A stretch of DNA of 64,000 bases, taken from Pelagomonas calceolata. Lineage: Eukaryota; Sar; Pelagophyceae; Pelagomonadales; Pelagomonadaceae. Positions within the stretch are counted from its first letter, which is position 1. Each line of letters opens with the position of its first letter. Location of the stretch: NCBI GenBank assembly GCA_918797485.1, contig CAKKNE010000004.1, positions 2,542,001 to 2,606,000 of the forward strand, given 5' to 3'. The position numbers were made by a program, and so were the translations under genes. Shown here in pieces: positions 1-64,000 of the stretch. The notes below the pieces were generated by a model, which saw only the letters and a list, made by a program, of their open reading frames with translations, was not told the DNA's origin and did no database searches.

Positions 1-190
1 GTAGCCCCATAAAACGCACGCAAGGGCTGCCATACGGCTGCCCCCGACGCGCGCCGCGCGGCGAAAAGGAGCGCTCCACACCGGCTCTCGTCGCGAGCGG
101 GCGAGGCAGCCGCGCGCGCGCCTCCGAGGCACAACACTCACCACAAAAGGCATCGTCGACGGCGTCTAGCCCACCGGCGCGCAGCGAAAA

Positions 191-442
191 ATGGCGGACG
201 CCGCGAGCCAGAAGCTCGCGAGCGACCTGGCGAGAGCCGAGGCGCGCAAGACATTGTGGGAGTCTGAGTTGGCGGGCCTCGCGGCGCGGCGCGAGGACGA
301 CGCCGCGGCGGCGGCGGCGGCCGTCAAGGAAAGCGTCCTCGCGCGCGAGGCCGCGGACCCGCTCATGACCGTCCACGGCGACGCCGACGGCAACCCCTAC
401 GCGCGGCCCGCGCGCGGCGGCGGCGGCTGCGCCGTCATGTGA
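191..442 (+). CDS. G-protein gamma subunit-like small prenylated protein
   Basis: An 83-residue protein starting at ATG 191. The first 50 residues are a charged, alanine-rich helix likely to form a coiled coil. The C-terminal third reads DPLMT, a short linker, NPYA, and then a terminal CAVM. The order DPLL(T)...NPF...CaaX is the hallmark of heterotrimeric G-protein gamma subunits, and CAVM is a good prenylation box (X = Met favours farnesylation). Inferred role: membrane-anchored partner of a Gbeta WD40 propeller. The length fits the family (about 70-100 residues). It converges on the SAP-like gene, with 123 bases between the two stop codons. The GGL helix itself is weakly conserved, so the call rests mainly on the C-terminal pattern. 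Confidence 0.6.
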   Translation: MADAASQKLASDLARAEARKTLWESELAGLAARREDDAAAAAAAVKESVLAREAADPLMTVHGDADGNPYARPARGGGGCAVM

Positions 443-565
443 CGCTGTTCCTACCCTCCTCCCCGTCTGTGGTGTAAGGCACTGTTCTAGGTCGCGGCGC
501 GTCGGCGGCGTCGAGGCAAGTAGTAGTACGAACGCCTCCTTATGAAGCGGGGGGGGGGACAGAGC

Positions 566-1318
566 CTAGAGGCCGCGCCGCGCGTCGGCCGCCGCGCCGC
601 GCGACGCCTTCGACGCCGCGACCGCCAGGTCGCGGCGGAACTCGCGCGCGGCCTCGGGTCGCTTGGCTGCCGATTTAGGCGGCAATCGCCACGGCTCGGC
701 GTTCGCGGGGCTGAGCGGCGGCGGCGGCGAGCGCACCGGCGAGGCCGTGGACAGGAAGGCCCGCGGCGGAGGGGATAGCACGTGGGCCTTCTTCTCGCCG
801 TGGGGCCGGAGCTGCTTCGTCGGGCGCGGCACGTTCTGCGCGCCGACGCGGTGCGCTTGCGGCACGGGCGGCCGCATGTCCCGCATCGCGCCGACCGTCC
901 GCGCGCGGTTGTGGTCTTCGGCCTTCTTCGCCGACTTGGCGCCGCGGTCCGCTTTGATCTGCTGAGCCCGGTTCACCTCCTGCACGGCCGCGTCGATCTT
1001 GCCGAGCGTCGCCGCGACGGCCGCGGCCGGGAGCGAGGGCTGGCGCGGCGGCGGCGCGACCGCGGCCGAGGCCACGGGCGGCGGCAGCGGCGGCAGCGAG
1101 GCGACGGGCGGCGCCGCGATGGAGCGCCGCGGGAGCGCCGGGGCCGGCGGCGGCGGCGCTGCGGCCACGAGCTTCTCGAGCTCCTCGAGGATCACCGTGC
1201 TCTTCTGGTTGGCCTTGATGCCGCACAGCTTCGCGAGGCGCTGGAGTTCCTTGCGCGCCGGCTTCGCGGCGGCGGCGACCGCGCGTATCGCATCGATGGT
1301 GGCGTCGTCGAGCGTCAT
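566..1318 (-). CDS. SAP-like, proline-rich basic protein (NuSAP-like?)
   Basis: About 250 residues from ATG 1318; the frame opens 9 codons earlier at a second ATG (1345), but 1318 gives a more compact start (MTLDDATID). Residues 25-50 (RKELQRLAKLCGIKANQKST, then a leucine-rich helix) resemble a SAP DNA-binding helix-turn-helix of the kind at the N-terminus of NuSAP. A long Ala/Pro-rich linker follows, then a basic C-terminal half with Lys/Arg clusters and SP dipeptides. Inferred: a nuclear or spindle DNA- or microtubule-binding protein. No enzymatic motif is seen. It is divergent from the WD40 gene at 1795 across a spacer holding the palindromic promoter motif. The fold is a guess from one motif. 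Confidence 0.5.
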   Translation of the reverse strand: MTLDDATIDAIRAVAAAAKPARKELQRLAKLCGIKANQKSTVILEELEKLVAAAPPPPAPALPRRSIAAPPVASLPPLPPPVASAAVAPPPRQPSLPAAAVAATLGKIDAAVQEVNRAQQIKADRGAKSAKKAEDHNRARTVGAMRDMRPPVPQAHRVGAQNVPRPTKQLRPHGEKKAHVLSPPPRAFLSTASPVRSPPPPLSPANAEPWRLPPKSAAKRPEAAREFRRDLAVAASKASRGAAADARRGL

Positions 1319-1590
1319 CTTCGTGTCACAGCTGTTTCGTCGCACACAGGCGGTTTTGCGCGTCGCACACCGCTGAGAGTTGGTATACGCGGCGGGGGCC
1401 CAGCCGTTACTTCGGCGCAGCGTTGCGCGGGCGCGGCGTTGTCTCTCCGCGAAGCGCGGCGCGAAAAACGAGGGCCAAAAAGCAACAATCGAGGCGAATC
1501 GTGCGGCAGCGAACTGATCTAATCAGCGCACCGAGGTGTAGATGATGAATAATAGACGGGTCAAAGACGTGTCCTTTGAGGTAAATGCTT

Positions 1591-1614
1591 GCTAGTGTCT
1601 TACAGGCCGCTAGC
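1591..1614 (+). promoter_or_regulatory. Palindromic GCTAG promoter motif, copy 1
   Basis: Full-length copy: GCTAGTGTCTTACA followed by GGCCGCTAGC. It lies in the 476-base spacer between divergent start codons 1318 (-) and 1795 (+). Nothing else in that spacer looks like a gene. Confidence 0.6.
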
Positions 1615-1794
1615 TTGGCCCGCGTTTTGACTTTAAGAGCAGCTAGTGGTGGCTGTGATCGACCATCTGCGTCATACGCGACAGCACTGGCTCTCCATCG
1701 CTGCGACGCAGCGCCGTGACGCGAAAACGCTGCTCAAAAGCATCTCTATTGCTCAGTACAGCTGCCTGCCTTGTTGAGTGCTTAAATTTGAAAG

Positions 1795-3354
1795 ATGAAG
1801 CAGCAGTCCCTCCTCTCCTTGTGGGGCGCGAAACCGAAAGCCAGAAAAGCAACAGCCGGCGGCAAAGAAAACGCAAGGAAGCAGAAACGCGTCGCGCAGC
1901 CGGCCGAGCCGCCACGGGCGCCGGCCGAGCCGGCTCCAGCCGAGCCGCCGGCCGCCACGCCGCCCCCGCAAGCACAACCACCAACGGAGGACATCCCGGT
2001 CGAGAGACCAGCGGGCGCCGAGGGCATCGACCGCTCGAGCGGCGCCCTGGCGCGCGCGGCCGACCCGGTGCAGCGCGCGCGGGCGGCCGCGGCGGCCGCG
2101 CAGGCGACGGTCGTCCTGCCCGCGCACGACGGCCTGTCGCAGTACGAGCGCGAGCGGCTCGGCCGCATCGCGCGCAACGAGGCGTTCATGCAGTCCCTCG
2201 GCCTCGGCGGCGGCCTCGCCGGCGCGGCGCCGGCGCAGCGGCGCCGCGCGCCGCGGCCGCGCGCGCCGCGCGCGCCGGCGGGCCCCGCGCGGCGGTCGCC
2301 GCGCCTCGCGGGCGCGCCGGCGCCCGGCGACGCCCCTGGCAGCACCAACGACGGTGAGACCGCGAGCGCGGCGCCGCCGCCGCCTCCCACGGAACCGTCG
2401 GCCGTCGCGCCCTACCTCGCCCCGGCCGGCGCCGTCGACGTCTCGGGCGAGGACGCGACGACGTTCGCGGACGACAAGCTCAAGCGGGTCTACGCGGTCG
2501 CCGCGGCCGGGCGCCTCGTCGCCGCGGCCGGCCAGGGCGGCCGCGTCGCCGTCTTCTGCGGCCGCGCGGGCGCAGCGCCGCTCGCGTCGTTCAAGGCCCA
2601 CGGCGGCTGGGTCGGCGGCTGCGGTTTTATTGGAGCCGACAAGCTGCTCACGGCGGGCAACGACGGCCTCGTGCGCCTCTGGGACTGCGCTTCTTCTCAA
2701 AACGGGACGCTGACCAAGGTCGCCGAGGCGCAGCACGCGCGCGGCATCTGGCGCCTGGCCTGCCGCGGGGCGACGGCGGCCACGTGCGCCAAGGACGGGT
2801 GCGTCGTCGTCTGGAGCGCCGCGGCGACGGCGCTGCACGAAAGTAGAAGGTTGGAGGTGAGCGACGAGGGCTCCGTGCGGTCCGTGGCGCTCACGGATCA
2901 GGTGGTGGCGGCGGCGGCGGACGACGGCCGCGTGACGGGCTGGGACCTGCGGAGCAGCGCGCGGGCGTGGGCGCTCGACGCGCACGCCGACGGCGCGCAG
3001 TCGTGCGCGTTCCGGCCCGGCGACGCGTCGTTCGTGCTGACGGCGGGCGCCGACCGCGCCTGCAAGCTCTGGGACCTGCGCTCTTCATCAAAGCCGGTGC
3101 GCGCGTTCGACCAACATCATAGAACGGACGCGCGGCGCCGGGCGATGCACCACCCGGCCTGGCTGTCCTCCACGACCTTCGCCGTCGGCGGCGAGGGGTC
3201 GGAGCGGCTCGCGTTCTACGACGCGACCTCGGGCGCGCTGACGGCGAGCCTGGCGCTCGGGGCCGACGCGACGGCCGTCGCGCGCGTCGACGCGGCGACG
3301 GTCGCCGTCGCGACGGAGGCGTGCGACGGGGTGGCGCTCCATGCCGTCGCGTAA
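1795..3354 (+). CDS. WD40 protein, WDR76/CMR1-like DNA-damage factor
   Basis: 519 residues. The extreme N-terminus (MKQQSLLSLW) resembles a PCNA-interacting PIP box (Q-x-x-L-x-x-aromatic). A basic, proline-rich linker follows, then a segment YERERLGRIARNEAFMQSLG, the conserved pre-propeller element of WDR76/Cmr1, and a PRRSPRLAG-type basic patch. From about residue 215 to the end is a WD40 propeller with clear WD dipeptides (VRLWD, VTGWD, CKLWD). Family knowledge: Cmr1/WDR76 binds damaged DNA and works in genome maintenance and protein quality control in the nucleus. The start is the first in-frame ATG and carries the PIP-like motif. The 3' end converges on the HAD-like gene, 26 bases away. 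Confidence 0.75.
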   Translation: MKQQSLLSLWGAKPKARKATAGGKENARKQKRVAQPAEPPRAPAEPAPAEPPAATPPPQAQPPTEDIPVERPAGAEGIDRSSGALARAADPVQRARAAAAAAQATVVLPAHDGLSQYERERLGRIARNEAFMQSLGLGGGLAGAAPAQRRRAPRPRAPRAPAGPARRSPRLAGAPAPGDAPGSTNDGETASAAPPPPPTEPSAVAPYLAPAGAVDVSGEDATTFADDKLKRVYAVAAAGRLVAAAGQGGRVAVFCGRAGAAPLASFKAHGGWVGGCGFIGADKLLTAGNDGLVRLWDCASSQNGTLTKVAEAQHARGIWRLACRGATAATCAKDGCVVVWSAAATALHESRRLEVSDEGSVRSVALTDQVVAAAADDGRVTGWDLRSSARAWALDAHADGAQSCAFRPGDASFVLTAGADRACKLWDLRSSSKPVRAFDQHHRTDARRRAMHHPAWLSSTTFAVGGEGSERLAFYDATSGALTASLALGADATAVARVDAATVAVATEACDGVALHAVA

Positions 3355-3380
3355 TATTGTTTATGGTGAACAGGATAACA

Positions 3381-4481
3381 TTACGCCAAAAGCGGCCCCA
3401 GCAGCTCCAACCGCCGCTGCTCGCACTCACGAATCCGGTCGAGAAACCACCTCTGGTCGCGCACGGGCAGCAGCGTGGGCACGCGGACGAGGTAGGCGCC
3501 GTGGAGAGCGCGCGTCGCGGGCCCGTCCAGCGGCTGGAAGGCCTCGCCCGGCGCCGAGCGGCACCGCGCCGCGACGATCGACTTCCGGTCGGAATTGCGA
3601 ATGTGGTCGTCGAAAAAAATGTGGTGGCAGTCGCTGCCGCGCGTGATCCAGAAGGGTTTACCGGCCGCCGGCGCCTCGTCGTGCTTGGCCCACCAGGCGT
3701 AGTCGTCCCGGATGACCGTGGCGCTCCGCGGCTCCTCCATCAACGCGACGGCGGCGGCTTCGTCGAGGCACGCGCCGCGGCCGTCGTCGTTCAGCGGCGG
3801 CGTTAGCGTGTAGCGGCCCTCCGCGTCGTATTTGCCCGCGAAGATGCGGTCGCGCTGGACCCAATCCGGCGCTTGTTGTGGGGCCTTTACGGTCGGGTGG
3901 CGGCCGGCGATCCAGGCGCGCAGAGCTAGGGCGACGGTCGGGCCGTCGGAGCCGAACGTGCGGATCACGAGGGACACGTCGCGCCCGGAGTCTAGTAGAA
4001 CCCTGAGCGTTTCGAAGAACGCGGGCAGGAAGCGGTGGTGCTGCCCGTCGTCCGTCTTGAAGCATGCATCCCAGTCTCCAGGCGGTAAGCGTAGCTGTGC
4101 AGCGAGCTCCTGTTTTATCCCAGAGAAGCGCTTGAAGGTCTCCGTGAACGTCTTGCGGTGCACCTCGTCCCAGCGAAACGCGCGCGAGCCGTCGTCGGGC
4201 TTCTCCCACCGCAGCCACAGCGCTTGCTCGGGGTCGCCCCTGTCGTCGTGTAGTGACACGCCGTCTCGCCACTCGAGCTCGTCCGGCGCCGCCGCACCGT
4301 CTTTCCACTCGTCGTGCAGTGACGCACCGTCCTTTCGTCGCACGAACGCCGTCTTGGCGAGCATCTTGTTCAGCACGTCCTCGAAGCTGTCGCCGCCCGC
4401 GGGGTCCGCGACCATGATCGTCTCGTTGACGTCGAAATGTAAGACGAGGCGCGGTGCAGCGGATGTGGTGAGGCTGGCCAT
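3381..4481 (-). CDS. HAD-like hydrolase domain protein
   Basis: About 366 residues from ATG 4481 (a second ATG lies five codons upstream at 4496). An early LHFDVNETI fits HAD motif I with the second Asp replaced by Asn. SLVIRTFGSD near the middle fits motif II, with Thr after a hydrophobic strand. IFFDDH near residue 290 fits motif IV acidic residues. It may be a phosphatase-like or inactive HAD protein; substrate unknown. No signal peptide or transmembrane segment is apparent. The motif I substitution (DxN instead of DxD) would remove the usual acid/base aspartate of phosphatases, so activity is uncertain. Confidence 0.5.
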   Translation of the reverse strand: MASLTTSAAPRLVLHFDVNETIMVADPAGGDSFEDVLNKMLAKTAFVRRKDGASLHDEWKDGAAAPDELEWRDGVSLHDDRGDPEQALWLRWEKPDDGSRAFRWDEVHRKTFTETFKRFSGIKQELAAQLRLPPGDWDACFKTDDGQHHRFLPAFFETLRVLLDSGRDVSLVIRTFGSDGPTVALALRAWIAGRHPTVKAPQQAPDWVQRDRIFAGKYDAEGRYTLTPPLNDDGRGACLDEAAAVALMEEPRSATVIRDDYAWWAKHDEAPAAGKPFWITRGSDCHHIFFDDHIRNSDRKSIVAARCRSAPGEAFQPLDGPATRALHGAYLVRVPTLLPVRDQRWFLDRIRECEQRRLELLGPLLA

Positions 4482-4898
4482 CTTGTTTTGCAGCACGCAC
4501 GATGTCTTATTGCAGGACGCGCGCTGTGTCGATCAATGTGGTAATAGCGATCACAAAACACGCACTATCAAGTGTGGGAGTGATCAATGCGCTGATCTAA
4601 TTGCCTGCCGGCAGAGGCTGGGGGCGGAGATGCTTGACGAAGTTTCTGCGGGCCCACGGATCGGCGGGCCATCCGAGCACTCCTGGCGAAGAGTCCTAGA
4701 TGGCCATTGCTTCGTGTGACCGGTAGCTTTGCGACACGGGTTTTGCACACAGAGATTTTTTGTTGCAAGGCCTGGGGCGTAGTTGACGCTTGGGGCGGCC
4801 TAAGCTCGTCTCTATCAATAAATAAGACGCGTCAAAGCCCTGACCACGCCTGTCGCGCCGCGGGCGACGACAAAAGCCAAATCTGCAGGTTCGGCTAG
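4482..4898. other. Spacer between HAD-like gene and AGC kinase
   Basis: About 417 bases between the divergent HAD-like gene and the kinase reading frame. The first exon of the kinase should lie here, but I could not find one that joins in frame. No copy of the GCTAG palindrome is seen. Only weak short ORFs are present. Confidence 0.4.
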
Positions 4899-6047
4899 CC
4901 TGCCGGCGTTGCATCCGGCGCCGCCGCGGAGCTGTCGGCGGCGGCCGAGGCCGTCGCGGCGAAAAGGGCCTCGCTGAACGAGAAGGGCAAGGTGACGTTT
5001 GAAGACTTCGAGCCCCTCAAGTTATTGGGCGTGGGCGGCTTCGGCTCCGTACTACTCGTGCGGAAGAAGGACGGCAAGCAACTCTTCGCGCTCAAGGTGA
5101 TGAAGAAGGCTACGTATGCCAAGAACCGGTTGTCCGAGCACGCGTTTTTTGAGCGGAATCTGATGCTGGTTGCCAGGCATACGTTTCTCGTGAGGCTGAG
5201 ATATGCGTTCCAGAGTCGAAGGGACTTGTATTTAGTGACGGATTACTTCGCTGGAGGAAGTCTGGAGGACGCTCTCAAAAGAGTAGAAGACAGAAAAGGC
5301 TTAGGTCGAGACGCGGCTCGGTTCATCGTCGCGGAGCTGTCGCTAGGCTTGGACTACTTGCATGCAAGGGACGTCCTACACCGAGATATAAAAGCAGCAA
5401 ACGTTCTGTTAGATACGGAGGGCCACGCCCACTTGTGTGATTTTGGCCTCGCCAAATGTGTGGAAAACAACAACCAGGGCCCCAAAAGATCCTTCGCCGG
5501 GACGGTGGAGTACATGGCGCCCGAATTGTTACGTAAAGGAGACGAGGCGCCGTCGCCTGCCTTGGATTGGTGGGCCCTCGGCGTTTTGTTAGTAGAAACG
5601 TGCCAGGGCAAGACGCCTTTTAGGGCTTCTACTCCTAGACAGTTGATGCTGAACATCATCCGCGAGGCGCCGCAAATTATCGGGGACGACGAGAAATTTA
5701 GGTCAGCCGTCGAGAAGTTGTTGCATAAAAGGGCGTCGCGGCGCTTGCGGTCGGCGGCGCAGCTGGCGAAAAGACGCTTCTTCGAGCCTTTGGATTTCGC
5801 CAAGCTCGAGCGCAAGGAGCTCGTGCCGCCGTTCACGCCGCGCGCCGGCCGCGTGCCGAACGTGCCCGATCAGGGTTTGGTCAAGAAGTTCGGGCCGCAC
5901 CGGCCGAGCGACGGCGACTCGCCCCAGCAAAAGGGCGGGTCCGACGAGGTGTCGCTGTCCTTCAAGGGCGAGCAGTTCCAGGGCTTCTCGGTCTTCGCGT
6001 CGCCGGCGCCGCCCGTACGTCGCAAGAGCAGTAAGGATCTCAAATAA
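4899..6047 (+). CDS. AGC-family Ser/Thr protein kinase (5' exon unresolved)
   Basis: The kinase frame has an in-frame TAG at 4896-4898 and then stays open with no ATG before the catalytic domain, so a 5' exon is needed; TAG at 4896 could itself be the 3' splice site. From 4992 the domain has a GVGGFG glycine loop, ALKVMKK lysine, HRDIKAANVLL catalytic loop, DFG, and a GTVEYMAPE activation segment. It ends with an AGC tail: FQGFSV fits the hydrophobic motif FxxF(S/T). Known for the family: basophilic kinases controlled by PDK1 phosphorylation. The likely T-loop Ser lies in KRSFAGT. A second AGC kinase lies at 31600. The subfamily is not assignable by eye. Confidence 0.8.
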   Translation, partial: PAGVASGAAAELSAAAEAVAAKRASLNEKGKVTFEDFEPLKLLGVGGFGSVLLVRKKDGKQLFALKVMKKATYAKNRLSEHAFFERNLMLVARHTFLVRLRYAFQSRRDLYLVTDYFAGGSLEDALKRVEDRKGLGRDAARFIVAELSLGLDYLHARDVLHRDIKAANVLLDTEGHAHLCDFGLAKCVENNNQGPKRSFAGTVEYMAPELLRKGDEAPSPALDWWALGVLLVETCQGKTPFRASTPRQLMLNIIREAPQIIGDDEKFRSAVEKLLHKRASRRLRSAAQLAKRRFFEPLDFAKLERKELVPPFTPRAGRVPNVPDQGLVKKFGPHRPSDGDSPQQKGGSDEVSLSFKGEQFQGFSVFASPAPPVRRKSSKDLK

Positions 6048-6077
6048 GGACTAGTCACCGATTCACAATATATCACA

Positions 6078-7568
6078 TTACTCGTCGCCCTCGCAGACGT
6101 CGCTGAAATTTTCCTCGAGAAATCCCCAGGCCGTATCGCGCGCCTCGGCGAGGGACATGTCCTTCCCTATCGAGGGTCCGCCGACGCTCTCCATCAGCTC
6201 GGCCAGCTCCTCGAGGTCCATGTCGTCTAATTCGGAGACGTTCTCCGTGTACTTGCCGCCGCCGACGTAGGCGATGCTGTCATCTTCTTCCTCTTCGTGG
6301 TCATGGTCATGGTCGTGCTCGGCGCTAAATTCCGCCTCCACGAACCGCCACGCGACATCACGAGCGTCGGCGAGGGACATCTCCTCGACGCGCGGGCCGC
6401 CAATTTCTTCCATAAGCTCTTGTAGCTGCTCAATGTTCATGGCCTCGATGTCCTCCCCCTCGTCGTCCTCACCACCGGCTGGCGTAGCCTCTCGCGAGGC
6501 GGTGGCCCACGTGGCCGAATCAGCGTCCCCCGCGACGCAAAGCGTCGTCGCGCCGGCCTGGAGAGCGGCATTGACCTCCTCCTCGTCAGCGACGCACTGC
6601 ACCACGGTCAGCGCGGCGCCGCTGATACCGTTGCACCGCGCCGCGCGCTCGAGCGCGAACGCGAGCAATTCCGAAGGCGCTCCGTCGAGGACCAACAGAT
6701 CGTACGCCCCGCCGCGAACAACTGCCTCAACCTCGGCGCGCGCCTCGGCGCCGGTGGACGCGTCGACGATGCGCCCTACGCACCTACTATCGCCGTCGAC
6801 GACGTCCCCGCCGCGCGCGATCAATGTGACAACGTCGCCCGCCGCCTCCGAGGCTTCGTCCGCGAGGAACACGGTGACGACGCCGCGCGACGCCACGTCC
6901 TGGCCGCCCCGTCTTGCGTCGAGCCAGAGCGCCGGCCTCGTCTGTAGCCGGACCGCCCCCTCGTTCTCCTCGACGAAGACGGCGCCGCGCCGCGTCAACA
7001 GCTCGTGGACCTCGCGCTTGACGACAGAGCCTGTTTTAGAGTGCTTGCCGCGGCCCGTGATGACCAGAACATCATCAGTAAGAAGGTCGCGGTGGTCGAG
7101 CAGCAACGAGACGGCCCGCGTCGCTTCAGACGGATCGAGGCCGTGCAGATCGAGCGCGCCGGTCCGCTGCGCCGCGTGGAGCGCCGCGAGGTGCGGCGAT
7201 ACCCCGTCCGCTGTGAGGGCCGCCGCGACGGCGTCGACGTCTGAAGCGGCGGCGCGAGCTCTAGCCGCGCCCGCGCGGCCGGCGAGCGCGAGCGCGGCGA
7301 CGGCGGCCGACGGCGAGTAGGCCGCGCCGCGCGCGTCGCACCACCTCAGGAGGCTCGCGACGCGGTCGCCGTCGCGCACGGCGCCGAGCGCGCGCAACGC
7401 GGCGGTGGTCTCGCCGACCGGCGGCGCGCGGTCCGCGTACTCGCGGCGCCATGCGGTTTCTGCTCTTCTTATATCGCGGCGGTCCGTGCCCGTGCTTAGA
7501 ATCTCGCGCGGCGTCGCGCGCCGGCGACCGATGCGGATGAAGACGCAGCAGAGGGGGAGGAGGAGCAT
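6078..7568 (-). CDS. SMR-domain protein with duplicated C-terminal module
   Basis: 496 residues, ATG at 7568. The N-terminus is a hydrophobic stretch followed by Arg-rich sequence, compatible with organelle targeting. Residues 40-120 are helical with PPR-like spacing, but no clear PPR repeats are seen. Residues about 140-195 are an SMR domain: LDLHGLDPSEA and later ITGRGKHS, the two conserved SMR motifs. SMR domains bind or nick nucleic acids in MutS2 and plastid PPR-SMR proteins. The last 110 residues hold two copies of an acidic helical module (core QLQELMEEIGGP / ELAELMESVGGP, then MSLADARDVAW / MSLAEARDTAW). A His/Asp-rich spacer separates the copies. It is divergent from the M16 protease across motif copy 2. 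Confidence 0.65.
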   Translation of the reverse strand: MLLLPLCCVFIRIGRRRATPREILSTGTDRRDIRRAETAWRREYADRAPPVGETTAALRALGAVRDGDRVASLLRWCDARGAAYSPSAAVAALALAGRAGAARARAAASDVDAVAAALTADGVSPHLAALHAAQRTGALDLHGLDPSEATRAVSLLLDHRDLLTDDVLVITGRGKHSKTGSVVKREVHELLTRRGAVFVEENEGAVRLQTRPALWLDARRGGQDVASRGVVTVFLADEASEAAGDVVTLIARGGDVVDGDSRCVGRIVDASTGAEARAEVEAVVRGGAYDLLVLDGAPSELLAFALERAARCNGISGAALTVVQCVADEEEVNAALQAGATTLCVAGDADSATWATASREATPAGGEDDEGEDIEAMNIEQLQELMEEIGGPRVEEMSLADARDVAWRFVEAEFSAEHDHDHDHEEEEDDSIAYVGGGKYTENVSELDDMDLEELAELMESVGGPSIGKDMSLAEARDTAWGFLEENFSDVCEGDE

Positions 7569-7720
7569 AGTTTGCTGAAGGCTGTGTTAATCAAAGCAGC
7601 GCTCTCAGAGAGTAACCAGGCGGCCGCACCGCTCACAGATGGCTGCACTGCCTCCAACGTAGAGCCTTATCGTTGCTATGCGGCCGCACCGAGCTCCTCC
7701 CGCGAATTATGGAGATGCGG

Positions 7721-7744
7721 GCTAGCGGCCTGTAAGACACTAGA
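7721..7744 (-). promoter_or_regulatory. Palindromic GCTAG promoter motif, copy 2
   Basis: GCTAGCGGCC followed by TGTAAGACACTAGA on the + strand. It lies between the divergent starts of the SMR gene (7568) and the M16 protease (7933), a 364-base spacer with no other recognised feature. Confidence 0.6.
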
Positions 7745-7932
7745 ACAAGCCGCGGCGCCTTTCCGCGCGTAACTGAGCTTCCTGTTGCACGTACGGCACG
7801 CAGCGCGCTTTTTAAAAGCAGCTCATAGCTTGGCGAAGCCTTGCTTTTAAACGCGGCGCGCCAGACGCCGTGCCCACAGAGATTGGTGGTGGCGACCAAA
7901 TCAAGGCAAATCGCCCAGACGCCACAGCAGCC

Positions 7933-10900
7933 ATGCCGGCCCGCAAAGCCAAAGTAGGAGCGAACGGAGCCCTGGTACGCCTGGGCTTCGAGAAGAGCTC
8001 GTCCAAGATCAAAGACCTCCCAGCCGGCTCGACCGTCGACGTCGTCGAGACCAAGGGCGAGCGCTGCCGATTGAGAAGCCCGGCCGGCTGGGTCTCGGCC
8101 AAAACTTTAGAATTTGAACCGGAAATGCCCCTCTCGCCCGTGTTAAGTAGGTCGCCGCCGAAAGCTATCTCCCCGCCGAAGCAAGCATTGGACGTCCAGC
8201 TCTCGCAGCGCTCGACGGCGCTCGAGAAGGCTCTGGATACGACACCGAAAGCCAAGCCCAAAAAAAGAGCAGCCAAAAAACCCAAGTCCGCGGCCTTCGA
8301 CGAGCAGGAGCCCTTTGAACTGTCCGGAGCTACTGTGCGATGCTGGGTCCATTCGAGGACGGGGTGTAGGGTGCGCCTCGTGAGCGCCCCAGGCCCCATG
8401 GCGAACCTGTATGGTGTGTTAGCGACCGAAGCTACCGAAGAGGCGTGGTGCAAGGCTGATGATGGATTACCACACACTCTAGAACACCTAGTGTTTTTGG
8501 GTAGTGAAGACTACCCCTACAAAGGCGTGTTAGATAAATTGGCCAACAGATGTCTAGCAAGAGGAACAAATGCTTGGACTGATGTGGATCACACGGCTTA
8601 TACCGTGACGACCGCGGGCACGCAAGGGCTGTTGAATTTATTACCTATCTATGTCGATCATATGTTACGACCGACGTTGACGGACGAAGGCTTCGTGACG
8701 GAGATCCACCACGTCACGGGAGAAGGAGAAAACAAGGGCGTCGTCTACTGCGAGATGCAGGGGCGCGAGAATTCCGCCGAATCTGTTGCCGAGAGAGCTT
8801 GCCTCGGGGCGTTATATGCCAAGACGGGCTACGCTTCCGAGACGGGCGGCATCTGCGATAACATCCGCAAACTGGAGAACAAGACGATCCAGCGGTACCA
8901 TGCGGAATTTTATCGGGCCGAGAACCTGTGTCTGATCGTCACCGGGGGGGTCGACGCGGGCCAATTACTAGACGTGGTGGACGAGGCCTTAGCTCGATCC
9001 TGGCCTGCCGAGAAAGTATCTTCATCAAAAGGTTTAACGAGGCCCTGGACGACACCAGTGCCTCCCCCGTCATTACCCTATACTTCTAGAGACGTAGTGT
9101 TCCCCTCAGCAGACGAGGAAACGGGATTAGTCGTCTGTGGCTGGCGCGCGTCGAAATACGGCGACCCTCACACCGATTGTAGGGCCACATTACTCTGGCA
9201 GTATCTCTGCGACGGCGCCGCCTCACCCATGACGAAAAAGTTCGTCGACGAAGGTCTTTGTAGCGGCGTGTTTCCCTCCGGAGACACGTTCAGGGTAGGC
9301 TACCGCCAGGTCTGGTTCGACGACGTCGCTACTGACTCGTTAGAAAGGGTCCAAGCCGAGTTCGACGCTGCACTAGTAGAGCAATCAAAGAAGGGCATCG
9401 ATCCCACGCGCATGCGGGACATCATCGCGAGGCAGAAACGGAAGACGCTCGCGGCCTGCGAGGACGACCCCTGTGCGTTGTTAGTCTCCCCTGTTCTGAA
9501 GCATTTCATCTACGCTGATCAGAGGGATGAGACTTCTACTTTGAAGGAGCTGGGCGACGCCCTAGGGTTGTTGGAGTACGCCCAAGCCTTAGATACGGCG
9601 ACGTGGGACGCGGATTTGCAGAAGCTGGCCTCGTCTGCTGATGAACGAGTCTGGGTCATCTCTAGGCCGTCCGCGGCGGAAGCGTCTAGACAGAGAGACG
9701 AGGAGGAGTCGAGGAAGCAAGCGACGATCAAGAGGGAAGGTCCTGAAGGTCTGAAAGCTCTCCAAGATAAGTTAGACAAGGCCCAAGAAGTTAACGAGCG
9801 CGACATACCCTCGGAGATGCTCAGCTGCGTCCCGGAGCCAGACCTCGAGGAGGCCACGACGCAATTGTTTGATGTCCAGAGCTTTCCCGGTTCAACGACG
9901 TTAACGAAGAGCGCCGAGGCGTGGGTGTCTCCGGGCCAGCAGTGGGCCCTGGACCACGTCGCCGGGACGCAGTTTTGTAGGGTTGATGTCTGCTGCGATA
10001 CACGTGGTCTAGCACCTGAGTTGCGGGAGTTCCTACCTCTACTCTCAGAAGTGCTGCTGAAGGCGCCGACGTACGATGACCAAGGTAACGTAGTCAGCGC
10101 GGACGACAACATCTCCCAGCTCAGACGAAGAACCGTTTCTTATGGATGCGGCACCGGATTGTTAGGCTCAGGGACGTCGTGGGGCTTCTTTGTGGGATGT
10201 AAAGTGGATAGAGCCTCCGAATCTTATCAAGGGGGCGCGGACATCGTGCGTACGATCTTAACGCAGACTGATATATTTGATGAGGCAAGAGTCGACCAAG
10301 CCGTCGCAAAGATGTCTCTCGAATTACAATCGGCGTTGCGGGACGGGGGCACCGTCGCGAGGATGGCTTTACATGCGTTAGTCTTCGACCGCGTGGCGGA
10401 CAACGGCGCTCTGTTGGCCTATGCTGCTCAAAGAGCATTTTTGAGAGAAGCTCGATTCTCCTTGTCGAAGCTCGGGACGTTGTTGGGAAGAAGAAAACAG
10501 TTTATGAGGGACTTTGGTGCATTAGCACTGGCGCTCTTCGACCCGACGACTCAGATCAGTCGGGTGGCCGGCGATCTACTAGGTGGAGTGAACCCCATCT
10601 CTGCAGAGTCGTTGGACACTCTATCTCAAACTCCGTCGAAAGCCAAGGAGGCCTTCCAGAAGAGATGCGACCAGATAGGCACTCGTAAAGCACCGCGTAG
10701 CGAACCAGCGAAACCGCAACAGATAAGGTGGGGCCGCCTCACCGTCGTAGGAGTCGGTTCCTTGGAAGGCGGCTCGGCGTTCCTGAATCGCTGCGCGCTG
10801 GGGCCCTCGGCCAATGACCCCCTGAAATGGTCGGCGTCGCTGGCAGTAGCATTGGAGTACCTCAATGCCTTAGAGGGCGACTTCTGGGTCAAGATTCGGG

Positions 10901-11490
10901 GTGCGGGGTTGGCCTACGGCGCTTCGCTCCGAGCGGATTCTGTCCATGGGCTGATCTACTTTGGGTTGTATCGTAGTGCGTCGCCGAAGGAGGCGTTGGA
11001 CGCTGCTAAACAAATTGTTGCTGGGTACGCGGACGGATCTACTCCTATCAGGTCGGACGACTTCGCGAACGCGCGCGGTTCTCTGGCTTCGGGGTTGGTG
11101 GAGGGCGAGAAAACTAGATCCCAGGCCCTTTTCGGGGCGTGGCGCCGCGCTTTGTTGAATCAAGATTCAGATAGGAACCGGCAACTCATCAAGGCGGTCG
11201 GTTCCGTGTCCGAGAGGGACGCCTTGGACGCGATCCGCACCTGGGTGGCGCCGCTCTTCGACGACGCCTGCGCTTGCACGGCGATCGCGTGCGCGCCGGC
11301 CAAAGTGGAAACGTTGCGTGCGACTTTACTGGACACCAAGCGCCTGGCCGCTTCGCCAGAAGTGTATGATGATTCGACGCTGGAGGCCATGGTCGGGAGA
11401 AAACCGGAGCTGTCCCTGGCGAAGAAGGCCGGGTTCGTCGCGTTTGGGGCGTTTGCGGCGGTCGCGGTGCTGAGGGCTAGGAGAAAGTGA
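7933..11490 (+). CDS. M16 zinc metalloprotease (C05D11.1/presequence-protease-like)
   Basis: 1185 residues from ATG 7933; the frame is open upstream without a better ATG. Residues about 10-60 look like an SH3b-like barrel (ALVRLGFEKSSSKIKDLP ... GWVSAKTLE). The inverted zinc motif HTLEH sits near residue 180, with LGSEDYPYKGVLDKLANR just after it. The downstream acidic ligand region reads VVYCEMQGREN, as expected for an M16 active site. This wording matches the eukaryotic M16C subgroup typified by C. elegans C05D11.1. Homologous inactive M16 domains fill the rest. The last 20 residues (VAFGAFAAVAVLRARRK) form a hydrophobic tail that could anchor it in a membrane. Inferred function: peptide degradation; location not clear. 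Confidence 0.8.
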   Translation: MPARKAKVGANGALVRLGFEKSSSKIKDLPAGSTVDVVETKGERCRLRSPAGWVSAKTLEFEPEMPLSPVLSRSPPKAISPPKQALDVQLSQRSTALEKALDTTPKAKPKKRAAKKPKSAAFDEQEPFELSGATVRCWVHSRTGCRVRLVSAPGPMANLYGVLATEATEEAWCKADDGLPHTLEHLVFLGSEDYPYKGVLDKLANRCLARGTNAWTDVDHTAYTVTTAGTQGLLNLLPIYVDHMLRPTLTDEGFVTEIHHVTGEGENKGVVYCEMQGRENSAESVAERACLGALYAKTGYASETGGICDNIRKLENKTIQRYHAEFYRAENLCLIVTGGVDAGQLLDVVDEALARSWPAEKVSSSKGLTRPWTTPVPPPSLPYTSRDVVFPSADEETGLVVCGWRASKYGDPHTDCRATLLWQYLCDGAASPMTKKFVDEGLCSGVFPSGDTFRVGYRQVWFDDVATDSLERVQAEFDAALVEQSKKGIDPTRMRDIIARQKRKTLAACEDDPCALLVSPVLKHFIYADQRDETSTLKELGDALGLLEYAQALDTATWDADLQKLASSADERVWVISRPSAAEASRQRDEEESRKQATIKREGPEGLKALQDKLDKAQEVNERDIPSEMLSCVPEPDLEEATTQLFDVQSFPGSTTLTKSAEAWVSPGQQWALDHVAGTQFCRVDVCCDTRGLAPELREFLPLLSEVLLKAPTYDDQGNVVSADDNISQLRRRTVSYGCGTGLLGSGTSWGFFVGCKVDRASESYQGGADIVRTILTQTDIFDEARVDQAVAKMSLELQSALRDGGTVARMALHALVFDRVADNGALLAYAAQRAFLREARFSLSKLGTLLGRRKQFMRDFGALALALFDPTTQISRVAGDLLGGVNPISAESLDTLSQTPSKAKEAFQKRCDQIGTRKAPRSEPAKPQQIRWGRLTVVGVGSLEGGSAFLNRCALGPSANDPLKWSASLAVALEYLNALEGDFWVKIRGAGLAYGASLRADSVHGLIYFGLYRSASPKEALDAAKQIVAGYADGSTPIRSDDFANARGSLASGLVEGEKTRSQALFGAWRRALLNQDSDRNRQLIKAVGSVSERDALDAIRTWVAPLFDDACACTAIACAPAKVETLRATLLDTKRLAASPEVYDDSTLEAMVGRKPELSLAKKAGFVAFGAFAAVAVLRARRK

Positions 11491-11523
11491 GGGCGTAAAT
11501 AAGTATCCTCCTTAGTCGCCTCA

Positions 11524-13197
11524 CTACTTCTGCGCCGTCACGAGCGCCTTCCAGCCCTTCACGAGGGCTGCGGCCATGGCGCTCACTTTAGTGGATTCGT
11601 GCTTCCGCAGCTGGGCCACGACCTTGCCGACGCCCGTCGCGCTCAACAAGTCGACGGTGAGCGACTTCGCGTGGAGGGCCCGCAAATGAATAATGAGGGG
11701 CTGCTCGGCCGCGCCCGCGGCCACTGTTGCTTTAAGAGAATCGACCTCACTCTGCAGACTCGTCTGGTCCCAGGCGATCAACGACCCTCGTTCAGCACGT
11801 AAATTCTGCTGGGAGATGGCGCGCTCCGCGTGCGACGCCGCCTGGCGCTTTGATCTAGGCGCACTCTGTGACGTGAAGTCCGCGGCTTCCGTGATCAATT
11901 GATTCAGCTCTTCCGGGTCCTTGTCCAATTCATCATCTGACTCGTCCTCGTCGGACGAGGGGGGCCGAGGTTTCGAGTAGCGCTTCGTGCACCTTAATTC
12001 CCCATCTGTCAGAGTCCCTCGCAGCCGGAAGTCGCCGAACTCGTTCTGGCCCCGCCCCGACGCAGTACGTGCACCGCTCGCATCCGGAGCCTCGAGATGC
12101 AGCGACACGACGGGCTCGCGGATCGTTCTTTTAGTGTCGCCCGTGCCGATCTCGAAACCACCTGAGAGATCTAAATGCGCCGGTATCACACCATCTTCCG
12201 TGTTTGAACGTCGGGTAGACGTCCCCGTGAGCTCGAACACACCACCTTCGTCACTTCTTTTGGATTCCGTCCACCTCCCGCTCCACGTGTAGACGCCGCC
12301 CTCACCGCCTCTGATAGATCCTTTCAATTGTATGGGCGGCGCCCGCTTCGGCTTCGCCGGGTCCTTGCCGTCGTCGTCAGAGTCTCCCGCGTCGAAGTCC
12401 TCATCATCATCATCGTCCTCTAGTAGAGTATCTGACGCTAGCACCGAGGTACTCAATTCTGTGGCATACGACCGCGCCGCCGCACATGTGCCATTTGCTA
12501 GATCGCAGAGCTTCGACGTCAAAACCCACCTCCCAAACCTATTCGCGCCTCGCCCCTCGACCTTCCAGCCGTTATCATTGACAAAACGTAATCGAGCCTG
12601 GAACTCCTTCTCCTTGGCTTGCGGTCCTGCTGTTGTTTTCAGGCAGAACCAGCCCTTGCACGCGAGCCATCTACCGGACTCGATGACGCCGCTCACCTTG
12701 GCTTCGGAGATATCCTTGACCACGAGGGGCTTCTTCGTCTTCACCAAAAACTTGGACCGCTCGCCGCGCTTCCAGGCGTCGGCGCCGAAGGCCCAGGCGC
12801 CGCTCCACGTCAAGCGCCCCGTCTTGTCTATGGTCAGCTTGCCTCTCAATAACGACTCGGGCGCGTCCTCGGGCTTTGCTGGAGGCGCCTCGACCTTCTT
12901 CTTCGGCGGCTTGTCCTTCTTCGGCCGCGGGCTCCGCTTCTTCTTGGGCTTCGGCGCCGCCTTCTCGAGGGCCTCGGGCTCGGCGTCGGGCGCCGTCCAC
13001 AAATCCGTCATGACGGCCTTGATCGTCTTCTTGAAGGGCTTCAGCAGGGCCTCGTCCACATCTAATCTACGTGCGGCGCGCTCGCGCACGTCGCGCTGCG
13101 ACGACAGGCCCTCGGTCAGGCTCGCGAGGAACTCGGGGTCCTCCTCGGCTTCTTCTTCCACAGCCTTGCGGACCTGCTCGTCCGTGACCTCGGCCAT
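11524..13197 (-). CDS. DEK-C / TFIIS N-terminal-like nuclear protein
   Basis: 557 residues from ATG 13197 (MAEVTDEQV). The frame is open for about 77 codons further upstream, but that sequence is Cys/Pro/Arg-poor in conservation cues and I prefer 13197. Residues 1-65 (VRKAVEEEAEEDP ... TIKAVMTDLW) resemble the DEK C-terminal helical domain. A Lys-rich NLS-like block follows. The middle holds two similar beta-rich segments with RLTWSGAWAFG and GVYTWSGRWTES, probably a duplicated domain. The C-terminal 90 residues (LLSATGVGKVVAQLRKHEST ... VKGWKALV) match a TFIIS N-terminal/LW helical bundle. Inferred role: chromatin or transcription elongation factor. It ends 33 bases from the M16 stop. Confidence 0.6.
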   Translation of the reverse strand: MAEVTDEQVRKAVEEEAEEDPEFLASLTEGLSSQRDVRERAARRLDVDEALLKPFKKTIKAVMTDLWTAPDAEPEALEKAAPKPKKKRSPRPKKDKPPKKKVEAPPAKPEDAPESLLRGKLTIDKTGRLTWSGAWAFGADAWKRGERSKFLVKTKKPLVVKDISEAKVSGVIESGRWLACKGWFCLKTTAGPQAKEKEFQARLRFVNDNGWKVEGRGANRFGRWVLTSKLCDLANGTCAAARSYATELSTSVLASDTLLEDDDDDEDFDAGDSDDDGKDPAKPKRAPPIQLKGSIRGGEGGVYTWSGRWTESKRSDEGGVFELTGTSTRRSNTEDGVIPAHLDLSGGFEIGTGDTKRTIREPVVSLHLEAPDASGARTASGRGQNEFGDFRLRGTLTDGELRCTKRYSKPRPPSSDEDESDDELDKDPEELNQLITEAADFTSQSAPRSKRQAASHAERAISQQNLRAERGSLIAWDQTSLQSEVDSLKATVAAGAAEQPLIIHLRALHAKSLTVDLLSATGVGKVVAQLRKHESTKVSAMAAALVKGWKALVTAQK

Positions 13198-13470
13198 GGT
13201 TTCGCGCGGTTCCGCGGTCTCCAGCGGTCGCGGCGACGTCGCGCAGGCCTCCGGGCCCGGTTGTTGGGCGGCAACGCTCGCGCGGTTTCGAGTGGGCTCA
13301 AAAGCTCTGCTAGGCGGCACACTCGCTCCTGCGGCGCGGCGTCGGTGTGCGGCTTCGAAGCTGGTCCCACAGCCTTCGCAGTAATGATAGGCGATCTTCC
13401 GGACGTGCCAGGCTTGCAGCGCTTGCAAATCCCTAGCTCTCAGGCCTTGGGCAGTTTGAGCTGTAGCTTT

Positions 13471-13491
13471 GCTAGTGTCTTACACCGCTAG
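13471..13491 (+). promoter_or_regulatory. Palindromic GCTAG promoter motif, copy 3
   Basis: GCTAGTGTCTTAC then ACCGCTAG, a version with a shorter spacer. It lies about 275 bases upstream of the DEK-C/TFIIS-like gene start (13197) and 65 bases past the end of SPCS2. Confidence 0.5.
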
Positions 13492-13555
13492 AAAACGGCG
13501 CACGCATCGCTCCCCACGCCATCGCCGCGAGTCCGAGCGCTAAGATATACCACTA

Positions 13556-14116
13556 TTACTGCTTCTTTTTCGATTCGAACTTGGCGACCATCTTCTGGAC
13601 GGTGTCGGCGAAGCCCGCCTCCCAGAAGTAGCCCCCGGTGTCGAAGAACTTGCCGACGCAGTGCTTCTCCTCGTAAGGTGGGGCGTCCGGCGTGTCGTAC
13701 TCCACAATGATCGTGAACAGGTCCTGGAACTTCGGGAAATCAGTCCGCACCCTCAGTCCATGTTCCGCGTTTTTGGGCTTCGTGATGAGCACGATGTCCC
13801 TCTCGACGTATTTCACGACCAACTGGTGGATGCCGCTAAACACGAAATAGCCGCCGCAGCACACGCCTAGTATCGGCCGGACCTTCGGGAACGGGATCGG
13901 GTTGAACTGCGCGGCACAAGCAAATAAACACGCGATGATCATCAATGAAATCTTCAGATTATCGATGAAGTGCACTTCGTCGTAGCCCTTGGCGAGCACA
14001 GCCTTGACCGTGGCTTCGTCTAGTATTTGTTTCACTTTTAGGGAGTCGCCCGTATCAATATGCTGGTAGTCGTCCTCGCCTTCCGCGGCCTCGGGCTTGG
14101 GCTGGGACGCGCCCAT
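13556..14116 (-). CDS. SPCS2: Signal peptidase complex subunit 2
   Basis: 186 residues, ATG 14116. It contains the SPC25-type order: a short polar N-terminus, LDEATVKAVLAKGYDEVHF, then two transmembrane helices (about 55-72, LKISLMIIACLFACAAQF, and about 80-98, ILGVCCGGYFVFSGIHQL), then a cytosolic beta-rich domain with FDTGGYFWEAGF near the end. Family knowledge: an accessory subunit of the ER signal peptidase complex that links it to the Sec61 translocon. Length and topology fit the family (about 180-230 residues). Motif copy 4 lies 226 bases upstream. Confidence 0.85.
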   Translation of the reverse strand: MGASQPKPEAAEGEDDYQHIDTGDSLKVKQILDEATVKAVLAKGYDEVHFIDNLKISLMIIACLFACAAQFNPIPFPKVRPILGVCCGGYFVFSGIHQLVVKYVERDIVLITKPKNAEHGLRVRTDFPKFQDLFTIIVEYDTPDAPPYEEKHCVGKFFDTGGYFWEAGFADTVQKMVAKFESKKKQ

Positions 14117-14341
14117 CGCTCAGGTGTCGCCGCGGCGGCGTTCCGTCGCGCGCGCGCAGAGCGTGGTCGCTCGCCGGCGGCGGCTGTAGGGTTGCTGTCG
14201 CTGCACTCGCTGCCGAGTGGTGTGGTTGGCCGCAGCGCTGGACTTTCTGGCACGTAGAGTGCTGTAAGCTGTGCCCTGCTATGAACAGCGCTATGTGCAG
14301 CTGTGCTGCAGAGTTTTTTTTGCGCTGCTTGTGTAAGGATG

Positions 14342-14365
14342 CCTAGTGTCTTACAGGCCGCTAGC
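14342..14365 (+). promoter_or_regulatory. Palindromic GCTAG promoter motif, copy 4
   Basis: CCTAGTGTCTTACA followed by GGCCGCTAGC, upstream of SPCS2 in a 486-base spacer that also receives the 3' end of the first CCCH gene. The rest of the spacer shows nothing recognisable except the word AAGAGCCATAATCTAA near 14511, repeated around the CCCH copies. Confidence 0.55.
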
Positions 14366-14602
14366 TTAAAGTCTACACCTCAGAAACCGTTGTTACGACT
14401 CGTGGGGGGGACACGTAGCGTCCTCGCCGCTCATGTGATGTGGGCGCTCGCGCGGCAGACGGGCGCGCGGCCGCCGCGAAACACGTAGACGCCAGCCGCC
14501 GCGCGGATGCAAGAGCCATAATCTAAATATTATATAGACGACCGGAGACGAGTGGACCGTGGGAAAATAGCATCCGAATCCAAAAACTTCGCCGGAAGGC
14601 TC

Positions 14603-16057
14603 TCAGAGAGGAGGCCTCGGCGGCGCGCGGGGGTCATACGGCGGCCGCGGCCGCGGCTGTGTGGGATACGTCCCGGGGCCCGGCGGCGGCGCGCCGTGCG
14701 CGTATCTCGGCGGCCCGTACCTAGGATCCGGCGGCCGCGGGGGCCGCGGGACCGACGCGTACGGTGGCGGCGGCGCGCCGTAGCCTCGAGGTACAAGCTG
14801 TGGAACGCCGTACCCGCGTGGCGGCCCCGGCACCACGGCGTACGGCGGCCGCGGGGCGTACGCCGGCGGTCGCGGCACCGCGCGCGGCGGCATCGCCATC
14901 GCGGGCAGCATGTAGGCGTCCGGCGGCGGCGGCGACAGGCGCCGCGGCGGTGGCGGCGCCGTCGGCGCCAGCAGCACCGGGGCCTGGGCCGCGAACGAAC
15001 CCGGCTCGCGCAGGACCTGCTGCTTGAGCACCTCGAACTCGGCCGCCGAGAGGCTGCCGCTGTCGCGGAGGGCGCGGAGCTGCTCGAGCCGGCTCACGAC
15101 GTCGGTCGGCTCGCCCGGCGGCTCGTCGGGCTCGCGCGGCCGGAGCTCCTCCTGCGCGCGGACCGACCCGCTTTCGCGCCGCCGACGCGAAGAGTTGATT
15201 TTTCCGCGCGGAAGACTACGGCGCTGTGCGCGTAGGAGCAGCTCACGCCGTAGGGGCACGTGCCCGCGCCGTAGCGGCACATGCGCGTCTTGTACTTCTT
15301 GTCCTGCGTCTTCGCCGGCGGCGGCCGCAAGTACTGGAGCTCCTCGACCTGCGTCGGTGGCGTCGAGCGGGTCCCGCGCCATCGGCGCGACGCGTCGTCG
15401 CCGCGTCTATGGCGTCGAGTGCGTCCACATCATCGGCACGACGCGTCGTCGCGCGCGGGGGCGACGGCGGCGCTCTCGGCGGGACGCGTCGTCACACACA
15501 CGAGACTCGCGAAGGCGGGACGCCGGCCCGCGGACCGTGTGCGCGTACTGGCAGCGGCCGTCCGCATAAAAGGGGCACTCCGAGGCGGCGTAGCGGCAGG
15601 GCTTCGTCTTGTATTCAGGGAGCCACCAGCGCGCCTGCGGCGGCCTCAATTCGGACTCGTCGTGGGCGAAGAAGCAGCGGCCCGGGCCGTAGGGGCACTT
15701 ATCGCCGTAGATGCAGATGCGCGTCTTGTACCTGGGTGCGTAGACTTACACTCTTTTTTCGTAAACGCGACGGACGCGGGACCCTTGCTGCCGCTGCTGC
15801 TCGAAGGGCTCCGCCTTGGCGTCGCCGGACCGCGGGTGGGTCTGGGTGAGCGAGAAGGCCGCGAAGTCCGCCGGCAGGGACGCGACCAGGTCCTCCTCGT
15901 CGGCCGCGGGCGCGGGTGCCTCAAGCGTTCGCGGGTCGGCGGCGCGCGGGTCCAGCCCTGACGGTTCATCTTGTTTCGACTCGTACGCCGGCTCCGGCTG
16001 CTCCGGTGTCTCCGCTGGTGCGGATCCGTCGGTGTTGGCAGCTGGTTCGTTCCACAT
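14603..16057 (-). CDS. CCCH zinc-finger protein with SHOCT-like domain, copy 1 (4 exons)
   Basis: Predicted exons 16057-15789, 15731-15536, 15348-15217 and 15151-14603 join in frame to 381 residues; an alternative start lies seven codons upstream at 16078. Three CCCH fingers each follow a TIS11-type YKT lead: YKTRIC, YKTKPC and YKTRMC, with C-x(5-6)-C-x(5-7)-C-x3-H spacing. A SHOCT-like helix pair follows (RLEQLRALRDSGSLSAAEF), then a Pro/Tyr/Gly-rich low-complexity tail. Family knowledge: such fingers bind AU-rich or other single-stranded RNA. Inferred: a post-transcriptional regulator, with a tail suited to condensates. Intron 15732-15788 is GC-AG; intron 15349-15535 is long only in copies 1 and 2. 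Splice sites are my predictions, supported by frame and by comparison between copies. Confidence 0.7.
15732..15788 (-). other. GC-AG intron present in copies 1 and 2, absent from copy 3
   Basis: 57 bases. On the minus strand the donor is CA|GCAAGG and the acceptor CCCAG|GT. Copy 3 reads straight through (CGGCAGTACAAG), so removal of exactly this stretch restores the paralogue sequence. The same intron in copy 2 is 18362-18418. Confidence 0.75.
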
Positions 16058-17242
16058 ACGAGGCTCGCGTATTGCCAATTACCCACGCTCAGCGTTAGCT
16101 CATTATTACTCACTCGGTACGGCTCGCGACGCAGCGCTTTCTTCCGTGAAGCATAGCGCACGTCTCAGGTTCCCCTTTCACAGCTGGAACCCACTCATCG
16201 TGCACCACAGCCGGCGCTGAGCCGCGTTTTAAGACCGGCTCTGATCGTCAGAGATAAAGGGGCGCCTGTGTTTACCAACTTCAAAACCCCTCTCGAACCT
16301 TATTTCAGGCCTCAGAGAAGTCCTGTAGCGGTATATCGGCAATAGTTGGAATTAGATCGGTTCCATTACTGAGCACATACCCTCTGTCACAGCAAAAAGC
16401 GAGTTCAACCAGCTTAATTGTTGACGAGAGGTCTGAAACGACGAGGACGCGCGCGCAGCAGCCATCCGCAACGAATCGTTGCCGCGCGCGTGGGCAAAGG
16501 GCGGTCTCGTTGCCCAAAAGCAGGGCAGCACTGGCAGTGGGTTCTGAGGGTTGCAACCCCGGCGCGCGCGCGAACGAAACGATCGAACAACGCACACGAG
16601 GCCTCGGAGCCAGTGTGTGCAAACGCGGTCTACAGACTGGCACGAGGACTCGATGATGATGAGGACCGTGTCGCGGACGCCGTCGGAGCGCGCGCAGCCG
16701 TCGCGACGACGTTCGTCGCGCCGAAGCGACGACGAGTCGACTGATCGACGACGCGGCGCCGATGACAACTCTACAACGACGACGAGGCCACACTTGACGA
16801 TCTCCGTGAGGCCGTAGAGAGACGCTCGAGGAGACGACGCGGGCGGCGCGGCGCGTGTTCGGTGGTGCGCACTCGCTCGCAGCGGCGATTAAGGAGGAGT
16901 TTCGATTCGCGCGACCGGCGCTCAGCGCTCGCGAAACGCCGCCCTAATGCTAGACGCCCGCCGGATGCAAGAGCCATAACCTAATACCGGCTTCGGGTCG
17001 CGCGTCGAAGTAAGGCGAAACGCGCGGCAAGGACGACCAGGCCGGCGGCTTCCTGATGAGTACACGGGCATAATCATTTATATATCAATAGCTATAGTTG
17101 GCGCTCGGGGATTCACTTCCTCCCAAGAAACTGGCTATTAACCCTCCAAGAGCCATAATCTAAATCTCTTATATACACGACTAGACACGAGTGGACTGGT
17201 GGCAAAGTAGCATCCGAATCCAAAAATTTCGCCGGATGGCTC
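16058..17242. repeat. Intergenic part of the 2.63-kb duplicated unit (first)
   Basis: About 1.2 kb upstream of CCCH copy 1 and downstream of copy 2. It is repeated almost exactly at 18688-19872 (offset 2630) and in decayed form at 21119-21910. It has short open frames on both strands, but the third copy breaks them, so I see no supported gene. The word AAGAGCCATAAYCTAA occurs near 16970 and 17148. Confidence 0.7.
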
Positions 17243-18687
17243 TCAGCGAGGAGGCCTCGGCGGCGCGCAGGGGTCGTACGGCGGCCGCGGCCGAGGATAC
17301 GTCCCGGGATCCGGCGGCGGCGCGCCGTAAGCGTATCTCGGCGGCCGCGGCGCCGCGTAGCCTTGAGGTGCGTACCCAGGAACCGGCGGCCGCCGTGGCG
17401 GCGGCGCGCCGTAGCCTCGAGGTACAAGCTGTGGAACGCCGTACCCGCGCGGCGGCCCCGGCACCGCGGCGTACGGCGGCTCGTACGCCGGCGGTCGCGG
17501 CACCGCGCGCGGCGGCATCGCCATCGCGGGCAGCATGTAGGCGTCCGGCGGCGGCGGCGACAGGCGCCGCGGCGGTGGCGGCGCCGTCGGCGCCAGCAGC
17601 ACCGGGGCCTGGGCCGCGAACGAGCCCGGCTCGCGCAGGACCTGCTGCTTGAGCACCTCGAACTCGGCCGCCGAGACGCTGCCGCTGTTGCGTAGGGCGC
17701 GGAGTCGCTCGAGCCGGCTGACGACGTCGGTCGGCTCGCCCGGCGGCTCGTCGGGCTCGAGCGGCCGGAGCTCCTCCTGCGCGCGGACCGACCCGCTTTC
17801 GCGCCGCCGACGCGAAGAGTTGATTTTTCCGCGCGGAAGACTACGGCGCTGTGCGCGTAGGAGCAGCTCACGCCGTAGGGGCACGTGCCCGCGCCGTAGC
17901 GGCACATGCGCGTCTTGTACCTCTTGTCCTGCGTCTTCGCCGGCGGCGGCCGCAAGTACTGGAGCTCCTCGACCTGCGTCGGTGGCGTCGAGCGGGTCCC
18001 GCGCCATCGGCGCGACGCGTCGTCGCCGCGTCGATGGCGTCGAGTGCGTCCACATCATCGGCACGACGCGTCGTCGCGCGCGGGGGCGACGGCGGCGCTC
18101 TCGGCGGGACGCGTCGTCACACACACGAGACTCCGCGCGAAGGCGCGGGACGCCGGCCCGCGGACCGTGTGCGCGTACTGGCAGCGGCCGTCCGCATAAA
18201 AGGGGCACTCCGAGGCGGCGTAGCGGCAGGGCTTCGTCTTGTATTCAGGGAGCCACCAGCGCGCCTGCGGCGGCCTCAATTCGGACTCGTCGTGGGCGAA
18301 GAAGCAGCGGCCCGGGCCGTAGGGGCACTTATCGCCGTAGATGCAGATGCGCGTCTTGTACCTGGGTGCGTAGACTTACACTCTTTTTTCGTAAACGCGA
18401 CGGACGCGGGACCCTTGCTGCCGCTGCTGCTCGAAGGGCTCCGCCTTGGCGTCGCCGGACCGCGGGTGGGTCTGGGTGAGCGAGAAGGCCGCGAAGTCCG
18501 CCGGCAGGGACGCGACCAGGTCCTCCTCGTCGGCCGCGGGCGCGGGTGCCTCAGGCGTTCGCGGGTCGGCGGCGCGCGGGTCCAGCCCTGACGGTTCATC
18601 TTGTTTCGACTCGTACGCCGGCTCCGGCGGCTCCGGTGTCTCCGCTGGTGCGGATCCGTCGGTGTTGGCAGCTGGTTCGTTCCACAT
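17243..18687 (-). CDS. CCCH zinc-finger protein with SHOCT-like domain, copy 2 (hybrid, 4 exons)
   Basis: Exons 18687-18419, 18361-18166, 17973-17842 and 17776-17243 join in frame to 376 residues. The architecture matches copy 1: three YKT-led CCCH fingers, a SHOCT-like helix pair, and a Pro/Tyr/Gly-rich tail. The 5' half, including both introns there, is nearly identical to copy 1. The 3' half (17113 to about 17900) is nearly identical to copy 3, including the extra RPPVPGYAPQGYA-type tail repeat missing from copy 1. The switch lies between about 17765 and 17942, inside the third-finger exon. This is what unequal crossing-over between two older genes would give. It shares the GC-AG intron (18362-18418) and the long second intron (17974-18165). 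Confidence 0.7.
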
Positions 18688-19872
18688 ACGAGGCTCGCGT
18701 AGTGCCAATTACCCACGCTCAGCGTTAGCTCATTATTACTCACTCGGTACGGCTCGCGACGCAGCGCTTTCTTCCGTGAAGCATAGCGCACGTCTCAGGT
18801 TCCCTTTTCACAGCTTGAACCCACTCATCGTGCACCACAGCCGGCGCTGAGCCGCGTTTTAAGACCGGCTCTGATCGTCAGAGATAAAGGGGCGCCTGTG
18901 TTCTCCAACTTCAAAACCCCTCCCGACCCTTATTTCAGGCCTCAGAGAAGTCCTGTAGCGGTATATCGGCAATAGTTGGAATTAGATCGGTTCCATTACT
19001 GAGCACATACCCTCTGTCACAGCAAAAAGCGAGTTCAACCAGCTTAATTGTTGACGAGAGGTCTGAAACGACGAGGACGCGCGCGCAGCAGCCATCCGCA
19101 ACGAATCGTTGCCGCGCGCGTGGGCAAAGGGCGGTCTCGTTGCCCAAAAAGGGCAGCACTGCCAGTGGGTTCTGAGGGTTGCAACCCGCGCGCGCCACGA
19201 CGAGCAACGATCGAACAACGCACACGAGGCCTCGGAGCCAGCGTGCAGTCGAAGTCGACAGACGGGCACGAGGACTCGATGATGCTGAGGACCGTGTCGC
19301 GGACGCCGTCGGAGTGCACGCAGCCGTCGCGACGACGGTCGTGTCGTCTTGAAGCGCTGACGAGAGTCGACTGATCGACGACGCGGCGCCGGTGACAACT
19401 CTACAACGACGACGAGGCCACGCTTGACGATCTCCGCGCGGCCGTAGAGAGACGCTCGAGGAGACGACGCGGACGGCGCGGCGCGTGTTCGGTGGTGCGC
19501 ACCCGCTCGCAGCGGCGATTAAGGAGGAGTTTCGATTCGCGCGACCGGCGCTCAGCGCTCGCGAAACGCCGCCCTAATGCTAGACGCCCGCCGGATGCAA
19601 GAGCCATAACCTAATACCGGCTTCGGGTCGCGCGTCGAAGTAAGGCGAAACGCGCGGCAAGGACGACCAGGCCGGCGGCTTCCTGATGAGTACACGGGCA
19701 TAATCATTTATATATCAATAGCTATAGTTGGCGCTCGGGGATTCACTTCCTCCCAAGAAACTGGCTATTAACCCTCCAAGAGCCATAATCTAAATCTCTT
19801 ATATACACGACTAGACACGAGTGGACTGGTGGCAAAGTAGCATCCGAATCCAAAAATTTCGCCGGATGGCTC
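18688..19872. repeat. Intergenic part of the 2.63-kb duplicated unit (second)
   Basis: Near-identical copy of 16058-17242, with a few substitutions and small indels (for example a short deletion in the run near 19150). No supported gene. Confidence 0.7.
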
Positions 19873-21118
19873 TCAGCGAGGAGGCCTCGGCGGCGCGCAG
19901 GGGTCGTACGGCGGCCGCGGCCGAGGATACGTCCCGGGATCCGGCGGCGGCGCGCCGTAAGCGTATCTCGGCGGCCGCGGCGCCGCGTAGCCTTGAGGTG
20001 CGTACCCAGGAACCGGCGGCCGCCGTGGCGGCGGCGCGCCGTAGCCTCGAGGTACAAGCTGTGGAACGCCGTACCCGCGCGGCGGCCCCGGCACCGCGGC
20101 GTACGGCGGCTCGTACGCCGGCGGTCGCGGCACCGCGCGCGGCGGCATCGCCATCGCGGGCAGCATGTAGGCGTCCGGCGGCGGCGGCGACAGGCGCCGC
20201 GGCGGTGGCGGCGCCGTCGGCGCCAGCAGCACCGGGGCCTGGGCCGCGAACGAGCCCGGCTCGCGCAGGACCTGCTGCTTGAGCACCTCGAACTCGGCCG
20301 CCGAGACGCTGCCGCTGTTGCGTAGGGCGCGGAGTCGCTCGAGCCGGCTGACGACGTCGGTCGGCTCGCCCGGCGGCTCGTCGGGCTCGAGCGGCCGGAG
20401 CTCCTCCTGCGCGCGGACCGACCCGCTTTCGCGCCGCCGACGCGAAGAGTTGATTTTTCCGCGCGGAAGACTACGGCGCTGTGCGCGTAGGAGCAGCTCA
20501 CGCCGTAGGGGCACGTGCCCGCGCCGTAGCGGCACATGCGCGTCTTGTACTTCTTGTCCTGCGTCTTCGCCAGCGGCGGCCGCAAGTACTGGAGCTCTTC
20601 GACCTGCGTCGGTGGTATCGAGCGAGTCCCGCGCGATGGGACGCCGGCCCGCGGACCGTGTGCGCGTACTGGCAGCGGCCGTCCGCGTAAAAGGGGCACT
20701 CCGAGGCGGCGTAGCGGCAGGGCTTCGTCTTGTACTCGGGCAGCCACCAGCGCGCCTGCGGCGGCCTTAATTCGGACTCGTCGTGCGCGAAGAGGCAGCG
20801 GCCCGGGCCGTAGGGGCACTTGTCGCCGTAGATGCAGATGCGCGTCTTGTACTGCCGCTGCTGCTCGAAGGGCTCCGCCTTGGCTTCGCCGGACCGCGGG
20901 TGGGTCTGGGTGAGCGAGAAGGCCGCGAAGTCCGCCGGTAGGGACGCGAGCGGGTCCTCCTCGTCGGCCGCGGGCGCGGGTGCCTCAGGCGTTCGCGGGT
21001 CGGCGGCGCGCGGATCCGGCCGTGGCGCTTCAGATTTGGACTCTTGCGCAGGTTCCGGCTGCTCCGGTGTTCCCGCTGGTGCGGAGCCGTCGGTGTTGGC
21101 AGCTGCTGCGTCCCACAT
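19873..21118 (-). CDS. CCCH zinc-finger protein with SHOCT-like domain, copy 3 (3 exons)
   Basis: Exons 21118-20657, 20603-20472 and 20406-19873 join in frame to 375 residues. The first two fingers are in one exon because the GC-AG intron of copies 1 and 2 is absent. The second intron is only 53 bases here (20604-20656), against 187 and 192 in the other copies, which carry an internal insertion of about 135 bases. Finger residues and the SHOCT-like segment are conserved, so the gene looks functional. The N-terminal region is more diverged (MWDAAAANTDGS). An upstream in-frame ATG at 21175 would add 19 residues. It is probably the oldest-diverged member of the trio. Confidence 0.7.
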
Positions 21119-21910
21119 ACGAGGCTCGCGTAGTGCCAATTTGCCCCAGCTCAAGGGTAGACCCTCATTTATCACTGTGTACGGCTCGAGACGCAGCGCG
21201 TTTTCGTGAGCAAAGCATTGTGGGTAGGAGACGGCGTCCGCAGGGCTGGAGCTGCATTCGTGCAGGAATGCGTGTTTGCGAGCGCTTTTTTTGCTTTACG
21301 TGCGTTTGTCTTTCAGGTTTTGTTCTCGGCTGCATAAAACTTGAACTGCAAAACCGCTCCCGCACCGTATCTTGGCCCTCGGAGACGTCCTCTAGGGGAG
21401 TATGGTCAATGGCAAAAATTAGATCGGTTCAGAGTCCTGAGTCCTTGTCATAGCAAAAAGCAAGTTGAGGCGGCAAACATGGGACGAGGGGCAATGAAAT
21501 GACGAGGACGTGCGCGCAGCTCCCTCCCTTCACGAATCAAGCCGCGCACGCCAGCGAAGGGCAGCCTTGTGACCCATAAAAAAGGGGCAGCACTGGCAGT
21601 GGGTTCTGAGGGCTGCTACCCCGGCGCCCGCGACGAGCGAAACGATCGAGCAACGCACACGAGGCCTCGGAGCCAGTGTGCGGTCGCGGTCGGCAGACGG
21701 GCACGAGGACTCGATGATGCTGAGGACCGCGTCGCGGACGCCGTCAAGAGCGCGCGCAGCCGTCGCGACGACGGTCGTGTCGCGTCGAAGCGACGACGAG
21801 TCGACTGATCGACGACGCGGCGCCGGTGACGATCCGCCAGTCGCTTTGGGCGTGACGGCGGTCCCGGCGCGCTACGACGGTGCTCGACGGGACGTCTAAA
21901 TTGAAAAACG
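21119..21910. other. Degenerate copy of the duplicated upstream region
   Basis: About 790 bases before the ankyrin-MYND stop. From about 21360 it is recognisably related to 16305-16790 and 18935-19420, with many substitutions and indels. The short frames seen in the other two copies are broken here. No gene supported. Confidence 0.6.
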
Positions 21911-22810
21911 TTACGTGGTCTCCTTAAACCCAAACCCCCGCGAAGAGTGCTCGTCGAAGAGCGCCCACTCGTCCTTCGCCGGCTTCGTCGTCGTCGCCGG
22001 GGCGGGCGCCGGCGCGGCTGCTGCTGGTGCCGGCGCCGGAGCCGCCTTGGGCGCGCGCCGGCAGTGGTCCTTGTGCCGGGGCCAGGCCGTGCGCTGGCAG
22101 GCCGTGGAGCAGTAGGCCGCCGCGCGGCAGCGCGAGCAGCGCTTGAGCTCGGCGACGGTCTTGCCGCACGCGTCGCAGGCGTCGCGCGCCGCGGCGGGGT
22201 CCGGGCGCCGGTCGCCGCCGATGCGCCGCGCGACGGCCGCGACCTCGCGCGATTGTGGCGAGGCGACGGCGCGCGGCGCCGTGTAGAGGCGGTCGCGCGC
22301 GTTTTGCGAGAGCGGCGTCGCCTCGACGCCCGTCGCGAGGGATTTTTCCTTCGCCGGCCGCGCGACGCTCTTCTTCAACCCGGGCAGGCCGCCGCGGTCC
22401 TCGACGAGCGCCGCGACCTTGCTATGACCGTGCTCCCGCGCGAGGTCGAGCGCCGTGTGGCCGTCGCGGTCCTCGGCGTGCGGGTCCGCGCCGTACGTGT
22501 CCAGCAGCTCCCTGGCAATCTCCAAATCGCCCGCCTCGCAGGCGTCCATGAGCGCCGTCGACCCGTCGCGCCTTCTAGAATTAACGTCCGCGCGGAAGTC
22601 CTCGATCAGTAATTTCACGACCGCGCGGTGGGCAATGCCGGCGTGCAGCGCCGTGCCGCCCGACAGCGCGTGCACGACGTCGTTCGCGCGGACGTCGCCC
22701 GCAATCAGCAGCCGCCGGCAGCCGTCGACATCGCCCTCGCGGGCCGCGGCGAAGAGTGCTTTTTGCGTATCGGTGCAGCGCTTCTTGGGCGGGTCCTGCT
22801 GGGCGGCCAT
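21911..22810 (-). CDS. Ankyrin-repeat MYND zinc-finger protein
   Basis: 299 residues from ATG 22810 (MAAQQDPPKK); the frame opens 38 codons earlier at another ATG, but that leader is weak. Residues about 15-150 hold three to four ankyrin repeats (GGTALHAGIAH, GSTALMDACEAGDLEIAREL, GHTALDLAREHGHSKVAAL). A MYND finger follows near residues 225-265 (CDACGK ... CSRCRAAAYCSTACQ ... HKDHC), with all eight ligands visible. The C-terminus is an Ala/Pro-rich linker ending in an acidic/aromatic stretch. Family knowledge: MYND domains bind PxLxP-type peptides, and Ank-MYND proteins act as scaffolds. Motif copy 5 lies 215 bases upstream. Confidence 0.8.
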   Translation of the reverse strand: MAAQQDPPKKRCTDTQKALFAAAREGDVDGCRRLLIAGDVRANDVVHALSGGTALHAGIAHRAVVKLLIEDFRADVNSRRRDGSTALMDACEAGDLEIARELLDTYGADPHAEDRDGHTALDLAREHGHSKVAALVEDRGGLPGLKKSVARPAKEKSLATGVEATPLSQNARDRLYTAPRAVASPQSREVAAVARRIGGDRRPDPAAARDACDACGKTVAELKRCSRCRAAAYCSTACQRTAWPRHKDHCRRAPKAAPAPAPAAAAPAPAPATTTKPAKDEWALFDEHSSRGFGFKETT

Positions 22811-23010
22811 GCTGCTCGTTTGAAGCGCTCTCAACTGCGGCGTCTGGCGTGCGGCGACGGCTGCTCCAAGGCTGGGTGTGTGATAGAGGGTGGTGGTGAG
22901 GTGACTGCTGCGTACGCTTGCCAAACGTTACGTGGGCGCGCTTAGAACCACGAAGTGTGCCGCAAATTGCGCAAGCCTGGGAATCTGTGGTAATCCTCCA
23001 AAAATGCCAT

Positions 23011-23020
23011 CCCTATATAA
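23011..23020. promoter_or_regulatory. TATA-like box beside motif copy 5
   Basis: CCCTATATAA directly next to the GCTAG motif at 23025. It is an AT-rich word in a GC-rich background, suggestive of a core promoter but unproven. Confidence 0.25.
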
Positions 23021-23024
23021 TGCA

Positions 23025-23047
23025 GCTAGCGGTTGTAAGACACTAGC
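23025..23047 (-). promoter_or_regulatory. Palindromic GCTAG promoter motif, copy 5
   Basis: GCTAGCGGTTG then TAAGACACTAGC, upstream of the ankyrin-MYND start in a 359-base spacer. A short perfect palindrome around CCCGTCGACGGG lies about 50 bases further right, near 23097. Confidence 0.55.
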
Positions 23048-23169
23048 AAGCGCTCGTTCGCTCGAAGCGATGTGTAGGGCCGCAAGGTAACATATCCCGT
23101 CGACGGGATATGTTATACGGCACTTGGGCCGCAAGGGCGGTAGAACGCCGACCAAAACAACCACACACA

Positions 23170-26100
23170 CTACTTCTTACCCGCGTCCACCGCGCGCAGG
23201 ACGTCGTCCACGGCCGCGCGGCCCCGCCGCCGCTCGCGCCGCCGCTCCCGTTTGGCTTCGGGAGTCTTCCGCTTCTCCTCCAGGGCCTGCTTCGCCCTGC
23301 GTTCCTCGTCCGCCTTGACCTTAAGACGGGCGGCTTGGAAGCGCGCTACCAAGTCGTGCAGGGCCCCGAAGAGATGCGCGCAGTCGGGCGATTCTTCCCC
23401 AAAAAACTTGGAGCACTGGAGCACGGCCGACGACGCGTCCGAGGAAGCCTGGGACGCGGCCGCCACGTGCTCCGCCAACCCTGACGCCGCGGCGTGCGAT
23501 GCCAACGCGCTCTCGGAGATTTTCGCCGAGCACCGCGCGAGCCGCGTGGACTCCTTCTCCAGCTCCCGCAGTTCCAACTTCCGAGCAGCACGTAATAAAG
23601 GCTCGAGCTTCTCGAGGTCATGCTCCCCGTCACCGGTCAGGGCCTTACGCGCCGCGAAGTCCAGAACACTTACGGCCGAGGCGTCCGTCGACTTCGTCGC
23701 GGCCACCCTTTCTAAGGAAGCCAGCGTGAACCCCTTGGCGTCGCCTCTCCTCGTACCAGCGTTGAGGGCGTTGCCTACGTCTAAGAGCCGCCGCAGACAC
23801 TCGGCTAAAGCTTTGGAAGTGCGCGCGCCGTCGGCCGCCTCTATGAGTGTCTGCGCGTCCTCGGCGATCTTTTTCGAAGCGTCGGGCGCGCTCAGCGCGT
23901 CGCCGAGCAACTGCAGGCGGCTCCGCAAGTCGTTCGGAGACGTTATCTGGAACTCGCCGTCCTGCACTAAGTCGACCACTGCCACAAATAATGATTCGGC
24001 GGGTTTTTGAGGTATTCTTAATGTTTCAGGACCGGACTTCCGGTACAAGCGTCGAGCCTTGGCGAACTCGTCGTCGGACGGCAGCATGGGCACTAATTGT
24101 TCCACAATATCATGGGCGATAGCACCTTCACAGGCGGCCCTTAACATAGCCGAGAGATCACCGTCAAACGGCTTCGCCAACGTAGCTAATGATATGGCAA
24201 TGTTCGCCGACCGCTTCGCCTCGCAGGCCTCCTCTTCAGCTTTATGTTTTGGTTGTAACGACCCATGTTTTCGCGTTTTGGAATGGTCGACCCCAAATAA
24301 CCGATGCAACTCCGCCTTGTCGTCGTCGTCGACCCCATCACCAGAATGGGCCCAGACCGTGCCCTCCGTGTTGTTCTCGATGGCCTCCCAGTGCACGGGC
24401 TTTAAAGAAGCCCTTTTTTTGGCCTCGCGGCCGCCCCACTGCCGCGTCGTCGACGGGGCCTCCTTGTTGAGCAATCGCAACGTCGCCGCGTCGGGCGGCG
24501 CGTCGAGGTCCTTGTCTAGTAATGATGCGTCGAGGCCCTCCTCGGCCATCTTCCGCGCGACGGCGGGCCGCGGCAGGCCCACCCGCAGCAACTTGACGAA
24601 GGGCTTCATGGCCGGGTGGTCGCGCAGCGGCGCGCCGTCCGCGGCGGCGCCTCCATCAGTGGCCGCGCGCGCCTTCATGAGATTGTTCAGCGCGGCCTTC
24701 GGGTCCGGCGCGGCCTCGCCCGAGACGATGCGCTGGAGCTTCGCGGGCGGCGGCGCCTGCTTGCGCTGGAGCATGGCCTCAATCGGATTTGCCGGCTTTG
24801 GTGCTGGCGCGGCCGGCTTGGGCGGAGCGCGGGCCCGGAGCATGGCCTCGAGCGGGGCCGCGGGCGGCGGTGCAGCGGCGGCGGCGGGCGCGGCCGGCGC
24901 CGCGGGTGGCACCGCGGGCGGCGCGGCAGACAAGGCCGCGCCGGGCGCGACCGCGCCGATCGTGCCGGGCACCTGTGTGGAAATCAACCAGTGTGTCGGG
25001 TGCACTGTCGAGCGGTGAGGAAAATTTTGATTTCCACACAGGGCGCAACGGCCACGTCCTCCAAGGTTTGAGAGGGCTTCGCTAGCAAAGCGTCGAGCTC
25101 GGCCGTCAATAAATCGCCGGCGTCCGGTACTGGTGGAGGCGGCTGCACGAGCGCGGGCGCCACCGCGACGTCGGCGGCGGGCGCCGGCGGCAGCGGCTCC
25201 GGCGGCAGCGACGGCCGGCGCTGCGGCTTGGCTTTTTTAACGCCCAACCGATTCAATGCGGTCGTCACGCGCGGCAGGCCGCCGGGCCCGGCCTGGGCCG
25301 CGCCCAGTAAGGATGCACGCGGCGCGTCGTACGGGACGGCGGCCCGCGACGATCTCACATAAGCAAAGAGGTCGCCGTGTTTTGAACGCATGCCCGCCGC
25401 GGCACTGAGCGTCGGGAACCCTGATAACGTCGAGAAGGCCTTGGCTTCGTCATTCGCCGAAAGCTGCAGCGCCAGCGACGCGACATCATTATCACAGCAC
25501 GCCGTCGCCGCTAGGGATGATGTCATATTAGTATCGGGTTGGATGCAGTGCCAGGCCGCTAATAGGGCTAAACCGCGGTCGACGGCGGCTTCTGCGCGCC
25601 TAGGTAACGCAAAAAAATGTACTGGACTCGTCGGCTCGTCGTCGCCCTCGTCGTCCGCGTAGCAAAACGCCAACCGCACCCGCAAATCCGTTCCTGAATT
25701 CTTTCGATCACCTAGGATCTGCGTAGCGTAGGCCGGGTGGACGTCGATGTCGCATTTCCTCGCGTCGATGGCGCCGTCACAAAGGAAGCCTGATGAGGCC
25801 ACATACCGCGCGATCGGTGCTTGGCCCGCCCCGCCCACATCCTTGTATCTTCCCCCAAATCGTACCACAACGGCAAAATCCCCGCGCAACACGCAGGGCC
25901 GCTCCCGGTTGTTGTCCAGGGAATAAAAGGCTTCGTCCCCATCCCACTCCACAGCCATCTCGTCGCTCTCGGAAGACCAGTTGTTCGAGGTGGAGCACAC
26001 TTCCAGTACTGGTGCCTCAGACACAGGTAAGCCTCGCACCGACGCGCCTAACAATATCAAAGGTCGCGGGTTCGGCAGACACCTCGCTTCGACGGCGCAG

Positions 26101-27131
26101 TCCAAATGCTTCAGACCTCGTCCGAACGATGGTGGTAAATGTTTTAGGTCTAACTGGCGCTTCGCATCACCACCCACGGCTTCCAGATATGCCCCATAGC
26201 CCTCTTGAGCCGCGTCGACTCTCGGAATATCTGTTTGTAAGGCACCGAACTCTAAAACCGCCGACGCCACTCTCAGTACCGCGGCACAGGCTAAGCCGCA
26301 CCTAGCTCGATCGCCCGCCGTCAAGTCGCCAATCACGATCAACGTGCGATCATCGAGTGCGAGCCACGCGGCGGCCGCCAAGCCTAGTCTAGCAGCGTGA
26401 GCTAACGCGGGCCCCGGCGCGTGCTTTGGGGCTTCCCAGCCCGCGTTTATCACTCGTGATCCATCGGCAAACAGTTCTGGGGAGGCGCAGGGAGCATCTC
26501 CTACATTGATCAGCAACGCTCGGAGTAACGGTTCGCCGTCCAAGGCGTCGCCGTGGCCGAAGTCCGAGTGCCTTACATCGCCGCACTCCCGCCGCGTACA
26601 CTGCGAGACGTGTTGTAGAGAGGGCGCTTCCCCACCCACGACAGCGAAGACGCGCGGCCAAATACGGACGACGTCGCCCGGGTTTCGTGCTGATTCGGTG
26701 CTGGAGAAGACGTTCGTCAGCGACGTGCCGATGGCTCTGAGTCGCGCGTCGACGGACGTCGACCGCCTTCTGAAGGACCGGCCCCACCTTGACAACATGC
26801 CTTCCGACTTGCTCCTTTGTGGGGGGCTGTCGAGCTCCTCCTCATTTGGTACTGGCCGCTTCACCCTCAACTGGCAGACGTCGCCGGCTTGGACGAAGGC
26901 GTCGCGCATCTCCGACGCTCGCGTGTTGTTATCTAGCAGTGTAAAGCGGCCGTCAGCGCCCGCTATACCAACTAACAGGTCGCCGACTTTCGGCGGGTCG
27001 CAGGACTTCGAGGCCGCGCCTTCAGGTGCAACCTTCGTCACCTTGAAGGACGCGTTGTTGATGTTGAGGCCCCAGCCCTCGCCCGGCTGGCGCGTGAGGC
27101 CCAATATCAGTTCCTCGAACGCCTCGGGCAT
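23170..27131 (-). CDS. Formin: PDZ, PTEN-like, C2, FH1, FH2
   Basis: Two exons, 27131-25050 and 24972-23170, join in frame to about 1294 residues across an introner. The N-terminus (EELILGLTRQPGEGWGLNI) is PDZ-like. Residues about 160-480 resemble a PTEN-type phosphatase plus C2 region, but the P-loop position reads VIGDLTAGDRAR and lacks the catalytic Cys, so it is probably a lipid-binding pseudophosphatase, as in plant class II formins. A proline-rich FH1 follows, then a segment KLLRVGLPRPAVARKM shared with other FH2 proteins. The FH2 domain starts at LKPVHWEAI and ends in a Lys/Arg-rich tail. Inferred role: actin filament nucleation or elongation at membranes. If the intron is not spliced, the first exon stops soon after it. 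Confidence 0.8.
24973..25049 (-). mobile_element. Introner in the formin gene
   Basis: 77 bases. Terminal repeats CCTGTGTGGAAATCAA and TTGATTTCCACACAGG are perfect inverses over 16 bases. Flanks GTTGCGCC and GTGCCCGG may be a worn 8-base target-site duplication. Splicing from the GT of the left flank copy to the CACACAG end keeps the frame. The orientation matches the kinase introner at 59402. Confidence 0.8.
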
Positions 27132-27564
27132 CGTTCTTACGCCCTCTTGACGCCGCCGATGGCGTGTTCTCGCGCAATGAAGGACCGGAAATCGACTGGT
27201 CGACGTAACGCTTCGCCCCGTCCGTGCGTTTTATGCCGGCTTGTAGGCCTAGCTGTAGGCCTCAGCTGTGTGTGCTAGCTGTGTGTGCCACACCGTGCCC
27301 GAGGCGCTGCGGGCTTTTCTCAGCAGCCGTGCGATGTCAACAGAGCCGTGTTTCGCGACTCGTATGTGTGGGAACGCGACGAACGGCGGCCTTTTTGCAT
27401 CGATTACCTCGGAGCTCTGCCCTACAGTGCGGGGTCCCAAGATCCGCCAAGCCCTCCCTGGTCGAGAAGTCGGTCGCGCCGGCGATCGTTCTTCCCGGGC
27501 GCAAAAAATCTATTCGGGTCGCGACGAGAGGCTGCCCACTTGGAAGCGGCACTGTGGCAAAACC
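27132..27564. other. Divergent promoter region without a clear GCTAG motif
   Basis: 433 bases between formin (27131) and the FN3-PA gene (27565). Around 27236-27290 are several CTAGC/CAGCTGTGTGTG words that loosely echo the motif, but no full copy. No gene supported. Confidence 0.4.
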
Positions 27565-29911
27565 ATGGTGCGCGCCGCAAGGGCAGCCCTCGCCCTCATC
27601 ACGCTACCATACGTCGATGCCGCGCTCAAGACCTACGCCAACGCCTCCACGGAACTCACCAACTTGGAGCACTTCTTCGACGCGCACCTCTCAACCGGAC
27701 TGCCGGCCTTGCTCGGCGCGCGCCCGCCCGTCGACGGTGACGTCGATAAGGCTCTCAAGGGCTGCGCGAAGACGGGCTTAGCATTGGACGCGTGCCCGGC
27801 GCTCCTGGAGGTGCTGAGCGTGCCGCGCTACGCGGCGCATGATTACGTCGCGCGGGCCGCCGGATTGAGAAATGCGTCTCAAGAAAGTGCCTCGCCCCTG
27901 TTTCTGTACGGTGGCGCCAAGGACGATGGGTGTACGCAGCCGGCGCATTCGTTATATGCTGTGCTGAAAGGCACGGCCAGTGCCACGGGCGCCTTTGGCA
28001 CGGCGAAACTGGACGACGACGCCAAGGCCATGCTCTTCGTGCCCGGGAACGACGACAAGTTGACTTTCACCGTATCAAAGGGCGCCGCCGTGCGCTTTTG
28101 TGTGGTGGACGCGTCGAACGTGCATTCAGTAAGACGCCTGGCGAAGGAGTCGCCGGACGTGCATTTCCCCCACGCCAAGTCCTTGGTCATTTCTGAGTTA
28201 TTGACAGCTTTGGATGACCCCGAGTTCGACTTCGTGATGGCGCGGTCCTACTCGGAGATGCCTTGGAGCGAATTCGCGACGCGCGTCGCCCGCGTCCGCC
28301 GCCACGCCGTCGCCGCGATCACGATTACCGCGCAGGTGGCCGCGGCCCGCGCCGGAAGAAAAACCCGTGCACCAACAAACCAAACGCCAGCGCAAGAACT
28401 TCGGGAGCTGGCAGTCCGAGCAGCGCTGGAACTGGCGCGTCGTGAGTGCCACGATTCCGGAATTACCACCCCCCGAAGTGGTCCACGCCGGCCGCGAGCG
28501 CTGCGAATTGCGACTCTCGTCGTCTTATGAGAGGAGGAAGCACGACGACCGGCCCTTTGGCTTCGAGGTCCAGTTCGAGCAGGTCACGCCACCGGATGCA
28601 AGTCTGGGCGAGGTCGCGGCGTGGGGACCCGGAGATGAGAAAGGTACGCAGCGCTTCGACGCCGCGTCGCATCGTCAAGAAAAACATGAGACGGTCTTCG
28701 CGAACCACAAGTCCTACATCGTTGATGTGAAGGACACGTTACCCGCGCGCGGCTACGTGTTTCGAGTGCGGGTGTATTACGGCGAGGTTGAAGGTCCCTG
28801 GTCCAAACCATCCGAAGAAGCTAGCACACCGGCGCGCGGCGCACCGTCAAAAATTGTTGGTTCATCAGTACAAGCTCTGGGACGGGGCCTCACGCTGACA
28901 GTACCTAGACCTTTTGATGATGGCGGTTCCACGATAAAAGGCCTCGTCCTCAGATTCAGGCACCACGATTCTGAAAACTTTCCCGGCGCCTGGCGCCATG
29001 TTGGTTCATTTGCTACGAAGGACTGGCCTTTGCAGCTAGATGTCACGAATGAACTACTGACAAGTCGAGAGGACAGTAGCCATAACCACTCCTACGAGTT
29101 CTCCGTGGCACCCTACAATCGGTTGGGTGTTGCTCCTTGGTCCGGTCCTACGGCGCCCTGCGCCACGAACAACGAAGAGAAGGCAGTATCATATGGGCAT
29201 GGGGCCTTCGATCGCCACACGCGGCACCACATTCCTACTGATGATGAACTTGTACAAATAGCAACAGAAGAAGGAAAAAAACTCTACGAAGAGGCGTCGC
29301 ACTACGTGCGGAAACATTTGGATGACTTATTTGACGAGCACGCGCACTCGGTTCACGGTCCGTTGGTTTCTATTGGTGGATCTTTAACGGCTTCCTTGGA
29401 CGTCTACGACTCGTTACATAATTATAGAAGACCAAATGCGCGGCCGGACTACTCGGCGCAGGCCTGGCTCTGCCACTGGTCTCCTAGAGGCCACAAAGCG
29501 GTGGCGGAGCTCGTCGCCGCGGACCCCCTTGATGCTTGTTCTACACATAAAAACGCGGCACCTCTACGGGGACGGGTGGTTTTAGTGAAGCGGGGACAGT
29601 GCCCCCTGGCCACGAAGGCGTTGCTGGCGCAACGGGCGGGGGCGTTAGGTGTTGTGATTGCGGACAACGGAAAGTGCACGGCCCTCGACCAGTACTGCGT
29701 GCCCGGCGCTGATAGATCAAGGGGCGAGGCCTGGGCGCGTTTGGATTTGCAAAGGCCCTGGGCCGGTGTGCATATTCCGGTCGTGTTGGTGCTTGCGGAT
29801 TCCGCGGCTCACGTGCTCGAGCACTTTCCTGTCGGTGATGGGATGAACGGGACAGTGGCCCATTCCCTCTTTTCTGAGGAGGAGGAGGCGGGGAAGGGCG
29901 GGGAGCTATAA
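27565..29911 (+). CDS. Secreted FN3 and PA-domain protein, with N-terminal cupin-like region
   Basis: The start MVRAARAALALITLP at 27565 gives a signal peptide. Exon 1 (to 28335) has a region around LFLYGGAKDDGCTQPAH that faintly resembles a JmjC/cupin-8 fold; low certainty. The reading frame then shifts. A 55-base GT-AG intron (28336-28390, CAG|GTGGCC to GCCAG|CGC) restores it, giving about 763 residues. Exon 2 has one or two fibronectin III-like repeats (RGYVFRVRVYYGEVEGPWSK; YEFSVAPYNRLGVAPWSGP). A protease-associated (PA) domain follows (GRVVLVKRGQCPLATKAL ... GALGVVIADN). The protein is probably extracellular or in the secretory pathway. The intron is my prediction; a sequencing frameshift is the alternative. 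Confidence 0.6.
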
Positions 29912-29929
29912 TATGTTACAGTAACTTGC

Positions 29930-30886
29930 CTAGGCCGCCTGCTGGACGGGCTCCGATCCCCCCAGGTCGTCGCGCGCGGGGTACGACGCGCGCAGCGCCG
30001 CGAGGCCCGCCTCGGAGACGTCGACGGCGGCCGCCGCGTCCGCGCCGGCGACGCCCGCGGTAAGGCTGCCGAGGCCCGCGAGGAACGACGCCTCGTCGCC
30101 CGGCGCCGCGGCCACCTGGACCTTGACCTCGTTCACCTTGCAGGCGATGATCGCTTCGTGGCGGCAGGCCGCGGCGATGCCCTGGCAGGCCCGCAGGTTG
30201 ATGGCCCCGAGCGCCGACCGCTTGTCGTCCGCGCCGTCGCCGACGACGAATGTGTAGGAGCCGTTCTCGTCGAGGCGCGGTAAGAGCCGCCGCGCCGCGG
30301 AGAACTGCAGCGCGGCCAATTGGCAGGCCTTTTGCGGGAAGTCTTCATCGTTGATCGTGAAGAGGCGGTCCTTGGCCAGCGTGTTCGTCTCGTCGCACTT
30401 GCCGCGGCCAGCCCACCAGCGCACGCCCGCGTGCGCCACGACGTGGTCGAGGCGCTGAGCTGTCAGATTCATGACGTTCGAGATGGTCTTGTCGGCATTT
30501 TCCGGGAGCAGGGAGCCGTGGACCGTCGCGAGGCGGTCGGGCTGGCCCAGCGTCTCGGCGAGGTGTTCCAGGCGGCTCGCCGTCCGCGAGTTGACGACGA
30601 CCAGGGCTCCCGCATCTAGCAGCCCGCGGACGAGGTTGCGGCCGACCTGTGTGCAATCGACCAGTGAGTCCTTTTTTGCACCGCCACGCCACGCAGCGAA
30701 GGCGTCGTGTAAACTTGATTGCGCACCGCCGCTGACGGTGTCGACGCCTCCCACCACCCAGCAGACCTTGCCTTCGAGCGATGCCGGCGGCGAGGTGTTG
30801 CCGCCGCCGCCCTTCAGGAAGCTGAAAAAGCTTCTCGCGTGCACGCTGCGCATCGCTGCGGTCAGGTGTCTTGTTTGAGAGAGCAT
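29930..30886 (-). CDS. Short-chain dehydrogenase-like protein, degenerate active site
   Basis: 318 residues. The N-terminus is rich in Ser/Arg/His without acidic residues, suggesting an organelle-targeting peptide. A Rossmann-type start (KVCWVVGGVDTVSGG) and LVVVNSRTASRLEHLAE fit the SDR cofactor fold. VAHAGVRWW stands where the NAG motif is expected. The catalytic YxxxK is not visible; the region reads SYTFVVGDGADDK. It is either an SDR with a changed active site or a non-catalytic NAD(P)-binding protein. It ends 19 bases from the FN3-PA gene stop. Confidence 0.5.
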   Translation of the reverse strand: MLSQTRHLTAAMRSVHARSFFSFLKGGGGNTSPPASLEGKVCWVVGGVDTVSGGAQSSLHDAFAAWRGGAKKDSLVDCTQVGRNLVRGLLDAGALVVVNSRTASRLEHLAETLGQPDRLATVHGSLLPENADKTISNVMNLTAQRLDHVVAHAGVRWWAGRGKCDETNTLAKDRLFTINDEDFPQKACQLAALQFSAARRLLPRLDENGSYTFVVGDGADDKRSALGAINLRACQGIAAACRHEAIIACKVNEVKVQVAAAPGDEASFLAGLGSLTAGVAGADAAAAVDVSEAGLAALRASYPARDDLGGSEPVQQAA

Positions 30887-31599
30887 TTTTGAAGGCTGGA
30901 TTTATCAGTAGCAGCTAATCTTATAGCTTCCGGGTAAGGAGCTTAGACCGGTTCGTTTCACCCAGTTTCGCGTCTCCAATCGATCTCTGTGCTGCGGCGT
31001 GTGCGCGCGACGCCACCGTGAGCTACAGCTCGTGGTGTCCAAGCGGAGCAGCGCCGATGGACGCTATGTTAGCTTAGCCGTGGCCTTAGGACTGCTGGCA
31101 GACGGTAGCGCCACTTGCACGGTTCTTTGAGGTCCCACTGCCCTGCAGGCAGCAGCCGCCTCCAGGTGCCGCTCGGCTAACGCAGGCTCTGATCCCGTCT
31201 CGACACGGCGTCAGCGAGGAGGGCCGAGGTCTTCTGGGAGTGCGGCCTCTAACGTCGACCGAACAGGGCTGGGCGAGGGCATCGACGCTCTCGATCAATT
31301 ACGCCGCAGCTAACTACTTTTAAACTGTGCAACTACTTTCACACACCTTTTATATATATTTTCGATTTGACTGACAAGAGAGAATCACGGCGCTCGCGGT
31401 GTAGGCTGAGCACAGGGCGGCATCGCCCGGGCTGAAACTGCGTTGCGAGCGGGACGCAAGCGCGAAAACCTAATTAATTTGTCCACTTTCCGATCGTCGT
31501 AGCCCACCAGCACCGGCTGCCGCGAAAACCACAGCGAAACGCCGCCGAAGCAAAAAGCGCGCCGCGACACGACTGCGACACGAGTCGTACATCACAACC
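30887..31599. other. 713-base divergent promoter region
   Basis: Between the SDR-like gene and the AGC kinase. AT content rises near 31310-31370 (TTTATATATATTTTCG). No full GCTAG palindrome and no supported gene. Confidence 0.4.
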
Positions 31600-33030
31600 A
31601 TGGCGGAGATGGCCATGCAAGACACGGCCATGGACGATTTGGAGATGGACGAGATGTTCGACAAACACCTGGAGGAGCACGAAGCCCCGTTTGATGATGA
31701 TCAAGCCACAGGACGCAGCAACGCAGTCCCGGCGCATGTGCAGCAGCGCCACTCCCAGTTCGACGACGTCGACGACGACGACGCGTCCATGGGCGACCTC
31801 GAGAACTACGAGGAGGCCGAGTACGTGCCTGGGAGTTCGCTGACGCCGCAAGCGTCCCTACCGCCACAAAACGATCCGTTCGGCTTCCAGCGGCAACAAC
31901 CGCAAAGCCAACCCTGGGGCGTGCCGCCGAAGCAAGGCATGAAAAGAGTTGCTAGTAGAGAATTACAACAACCTCCGACGCAAGAGGTGGCGCCTTGTGC
32001 CGCGGACTTTAAAATAATAAGAGTCATCGGCAAGGGGTCGTTTGGCAAAGTCTTCTTAGTGCGACAGGTGCGCACGAACAAGACCTTCGCCATGAAGGTG
32101 CTGAAGAAGGAGAACATCGTTAAGCGCAATCAAGTGGAACATACGCGTACGGAACGTTCGGTATTAGGCTACGTGCGCCACCCCTTCGTCGTGGGTCTGC
32201 AGATGGCCTTCCAGACGAGAGATAAGCTCTTCTTCGTGCTCGATTATTGCGCGGGCGGGGAGTTGTTCTGCCATCTACAAAGACTGGGCAAGTTCGCCGA
32301 GCCTCGGGCTCGCTTCTACACTGCCGAGTTAGTCCTAGCCTTGGCTCATGTGCACGCGTTAGGCGTGGTCTACAGAGATCTGAAACCAGAAAACGTTTTA
32401 CTGGACGCGCGAGGCCACGTGCGCCTGACCGACTTTGGCCTGAGCAAGGAGGGCGTGACGCTCCACGCGAAAGGGGCGCACTCCTTTTGTGGCACGCCGG
32501 AATACTTAGCACCGGAGATCCTAGCGAGACGGGGCCACGGCCGCGCCGTGGACTGGTGGTCGCTCGGCGCTCTATTGTATGAAATGCTCACGGGGCTACC
32601 CCCGTTCTACTCCAGAGATAGGGAGAAGCTGTTCGAGGGCATCAAGCACGGGGAATTGGGCTACCCCGGGCACTTGTCGCCGGACGCGAAGGCTATCTTG
32701 CGGGCGTTGCTGGAGCGGGACCCCGCCAGACGGCTGGGTAGTGGCCCGGGCGACGCGGATGAAATACGAGCGCACACGTTCTTCGCGAGGGTCGACTGGG
32801 ACGCTCTGTTGGACGGCACGGCGCCGCCGCCCTGGCAGCCGACCGTCGTCGGGTCGCTGGATACGTCCCAGTTCGACCGGGAGTTTACTTCCCTCCCGAT
32901 CCACTCGCCGCCGGCGCGGGCGCACGCGATGCCGCCCGGGAGCACGCCCCAGGACGACACGTTCTCGGGCTTCACCTACTCCGAGCGGCGGCTCCACCCC
33001 GGCGCGACGCCGAAGAGCGCGCGGCGCTGA
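31600..33030 (+). CDS. AGC-family Ser/Thr protein kinase (Akt/SGK/S6K-like)
   Basis: 476 residues. About 125 N-terminal residues are acidic and Gln/Pro-rich without a PH domain. The catalytic domain begins FKIIRVIGKGSFGKV, with AMKVLKKE, YRDLKPENVLL, DFG and HSFCGTPEYLAPE. The tail carries a turn-motif-like FTSLPIHSP and a hydrophobic motif TFSGFTYSE, so all three classical AGC regulatory sites are present. Inferred: a growth- or nutrient-responsive kinase activated by PDK1 and a TORC2-like input. It is a better AGC match than the kinase at 4899. The start ATG follows an ACAACC context. Confidence 0.85.
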   Translation: MAEMAMQDTAMDDLEMDEMFDKHLEEHEAPFDDDQATGRSNAVPAHVQQRHSQFDDVDDDDASMGDLENYEEAEYVPGSSLTPQASLPPQNDPFGFQRQQPQSQPWGVPPKQGMKRVASRELQQPPTQEVAPCAADFKIIRVIGKGSFGKVFLVRQVRTNKTFAMKVLKKENIVKRNQVEHTRTERSVLGYVRHPFVVGLQMAFQTRDKLFFVLDYCAGGELFCHLQRLGKFAEPRARFYTAELVLALAHVHALGVVYRDLKPENVLLDARGHVRLTDFGLSKEGVTLHAKGAHSFCGTPEYLAPEILARRGHGRAVDWWSLGALLYEMLTGLPPFYSRDREKLFEGIKHGELGYPGHLSPDAKAILRALLERDPARRLGSGPGDADEIRAHTFFARVDWDALLDGTAPPPWQPTVVGSLDTSQFDREFTSLPIHSPPARAHAMPPGSTPQDDTFSGFTYSERRLHPGATPKSARR

Positions 33031-33101
33031 TGATGGAAATTCCCCCCCGGCCGCCTTCAAGGGGCGCCCGGCCTGCCACTGTTAAACCTAGAAAAATCTA
33101 C

Positions 33102-34076
33102 CTAATCACGACACGCGCCGCGGGCCAGCATGAAGTAGTACTCGTCTCCGTCGAGGTCCTGGCGTCCCCCGATGCGATCCCGGACCCACGTGCCGACGGC
33201 CTCGATGGCCTCGTCGGCGCCGGAGAGTGCTCCCGCGTAGTGGTGCCAGGTGTGGAACATGCCCTGCCACTCCTCGAAGCGGACGCGGCCGCCGGCCTCG
33301 TGGATCCTCCCCGCCATGCGGAGGCCGTCGTCGTAGCAGATTTCCTCCGAGCCCATTTGCACGAGGGTCGGCGCCAGCCCGCGAACGTCCGCGAAGAGGG
33401 GCGACGCGCGTGGGTCGCGCGCAAGCGCCTCGTCGTCGCCGAGGTACATTTGGCGCAGCTCCGGCAACCCGGCGCAGTACGTGAACGGGTCTCGCGCGCG
33501 GCGCGTCGTCAGCGACGGCGAGCTCAGCGTGAAATCGGTGAGCGGCGAAATGGAGACGATGCCGCGGACGGTGACGTCCGCCCCGATGAGAAGGGCGCCG
33601 ACCGACAGGGATAGGTTGCCGCCCACGCTGTCGCCGATCAACACGACGTCGCGGTGCAGCGCGCGGGCGGCCCAGCGCGTCGCGCGGAGGCAGTCGTCGT
33701 GAGCCGCGGGAAAGCGGTGCTCGGGCGCGAGCCGATAGTCGACGTTCAGCACGCGCAGTCGCGAGGCCGCGCCTATGAGCCCAAAGGCCTTGGCGTGCGT
33801 CGCGGCCGAGCAGACGATGAAACCACCGCCGTGGAACGCGACGAGGGTGCCTTGTTCCAACGGGCCTGGCGGCGTGATCAGCTGAGCGCGGACGCCGTCC
33901 GCGTCTATATTTTCGACGAGGTAACCGTGCTCGCGCAACCACGCCGCGTCCGCGTCGACGCGGCCGGCACACAAGACTCGCGTCTCCGCGAGGGGCGTCG
34001 GCTGAATCGCTCTCAGCGTATCGATAATTGCGGTGAGCCGCTCGTCGTTTTTCGGCGTCATGAGAACGCCTTCCAT
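33102..34076 (-). CDS. Alpha/beta hydrolase, hormone-sensitive lipase family esterase
   Basis: 324 residues, no signal peptide. It contains HGGGFIV (oxyanion hole), GDSVGGN (nucleophile elbow with Ser), and a late MFHTWHHY that supplies the catalytic His, with an acidic residue in the preceding SEEICYDDG. This is the HSL/type IV esterase pattern. Family knowledge: hydrolysis of short acyl esters; the natural substrate is unknown. It is divergent from GlyRS with motif copy 6 in the 245-base spacer. The 3' end is 72 bases from the AGC kinase stop. Confidence 0.8.
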   Translation of the reverse strand: MEGVLMTPKNDERLTAIIDTLRAIQPTPLAETRVLCAGRVDADAAWLREHGYLVENIDADGVRAQLITPPGPLEQGTLVAFHGGGFIVCSAATHAKAFGLIGAASRLRVLNVDYRLAPEHRFPAAHDDCLRATRWAARALHRDVVLIGDSVGGNLSLSVGALLIGADVTVRGIVSISPLTDFTLSSPSLTTRRARDPFTYCAGLPELRQMYLGDDEALARDPRASPLFADVRGLAPTLVQMGSEEICYDDGLRMAGRIHEAGGRVRFEEWQGMFHTWHHYAGALSGADEAIEAVGTWVRDRIGGRQDLDGDEYYFMLARGACRD

Positions 34077-34115
34077 TTTGATCGATTCGTTGGCGGCTTA
34101 GAGCTAGGAAGAGTA

Positions 34116-34137
34116 GCTAGCGGCAAAAGACACTAGC
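34116..34137 (-). promoter_or_regulatory. Palindromic GCTAG promoter motif, copy 6
   Basis: GCTAGCGGCAA then AAGACACTAGC, 40 bases from the esterase start and 185 bases from the GlyRS start. Confidence 0.55.
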
Positions 34138-34321
34138 AAGCCAGGCGCAAGCCTCTTGCAATCGCCACTGCCGTACGTCGTCTGCGTGCAGCACAACGCC
34201 GTCAGAGCAGTGATTCATCACAGCAGCTGTCGCGCACAGCAGCATCGCTGCTTGCGAGAGGCCGTCGTGCAAGAGTAGCTCAAATCGCTGGAGAGCATAG
34301 CCAGCCAATCGAGCAGCAACC

Positions 34322-36690
34322 ATGGCCTCGATCCTCGCGCCCAACATGCATTTTGCAAAAACAGGGTCATATAGCGTCGTCGAGCCCGGCAAGCCGAAAG
34401 AAGCACCAACGCCGTCAACGGGCGGCGGCTCCGCGGCCCTCAGCGCGGCCTGCACGCGCCAAGCTAGTACCGTAAAACAGATGAAGAAGGACGGCAAGCC
34501 CGCCGATCAAATAGAAAAGGCGGTAGAGGAACTCAAGAGACTACGAGCGGAACTCGCCGTAGCGGAAAAAGCCAACGCGGGCCAGGGCACGGAGCACAAC
34601 ATCGATCGAAAGTTGTTTGATGAAACGGTCTTGAGGAGGATGTTCGTGGTCCCGGCCTTCGAGATCCACGGCGGCGTCGCGGGCCTGTTCGACTATGGAC
34701 CCCCGGGTTGCGCGCTCAAGCAAAATATTGTGGACCAGTGGCGCCGTCACTTCGTGCTCGAGGAGAAGATGCTCGAGATGGAGTGCACGTGTCTGACGCC
34801 GGAGCCCGTGTTGAAGACGTCGGGTCATGTGGATAGGTTTACTGATCTCATGGTAAAAGATATTGTTACTGGAGACTGCTACCGCGCGGACAAACTACTC
34901 GAGGATCATATTGATGACTTACTCGAGAAGGGCAACTTTTCGTCGTCCGAGGCGGATGAACACCGCAAGGTCCAGCGGCAGGCCGACGCTTATAGTCCTG
35001 AGGAGTTAGGTGCTATTCTAGAAAAGTACGGCATCAAGGCCACTACCACCGGAAACGACCTCACCAAGCCCTTCGCGTTCAACTTGATGTTCGGGACCAA
35101 GATTGGACCTTCTGGTGCATTAACGGGTTTTCTGCGACCGGAGACGGCCCAAGGCTTGTTTGTCAATTTCAAGCGGTTACTAGATTACAACAATGGGCGG
35201 GTGCCCTTTGCTGCCGCTCAAATAGGCTTGGGCTTTAGGAACGAGATCGCGCCGAAGAACGGCCTGCTGCGCGTGCGCGAGTTCACGATGGCCGAGATCG
35301 AGCATTTTGTATGTTGCCGGCGTCCTTCTACGGCGCCTTGTTCGATGTTGAGCCGTTGCGGACCGCGTCGGGCCGTTGCGGCGTGTCAGAGAGAGCGCGG
35401 TCGCGGCGATGGCGTCGAGGCGATGCCGGATGACAGCCGATGGCGTCGCCGAGAGCCCGTACGCCGTCGACGCGACTCACCCTCCACGAAACGCAGGTCA
35501 AGCCCGACGAGAAGAAGCACCCCAAGTTCGCGAACGTGTCGAACGTGACGATGAAGCTGTTCGACCGCGACGCGCAACTCGGGACCGGTATTGTTTCGAG
35601 CATGACCTGTGGTGATGCCGTTGCCAAGGGCACGATCGCCAACGAAACTTTAGCTTATTTCATGGCCAGAACGCAGTTATTCATGCTGCGGATCGGCATG
35701 AATTCAGAAAAGTTGAGATTCCGGCAACACCTGTCTACCGAGATGGCCCACTACGCCGCGGACTGCTGGGATCTGGAAATACTAACAGCTTATGGCTGGG
35801 TCGAGTGCGTGGGCCACGCGGACCGCGCGTGCTATGATCTGACGGTGCATGCGAAAGCTACCAATACGTCGGTCGAGGCCCAAAAAATGCTCGACAAAGC
35901 TGTGGAGGTTTTACAACTCACAGTGAAGCCTGATAGAAAAACGATCGGCATGACCTTCAAGAAGGACCAGAAGGCCGTCTGTTCAGCACTTGAGGGATTA
36001 GATTCCGACAAGGCTGCTGAAGTAGAAAAGGCCCACTCTGCGGGTCAGCCTTACGAGCTAGACGGGTTTAGTATTGCACCGGGCATGGTCTTATTTACGC
36101 GCAAGAAGAAGATGGTGCAGGTCGTGAAATTCACGCCTTCCGTGATCGAACCTTCGTTCGGGGTTGGGCGCATTTTACACGCTCTCTTGGAGCATTCTTT
36201 CTCTGTCCGAAAGGAAGATGCGCAGCGCGTCGTCTTCCAGTTCGCGCCGGTCGTCGCGCCCATCAAGTGCGGCGTCTACAATCTACAGAGTGGTTCGAAG
36301 TTCCCGCCTATTGTTACAAGAGTAGTAGACTTACTGACGCAAGCGGGCATCTCCACGAAGGCGGACACGTCGGGCCAGTCTGTTGGCAGAAGGTACGCGC
36401 GCGCGGATGAATTAGGCGTGCCGTTTGGCGTGACCGTCGACTTTGACACTGTTGAAGATGATACTGTTACCTTGAGAGAAAGGGACTCGATGACGCAAAG
36501 AAGGGTGCCCATCGCCGCGTTGCCGGGGTTGTTGCGGGAGTTGTGTGGGCTGGACGGCGACGTCGTGGCGTGGAAGGACGCGTTGTCGGCGTACCCGGAG
36601 GTCGGTGCTTCGGAGGCGTCGGGGCCCATTACTTTGGAGACGACGTCGCGCGGCGTCTTCTCGCGGCCGGCGGCGCTGGTGAAGAAGTGA
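34322..36690 (+). CDS. GARS: Glycyl-tRNA synthetase, eukaryotic class II
   Basis: Two exons, 34322-35308 and 35497-36690, join in frame to 726 residues. The first 90 residues include a WHEP domain (QMKKDGKPADQIEKAVEELK). Then come the class II core landmarks HVDRFTDLM, FLRPETAQGLFVNF and RVREFTMAEIEHF. Class II motif 3 and the C-terminal anticodon-binding domain lie in exon 2. The intron of 188 bases falls exactly after EIEHF, within a highly conserved block, and the downstream codon phase matches. Reads GTATGTT at the 5' end and AACGCAG at the 3' end. It charges tRNA-Gly in the cytosol and possibly an organelle; no targeting leader is obvious. Confidence 0.92.
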
Positions 36691-36737
36691 GGGGCGCGTG
36701 GGGTATAAGCTTACTCATCTTAGCCGTATTGGTTCTC

Positions 36738-37139
36738 CTACGAATTCATGGCGCGATGCCATACTTCCGCGAGCCGCCAGAATAGATCATCGTCCGACAA
36801 TGATGTAGCCCCGGGGGAGTTCTCCCGCACTCGGGCCAGCTCCTCGTCGTAGTCGAACCCGTACGCCTCTATCTCCATCCTAAGGATTCTTTCCGTGTCC
36901 CGGCGCACCGTGCGGCGATCTTGCTCCCCAAACTTGTCCTCGTACTCCTGCGTCCCCGGCTTGAGCACCTCGAGGCCCTCGATGCACACGTCAGGCGGCG
37001 GCTCCGTGAGCTCGCCGCGGCGGAAACTCTCAAGAGGTCCCCCGGGCTTGTCGAGTTGCCCAACTCTAGCAGATAATCTCCAATAGGCATCGTTCGTTCG
37101 CCTCTGCCTCGTTTCGGCCTCGTCGCACCAGCCTTGCAC
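36738..37139 (-). CDS. Unknown acidic/charged protein, 5' end incomplete
   Basis: 133 codons open to the stop at 36738. The first codon in the window of the frame is GTG, not ATG, and the frame continues upstream, so a 5' exon or a start beyond 37139 is likely. A possible acceptor is CATAGACAAG near 37150. The sequence is charged and helical (EYEDKFGEQDRRTVRRD; FDYDEELARVREN), with no recognised domain. Overlap with the opposite-strand frame starting near 37070 means at least one 5' boundary is wrong. Confidence 0.4.
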   Translation of the reverse strand: MQGWCDEAETRQRRTNDAYWRLSARVGQLDKPGGPLESFRRGELTEPPPDVCIEGLEVLKPGTQEYEDKFGEQDRRTVRRDTERILRMEIEAYGFDYDEELARVRENSPGATSLSDDDLFWRLAEVWHRAMNS

Positions 37140-37219
37140 GAAACGCGACGCCTTGTCTATGGGCGCGGCCGGACGAGTTCCCGCGGGAGTCGGACGAGCA
37201 CGAGTACGAGCACCTCGCC

Positions 37220-37933
37220 GTGTGGGAACCGACGGACGTGTCTTTCGATGTCCCTATTCCCATCGTGCCACCTGAGGCAGTGACGGAGGCAGACCCGTAT
37301 GAAGACGCGGCTGCAGGAATTCAGACAGCGTGCTATCTGGTCAGTCCCGAGACGTGGGAAATAAAGGTCCTCTGGCGCCACGGATTACCGCCGCGGGACC
37401 GCGGCGTTGCGACGATTACCCGTGGTAGGGAGGAAGGAATAATTGCGACGGGAAATCACGGCGCGGGCGTCTACCACGTCGGCGTCGCGCCGCCGCCGGC
37501 GGGGCCGCCGCGCGCGCACGGCGGTCGCCGCGTCTACGCCACGCAGCCGACCGGCTTCTGCCGCTTCAGAGCTACCGATGATCTTCGAATGCACCTTTTC
37601 CGCTTCGCCGTCAACTTTGCGCCGGCAACTAGGGAGTACCGCGGCCGCGGCCACCTCGCCAGGCTGCTGAAAAACGTCATGGAGCGCGAGACCTCCGCGC
37701 GGCGCCTGCCGCCGGCGAGGAGGTCCGCCGAGGTCTACCTCCAGCGGCGCGTCGCGATCCTCGAGAAGCAGGTCAAGTCCCTGCGACTGGCCGCCGGGGC
37801 GCTCGCCGAGGCGGCCTACCTCGGGGACACGCTGGAGCCGTCGGACTCGGAGGACGAGATGGAGGCGGAGAGCGACCTTGACAACGGCGACGAGGAGGTC
37901 ACTGATCTCGTCTCGGACGGCGAGGACGCGTAG
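37220..37933 (+). CDS. Unknown protein with coiled coil and acidic tail, 5' end incomplete
   Basis: The frame is open from about 37070 but has no ATG in frame before MHLFRF, so an upstream exon is expected; 37220 is only a GTG. The N-terminal part reads ESDEHEYEHLAVWEPTDV. A coiled coil is likely around VYLQRRVAILEKQVKSLRL. The C-terminal 40 residues are almost all Asp/Glu/Ser. No family recognised. It converges on the CAP-Gly formin gene, 33 bases away. Confidence 0.45.
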   Translation: MWEPTDVSFDVPIPIVPPEAVTEADPYEDAAAGIQTACYLVSPETWEIKVLWRHGLPPRDRGVATITRGREEGIIATGNHGAGVYHVGVAPPPAGPPRAHGGRRVYATQPTGFCRFRATDDLRMHLFRFAVNFAPATREYRGRGHLARLLKNVMERETSARRLPPARRSAEVYLQRRVAILEKQVKSLRLAAGALAEAAYLGDTLEPSDSEDEMEAESDLDNGDEEVTDLVSDGEDA

Positions 37934-37965
37934 ATGGGTAAAACCAAAACACAGTGTTAAACAGA

Positions 37966-40900
37966 TCAGATCTCAAGGAAGCTCCCGAGGGCCCCGATGT
38001 CTGACAGGTCCGACGACTCCGAGGCGGCGGACGAGTCGTCGTCCGATTCTGAGGCGACGAACGATCTCGGCGTCCCCGGCCCGCTCCGCGACCCGCTCCG
38101 CGGCGAAAGCACGCGTGGTGACGGCACGCTGTTGGACCGCGGCGTCGCCGGCCCGCTCCGCGGCGACGCCGCGGGCCGGCGCCGGCGCCAGACGCGCGTC
38201 GCCACGGGCGCCACGTAGACGACGGAACAGGGCGGGAGCAGCACCGCGCCGCGCGCGCCGGGCAGCCGCACCTGACATAATAAAGTGCCGTCCGCCCGCT
38301 TGACGACGCGGTCCAGCAAGTCCACGGGACCGAACGGCGAGCCGACGGGGCACGGCGCCCTACAAATATCGGCCTTCTCGCAGATGACGCGCGCGCGCCA
38401 GAACGTCCGGCAGACGACGCGCCGCGGTTGCGCCGGGTCCGCCGCGGGCCGCCGCGCTTCCACGACGGCCGGGCCCCACTTCGTCGAGACGACGGCGCCG
38501 ATTCTCAGCCGCGGCGCGTCGTCCTCGTCGGACGTCTCCAGGTCCAGCGGCGCCCGCGCGAGCGACGCGTCCACCAAACGGCTCAGCTGCCCCATAACTT
38601 CCAACGCCTCGGCCGCGTCCTCGTGCGGCGCGCAGCCGACGTGCACGCGCAGCGCGTCGCCGTGCGCGCGGGCGCACGCGATCGCCGCCTCGGCGGCGGC
38701 GAGGGCGCCCTCCAAGGCGTCTAGCTCGGCGTCCAACCGTTCGCCCGCTTGCCGGCGCCTTGATGGAGTCAGGTGAGGCGGCAGGGGGCCCTGGTCAATT
38801 GTCTTCTTCTTGAGCACGGGCTTGGAGGTCAGCGCCGCGAGCAGCCCGGCCCGCGCGCCGTCTACTGAAGGGGGCTTCTTTGTGAAGAGTTGTCGTTCCA
38901 CGGGCGGCGGCTCCGGCTGCTTCTTCGCGAGGGCCTCGAGATAACCAAGCGCACTTGGGAACGCAACGGCCGCCGACGCCAGCGCGAGCACGCGCTCGAC
39001 GAGCCCAAAGAACGGGTTCCGCGGGTCGCTCGGCTCCATGAGCCGCGGGTCCTCGGACGGCGGCGCGTAGCACGACGCGCCGTTGGTGCTCGGTCGCGTT
39101 ACAGGAGCGCGCCGGTTTCGATCCTGTAGCGCGTGCGACGCCCACTGCTGCGCCGCGCGTAACACACCAAAAGGCGCGGTGCCCTCTTTGGAAGATAAAA
39201 TAGCGGACGCGATGCGCTGCGGCGGCCGCCAGGAGCCGTGCTTTTTGGTCTTGGGCCGTTTGACGTCGGTCGGCGCCGGCGCCGGCGCAAAGTCCAGCCG
39301 GTCCGCCCGGATCTTGCGAGCGCGCTCGACCTGGGCCTTGCGCTTCGCGGCCCAGTCCTGGGGCGTTTCTTTCGGCGGCGGCGACTTCGTGCGCATGCGC
39401 TCGCAGTAGGCGTCCGCGTCGCGCGCGGCCGCGCAGAGGACGCCCAGGGCCACGAGGGCCGCCTTCTCCGCCCGCGCTTGTTTTAGGGACGTGCGGACCT
39501 TCGATGCGAGCGTCTCCTCGCGCGCCATGGCCGCGCGCTCTTTCATACCAGCGGCGTCCAACGCCCTCCGCGCGTCGGCCGCCGCCTTCGCCGCGCGCTC
39601 CCGATCACCATCTAATCTACGTTTCTCGGCCGCCCGCGCTGCTGAGATCGCCTTTTCCGCTTCGGCGCGCTCGCCCTCGAACTGAGAGGCGCGGTCAGCT
39701 CTGGCCACCGCCCTAGCTGCTGCAACCCTCCTCCTCAGCGTGGACACGACGGCGGCGAGCTCGTTGGGCTCGCCGCGGTGCGCGCACTGCTTGAGGCCGC
39801 CGTGGACGACGCGTCTTGAAACGACGGTCTCGGCGCAGGCCGGGTCCTCCCCGAAACACGCCGGGAGCCACCGCGCCGCCCTCACCAAATCGCGCCGCTG
39901 CCTCCGGTGGCGCCGCTTCTGGGATGGCGACGCGAGGCCACCATCATCTTCATCTTCATCAGAAGACGATGACGACGCCTCCGGCTCCGACTCGCCGCCG
40001 TCATCTGACAAAGTGACCTTCTTCGACGCTTCCAGGCGCCGCCGCCTTCGAGACCGCGCCGCCACCAAGACGTCGCCCCGCGCGAAGGGCCCGGCGAAGC
40101 ACAGCGCCGTCCGCCGCTCGCCCCGTCTTGATAAAACGTCCACGACAAAATCCAGCAGCGTCCGCCGGTGGCGCTCCTCGCCGTCGGCGCGCGTGCGCGC
40201 GAGGGCGAGCAGCGACCCGAGCTCGATGCCCGAACTTTCATTCAAACGCGTCGCGTTCGCGGCGCCCAACAAAGTGGCGAGGAAGCGCGCCAGACTTTGA
40301 GAACTGCGGACGGCGCGGCAGGCCTTGCAGCGCAGGGCGGCGTCCACTAACACGACGGCGAGGCGCGGGAGCGCCGTCTCCAATAATAACAGAGCGTCGG
40401 CGCGCTGTCTACATAAGGGAATGGCGCCCAGCTCCGCCAGCGCCGCCTCGGCTTGCGTACTGCCTTCATATACTCCGGAAGGGCGGAAGACGAGCTTTTC
40501 TCTTTCATGATCCGTCGGCGCGATCGCTATGATCAACTCGAGCTGGTCCACACTCAAACCGCCGCCCATGAGCGCCTCGCAACATGACCTAGCTGACGGG
40601 AAGCGCCCTTCCCCGGAGCCGACGAGCTTGCCGAGCATGATCCCCACGTTCATGGCGCGCCGCGCGTCCAGCGTCGTCGTCTTCGGAGGGGCGACCTTCT
40701 TCTCGACAACAGCCGTCGTCATGACGCTGCGGCGGCTTTGCACGATGGGCGCGCGCTCGCCGAAGGCCGACTTGAGGCGCGCGAAGTCCCTCGAGCTCTT
40801 GTCGAAGGGCGACGCGAGGTGCTCCGCGGCGTACAGCGACCGCTCCGCACTTTGGGGGTCCAGCGCGTTCCAGTGGAGCCGCCGGAAGCCAGTTCTCGGT

Positions 40901-41820
40901 GGCGGTGCGCTTCTAGCCTTCTCCTTTTGTTGGGGCGTCGCCTTCGTCGTGGCCTTGACAGGGACCGGGGTATTCACTTGACCGGCCATGACGGCGCATT
41001 TATCGGCAACAACACCGTCATCTTTCATCTTCTGGGCTACGGCCGTGCGCGGCACGCCAACACTCAACATCTTGAAGTAGCGCGCTAAGGATTCGTCGGC
41101 GAACAACGCCGATAGTGCTGGGTCATTTCTACAGGCGGCGGGGACCGGCTTCGATGGAGGTGGTGGTGGTACGACGACCGGTGCAGGTGCGGCAACGATG
41201 GGTACGGGCGACCGCGTCCGCACGCTATCCGTGTCAGAGTATGCCGCCTTCGACGCCGACGGCTGGCCCGGCACGCGCTTGCAGAGCTCCGCCGTCACCA
41301 GCAAACCGCAGCGCGATGAAACGGGCCCGAAGTACCGCCGCCCCTCGACCTCGCCGTCGTGCGTCCCATAGGGCAGGTCCAATTCGATGCCGCACCAGAC
41401 CTGTCGACCGGACGAAAAGGCCGTCGGGCCCAGGAACTTTAGGACACCACAGTCCAGTCGTCTCGGTCGGCCCTTCCGATCAAACACGTCGACCCTACAA
41501 CCGAGGTAGAGCGGCTCGCGCACCTCCTCTTGTTCGTACACCACTGGTGACGGCCGCGGTTTTTCGGGTGTGCCGTTCCTCAAATAGTCGACGTAGGAGT
41601 GGCGCCGCTCCGGCACCGGCGACCGCCGTCTCACGGCTCCTGGTGGTAAACTGGAACCGAAGGCGTGCTTGCTCGGCCGGCGCTCGTTCCGTGTCGAAAA
41701 GGTCGCTCGTCTCGTCTTCGCCCGCAGCGCCGCGCGCGCCGCAGCTCTTAATGCCGCGTCGTCGGGCTCCTGCGACCGCGTGCCCGTGCGCAGGCGCGGC
41801 GGGCGCAGGGGGGTGTCCAT
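37966..41820 (-). CDS. CAP-Gly and FH2 (formin) fusion protein
   Basis: 1284 residues in one exon. Residues about 105-183 form a CAP-Gly domain (CGVLKFLG, VWCGIELDLPYGTHDGEVEG, RRYFGPV), with GTHDG replacing the usual GKNDG tubulin-tail motif. A proline-rich FH1-like stretch follows. Then comes the segment YFKMLSVGVPRTAVAQKM, also present in the other formin here. The FH2 domain begins near FRRLHWNALDP and carries the usual helical core. A long coiled coil follows (VARADRASQFEGERAEAEKA onward). The C-terminus is basic and Ser/Pro-rich. Inferred role: links dynamic microtubules to actin filament formation. I know no well-studied formin with this order. Confidence 0.8.
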   Translation of the reverse strand: MDTPLRPPRLRTGTRSQEPDDAALRAAARAALRAKTRRATFSTRNERRPSKHAFGSSLPPGAVRRRSPVPERRHSYVDYLRNGTPEKPRPSPVVYEQEEVREPLYLGCRVDVFDRKGRPRRLDCGVLKFLGPTAFSSGRQVWCGIELDLPYGTHDGEVEGRRYFGPVSSRCGLLVTAELCKRVPGQPSASKAAYSDTDSVRTRSPVPIVAAPAPVVVPPPPPSKPVPAACRNDPALSALFADESLARYFKMLSVGVPRTAVAQKMKDDGVVADKCAVMAGQVNTPVPVKATTKATPQQKEKARSAPPPRTGFRRLHWNALDPQSAERSLYAAEHLASPFDKSSRDFARLKSAFGERAPIVQSRRSVMTTAVVEKKVAPPKTTTLDARRAMNVGIMLGKLVGSGEGRFPSARSCCEALMGGGLSVDQLELIIAIAPTDHEREKLVFRPSGVYEGSTQAEAALAELGAIPLCRQRADALLLLETALPRLAVVLVDAALRCKACRAVRSSQSLARFLATLLGAANATRLNESSGIELGSLLALARTRADGEERHRRTLLDFVVDVLSRRGERRTALCFAGPFARGDVLVAARSRRRRRLEASKKVTLSDDGGESEPEASSSSSDEDEDDGGLASPSQKRRHRRQRRDLVRAARWLPACFGEDPACAETVVSRRVVHGGLKQCAHRGEPNELAAVVSTLRRRVAAARAVARADRASQFEGERAEAEKAISAARAAEKRRLDGDRERAAKAAADARRALDAAGMKERAAMAREETLASKVRTSLKQARAEKAALVALGVLCAAARDADAYCERMRTKSPPPKETPQDWAAKRKAQVERARKIRADRLDFAPAPAPTDVKRPKTKKHGSWRPPQRIASAILSSKEGTAPFGVLRAAQQWASHALQDRNRRAPVTRPSTNGASCYAPPSEDPRLMEPSDPRNPFFGLVERVLALASAAVAFPSALGYLEALAKKQPEPPPVERQLFTKKPPSVDGARAGLLAALTSKPVLKKKTIDQGPLPPHLTPSRRRQAGERLDAELDALEGALAAAEAAIACARAHGDALRVHVGCAPHEDAAEALEVMGQLSRLVDASLARAPLDLETSDEDDAPRLRIGAVVSTKWGPAVVEARRPAADPAQPRRVVCRTFWRARVICEKADICRAPCPVGSPFGPVDLLDRVVKRADGTLLCQVRLPGARGAVLLPPCSVVYVAPVATRVWRRRRPAASPRSGPATPRSNSVPSPRVLSPRSGSRSGPGTPRSFVASESDDDSSAASESSDLSDIGALGSFLEI

Positions 41821-41958
41821 TGTTATGCTGGCGCTAGCGGATGCCGCGGCCGCTGAGGCATGTGCGCCATCATCAGAGAGAGTGCAGGTATGATGCGTGC
41901 GTGCGAGGCGGCTGCCCCGATGCCGCTTTCGGCTGCTTTCACGCCTTTTTTTTTCGTC

Positions 41959-41982
41959 GCTAGTGTGTTACATGCCGCTAGC
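41959..41982 (+). promoter_or_regulatory. Palindromic GCTAG promoter motif, copy 7
   Basis: GCTAGTGTGTTACATG then CCGCTAGC, in the 272-base spacer between divergent starts of the CAP-Gly formin and the YggT gene. Confidence 0.6.
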
Positions 41983-42092
41983 CACCTCCGTCGCCGCGCT
42001 TGCGTGTGCTTGTCGAGGGGCACCGATTGCTGCATCCTCTTTTGTTTGAAAGCTGGAAACAGCTAGTGCACAGCCGAGGCCACGAAGAGAAG

Positions 42093-42599
42093 ATGCGCGT
42101 CTTCGCTCTTTCCTTATGCCTGCTGACTGGCACTGCACTCGCACCACCCCAGCGCCGGCTCGGGAAAGTGACGGCGCAGCGATCTGCCGCCGGTGAACCA
42201 GCACCGCAGCCGTACGCCCTCGACGACGCGCGGCCGCGGTCCGCCGCGGCGCTGGCCGCGCTCGCGACGGCCGCGGCGCCGCTCGCGTGCTACGCCGCCG
42301 CGCCGGCCTGGGTCGAGCCCGTGTCGAACGTTTTAGATCCGTGCTTCTTCATCATCCAGTTCATCATGCTGCTGCGCGTCATCATCAGCTGGTTCCCCGA
42401 GACGGACGTGAACGAAATGCCGTGGGTGCTCGTCTGCGCGCCGACCGAGGGGCTGCTCAAAATTACCAGAGATATCGTGCCGCCGTCGTTCGGCGTCGAC
42501 ATCAGTCCCGTCGTCTGGATCGCCGTCGCCTCGTTCCTGCGGGAGATCCTGCTCGGGCAGCAGGGCATCCTCGTGCTCATGGCGCAGGGGCGCATGTAG
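42093..42599 (+). CDS. YggT family membrane protein, probably plastid
   Basis: 168 residues from ATG 42093 (MRVFALSLCLLTGTALA); the frame opens earlier, but this gives a clean signal peptide. APPQRRLGK follows, resembling a bipartite ER-plus-plastid leader of secondary-plastid algae. The mature part has the YggT pattern: two hydrophobic spans (CFFIIQFIMLLRVIISWFP; VVWIAVASFL) and VCAPTEGLLKITRDIVPP. Family knowledge: plastid YLMG/YggT proteins affect nucleoid or thylakoid membrane organisation. One signal-anchored exon. Confidence 0.8.
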   Translation: MRVFALSLCLLTGTALAPPQRRLGKVTAQRSAAGEPAPQPYALDDARPRSAAALAALATAAAPLACYAAAPAWVEPVSNVLDPCFFIIQFIMLLRVIISWFPETDVNEMPWVLVCAPTEGLLKITRDIVPPSFGVDISPVVWIAVASFLREILLGQQGILVLMAQGRM

Positions 42600-42885
42600 C
42601 GCGGTGGCGCGCGGCGTCCTTGGTCTTCGTCGGAACGCGTCCCACTGCCACGGACCGCCTCTAGACAGAATGGAGCGCGGCGCCGCCACGGGGTTTAAAC
42701 TGCGGAGAGCACGGTCGCGCGCCCGCTCGTGCTGGCTCAAAAGGGGTTCGCTACGCTCTCGGACGCGCGCACACCCGCGCAGGTCTCTTCGCAGCCGGTA
42801 CGTCGTGTGAGTAATTTCTAGGATTGAATTAATATCATCCGGGCCCGAGTAGACCCGAGTCTATCCAGCCGCGACGGGGAGTGAA

Positions 42886-43770
42886 TTAGTCCGACTGCTC
42901 GTCGACCGTCACGGCCCGCGCGAATACACCCTTCGCTGCGGACGGCGCCGCGGACGGCGTGGAGGGCGTGACGACGGCTGGCGCCGCGTGGTCTGGCAGA
43001 CTCAGCTTCGTCATCATCTTCGCGACCCGCAACTTTGCTCGTACCCTTCGTTTGATGGTCGCCGCCTCGCTGCGGTCGAGTATTGTACGGCGGCGAACCA
43101 CCTCGTAGGACTGCTCGGCGATCTCCACGAGTCGTTCCAGATAGTAAACCGCGTCCATGGCTAGCAAGACCTCGCGCAACACGAAACGGATATGTCTTCG
43201 GTGACGCAGCGCCCACCGCGCAGTGCGTACGACCTTATCGCGCACGGCCCCATTTCTTATCAAATGCTTCCAGAGGAACTGGTAGAGGTGATCCAGACCT
43301 GTGAGGCGCTTGAGCGTCGGCGCGATGGTGCTCATGAACCGCTTAGCTAGAGCCGGAAAGATAAAGAGCGCGTCGATCACGAACCACCAGCTGTGCAGGT
43401 ACTCGTGAGCTAGCGATTCGCGCTTGCCGTTCCTCCGTCGATACGTGACCAAGTGTACAAGGATGTCGAGCGCGAGAAACCACCAAATCACGTCGGGGAG
43501 TTTGCCGCACGAGTTGTGGGGGCGATCGGGTCGAAACGTCCGCCGCCACGGCCGGAAGCGCACCGCGCCGCGTTTCGTCAGCGCTTCGCACCGGAATCCG
43601 TCGGCCTCGGCAATGAATTGGTGCGCGACGCATTCGCGCCGCGCGCGCAGGCGTCGTTTTTTTATGCGGTTATCCTTGACGTCGCATCCGCTCTGCGTGA
43701 GCATGAGGACAACGCCGAGCACTCTCCAGAGCTTGAGGCCAAAGCTATGGTTGTTGATCAAAGCCACCAT
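42886..43770 (-). CDS. Membrane protein with ion-channel S2-S3-like segment
   Basis: 294 residues. The middle reads DVIWWFLALDILVHLVTYRR, then HSWWFVIDALFIFPALAKRF, close to the S2-S3 pair of voltage-gated/CNG channels. No S4 with regular Arg spacing and no pore signature follows; a helical basic stretch does. It may be a truncated channel or a voltage-sensor-like membrane protein. The last 60 residues are Ala/Pro-rich. Low confidence in function. Confidence 0.45.
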   Translation of the reverse strand: MVALINNHSFGLKLWRVLGVVLMLTQSGCDVKDNRIKKRRLRARRECVAHQFIAEADGFRCEALTKRGAVRFRPWRRTFRPDRPHNSCGKLPDVIWWFLALDILVHLVTYRRRNGKRESLAHEYLHSWWFVIDALFIFPALAKRFMSTIAPTLKRLTGLDHLYQFLWKHLIRNGAVRDKVVRTARWALRHRRHIRFVLREVLLAMDAVYYLERLVEIAEQSYEVVRRRTILDRSEAATIKRRVRAKLRVAKMMTKLSLPDHAAPAVVTPSTPSAAPSAAKGVFARAVTVDEQSD

Positions 43771-43898
43771 GATTTTACCAGGTCTCGTGCCGAACCTGTG
43801 GCTTGCCGGGAGTCTGGCGACACCGAAACTATCACTCTCGTTCGCCCCGTTACGTCTTTTCGCTATTTTCGCACTGTGGTCTGCCCAAGATTGCTCGA

Positions 43899-43919
43899 CT
43901 AGCGTTGTAAGACACTAGC
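43899..43919 (-). promoter_or_regulatory. Palindromic GCTAG promoter motif, copy 8
   Basis: CTAGCGTTG then TAAGACACTAGC, in the 346-base spacer between divergent starts 43770 and 44117. Nothing else recognised in the spacer. Confidence 0.55.
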
Positions 43920-44116
43920 AAGCACAGCTCGACCTTTGCCGCGGCGCTTGCCCTCGCTGTGCGCTTCTCGCTTGGTGCGAGTGTCACGGGCGTTGTTAAT
44001 TTGCACCGCTGCGCTGCTCCGAGGCTGCTCCGCCATCGCTGCGACCTGCGCGCGGAGTTATCACAAGGGTAGGTCAGCACTCTCAGTAGCTATTTTGGCG
44101 TCGGCGCGCGCTAAAA

Positions 44117-45373
44117 ATGGCAGACAATACCTCCTCCACCGCCGCGAACAAAGAAACAACCGCGGACAATCTTCTCCAGCTCCCTTCGGACGTCTTGCGC
44201 AAGGTCGCCTCGTTCACCTTCGCGGCGCCATCTAAAAAATCATGCTCGATCGAGTACGACGGGCAAAAGAAACGCCGCGACGCGCTTGAGGGCTCGCGCC
44301 ACGCGTCCGCGCTCGTCGTGGCCATTCCGAAGGCGGAAGACAAGCTGCGGCGCGAGCTTAGAGCTGATCTCGACAAGGCCGAGCAGGCGCGCGGTTTCGG
44401 GCTGACCGTGGCCGAAGGCGAGGCGTGGCTGCGGGCCCACGGCTACGGGTCCGACGCGCTCGCGACGCCGCGCGCGGCGGGCGAGCGGCTCCTCCTCGCT
44501 CTCAGCGAGTTCACGGAAGACCGAACGGGCCAGGATTACTTTATGAAGAAGCTTAGTGTTATGATGGGCCAGGCCGACGCGTCGGAGATCGTCCTGCGCC
44601 ACGACTGTCTGACGGACGAAGTGCGCGCTTTACTGGCGTTCGGCGCTGTGCCCGACTACCAAAATGAGAGAGGAGAAACGCCGCTCCACCTGCTGGTCGA
44701 CACGAGGGCCGTGAAAGCAATGCACGACGACGACTCGGAAGGGGAGGACTCCCTACGCATCGCCGAGTACCTGCTGCTGGCCGGCGCCGACCCGAATCGC
44801 TTAGCCCAGCCGCACCACTTCGGGCGGGCCCCACTCTCAATATTGTTTTCGGCGTTGCGATATAACGCCGAGTCGGCCACCAACAGCGTGGGGACCTACG
44901 CGGGGCCGTTCAATAAGTTCAAGGCCGCGCTCGAGCATTTCATCCCGCTCGCTGGGCTCGCTCGCTGCCTTATGCTAAATGGGGGGGACGTTCACGCAGC
45001 GGACGTTGGATACACGTCGTCGGCCACGCACAATCCCGATTTCAGCGACATCCTTACATTGCAATTGCACATGTTGCGAGACGCGAGCGCCGTGCTGCTA
45101 GAGGGCGACCAGAACCGCGAGAACAACGGCCCCTTTTTCGATTATTGCGTGGACCGCACCGAAGTTCTCAGCAAGCTCTTGACTTCCTGTTCCATGCTCC
45201 AAGACCCGAAGTGCCGCTGCGACCTCGACGAGGTCCTCTCCTTCTACGACGTCGGCCCCAAGACGCCCGACGAGCACGAGAAGTTCCTCTTTGAGTTCAG
45301 TGATGCGTTCTCAAGAGTTGGTTGCCGCCGCCGCCAGGAGGACGGGGATGACTCTCAGGATTCCTCTTCGTAG
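44117..45373 (+). CDS. F-box-like, ankyrin-repeat protein
   Basis: 418 residues. LLQLPSDVLRKVASF near residues 19-33 is F-box-like, but this is only a partial match. Ankyrin-type units follow (GETPLHLLVDTRAVK; SLRIAEYLLLAGADPNRL). The C-terminal 100 residues are charged with Cys-rich CRCDLDEV, then an acidic Ser-rich end. If the F-box is real, it would recruit an SCF ubiquitin ligase. No membrane segment. Confidence 0.5.
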   Translation: MADNTSSTAANKETTADNLLQLPSDVLRKVASFTFAAPSKKSCSIEYDGQKKRRDALEGSRHASALVVAIPKAEDKLRRELRADLDKAEQARGFGLTVAEGEAWLRAHGYGSDALATPRAAGERLLLALSEFTEDRTGQDYFMKKLSVMMGQADASEIVLRHDCLTDEVRALLAFGAVPDYQNERGETPLHLLVDTRAVKAMHDDDSEGEDSLRIAEYLLLAGADPNRLAQPHHFGRAPLSILFSALRYNAESATNSVGTYAGPFNKFKAALEHFIPLAGLARCLMLNGGDVHAADVGYTSSATHNPDFSDILTLQLHMLRDASAVLLEGDQNRENNGPFFDYCVDRTEVLSKLLTSCSMLQDPKCRCDLDEVLSFYDVGPKTPDEHEKFLFEFSDAFSRVGCRRRQEDGDDSQDSSS

Positions 45374-45803
45374 GGGAACTCCTCGAGCTAAGTACGTGAT
45401 TGTCTATCTATATATACCATACCCTCGTTGCCTTATTGGCCGACGCCGCGACGCAGGGTCCGCGTGACCACTAGTTTATTTTTTATTTTTTTTGCCAGCT
45501 ACCGGTAAGGCAAAAGTACCTATAAGTTATACCTGGTACCTGTAGGTGCCGCGCTACGCACGAGGCGCCGCCGACGGCGCATATTAGTATCGGCCGCGAC
45601 CGAGAAGTGTGCCAAAATTTACCAGATTTACAAATAACTACGTCGCCGACGTGGAGTAAATCCCTCAGAGTCGAGAGTACTTAAGCGGTCAAAATCCCTC
45701 CGAGAGCAGAGCTCTGCCTTTGTGCTAAAAATATATAGCGCGCGCGACGCCGCCGGGCCTCAGCGTGCGCGTGCGTCACCGGCGCTTGCGCGGCTTATTG
45801 ATC
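45374..45803. other. AT-rich 430-base spacer
   Basis: Between two + genes. It contains TATATATACC near 45410, a T-rich run near 45480, and AAATATATAG near 45728 about 70 bases before the next start, a possible core promoter. The word AAATCCCTC repeats near 45658 and 45692. No gene supported. Confidence 0.35.
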
Positions 45804-46223
45804 ATGGACAGCTCCCGCCGCCGCCGCCGCCCCTTCAGCCTCGAGTTCCAGCAAGCGCCGCCGGGCCCCGGCCTCGTGCACAGGGAGTCGGTGGACACGC
45901 GACGGACCGACCCGATTGGTGCCGGAATTGACGGCTCGTCGAAAAAGTTTAGACGGTACACGTTCTTTACGGCGATTCCGTACTTGATTTCAGTGATTTT
46001 AGCACCGCTCATTCTGGCCTTAGACGCGGCCACCGCCGACGACGGTCGCACGGCTTTGCATCTCGCCGCCGGCGAGGGGAAACTCAAAGTCGCGGCGAAG
46101 CTCGTGGAGCTGGGCGCAGATGTGAAGAAGCCCGACCGCCAGGGCCGGAACGCGCTCGACATCGCGCGGGCCGCGGGATACTACGACCTCGAGGCGCGAC
46201 TACGGCTCCTATCCGAAACCTAA
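45804..46223 (+). CDS. Small ankyrin protein with one membrane segment
   Basis: 139 residues from ATG 45804. Arg-rich start, then a predicted transmembrane helix FFTAIPYLISVILAPLILAL, then one and a half ankyrin repeats (GRTALHLAAGEGKLKVAAKL; GRNALDIARAAGYYDL). It may be an intact small protein or the end of a larger gene. It converges on the EF-hand/RGS gene with 12 bases between stops. Confidence 0.6.
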   Translation: MDSSRRRRRPFSLEFQQAPPGPGLVHRESVDTRRTDPIGAGIDGSSKKFRRYTFFTAIPYLISVILAPLILALDAATADDGRTALHLAAGEGKLKVAAKLVELGADVKKPDRQGRNALDIARAAGYYDLEARLRLLSET

Positions 46224-46235
46224 AATTTATTGTAC

Positions 46236-48632
46236 TTAGTCCTCGGAAGAGGAACTCGCGTAGCTCCCCTCGTCGCTCTCTGGCGGCGGGGCTCTGGGCC
46301 GCTGGTCCTTGGGCACGTACCGGAAGCCCGGCCGCGAGCCCCATGTCGACGAACCGGCAGTCACCACCGACCGGTTGTCCACCGGCGGCTCGTTGAGGTC
46401 CTGCAGATCGGGCAGCTCGAAGCGCCAGGACGACTTCCGTTCTAGAGACGCGGGGTCCCGCGCGCTCCGGCCCGGGTCCTCCTCCGGCTCGGGATCCTCG
46501 GGCAGCGGGAACCGCTCCGTGAGCCACCTCTTGTATTGTTTAGTCGAGACAAAGTCCTCCAGGACTGTCCGTATTTGGGCGATGACCTCATTTGCTAAAT
46601 CAGCGTAGACCTCGACCAGCATGGCTGGAGACTGAGACTCCTTCGCTTTTGAACGTAGAGCGAGCATAGTCCTCACGCGGTCATCAGTCACTAGATGAAT
46701 ACCGAGCTTCGTGCTCCCCTTGACCTTGCGCGGCGAGTGGAAGATACCTTTAGTTTCTTCGAGCTGGCGCTCCGACAAACCCTTCTCCCTTATATATTCA
46801 AACCACAATCGGTCGCACTCCCTTAGGAGGTCCACAAAGTCACCTCCATCTCTACATCTTTTAGCGAAGTTTAGGTGCTCGCAGGCGTACTTCGTTTTCA
46901 CTTGGAGGAGTTCCTTCGTTTCTGGGAGGGTATTCACGTAATCTAACAACGCGTCGACGAAGTTCGCGTCATCATAATTGCAATGCAGTAAACCGCCCTC
47001 GTCGGAACAGTATCGCTCGTATTTCCGTTTCTTCATTTCCTGGTGCATCAGGTTCAGCGCGGTGTTGTTTCTTTCTAGTAGAACAGCTGCTTCTGCCTCT
47101 TGTAAAGCAAACCCTTCGCAGGCACTCGTACACGTCACGGTCGCCGTTGGGACTGCGTTCTCCAGAATAGCTCCTTCGCCGACGTAGAACGGGGCTCGTA
47201 TCGTAAGGACATTTTCATCTCCAATAAAAACGTCCGCCACGCCCTTCGCTATGAATAGGATCTGATTGTTCATGTCTCCCTGTACGGTTAAATTCTCGTC
47301 GACTTCCGCGCGGAACCGTCGCATCCTTAGACACAAATTGTTCATATCTAATTGCGGACATTTCCGCAAAGGCCCCATCGACGTTAACAGTTCCGACGCC
47401 TCTGCACTTCTCCGCTGGATCCGCTCCCAGTGCTCCGGTCGCGTCGGCCAGACGTCCTTGGTGTCGGCTACCGGCACGCACGACGCCGACGCCACCGTGC
47501 CCAGCCGTTCCACAAAGCTCGGGAGCTTCCCGGAGAGCTCCCGGTAGGTCCGGACCGTGGCCACGTCGTCGTCCGCGAAGGACGTCGACGATAGAGGCAC
47601 CGACGTCGTCGTCCTCCGCTCGAAGTGCGCGCTCAGGGGCACTTCCAATTGATTATAGCCGCAGGCGACGATGACGTCACAGGCCACATCACCTGGTCTT
47701 CTTGCTAAAATCTCGAAGACCGCTTTCGCCCTCATCCCCGGCGCAAGCGGCCCCGACGGTCTCTTCACGATCCTTACCGGATTCTTCACCGTATCGCCTC
47801 TTAATTTGACAGTCAATCGTTGGCACGTGTCGCCCACGTTGTGGATGGTTAGCGTCGTCCGGTACGCGACACCGACATGGAGCGAATTACCAAGCGCTAA
47901 ATGAACAGGGTAGGCCTCAAATCCCAAACGCTTGGGCTCCATCAGCGGCGGTCGCTCCAGAGGTCCGCACCGCTTATGCGTGCCGGCGCCGCCGCCCGTA
48001 TCGGGCGGCGGCTCGGGACATTTGCGAATACCCTGAATGAATTCCTGGTGCGAGATCGTACCCGAACCGTCGTCGTCGAAGGAGTCGAACAGCGTTTTCA
48101 GCGAACCGGCCGTCAGGGTCTTGATGCCGTAGTTCTTCACCGCGTCGCGGAACTCGTCATAATCGAGCTCGCCGGACTGGTCGATGTCCGCCCTGTGAAA
48201 CGCGCACTTCAGCTCCCGTTCACTCTCGGCCCCTTGGTTCTTGAGGAAGGTCTTCATGGTCCTTTTTAGGGCGATGACGCGTTCCTCGGTCGCGGTGTTC
48301 TTGGACAAGGTCGCCTGGAGCTTCTTATGCATGAACGATGCTTCCGCTTTTAAAGTTCCTGAACCTCGCATTTTTGAGACCTTTTTCTCTAATTTCGCGA
48401 GCTGCTCCCGTGCGATCTCCTGGGGCTCCTTCATGCGCGACCGCTGCACGGCTCGCACCCTTATCGGCTTCAGCCGCAGGTCGCCTTGCAAGGTCGTCTC
48501 CGACGGTCTCGAGAAGGAGGGCCGGAAGAAGGACGCGTCCAACGATCTCGCCGCGATGTTCGCCTTGCTGTTGTGCTTTGTTAAGGCTGGCTTACTGAAT
48601 GTGGAGGTTGTTCCCCATTCTTCAGTCATCAT
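46236..48632 (-). CDS. EF-hand, cNBD-like and RGS-like protein
   Basis: 798 residues. Two EF-hands have complete loops (DIDQSGELDYDE at about 149-160; DDDGSGTISHQE at about 186-197). Residues about 235-340 look like an MSP/ASPM-type beta domain. Residues about 420-525 resemble a cyclic-nucleotide-binding fold (YVGEGAILENAVPTATV), where the usual phosphate-binding Arg is Thr, so nucleotide binding is doubtful. Residues about 555-705 resemble an RGS helical bundle (YACEHLNFAKRC; LEDFVSTKQYKRWL). Known: RGS proteins speed GTP hydrolysis by Galpha. Inferred: a calcium-sensing scaffold on a G-protein pathway. The RGS and beta-domain calls are pattern matches. Confidence 0.7.
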   Translation of the reverse strand: MMTEEWGTTSTFSKPALTKHNSKANIAARSLDASFFRPSFSRPSETTLQGDLRLKPIRVRAVQRSRMKEPQEIAREQLAKLEKKVSKMRGSGTLKAEASFMHKKLQATLSKNTATEERVIALKRTMKTFLKNQGAESERELKCAFHRADIDQSGELDYDEFRDAVKNYGIKTLTAGSLKTLFDSFDDDGSGTISHQEFIQGIRKCPEPPPDTGGGAGTHKRCGPLERPPLMEPKRLGFEAYPVHLALGNSLHVGVAYRTTLTIHNVGDTCQRLTVKLRGDTVKNPVRIVKRPSGPLAPGMRAKAVFEILARRPGDVACDVIVACGYNQLEVPLSAHFERRTTTSVPLSSTSFADDDVATVRTYRELSGKLPSFVERLGTVASASCVPVADTKDVWPTRPEHWERIQRRSAEASELLTSMGPLRKCPQLDMNNLCLRMRRFRAEVDENLTVQGDMNNQILFIAKGVADVFIGDENVLTIRAPFYVGEGAILENAVPTATVTCTSACEGFALQEAEAAVLLERNNTALNLMHQEMKKRKYERYCSDEGGLLHCNYDDANFVDALLDYVNTLPETKELLQVKTKYACEHLNFAKRCRDGGDFVDLLRECDRLWFEYIREKGLSERQLEETKGIFHSPRKVKGSTKLGIHLVTDDRVRTMLALRSKAKESQSPAMLVEVYADLANEVIAQIRTVLEDFVSTKQYKRWLTERFPLPEDPEPEEDPGRSARDPASLERKSSWRFELPDLQDLNEPPVDNRSVVTAGSSTWGSRPGFRYVPKDQRPRAPPPESDEGSYASSSSED

Positions 48633-48635
48633 GGT

Positions 48636-48698
48636 TGTGAGGGCTGCCTGTGAGGGCTGCCTGTGAGGGCTGCCTGTGAGGGTGCCTGTGCGGCTGCC
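48636..48698. repeat. 13-base tandem repeat upstream of EF-hand/RGS gene
   Basis: The unit TGTGAGGGCTGCC is repeated about five times, the last copies degenerate, starting four bases before the ATG of the - strand gene. It lies in its presumed 5' UTR. The remainder of the 406-base spacer to 49038 shows nothing else. Confidence 0.75.
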
Positions 48699-49038
48699 GC
48701 CCGTCGCGGCGTTGGCGTCCTGGGAGGCCTTTCGGTCTGCTGCTTGTCTGGTTGTGCCCTCGGCCGCGGGGCGAGAGCAGGCGGCGCTGGGAGATGCTGC
48801 CCTTAATTTCTAGTGCCGAAACTGCCAGTGTGTGCGTCCATGCGCGCGGTCGCCGAGGGGTTCCTGACGACTCGAGCGTCCCTGGACCTCGTGGCTGCCA
48901 GGAAAAACGGCGGCGTGAATTCCGCGCGCGTGCGCGATGCAGCAGCCTTGTCTGGGCAGACCTCGATACGACGGTCCCGCGGCGACGCCGTCGCCGCGAC
49001 ATGTAGGTTGAGAAATAACTAAGGTTAGGCAAAAACCA

Positions 49039-49854
49039 CTACTCCTTCACCGACGCCCCAAAGAGCAGCTTGTACGCCGCGCGCGCCGCGCCCATGCACA
49101 AAACATCAGGACCGATGTTCGCGATGGCATGCGGATTCGCGCCCTTCATCACTGCTGCTGCCGCGGTTATGACGCCGGCACTTCTCAAGCCTGAAAAAGA
49201 CGACGCGTTGCAACTTTTAAGGGCGGCCTCCCTACATAGATTGAGGGTCCTCCTCACATCTAATGCCCCACCACCATCGTGGCACAGCAGCAGATTCGTC
49301 TTGAAGACGAATAAGGGATAAGCGACGTACGACGCCGCCAACGAACCTACTAGCAAGCCCAGGCCCTCGTGGATGGGAGAGGCGTCGCCAAACCGCTGCT
49401 GCGCCAGGACATACGCGTAGTTGTAGACGGGGATCCAGGTCATCCTGCCCAATAAAGCTACGGGCGGGCAGGCGACCGCGAAGACCTTGGCCGGTTCCGA
49501 AGGGAGCTTGAAACCCTTTTCTGCTACGCGTACCGAGAGTGTATCACAAACCAACGGCACAGCGACAACCCCGAACTGCATCGTGAGCTCCTCCCACCAG
49601 CTCGGCTTTGGCGTTTGCACTTGTTTTTGCGTCGCCGACCAGTACGCGCAGTCGCGGACGACTGCATACCCTAAACCAGGTACGCCGAACCGCGACTTCG
49701 CGACCGCCACATTACGTTGCCGCAAGGTCTTGATGAAGCCGATCTGGAGAAACGCAGCCGTGGGCACGCCGGCCAAACAGCCGATCGCGGTCGCCGTCGA
49801 CCAGCCTCCAGAAACATCTGACGATCCGCTGGAGCTGGAGGCCTGGGTGTCCAT
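49039..49854 (-). CDS. Mitochondrial carrier-like membrane protein
   Basis: 271 residues with about four to six hydrophobic stretches. SLAASYVAYPLFVFKTNLLL resembles the Px(D/E)xx(K/R) matrix-loop signature of mitochondrial carriers, with the acidic residue replaced. IGCLAGVPTAAFLQIGFIK may be another. The N-terminal 20 residues are Ser-rich. A diverged carrier is the best reading; substrate unknown. Confidence 0.45.
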   Translation of the reverse strand: MDTQASSSSGSSDVSGGWSTATAIGCLAGVPTAAFLQIGFIKTLRQRNVAVAKSRFGVPGLGYAVVRDCAYWSATQKQVQTPKPSWWEELTMQFGVVAVPLVCDTLSVRVAEKGFKLPSEPAKVFAVACPPVALLGRMTWIPVYNYAYVLAQQRFGDASPIHEGLGLLVGSLAASYVAYPLFVFKTNLLLCHDGGGALDVRRTLNLCREAALKSCNASSFSGLRSAGVITAAAAVMKGANPHAIANIGPDVLCMGAARAAYKLLFGASVKE

Positions 49855-50088
49855 TTTGTCAAAGGGTGCGCTGCGGCAGCGTCCCTGTTAATGCCAATTT
49901 GGTGCGTTTATGCAGCAGCTCTGCGCTAGCGAGAGCAATATGGGATGAGCTTGTTATCGCTCGATCAAAGCCAGGATTGCGTGGGGTACGACGAGGGGTC
50001 ACGACGAGGGGTGTAATTATGCAGGTCTTGCTGCTTTTGGCTGCAAGAGGACGCGCTGGCAACTGGTTTTGCGTTTTGGAGAGCAACT

Positions 50089-50110
50089 GCTAGTGTGTCT
50101 ATGACTTAGT
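50089..50110 (+). promoter_or_regulatory. Palindromic GCTAG promoter motif, degenerate copy 9
   Basis: GCTAGTGTGTC then ATGACTTAGT; only the left half is well kept. It lies between divergent starts 49854 and 50261 (406-base spacer). Confidence 0.35.
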
Positions 50111-50260
50111 AATCGAGTCCAGCCAGCAGCGTCCGTCTGCCGTGTACACGGCTTTTGGAGCAGCACCAGTGGTGCGAGCCACGTCATTTATCGCCAGGAG
50201 GCGCCACAGCATCGCTGGTAACGTGGGCCGTCTCCTGTGGGCCACACTGACGAGAGAGCT

Positions 50261-53200
50261 ATGGAGCCGCCGCGCGACGCGGACGGCATGGACCAGGAAT
50301 TAGCCGCGGCCCTAGGCATCCAGATCAGCGACGAGCGCACGCAGGAAGCAAATGTCCTCGGCGCGCGGCTCGCGACGGGCGTGTCCGCGCCGCCGCTCGC
50401 GCTCGCGTTCCTCGGGAGCGGCTTCTTTGATGGTAAAGACGCATTCCCGGAAGAAGCGCTCGACAAACTTATTGGATTGGCGGGCGACAGCGACAGGGCA
50501 TCGGTCCTGCGCGCCGCGCTAAGCGCCGTGGGCGACGACGCGCTCGCGGCCGCCGTTTTAAGGGCAGCTCTCCAGAAGGAGCGGCCCGCGGCCGTGGAGC
50601 CGGAGCCCGTCGTGGAACAGCCGCGCATGAGCCTGCGGGACCACCGCCGCGCCGAGCGCCAGCGCGCCATGGCGAACGGCCTCGAAATCGCCGCGCCGGT
50701 GCCGGGGGCGCGGCCCGAGCCGCCGCTGGCGCGACGCGTGGCTGCGCCGCGGACCAAGGGCGCGGACGCGTGGCGGCCGCTCGGCGCGGCGCAGCCGGCG
50801 AAGCGGCGGCGGCGCGCGCCATCGCCGCCGCCGCCGGCCCAAAACACGGTCGCCTGCCCCATCTGCGGCGTGCGCGTGGCCGTCGCCGACCCGCGGCGCC
50901 CCGACGCCGAGATGGACGCGCACCTCGAGCGCTGCGGCCGGCGGCGCCCCCGGCGCGCCGCCGCGGACGACGAGTCCGACCAGTCCTACAGCGACGCGTC
51001 CGAGGACGCTAGAAGAGCGCTCGAGCTGCGCGCCGCGGCGTCCTCTTCAGATGATGAGGACGACGCTTCTTCGTCGGACGACGACGGTCCGCTGCGGTTG
51101 CGATCTACGGAAGCCATCGCCGACGACGGCACCGACGATGCATTGAGGGCGCGCCTGGAGAATATCGAAGAGTCGGACGACGACGACGACGACGCTTTAA
51201 GGCTGCCGGGCGGCTTCGTCCTGCGGGCATCTATCTCCTCAAGACTCTACGCACATCAGAGAAGAGCCGTGGGCTGGCTCTGGGACCTCTGGAGGCAGAG
51301 GGAGGGCGGCGTCGTCGGCGACGAGATGGGCCTGGGGAAGACGGCGCAGGTCGCGGCGTTTCTCGGTGCGGTGGCGGACAAGCAGGAGTGCCGGACGTGT
51401 CTCGTCTTGGCGCCGACGACGATGCTCGCGCACTGGCGGCGCGAACTTGAGACCTGGGCTCCTAGAGCTAGAGTAGTGGTCTTACATCGGAGCGCGGCGG
51501 CCTTCGATACCGCTGCCAAGAAAGGTCCCGCGCCCTTGGCCGAGTTTCTGGCAAGGGCGTTGTCGCCGCCCTCGGTCAACGGTGCCACCGTCGGCGTCGT
51601 CCTATCCTCATATGAAGGGTTGAGACGACTATCGGACGCTTTGTTAGCAAAGGCCTGGGGTTGTGTCGTCCTAGACGAAGGCCAGAAGATACGGAACCCG
51701 GAAGCGTCGATTACGAGGTTATGCAAACAATTAAGGACGCCTAGACGGTATCTATTGTCAGGAACACCCGTCCAGAATTCATTGACGGAGCTATGGTCTT
51801 TATTTGACTTCGCCGTTCCTGGAAGACTAGGAACGTTAAGGGCTTTTGATGATGAACTCGCCGCGCCCATAAGGCAGGGCGGCTACGCGAACGCCACACC
51901 AGCAAAAGTCCAATTGGCCTATCGATGCGCCTTGGCGCTGCGAGATTTGCTGAAACCTTATCTGTTACGAAGGACCAAAGCCGCGCTCAACAACACGGAA
52001 CAAGGTGTACAGTTACCTTCAAAAACGGAACACGTTCTACTATGTAGACTCTCTGCGGATCAATTGTCCTTGTATAAGTCGATATTGGAGAGCGACGACG
52101 TCCGAATAGCGCTGGAGCGACGGGGCGAACGGCATCATGGAGGTTCTCCCGCATTTCGAGCGATTGCGGCGTTACGAGCTGTGTGCAATCACCCGGACAT
52201 CTACGGAGGTGCGATCGAGGGTTCTTCGTCTGGTTCTATTGATAGATCAGCAAAATTGCGAGCGCTCGATGCGGTCCTACAAAGGTGGAAAGCACAAAAA
52301 CATCGGGCACTAGTGTTTTCGCAATCCGTGAAGATGCTTGACATACTAGAAGCTCTAGCGCAACAGAGAGGTTATGCGTATGCGAGGATGGACGGGTCCA
52401 CACCTCCCACACAGCGACAAGCCACAGCGGACGCCTTTAATTTGCCCGGTTCGAAGACTTTTTGTATGTTACTTACGACGCGGACGGGCGGCGTTGGATT
52501 GAACTTGATAGGGGCTGACAGGGTAGCATTGTACGACCCCGACTGGAACCCGCAGACCGACGCGCAAGCTAGGGAGCGGTGCTGGCGCATCGGGCAGACG
52601 AAGCCTGTTACTGTCTATAGATTCGTGTGCGCTGGCACGATCGAGGAAAAAATTTATCATAGACAGATCTTCAAGCAGGCTTTAACTAACAGAGTATTGA
52701 CGGATGCTCGCCAACGGCGGCTGTTCTCGCAGTCCGAACTGTCGGAGCTGTTCACGCTGGGCGAGGGGGCCTATCCCGACGGCGACAACCTCGTCAAGGC
52801 GGAAGACTTTGCTGCTGCTACTGCTCCCGCTGATGAAGAGGTAACTAATGAGGATGATGATAGAGATGTATTACAGGCTTTATGGGATGGGGCTGCCGAT
52901 AGTGATCTTGCTGGTGTGCTCAGGGCGGCCTCTGATAATGCTTCGGAAGGTGTGCAAGCGGCGGCCCAACGGGAAGCGTTACGCGCCGTCGAGGCCGTGG
53001 AACGGACGCGGAACCAAGCCGTACAGCTGAACTCGTCGGACTTATTAGGTGCCATCGCGCGTCGACGGCGCGATGCGCAACATGAGGCTGTCTCTGTCAG
53101 AGACGAGGAGGCGCCGGCGGCGGCGGCCGTGGCGCTGGTCCGGCGCCTCGATTCGTATTTGCGCAACAACACGCCGCCGACGACCGACGAACTCCTCCAG

Positions 53201-53293
53201 GAATTTGGGGATGTGCGCGACGCGCACCTGTTCCGTTCTGTTCTGAGACAGCTCGCCCAGCGACGAGACGGGGTCTGGCGGAGAAAGAGATAG
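50261..53293 (+). CDS. ERCC6: SNF2-family translocase, CSB/ERCC6-like, with UBZ-like finger
   Basis: 1010 residues from ATG 50261. Near residue 200, CPICGVRV ... AHLERC forms a CCHC finger of UBZ4/Rad18 type. The SNF2 core starts at LYAHQRRAVGWLWDLW, with DEMGLGKT (Walker A), VVLDEGQKI (DExx-type), LLSGTPVQN, ARMDGSTP, TRTGGVGLNL and RCWRIGQTK. Just after the core, KIYHRQIFKQALTNRVL and FTLGEG are hallmarks of CSB/Rad26. A C-terminal winged-helix-like domain ends the protein. Known role: transcription-coupled repair, remodelling at stalled RNA polymerase II. An N-terminal UBZ is an unusual extra. Confidence 0.88.
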   Translation: MEPPRDADGMDQELAAALGIQISDERTQEANVLGARLATGVSAPPLALAFLGSGFFDGKDAFPEEALDKLIGLAGDSDRASVLRAALSAVGDDALAAAVLRAALQKERPAAVEPEPVVEQPRMSLRDHRRAERQRAMANGLEIAAPVPGARPEPPLARRVAAPRTKGADAWRPLGAAQPAKRRRRAPSPPPPAQNTVACPICGVRVAVADPRRPDAEMDAHLERCGRRRPRRAAADDESDQSYSDASEDARRALELRAAASSSDDEDDASSSDDDGPLRLRSTEAIADDGTDDALRARLENIEESDDDDDDALRLPGGFVLRASISSRLYAHQRRAVGWLWDLWRQREGGVVGDEMGLGKTAQVAAFLGAVADKQECRTCLVLAPTTMLAHWRRELETWAPRARVVVLHRSAAAFDTAAKKGPAPLAEFLARALSPPSVNGATVGVVLSSYEGLRRLSDALLAKAWGCVVLDEGQKIRNPEASITRLCKQLRTPRRYLLSGTPVQNSLTELWSLFDFAVPGRLGTLRAFDDELAAPIRQGGYANATPAKVQLAYRCALALRDLLKPYLLRRTKAALNNTEQGVQLPSKTEHVLLCRLSADQLSLYKSILESDDVRIALERRGERHHGGSPAFRAIAALRAVCNHPDIYGGAIEGSSSGSIDRSAKLRALDAVLQRWKAQKHRALVFSQSVKMLDILEALAQQRGYAYARMDGSTPPTQRQATADAFNLPGSKTFCMLLTTRTGGVGLNLIGADRVALYDPDWNPQTDAQARERCWRIGQTKPVTVYRFVCAGTIEEKIYHRQIFKQALTNRVLTDARQRRLFSQSELSELFTLGEGAYPDGDNLVKAEDFAAATAPADEEVTNEDDDRDVLQALWDGAADSDLAGVLRAASDNASEGVQAAAQREALRAVEAVERTRNQAVQLNSSDLLGAIARRRRDAQHEAVSVRDEEAPAAAAVALVRRLDSYLRNNTPPTTDELLQEFGDVRDAHLFRSVLRQLAQRRDGVWRRKR

Positions 53294-53302
53294 TTGTGAT
53301 TA

Positions 53303-53839
53303 CTAAGTAGCATGTTTAATCACGGGGTCGCACGCCTGCGGGCACGGCGCGAAGCACGTCCCCTGGAACAGCTTGATGATCATGCGCCGCCCGTACGGGA
53401 TGTACGACGCCGAGTACCAGATCCCCGCGCAGACCTGAATAAACAACGCTAATAAAACCCAGCCCACGTCGACGCCCGACAAACCTAGCGCGAACGTGAC
53501 CACGAGCATGAGCAGCCAGAAGATGCAGGCAAATCTCCTAGTTTTGGAAAACATCTTCTTGCACTGCCGTCGTGGCCCAATCAGAAAGCCCGTCGCCGCG
53601 ATGGCGATGAAGTTGCCAAAAACATATAGGATTGCAAAATTCGTGACTCGTTTTTTCCAGGGGTCCTTGGATAGTAACATGAGCGTGCCCATGAAAGACA
53701 AAGCGTAGCCGCACCCACAACAAATGCAAAAACCGATCAGGCGCTGCTGGTAGGTCATGGACGGGCACATCGAGCACATCTCGTCCTCGAAGGTCGGTTG
53801 CGCCGGGGCGAAGGGGTTCTGGATGGTCGGGAGGGACAT
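53303..53839 (-). CDS. SFT2-family vesicle transport protein
   Basis: 178 residues with four transmembrane helices. SFT2 landmarks: YQQRLIGFCICCGCGYALSF, ILYVFGNFIAI, FLIGPRRQCKKMF, and WYSASYIPYGRR. Family knowledge: Golgi membrane protein involved in endosome-to-Golgi vesicle fusion. The N-terminal 30 residues are cytosolic with a Cys pair. It converges on CSB with a 9-base gap. Confidence 0.88.
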   Translation of the reverse strand: MSLPTIQNPFAPAQPTFEDEMCSMCPSMTYQQRLIGFCICCGCGYALSFMGTLMLLSKDPWKKRVTNFAILYVFGNFIAIAATGFLIGPRRQCKKMFSKTRRFACIFWLLMLVVTFALGLSGVDVGWVLLALFIQVCAGIWYSASYIPYGRRMIIKLFQGTCFAPCPQACDPVIKHAT

Positions 53840-54076
53840 CGTTTCTTTTTGTCTGGTGTGGCGCTTTCACTGGTGCGGTCTGTCCGGCGTCGGCTGCTCG
53901 GCTGCTACTGCTGAATGTTCAAAACGGGTGCAGCCAGCTCCTGCGACAGGCGTCGATTTCTCAGCGGTCAATGCTGTACGGGGCGTCCGCTCGCAGCCCA
54001 AACAGTTGCTAGTGATCGGAAGCGCGTTATTTGCCTCTTTTTAGGCGTTTTGTGTTGCCCAAGCGCAAAGAGCACA

Positions 54077-54100
54077 GCTAGCGTCGTGTAAGACACTAGC
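54077..54100 (-). promoter_or_regulatory. Palindromic GCTAG promoter motif, copy 10
   Basis: GCTAGCGTCGTG then TAAGACACTAGC, in the 468-base spacer between divergent starts of SFT2 and the exonuclease. Confidence 0.6.
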
Positions 54101-54160
54101 CCCAAAAGCAGGCTCGAGCGCCAAGCAATCGTCTAGCTGCACCATCAACTCATCGGAGCC

Positions 54161-54169
54161 TTATAAATA
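54161..54169 (+). promoter_or_regulatory. TATA-like box
   Basis: TTATAAATA, about 139 bases before the exonuclease ATG and 61 bases after motif copy 10. A tandem ACATTGATCA pair follows. Possible core promoter; unproven. Confidence 0.3.
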
Positions 54170-54307
54170 CTACATTGATCAACATTGATCAGCGCAGCCG
54201 AAGGGTCCAGCTTGGATCACCAGAACGCGCAAAGGCACACCCTAGCTGTGTACAGCACACCTCCTCGCGCCCAGCCGCGCACGTCTGCCAAGGAACGTCT
54301 CTAAGTA

Positions 54308-55372
54308 ATGAGCGCCCTGCTCGACCCGCCGACGGTAAAGCGCGACCGCACGGACTCCGACGCGCCGCGCGCCAAACTCAGTAATTTGCCCTACGGCACC
54401 GACGAGGCGAGTGTACGAAGCTTCATCGTCAGCACGAACGTCGCCGTGACGAGTCTGCTCGTAAAGAACAACGGCCGCGTCGCCATCGCGACGCTGCCCG
54501 ACGACGCCGCGCTGCGAGCGATCCTGACGTTGAACGGCAACGCGCTCGGCGACCGCCCCGTAAAGGTCGGGAGATATTTCGGAGCGGGCGATCGGCCGCC
54601 GGCGAAGAAACCGACGGACGAGACCGTGGCGAAGGCAACAGCGACGACGAGCGACGAGAACGTCGCCGTCGACGCCGCGGGACATGTGACCTACACGCTC
54701 AAGGTGGCGGACCGTGAGATCCAATTCGCCGTCGGCGTACGAGAAGAGAGCGTCCAGAGCCTCGCCAAGGACGCCATCGCCGCGTTGGACCTCTTCGACA
54801 TGACGCCCGGCGCGCGCGTCCTCGTCGCGGCGACGTCAAAGGACGCCGACGCCGCCGTCAGAGCTCTACGCGAGGCGCTGAGGGACGGCGCGGGCCGCGT
54901 GCAGGGTATCGACGTCGTCGGCTTCGACACGGAGACGAAGCCGGTCTTCGTCGCCGGGCGCCCGCCGAACGACGTGGCCTTGGTGCAGCTCGCCGTGCGC
55001 GGTTTGATCGTGTTGGTGCGCCTCGACTTGATAGGTGGTATTCCAGATTCGTTGAGACGACTGCTCGAGGACGCGTCCGTGCTCAAGGTCGGCGTCGGAT
55101 GTGCGGGCGACGAACAGACGCTGAGCAGGCGGTGTCCTGGCCTCGACGTGCGGGGGAGCTTCCTGGAAATCGACAAGATCGCCAAAACAAAATTCCCGAA
55201 CTTGAAAGCGTGCGGCCTCCGGTCGCTCGTCGCGATTCTGGCAAAGAAGCGCATGAGCAAGGGCCAGCAGACCAAGAACTGGGAGCAGCCCTCGTACACG
55301 CCGGCGATGGTGCGCTACGCGGCGAACGACGCCGCGGCGGGGCTCCTTTGTCTGGAGCTCCTCTGTAAGTAG
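54308..55372 (+). CDS. RRM plus DEDDy 3'-5' exonuclease protein
   Basis: 354 residues. The first 80 residues form an RRM (LSNLPYGTDEASVRSFI ... RPVKVGRYF). From about 185 the exonuclease begins: VVGFDTETKP (Exo I, DxE), LKVGVGCAGDEQTL (Exo II), and VRYAANDAAAG (Exo III, YxxxD type). This is the WRN-exonuclease/RNase D fold. Inferred role: RNA or DNA 3' end processing, with the RRM guiding it to RNA. The start ATG follows CTAAGTA. Ends 31 bases from the WD40 gene. Confidence 0.8.
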   Translation: MSALLDPPTVKRDRTDSDAPRAKLSNLPYGTDEASVRSFIVSTNVAVTSLLVKNNGRVAIATLPDDAALRAILTLNGNALGDRPVKVGRYFGAGDRPPAKKPTDETVAKATATTSDENVAVDAAGHVTYTLKVADREIQFAVGVREESVQSLAKDAIAALDLFDMTPGARVLVAATSKDADAAVRALREALRDGAGRVQGIDVVGFDTETKPVFVAGRPPNDVALVQLAVRGLIVLVRLDLIGGIPDSLRRLLEDASVLKVGVGCAGDEQTLSRRCPGLDVRGSFLEIDKIAKTKFPNLKACGLRSLVAILAKKRMSKGQQTKNWEQPSYTPAMVRYAANDAAAGLLCLELLCK

Positions 55373-55402
55373 GTCCTATGTTGTTACACAATAATACAAA
55401 AT

Positions 55403-56497
55403 TCACACGAAGAAGCTCTCGCGCGGCCTCTTCTCTGACGCGTCCTCCTCGTCGCCCCGGCTCCGCTTTTTCGACAGGTCGTAGACGAAGACCGACGGAA
55501 CAATGGCATCGCCCTTGCCGCCGGCGCCGCCGCAGACCACGATATTGGAAGACGAAAACGCGCATTGGAAGAGGGGCACGGCGTTGCCCGCGGCATCGGT
55601 GATGGGGGCCGTGGCCTTTTTAGTAGCGTCGGCCTTCCTCAGCGCGTCCTCGCAGCTCCAGAAGGCCAAGCCCTCCGCGGCCCACGACGCGACGAATCCG
55701 TCGGTCTTCGCGGCGCCGTAGCACGGCGAGGCATGCGCCCCTTTCAGCCGCCCCAGCAACTTCCAAGTCCGCGCGTCCCAGACGCGGCAGCAGCCGTCAC
55801 CATAGCACGACGCGACGGCCGTGCCCCCCAGCCACCCGACGGCCGTCACCTTCGAGTCGCCGGGCGCGCGCAGGACCCGCGCGTCGTAGTCGAGGCGCAC
55901 GTCGCGCACGCGCGCCGTGCCGTCGGACACGGCGCACGCGATCGTCGCCCGCAACGCGTCGTCCGCGTCGCGCGGCGCCGGCTGGACGTCGAAGACATAA
56001 GCCTGGTCGCCCCGCGGTTCTTGATAGGACCACTGCTTTATGCTTTTGCCGGCGTTCACGTCCCAGGTCCGCACGGCCGCGCCCGCTGCGGTTAATAACC
56101 AAGCACCGTAGGCGTCGCCGCACGCCGACCAGGCGCAGCCGTAGACCTGGTCGCCGCCGTGGTCGAGCCGCTGTAGTGACTTCGGGGCCGACCAGTCGTC
56201 GCCGCGCCACAAATTGCAGAAGCCGTCCGCGCCGGCCACGGCCAGCAGCGACGCGCCGGCGGCGTCCCGGACAATGGGAGGCGCCCACGCGACGCGTAGG
56301 ACCTCATCCTTCGTTTGCGACTGCGCGACCTCGCCCTCGAGCCGGCCGTCCGCCAGGCGCCAGACCTTGGCCGTGCCGTCTTCCGATGCCGTGACGCACA
56401 AACCGTCCTGGCCGAGGTCGACGTCGAAGACGCGGCCCGTGTGTCCGGCGAATTCGCGCTGTTTTGCATTGATGTTGTATTCGGGCACGGTTAGCAT
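55403..56497 (-). CDS. WD40-repeat protein
   Basis: 364 residues from ATG 56497 (another ATG four codons upstream at 56509). It contains about seven blades with AKVWRL, CNLWRG, VRTWDVN, CRVWDARTW. The C-terminal tail is Lys/Arg/Glu-rich (KKRSRGDEEDASEKRPRE), NLS-like. No family assignment; candidates include mRNA-export or ribosome-biogenesis propellers. A 39-base tandem repeat lies just upstream of the start. Confidence 0.7.
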   Translation of the reverse strand: MLTVPEYNINAKQREFAGHTGRVFDVDLGQDGLCVTASEDGTAKVWRLADGRLEGEVAQSQTKDEVLRVAWAPPIVRDAAGASLLAVAGADGFCNLWRGDDWSAPKSLQRLDHGGDQVYGCAWSACGDAYGAWLLTAAGAAVRTWDVNAGKSIKQWSYQEPRGDQAYVFDVQPAPRDADDALRATIACAVSDGTARVRDVRLDYDARVLRAPGDSKVTAVGWLGGTAVASCYGDGCCRVWDARTWKLLGRLKGAHASPCYGAAKTDGFVASWAAEGLAFWSCEDALRKADATKKATAPITDAAGNAVPLFQCAFSSSNIVVCGGAGGKGDAIVPSVFVYDLSKKRSRGDEEDASEKRPRESFFV

Positions 56498-56500
56498 GGC

Positions 56501-56595
56501 TCTTTGCACCGCTAGTGTTCAGCGTCCGTAAAGTGCAGTTCTTTGCACAGCTAGCGTTCGGCGTGCGTAAAGTACAGTTCTTTGCACCGCTACCG
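56501..56595. repeat. 39-base tandem repeat at WD40 gene promoter
   Basis: Two full units (56501-56539, 56540-56578) and a partial third. Each begins TCTTTGCAC and holds GCTAG(T/C)G and GCGTAAAG-type words that echo half of the GCTAG promoter motif. Confidence 0.75.
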
Positions 56596-56764
56596 CTCTC
56601 TGCGCTGCGGCTGGCGTTTGCGAACTAGTCACCAACGTCACAAGGTGCAATGCTCTGGCTCACTTTTGAGAGTCCAGCGGCCCACAGCTGCTGTGCGCTG
56701 AGAACTGTCTAAATATTTTGGCCTTAGGCTGCGAGCGCGGCGCTTGTGTGAAAAGGCCAGGCTT

Positions 56765-56787
56765 CTAGTGTGTTACACGCCGCTAGC
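56765..56787 (+). promoter_or_regulatory. Palindromic GCTAG promoter motif, copy 11
   Basis: CTAGTGTGTTACACG then CCGCTAGC, between divergent starts 56497 and 57025. Confidence 0.6.
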
Positions 56788-57024
56788 AACAAGGCCTTCA
56801 ACTGCGTCTAGCTGCTTGCCCAAGCGCCAGATACACCGTTTGCGGCCTGACACAGCACGAAATTATCCCAGGCTTGCGTTGAGAACTTTCGTATAAGTTC
56901 GTGCTGCTGCTGTGATACACAGGGCATCTGCAGCCAGGAGCAACATTTATCGAGGAGTGCGGACACGCACCCGCAGCGTCGAATAACTCGTCGAGGTGTG
57001 TGTCTCGGACGACTAATCACAGCG

Positions 57025-57375
57025 ATGTCAAAAAAGAACCGACTCGCCGCGCGCCGAGAAGCCCACGAGCGCCTCTTGGAACGAGAACGGCAGCAAAAGG
57101 CCAAGAAGGAGGCGAAGCGCCTCAAGTTCCAGGCGCGGGCGCCGAAGAAACGATCTATCCCGAAGGGGCTCGTCCGAGGGTCGTCGCGCAACCCGGAGCA
57201 GTACGAAGAGGCGCGCCGCATCGTGAAGCTGCGCAAAAAGGCCGCGCGCACGGCGCCGAAGAAGATGGACCTCGAGAAGAGCGGCACCGAGAAGCGGCGC
57301 GCGGCGGCGACGGAGGGCCGGAAATCCGCGCGGCAGAAAATCATCGACAAACGGCGGTCGATGGAGTGTGAGTAA
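57025..57375 (+). CDS. Small basic protein, probably nucleolar
   Basis: 116 residues from ATG 57025 (MSKKNRLAARREAHE). Nearly half of the residues are Lys/Arg, in helical runs (RQQKAKKEAKRLKFQ; VKLRKKAARTAPKKM). No domain recognised. Composition suggests a nucleolar or ribosome-assembly factor. It ends 37 bases from the stop of the kinase-phosphatase gene. Confidence 0.6.
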   Translation: MSKKNRLAARREAHERLLERERQQKAKKEAKRLKFQARAPKKRSIPKGLVRGSSRNPEQYEEARRIVKLRKKAARTAPKKMDLEKSGTEKRRAAATEGRKSARQKIIDKRRSMECE

Positions 57376-57411
57376 GACTGTTAGATAAAGTTAGAGAAAA
57401 GCAAAGAGAGA

Positions 57412-60400
57412 TCACGCCGCGTAGCGCGAGGGCTGGTCGGACATGACCTCGAAGGACGCCCGCCGCCGCTGGATCGCCTGGAGCAGGCCCGTCGATTGAG
57501 CTACCTGGTACCAGTTCGCCTTTGGGGGATTGCGAAAGTGGAGCGCGAGGACGTCCCTATCTTTCGTCCGCGGGTACGACGCGTGCGAGAAGGTCGAGAC
57601 GTGGCGGTTCGACTTGACGGTCCCCGTGCCGCCGTAGTTGAGCGCTGTCCGGCCGCGCGTGTCAACTACTAGTATTCGGTCCTGCACCACGACGATGCAG
57701 CGCACGATGGGCCGCCTCAGAATGAGTCGGTCGGCCAGCGCGCTGAGCCCCTGGTAAAACGACGCCTTCACGTTTCGTTGAAGGACCTTGGCCACCGCCG
57801 CACCGAGTTGCTTCAGTTTCACGCAAGGGAACGCCTCGTGCCCCGGCAGGTGCGCCTCGTCGAAGGCCACGACGTCGCCCTTTCTCAAATCGGACACGTC
57901 CTTGGGCTGCGCCGGCAGCTGGAGGTCGTCCTCGACCGGCGGAAACGCCGGCGCCGCGCCGCCGCTCGTCGCCAGATCTACAATGTCACCGTGCACGTTC
58001 CCGAAGCCTGCGTGGGACATTCTCGTCGACGCGTCGACGATGTCGACGCGACGTTGCCGATTCGAATTGTGCACACTGGAGCTCGCCCGCCGAAATCTCA
58101 AAGGCGGCCGACACGGGCTTGTGGTCCGACGACGTCACCGCCGGCGCGTTCTCGTGCGCGACACAAGTCACGTCCGTAGTCGAGCCGGGCCGGAAGAGCA
58201 CGCGGTCCGTATAACTCGGCACGCGCTTCCTGTTATATCGGAGGCCGGCGACGCCTTTGATGCATTTGAACGTCGGAAGGAAGCTCAGCGCCGGCGTCCA
58301 GAAGGCGGCTAAACCGCACGCGTCGATGTTCACTTGCGGTTGCCGCGTGAGCTCGTCGAGCGCCGCGAGGCGCGGGACGCTCCGTCCGGTCGTCAAGCGC
58401 ACGACGGTGGCCCACGCGTCCGCGTCTTTCAGGGCGTCGACGTAGGTCGTGTTGATGCGGTAGTTCAGATCGCCGAACGTGAAGACGACGGCCTCGCCGG
58501 ATAGAAACGATTGGAACGCGTCGAGGATCTGCCGCAAGGCACCGTTGCGCTTCTCGAGCTTCCCCTCGTGCGCCGGCAAGTGGCAGCCGACGAACGCGAG
58601 GCGGTAGCTCTTGTCCGCGACCGCGCACGTCAGCGCCGCGCAGCAGGCGCCCTTGACGAGGCCTCCGGCGATGACGCGGCCGTGCGTCGCGTCGGAAACC
58701 GCGACGTCTCTCCTCCGGAACACGAGCAAGAACATGCGGGCCTGGAGGTGCGCGATGCAGGCGTTCGGGACGCGCTCGTGCTGGCTCAGGTGGGCCTCGA
58801 TCAGTTCGCCGACTCTTGCAAACGAACTGCCGAGCTTCACCTCCTGGAGCGTCACGGCGACGACGTCCGCCAGCACGTCCCGCGTGCCGCGGCGCGCGAC
58901 GCGGCCGTGCCGCAGGAACGCGCGCAGCTCCACCGCCTTGAGGGGCGCGTCGCCGCAGTTCAGGGTCACGGCCAGCACGCGCAGCGGCCGGTCCCGGAAC
59001 GAGGCAGAAGCCTCGCTGCTCCGCGTTGTTGCGGCAGAAACGAGGACGCGCGGCGGCACCGGCGGCGCGGCGCGGAACGCCGCGGCGGCGGCCTGGCGCT
59101 CGCTCTCGGACGACTCCAACATGACGAGCTGCTCGATGCACTGCTCCAGCGTCATGCGCTCGCCGACGTCGGCCCGGGTGCAGCGCCGCGCGACGTCGAC
59201 CAGGCCCTTCGTCGAGGCAGAAGGCGCGTCCAGCGACGCGTCCAGGGTCACGCGCGGCGCGCCCGCCTCCGAGAAGCAGTGCCCGACCAAGTTGGGCGAG
59301 GGCCGCGTCGGCTGGAAGGCGCGCTCCGCCGTCAGCAGCTCGAGCAGCACCACGCCGAACGAGTACACGTCCGACGTCGGTCCCAGGCGCCCGTGTGTGA
59401 CCTGTGTTAGGTTACTCTTATTGCGGAGACCTTCATCAACCTCCACGCCATCGCTCGAGCCGCCGCTGTTACGGGGACAACGTCGCGTCATTGGCGTGAA
59501 CTCCGCGCCATCGAGCGGAAGTAATCGTGAAATTTGATTTCCACACAGTGCGCGACGTAGTGGGGGTCCAAGTAGCCCTTCGACCCAGCCAGCGTCATCG
59601 TGTGCTGGAGGTCGCCCTCCATGCGCCGCGCCATGCCAAAGTCCGCGAGCTTGGCGGCGCCCGCCGCGTCGAAGAGGATGTTGGCGCTCTTGATGTCGCC
59701 GTGCACGATGGCCTCGTTCGTGTCTCGGTGCGCGCAGTGGTGCAGATAATAGAGCGCCTGCGACACCTCGACGGCGCACTGGAGGCGGTGGATCCAGGTC
59801 ATCGGCGCCGTCGCCGTGCCGTGCAGGCGCGCCTCGAGCGTCCCGCCGGCGAGGTACTGATACACGAGGCACTTTTCTTGGCCCTCGGCGGCGTACCCCA
59901 ACAACCGCACGAGGCGCGCGTCCCGCAACCCGGCGAGCATCTCGAGCTCCGCTAGGAACTCCCGCTCGCCTTGGCCGCCACTGCTCTCCAGGCGCTTGAT
60001 GGCGACGCGGCCGAAGCGTGCTAATTGTCCTTCGTAGACCCTTCCAAAACCGCCCTGCCCGAGCTCGCGTGACCGCCAATGATTCGTCGCCGCGGCGACG
60101 TCGCTGAGCGCGAGCTGTACCGCGCGCGAGTGCGACGCCGACGCCGCCGACCGCAGCGACCGCGTCCGCGTCGACGACGCGCTAGGCGACGGCTGGTCCG
60201 GGAAAATGTCGTCATCGCTCCAGCCGAGGCCCCGCAGCGCGCGCGTGCGTTCCCGCGGCTCCACGCCGCGCTCGCGCTCGAAGTCCAGGACCATCGCTCG
60301 GTCGTCGAGGTTCGGCTCGCCGTCGGCCAGCGCGCCCTCGAGGACCTCGGCATATTCAGGCCCGCGACTCCACTCGTCGACCGTCCAGCCGCAGGACCGC

Positions 60401-61365
60401 AGCGCGGCCTCAAGCTCCGAGGCGCCAAAGCCATGCCGCGCCGCCGCGTCGTCGACGAGGTTCGCGCCGTCGCGGTGCACGAGGCCCTCGGCGACGACGG
60501 CTGCGACGAGGGCAAAGTATTGCTCGCGCGGCGACTGGGGGGCCGGCGCCTCGGGCTCGAGCGGGACGCCCGCCTGCGGCGTTCCGGGCGACGAGCCCTG
60601 CGAGAGCAGGGGCTGATCCGGGAAATCTGGCCGCGGCAAGTCCGGCCGCGGTGGCCGCGCTGCGGTCTCGGTCGCCCTTTCCCAGGCCTCGGCCACCGCG
60701 GCGGGCGCGGCGGGCGCCGTCGACGCGAGGTAGCTCGCCGGGATCGCTCCGCTGCCGCCGCGGCGCGGGCTGTGGACCTCGACCCAGCCGTCCTGGTCCG
60801 GCCCGCCCAGGACCTCGACCACCTCCTCGGCGTCGGCGTCGATCTGCCACGGCTCGTTCGCCTCCCAGGCGTGGGCGACCGTCGCGAGGACCCGGCCCGT
60901 CGCGAGCACGGGCTCGGAGGCCTGGCGCGTCGGTTGCGGCGGCTGCGGCGGCGGTGGCTGCGAGAGCGACGGCCGCAGCGGAGGCGGAGGCGGCACCGGC
61001 GCCGGCACGTCGAAGCTTAGGAGGTCCCCGACGGGCGTCGGCGTGATCGCCGAGATCCACCGCGCCGCGTCCGCCTCGGACTCGGCCGCGAAGTCCGGAC
61101 TGCGGCCCCCCACGCGGTCCACGAGGCGGAAGTAGACCGCGGCGGCACCGGCCTGCGGCGCTCGTCCCACACGCCGCACCTCGTCTTCGGTCAGTCGATC
61201 GATCAGCGTCGTTCCGGCGCGGATGTGGATCGTCGCCACTTCCCTGGCCTTGTTCGCGTCGTAGACGCGAAGTCGCCCTCCATTCACCTCGCACCAGCGC
61301 CTTTTCCATGTGCTGCCCCACAAAGTGCCCCCCTTCCTCTCCCACAGCCAGCCCTCTTGGGGCAT
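57412..61365 (-). CDS. PH, SH3, protein kinase and inositol 5-phosphatase fusion
   Basis: Exons 61365-59557, 59401-58075 and 58007-57412 join in frame to 1243 residues; the start is MPQEGWLWERKGG. PH domain (about 3-110), SH3 (about 160-215, HAWEANEPWQIDADAEE), helical region, then a Pelle/RLK-type kinase (about 430-730) with LGQGGFGRVYEG, VAIKRLE, VHGDIKSANIL and ADFGMAR. Then an inositol polyphosphate 5-phosphatase (about 770-1045): TLNCG, VAVTLQEV, GDLNYRIN, VPSYTDRVLF, SSDHKPV. A PH-like C-terminal segment follows. Inferred: couples protein phosphorylation to PI(4,5)P2/PI(3,4,5)P3 removal at membranes. The second intron (58008-58074) is my prediction; otherwise 57412-58101 would be a separate gene. 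Confidence 0.8.
59402..59556 (-). mobile_element. Introner in the kinase-phosphatase gene
   Basis: 155 bases. The 5' end of the element reads CTGTGTGGAAATCAAATTT. The 3' end has lost most of its terminal repeat (CCTAACACAG remains). Flanks GTCGCGCA and GTCACACA differ at two of eight bases and look like a target-site duplication. Using the GT of the left copy as donor restores a normal kinase segment (DPHY then VTHGRLGPTSDVYSFG). Confidence 0.8.
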
Positions 61366-61508
61366 TCTCTTGGGCTGCCCTCTTGTCTTGTTGGATATGC
61401 TGCGCACGGCCGCTCGACGTTCGTTGCAGGAACTCGACAGATGGGCTGCAGCGCCCCGACGACGCTGGGGCGAGCGCGTGCCGCTTTTTCCCACAAAAGC
61501 TCCTCTCG

Positions 61509-61530
61509 GCTAGTATCTTACTGCGCTAGC
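61509..61530 (+). promoter_or_regulatory. Palindromic GCTAG promoter motif, copy 12
   Basis: GCTAGTATCTTAC then TGCGCTAGC, in the 347-base spacer between divergent starts 61365 and 61713. Confidence 0.55.
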
Positions 61531-61712
61531 TCCTGGCCAAGGCAAAGTGCCCACCCTGGCCGCGCGAGCGCATACAGACGCGTTTAAGACCACGCGGGGC
61601 ACTACGTGCACATATTATTGACGTAAGTTCACAAGTTTTGCTGCCGACTGTCCAGCAAGGCTGTCCACCAGACACATTGCATCTGCACGCTCTGCACATC
61701 GGCACATCGGAG

Positions 61713-63662
61713 ATGGCGCGCGTCGCCTACCTCGTAGCCCTGGCCAGCGCCCTCGCACCAAACCGCTGGGACGCCCCGCCGCACACGTCGCGCGAGCTCC
61801 AGCGGGCGCTGGGCGCGTGCCCCACGGCCGACGCCGCCTGCGCGCTGCTGCAGGAGCGGGCAGATGACGGCAACGAGGTCAACGTCGCCGCGACGCTCGT
61901 CCGCGCCGCGCGCGAGGGCGCCTCGCGAAGTACGTTACGGTACCTTTACGGCGCGTGCCGCGCGTCGGCGGGCCGCATGGCGCCGCGCCAGCTCGCGAAC
62001 GCCGCGCGCGCGCTGCGCCTCGCGGACGACGACGAGACTGCTGAGAGAGAGGCCGCGCTGGTCGCCGTCTGCGCGTGCGTCGCCATGACGCCGCCCGCGG
62101 AGTGGACGAACGCGCGCGAGGTTGCCATGGCGGCCTGGGCCTGCGGCGACGCCTGCGCCAAGGGCCGCGCCGACGAGCAGGCGGTATACGCGCTGCGGAC
62201 GCTCTCGAACGCCGCGCCGCGGGGCTTCGCGGCGCGCGAGGCGAGCGACGTGGCCTGGGGCCTCGCTGCGGCGCGCGAGCGGCTGCTGCCGCCCGCGGCG
62301 ACGGACAACGCGACGGTCGCCGACGTCGCGGCCTTCCTCGACCGCCTCGCGGACCACGCGCGGTCGGTACCCTACGCGCCGCGCGACGTGGCGACGGCGC
62401 TCTGGGCCTGCGCGAAGATCGCCGAGGCGGTCGAGAGCTGTGTGGAAATCAACCAATGAGTTAGGTTATTGTCGCGTCGATGGCCTGGAAACTTCACGCC
62501 ATCGAGCAGACGCAGCTACGGAGAAAATATCGCGTCGATGGCGTGGATCGCCCGAAATTTGATGTCCGCACAGGACTGGCGCGCCCAGGCGGCTTCACTA
62601 CGAGCCGTCGCCGCGCTGCGCGCCAACGCGGACCGCATCAAGGGCCCGTGGCCGCCGCGCGACGCCGCGCAGGCGGCCGCGGCCGTCGCGAGCGCCGCCG
62701 TCGACGCGCCGGAGGTCCTCGACCGCGCGACGGCCGCGGCCGCGCGGGGCTGCGACCGCTGGTCGCTGCGGGACGTGGCCGACGTCCTCTGGGCCTGCGC
62801 GAGGCTGGATCGGCCGCCGGCCGCCGACGCCGTCGCGGCGCTCTGCGGGGCGCGTGCCGTCCGGCGGGCGAGCGACGGGGCGCCGCCGAACACGCGCGGG
62901 CGCGCCGAGCTCTGCAGCGTCGCCTGGGCGGCCGCGTGCCTGGCCCACGAATCGCCGCAGCACCTGGTCGCGGCCGTCGACACCGTCGCCGCGGCCCACG
63001 GGGCCTTGGCCGCGGACGCCGACGACGACGGCGCGCGCGACGTGGGCAGTTCGACGCTGGGCGACGCGCCGACGCCGCCCGGCGCGCCGATGGCGCGGAC
63101 GCGGCGGCTACGCGCGCTCCACCACGCGCGCCTGGCGCTGGCGGCGGCCGGCGCGTCGGAAGAGCAACTGCAGACAGTCGACGCCGCGACGACCAATGAA
63201 TTGAGGCGGGCTGCCCGCGCGGCCTGGACGAGGCGGCCGTCGGCGCCGTCGTCGCGGCACGAGGCCGTGTCCAAGGTACTCCGGGGCATGAAGGCGCAGC
63301 ACGGCGTCGTGGCGACCGCGCACGACGAGCACGGCGGCCTCGCCGTCGACGTGCTCGTACGATTGCCCGACGGCCGCGCGGTCGCCGTCGAGGTCGACGG
63401 GCCGTCGCACTTCTGCGCCGACGACCCGAAGCGGCCGCTCGGCCACACGCGACTCAAGCGGCGGCTGCTCGAGCACGCGGGCCTCGAGGCCGTGTCGGTG
63501 CCCTACTACGAGTGGGACCGCATCCCGCACTGGTCCTCGATGGAGCGCGAGCGCTACCTGCAGCGGAAGCTGGGCATCACGACGCGGCTCGTCTACGACG
63601 GCGGCGACTCGTCGTCGTTCGCGCCGCTCGAGGGCGAGCGGGGGGCGAGCCGGTTGGCGTAG
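61713..63662 (+). CDS. RAP-domain organelle RNA-binding protein
   Basis: Exons 61713-62429 and 62574-63662 join in frame to 601 residues across an introner. The start MARVAYLVALASALAPNRW suggests a signal peptide plus plastid leader. The body is a set of helical repeats with recurring DVAxxLWACA / EVAMAAWACG / DVLWACARL, as in FASTK/OPR-type proteins. The C-terminal 75 residues are a RAP domain (VAVEVDGPSHFC, LGHTRLKRRLLEHAGL, VSVPYYEWDRI, ERERYLQRKL). Family knowledge: organellar RNA maturation or stability. It is the last complete gene in the window. Confidence 0.85.
62430..62573 (+). mobile_element. Introner in the RAP-domain gene
   Basis: 144 bases. The element starts CTGTGTGGAAATCAACC and ends AAATTTGATGTCCGCACAG, the reverse orientation of the other two. 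Flanks GTCGAGAG and GACTGGCG are a weak target-site match. Two direct words GCGTCGATGGC lie near 62476 and 62532, and a CGATGGC...GCCATCG inverted pair sits between. Confidence 0.8.
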
Positions 63663-63902
63663 TCCTCCTTCCTTTTTTCCTGAGAGAGTAACGTTTGGTT
63701 TGTGTTGATGCAATGAGTGCGTACAACCGCGTGGGAAAAAAACAACACCGCAGCCATCCCCCGCCCTCACCCCTCCCCGCCCAATCCCATCCACTCTTCC
63801 CCTCCTCCCTCCCTTCCTCCGTCGTAACAACCCTATCATAATAATATATATATGACCAGTAGCGAACGGAACGATACTCAAGCGTGGCTGCTAAGCGGAT
63901 TC
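63663..63902. other. Spacer with long pyrimidine tract
   Basis: After the RAP gene stop. 63756-63822 is almost pure C/T, then an AT-rich patch ATAATATATATATG near 63842. No gene supported. Confidence 0.4.
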
Positions 63903-63927
63903 CTAGTGTGTTTAACAGGCCGCTAGC
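63903..63927 (+). promoter_or_regulatory. Palindromic GCTAG promoter motif, copy 13
   Basis: CCTAGTGTGTTTAACA then GGCCGCTAGC. The next gene is outside the window, so its downstream partner is unknown. Confidence 0.5.
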
Positions 63928-64000
63928 TAGCGTAGCACAAGAGCTCCAGAGCATCGCACCGATCACTTTGCGGTGGATGCGATAGAAAATGAGGCGCCTC

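Follow-up and report, generated by a model that had tools for sequence, protein, structure and literature searches.

A long two-armed element in upstream intergenic gaps of Pelagomonas calceolata, a probable site for a putative general regulatory factor

The window analysed here, a stretch of 64 kb of Pelagomonas calceolata DNA (C4:2542001-2606000), carries a recurrent DNA word of 20-26 bases in the gaps upstream of its genes. The first-pass annotation had placed a palindromic motif at 13 positions, all of which were found again, the one at 50089 in degenerate form. It had also assigned nine copies to gaps between divergent starts, three (13471, 14342 and 23025) to positions upstream of one tandem gene and one to the window edge, with none in coding sequence, and our own gene calls agreed with these contexts. 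Two alternative cores occurred, TCTTAC and TGTCGATA, the latter marking a minority class (class B) with the same arms. The elements of the window are as follows:

1589..1614, plus strand: class A element, spacer AGGC, between the divergent starts 1318 (minus) and 1795 (plus)
7721..7746, minus strand: class A element, spacer AGGC, between a divergent Smr-domain gene (minus) and an M16 peptidase gene (7933, plus)
13469..13492, plus strand: class A element, spacer AC, in a tandem gap upstream of a Med26/TFIIS-N gene (minus) and beyond the 3' end of SPC25 (minus)
14340..14365, plus strand: class A element, in a tandem gap 226 bp upstream of the ATG of SPC25 (signal peptidase subunit, minus)
23025..23049, minus strand: class A element, spacer AAC, in a tandem gap 215 bp upstream of an ankyrin/MYND gene (minus)
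34116..34139, minus strand: altered-core element (TCTTTTGC), between the divergent starts 34076 (minus, alpha/beta hydrolase) and 34322 (plus)
41957..41982, plus strand: class A element, GTGTTAC form, between a divergent formin/CAP-Gly gene (minus) and a gene on the plus strand
43898..43921, minus strand: class A element, spacer AA, between the divergent starts 43770 (minus) and 44117 (plus)
50087..50110, plus strand: degenerate class B copy (CTAGTGTGTCTATGAC-TTAG) with a broken right arm, between the divergent start 49854 (minus) and an SNF2 gene (50261, plus)
54077..54102, minus strand: class A element, spacer ACGA, between a divergent Got1/Sft2 gene (minus) and a 3'-5' exonuclease gene (54308, plus)
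56762..56787, plus strand: class A element, GTGTTAC form, between the divergent start 56497 (minus, WD40) and a gene on the plus strand
61507..61530, plus strand: element with left arm CTAGTA, between a divergent protein kinase/PH gene (minus) and the start 61713 (plus)
63900..63927, plus strand: element whose arms stand 12 bases apart, core TTTAAC, at the window edge

The left half of the element, with up to two mismatches allowed, matched 11 times in the window where 1.19 matches were expected (0 of 100 shuffles). The two-arm form with a varying inter-arm spacer fitted 12 of the 13 places, 50089 being the exception, and the site at 56765 and some others of the window were one base off at most. 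The consensus of 61 sites was TTG-CTAGTGTCTTAC-AKGC-CGCTAGC, with 18 near-fixed positions per site and conservation that stopped at the element edges; the gap between the left half and the right arm measured four bases in 44 of these sites, two in nine, three in seven and five in one. When 264 kb were searched for the arm pair CTAGYR...YRCTAG independently of the core, 43 pairs were observed against about 2.7 expected, and 8, 9 or 10 bases separated the arms in 36 of them. Coupling of the halves was also seen in the whole genome, where 2,331 of 2,723 left halves (86%) had a right arm 2-6 bases away. The arms are inverted repeats, so that the earlier description as palindromic holds in this respect; they are, however, non-identical (left CTAGTG/A, right CGCTAG), with a fixed difference at one position. 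The element does not consist of two identical half-sites, since the asymmetric form CTAGTG...CGCTAG numbers 2,331 copies and the perfect palindrome (CTAGTGTSTTAC...CACTAG) only 21, i.e. it is 111 times rarer. This fixed asymmetry argues against simple homodimer binding of a putative protein.

Copies were counted in 32,445,274 bases on 8 contigs, six large ones totalling 32.315 Mb and two small ones sharing the remaining ~130 kb; the published genome of strain RCC100 has 32.4 Mb on six nuclear contigs, organellar contigs of 90 kb (plastid) and 39 kb (mitochondrion), and 63.6% GC (PMC9481584). The strict form CTAGTGTSTTAC-N2-6-CGCTAG occurred 1,178 + 1,153 = 2,331 times and its reversed control 0 times, while the relaxed form CTAGTR-N8-10-CGCTAGC gave 3,278 matches against 11 for the reversed control. 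For class B, CTAGTRTGTCGATA-CGCTAG and close variants yielded 148 copies genome-wide (control 0). Scaling from the fuller set of sites in the 264 kb suggests an estimated total of roughly 3,300 to 5,000 copies. Site density in the window is roughly double the genome average, its 64 kb holding 9 strict matches where the whole genome has 72 per Mb. No match was found in the viral contigs scanned for the motif.

Location was determined in a sample of 264 kb, made up of the window and five 40-kb blocks, which held 34 sites scoring at least 18 and 202 kb of coding sequence according to our own gene calls. These were made from codon-usage segments trained on the DNA under study, take no account of UTRs and handle introns imperfectly. 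None of the 34 sites was coding. Divergent gaps held 22 of them against 13.6 expected by length (p 0.003), tandem gaps held 11, and a single site fell into a convergent gap, where 7.2 were expected (p 0.003); this lone convergent gap measures 3.3 kb and probably contains overlooked genes. The copies are thus not spread at random through genes and 3' spacers; a random spread was what the first-pass annotation had named as contrary to its reading. Of 45 divergent gaps, 21 had a site (for the 32 that lie outside the window the figure was 13), as did about 11 of 51 tandem gaps, some gaps containing two copies. More than half of the divergent gaps and some 80% of the tandem gaps were without a recognisable site, and the element is therefore not universal. 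The scan of the genome and the measurement of distances to gene starts, both proposed by the first-pass annotation, yielded thousands of copies and a median distance to the ATG of 219 bp, mostly 100-350 bp, for 77 sites placed by our gene calls, a set that includes loci fetched for carrying the motif. Within divergent gaps the position was central (fraction 0.53, sd 0.14, KS p 0.003). That both orientations occur, as had been claimed, was confirmed in the window and in the larger site set; relative to tandem genes they stood at 18:9, which is not significant (p 0.12), and neither is the longer distance to the gene on the left-arm side (p 0.09). AT skew of the outward strand was about 0 up to 60-90 bp from the site and about 0.2 beyond 120-150 bp, and from this skew transcripts probably begin some 100 bp from the site. 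TATAWA, as a potential partner element, preceded 2 of the 53 starts that have a site and 6 of the 88 that have none, numbers too small for a conclusion. The adjacent genes were functionally mixed and included WD40, M16 peptidase, SNF2, formin, SPC25, Got1, kinase and exonuclease genes.

A comparison with related species, likewise proposed at first pass, became possible when bacterial and archaeal genomes (257 Gb in all) were searched for the motif, which gave 12 matches. Seven of these lay in marine MAG contigs ('Spirochaeta' MED672 and TARA bins) with 80-96% DNA identity to the Pelagomonas genome; these contigs are contaminating DNA from near relatives. The orthologous gaps were fetched and aligned, and the element was kept in both species in all nine mapped gaps, a set that leaves out L041:2684, for which the Pelagomonas stretch compared is not the ortholog. 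As the loci were picked because the relative carries the motif, this number describes retention and not the rate of loss. In the four collinear pairs with MED672, the more distant relative, 84 of 91 site positions were identical (92%) versus 406 of 740 flanking positions (55%, a sum that omits one flank absent in Pelagomonas), which points to purifying selection on the element sequence. Changes within the element fell mainly in the spacer, at the C/G (S) position or at the outer edge and flank. At L034:5353 the element stood in the same place but was inverted between the species, and at L031:7907 it had shifted within the gap. Because one copy was inverted in place and one displaced, selection seems to act on the presence of the element in the gap and much less on its orientation.

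Taken together, the element looks like the landing site of a putative protein that would help to activate a substantial part of the gene set. It is probably an orientation-tolerant upstream site for a putative abundant general regulatory (pioneer-type) factor or stable complex; protein binding, chromatin opening or nucleosome depletion, the effect on transcription and the start positions are the parts of this proposal that we infer. The factor would recognise the left half CTAGTGTCTTAC and the right arm CGCTAGC as two modules, across a flexible gap of 2-5 bases. Sitting in the middle of the upstream gap, it would exclude nucleosomes and keep the gap open, and transcription could then begin at a distance of about 100 bp, to one side or to both. 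A single site might in this way serve both members of a divergent pair or, between tandem genes, the downstream one. Like the sites of the GRF class, the element is found in upstream gaps of many functionally unrelated genes and outside genes and, but for the one copy, convergent gaps. A more specific version is offered tentatively, and we incline slightly against it: a promoter system specific to the pelagophyte lineage, in which one putative factor, whose DNA-binding family may itself be undescribed, would recognise a long, bipartite, asymmetric site with flexible gap and two cores (TCTTAC and TGTCGATA), and in which a single central site would organise a third to a half of the divergent promoters.

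Much the same pattern would be left by a factor bound to time of day or condition if its gene set were very large, i.e. by a condition-specific or clock/cell-cycle transcription factor with a regulon of thousands of genes. The limited share of divergent and tandem gaps that carry a site would suit such a factor, as would an information content very high for a housekeeping motif; the central positioning and the occurrence of both orientations speak against it, and a general factor fits better than a regulon because the neighbouring genes are functionally mixed. We regard the regulon, the strongest of the alternatives, as unlikely. The first-pass annotation had left the choice between a transcription factor site and a bidirectional core promoter element. 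The site reading appears to withstand the tests of location and flanks, while the core promoter, which would position the pre-initiation complex directly, is not favoured and is in our estimate quite improbable. The strong preference for divergent gaps and the roughly symmetric arrangement of divergent pairs around the site agree with a core promoter; yet single tandem genes appear to be served too, both orientations occur, the ATG lies about 220 bp away with a spread of 100-350 bp, one copy has its orientation reversed in place from one species to the other, and the AT skew would put transcript starts some 100 bp off the motif and not at it. Slightly less probable again is a chromatin boundary, replication origin or recombination site between genes. 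A long, information-rich, bipartite site confined to intergenic DNA would be in keeping with any of these, and the inverted arms, the asymmetric core and the copy inverted between species give it a superficial likeness to a recombinase site. Convergent gaps, though equally suitable for a boundary or an origin, are nevertheless nearly empty, and the gaps with two copies likewise do not fit.

The remaining two explanations are both very improbable. If the element were the relic or cargo of a dispersed mobile element, this would account for a 160-bp repeat (R) beside some sites, which adjoins 4 class A-type sites out of 77 as well as two copies of class B; at L034:2038-2198 of the relative, R lies directly at the edge of the site L034:2199, whereas Pelagomonas has no R there. 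The consensus, however, ends at the element edges, and an all-against-all comparison of 300-bp flanks returned two small groups only, the larger of them reflecting R, with no general shared flank of the kind that the first-pass annotation had named as contrary to a binding site. R may flank a site on the left or on the right, with no constant distance, and since the site is present without R, the element is independent of it. A mobile-element repeat family was rejected, most copies having no shared sequence beyond the site. The inverted arms might alternatively form a hairpin in the 5' UTR or nascent RNA, as CUAGUG and CGCUAG can pair on one strand with one G-U. Compensatory changes are nevertheless absent, left arms of the form CTAGTA retaining CGCTAG, and the fully pairing palindrome is the rare form. 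The element also occurs in both orientations, and in divergent gaps one gene at most could transcribe it. The general regulatory site remains the reading that we prefer.

To our knowledge, no known motif matches the sequence of the element. A literature search for the motif string, pelagophyte promoters and palindromic divergent-promoter motifs returned no description, most subscription journals lying outside its coverage, so that an earlier description is possible; the words motif and promoter do not occur in the Pelagomonas genome paper (PMC9481584). Pelagomonas calceolata has been described as one of the ocean's most abundant eukaryotes (PMC9481584), and one long element that recurs at the starts of thousands of genes gives direct access to the study of its gene regulation. 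The element could be used for factor pulldown, for the calling of promoters and starts and in expression vectors. It also allows one to ask how a new promoter grammar comes to span a whole genome and how it changes over time, with one copy inverted and one moved between close relatives.

Among known systems, Abf1 sites are bipartite, as is the element described here. The yeast GRF sites (Abf1, Reb1, Rap1) lie in the gaps upstream of genes in a compact genome and are associated with nucleosome-depleted regions and divergent transcription (PMC9481977, PMC2897762). The Pelagomonas element resembles them as a putative sequence-specific site with the same kind of placement in a likewise compact genome but is apparently unrelated in sequence, much longer and provided with a flexible gap. 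The vertebrate CGCG element TCTCGCGAGA is described at bidirectional promoters that lack a TATA box and belong to broad gene sets (PMC6192621). Occurrence at broad gene sets is shared with it and with similar bidirectional CpG-island promoter motifs, whereas the CGCG element is a short perfect palindrome and the Pelagomonas element is long, asymmetric, divided into two core classes and dissimilar in sequence. Within the stramenopiles, the oomycete INR and FPR core promoter elements are abundant and act at the TSS (PMC3599244). The Pelagomonas element differs from them in lying upstream, at variable distance and in both orientations, and is like them an abundant promoter-associated element of a stramenopile.

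A dispersed intergenic repeat of 160 bp, beginning TGTTACGGTGCTAGGACTAGTGGGCGG, was found beside the promoter element; 271 candidates were obtained, at least 40 of which were scored as copies. In all six clear copies the repeat was adjoined by the element, with either the main (class A) or the second (class B) core. Copies are listed below (L034, algal contig from the 'Spirochaeta' MED672 MAG; L003, L043 and L045, examined stretches; C1, Pelagomonas contig).

L034:299-455, 160-bp repeat
L034:2050-2172, 160-bp repeat
L003:1345-1465, 160-bp repeat
L003:2700-2769, 160-bp repeat
C1:3002871-3002978 (within L043), 160-bp repeat
C1:3021293-3021418 (within L045), 160-bp repeat

Directly at the edge of one element, the related alga carries the repeat and Pelagomonas does not. 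An Rfam search of L034 gave no match. The repeat is probably a small non-autonomous mobile element with a preference for open promoters. Between the two related species, the element itself was also observed in flipped orientation at an unchanged place (L034:5351-5373 versus L069:287-308).

Pelagomonas-like algal contigs (80-96% identity) were present inside prokaryote MAGs serving as species representatives, i.e. 'Spirochaeta' MED672 (L031, L033, L034 and L041) and TARA bins; L032, L035 and L036 are further contigs of this kind. These contigs are eukaryote contamination of the reference set.

The element was absent from a 40-kb block of Pelagomonas contig C2, nearly all of which is open frame encoding a giant protein.

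C2:1509444-1540000 (L047-L050), minus strand, one open frame of more than 10,000 codons, running up to the block edge
Window 14603-18700 and 19743-21118, minus strand, gene segments, apparently tandem duplicates

Exon scores and spacings match among the apparent duplicates (15.2-15.8, 18.1-18.6 and 20.1-20.6 kb), and the element was not found between these copies.

The second core class, CTAGTRTGTCGATA...CGCTAG, occurs at 148 places in the Pelagomonas genome (the first being C1:98945 and C1:215566), with arms identical to those of the main class; it may be the signature of a separate group of genes or of another factor.
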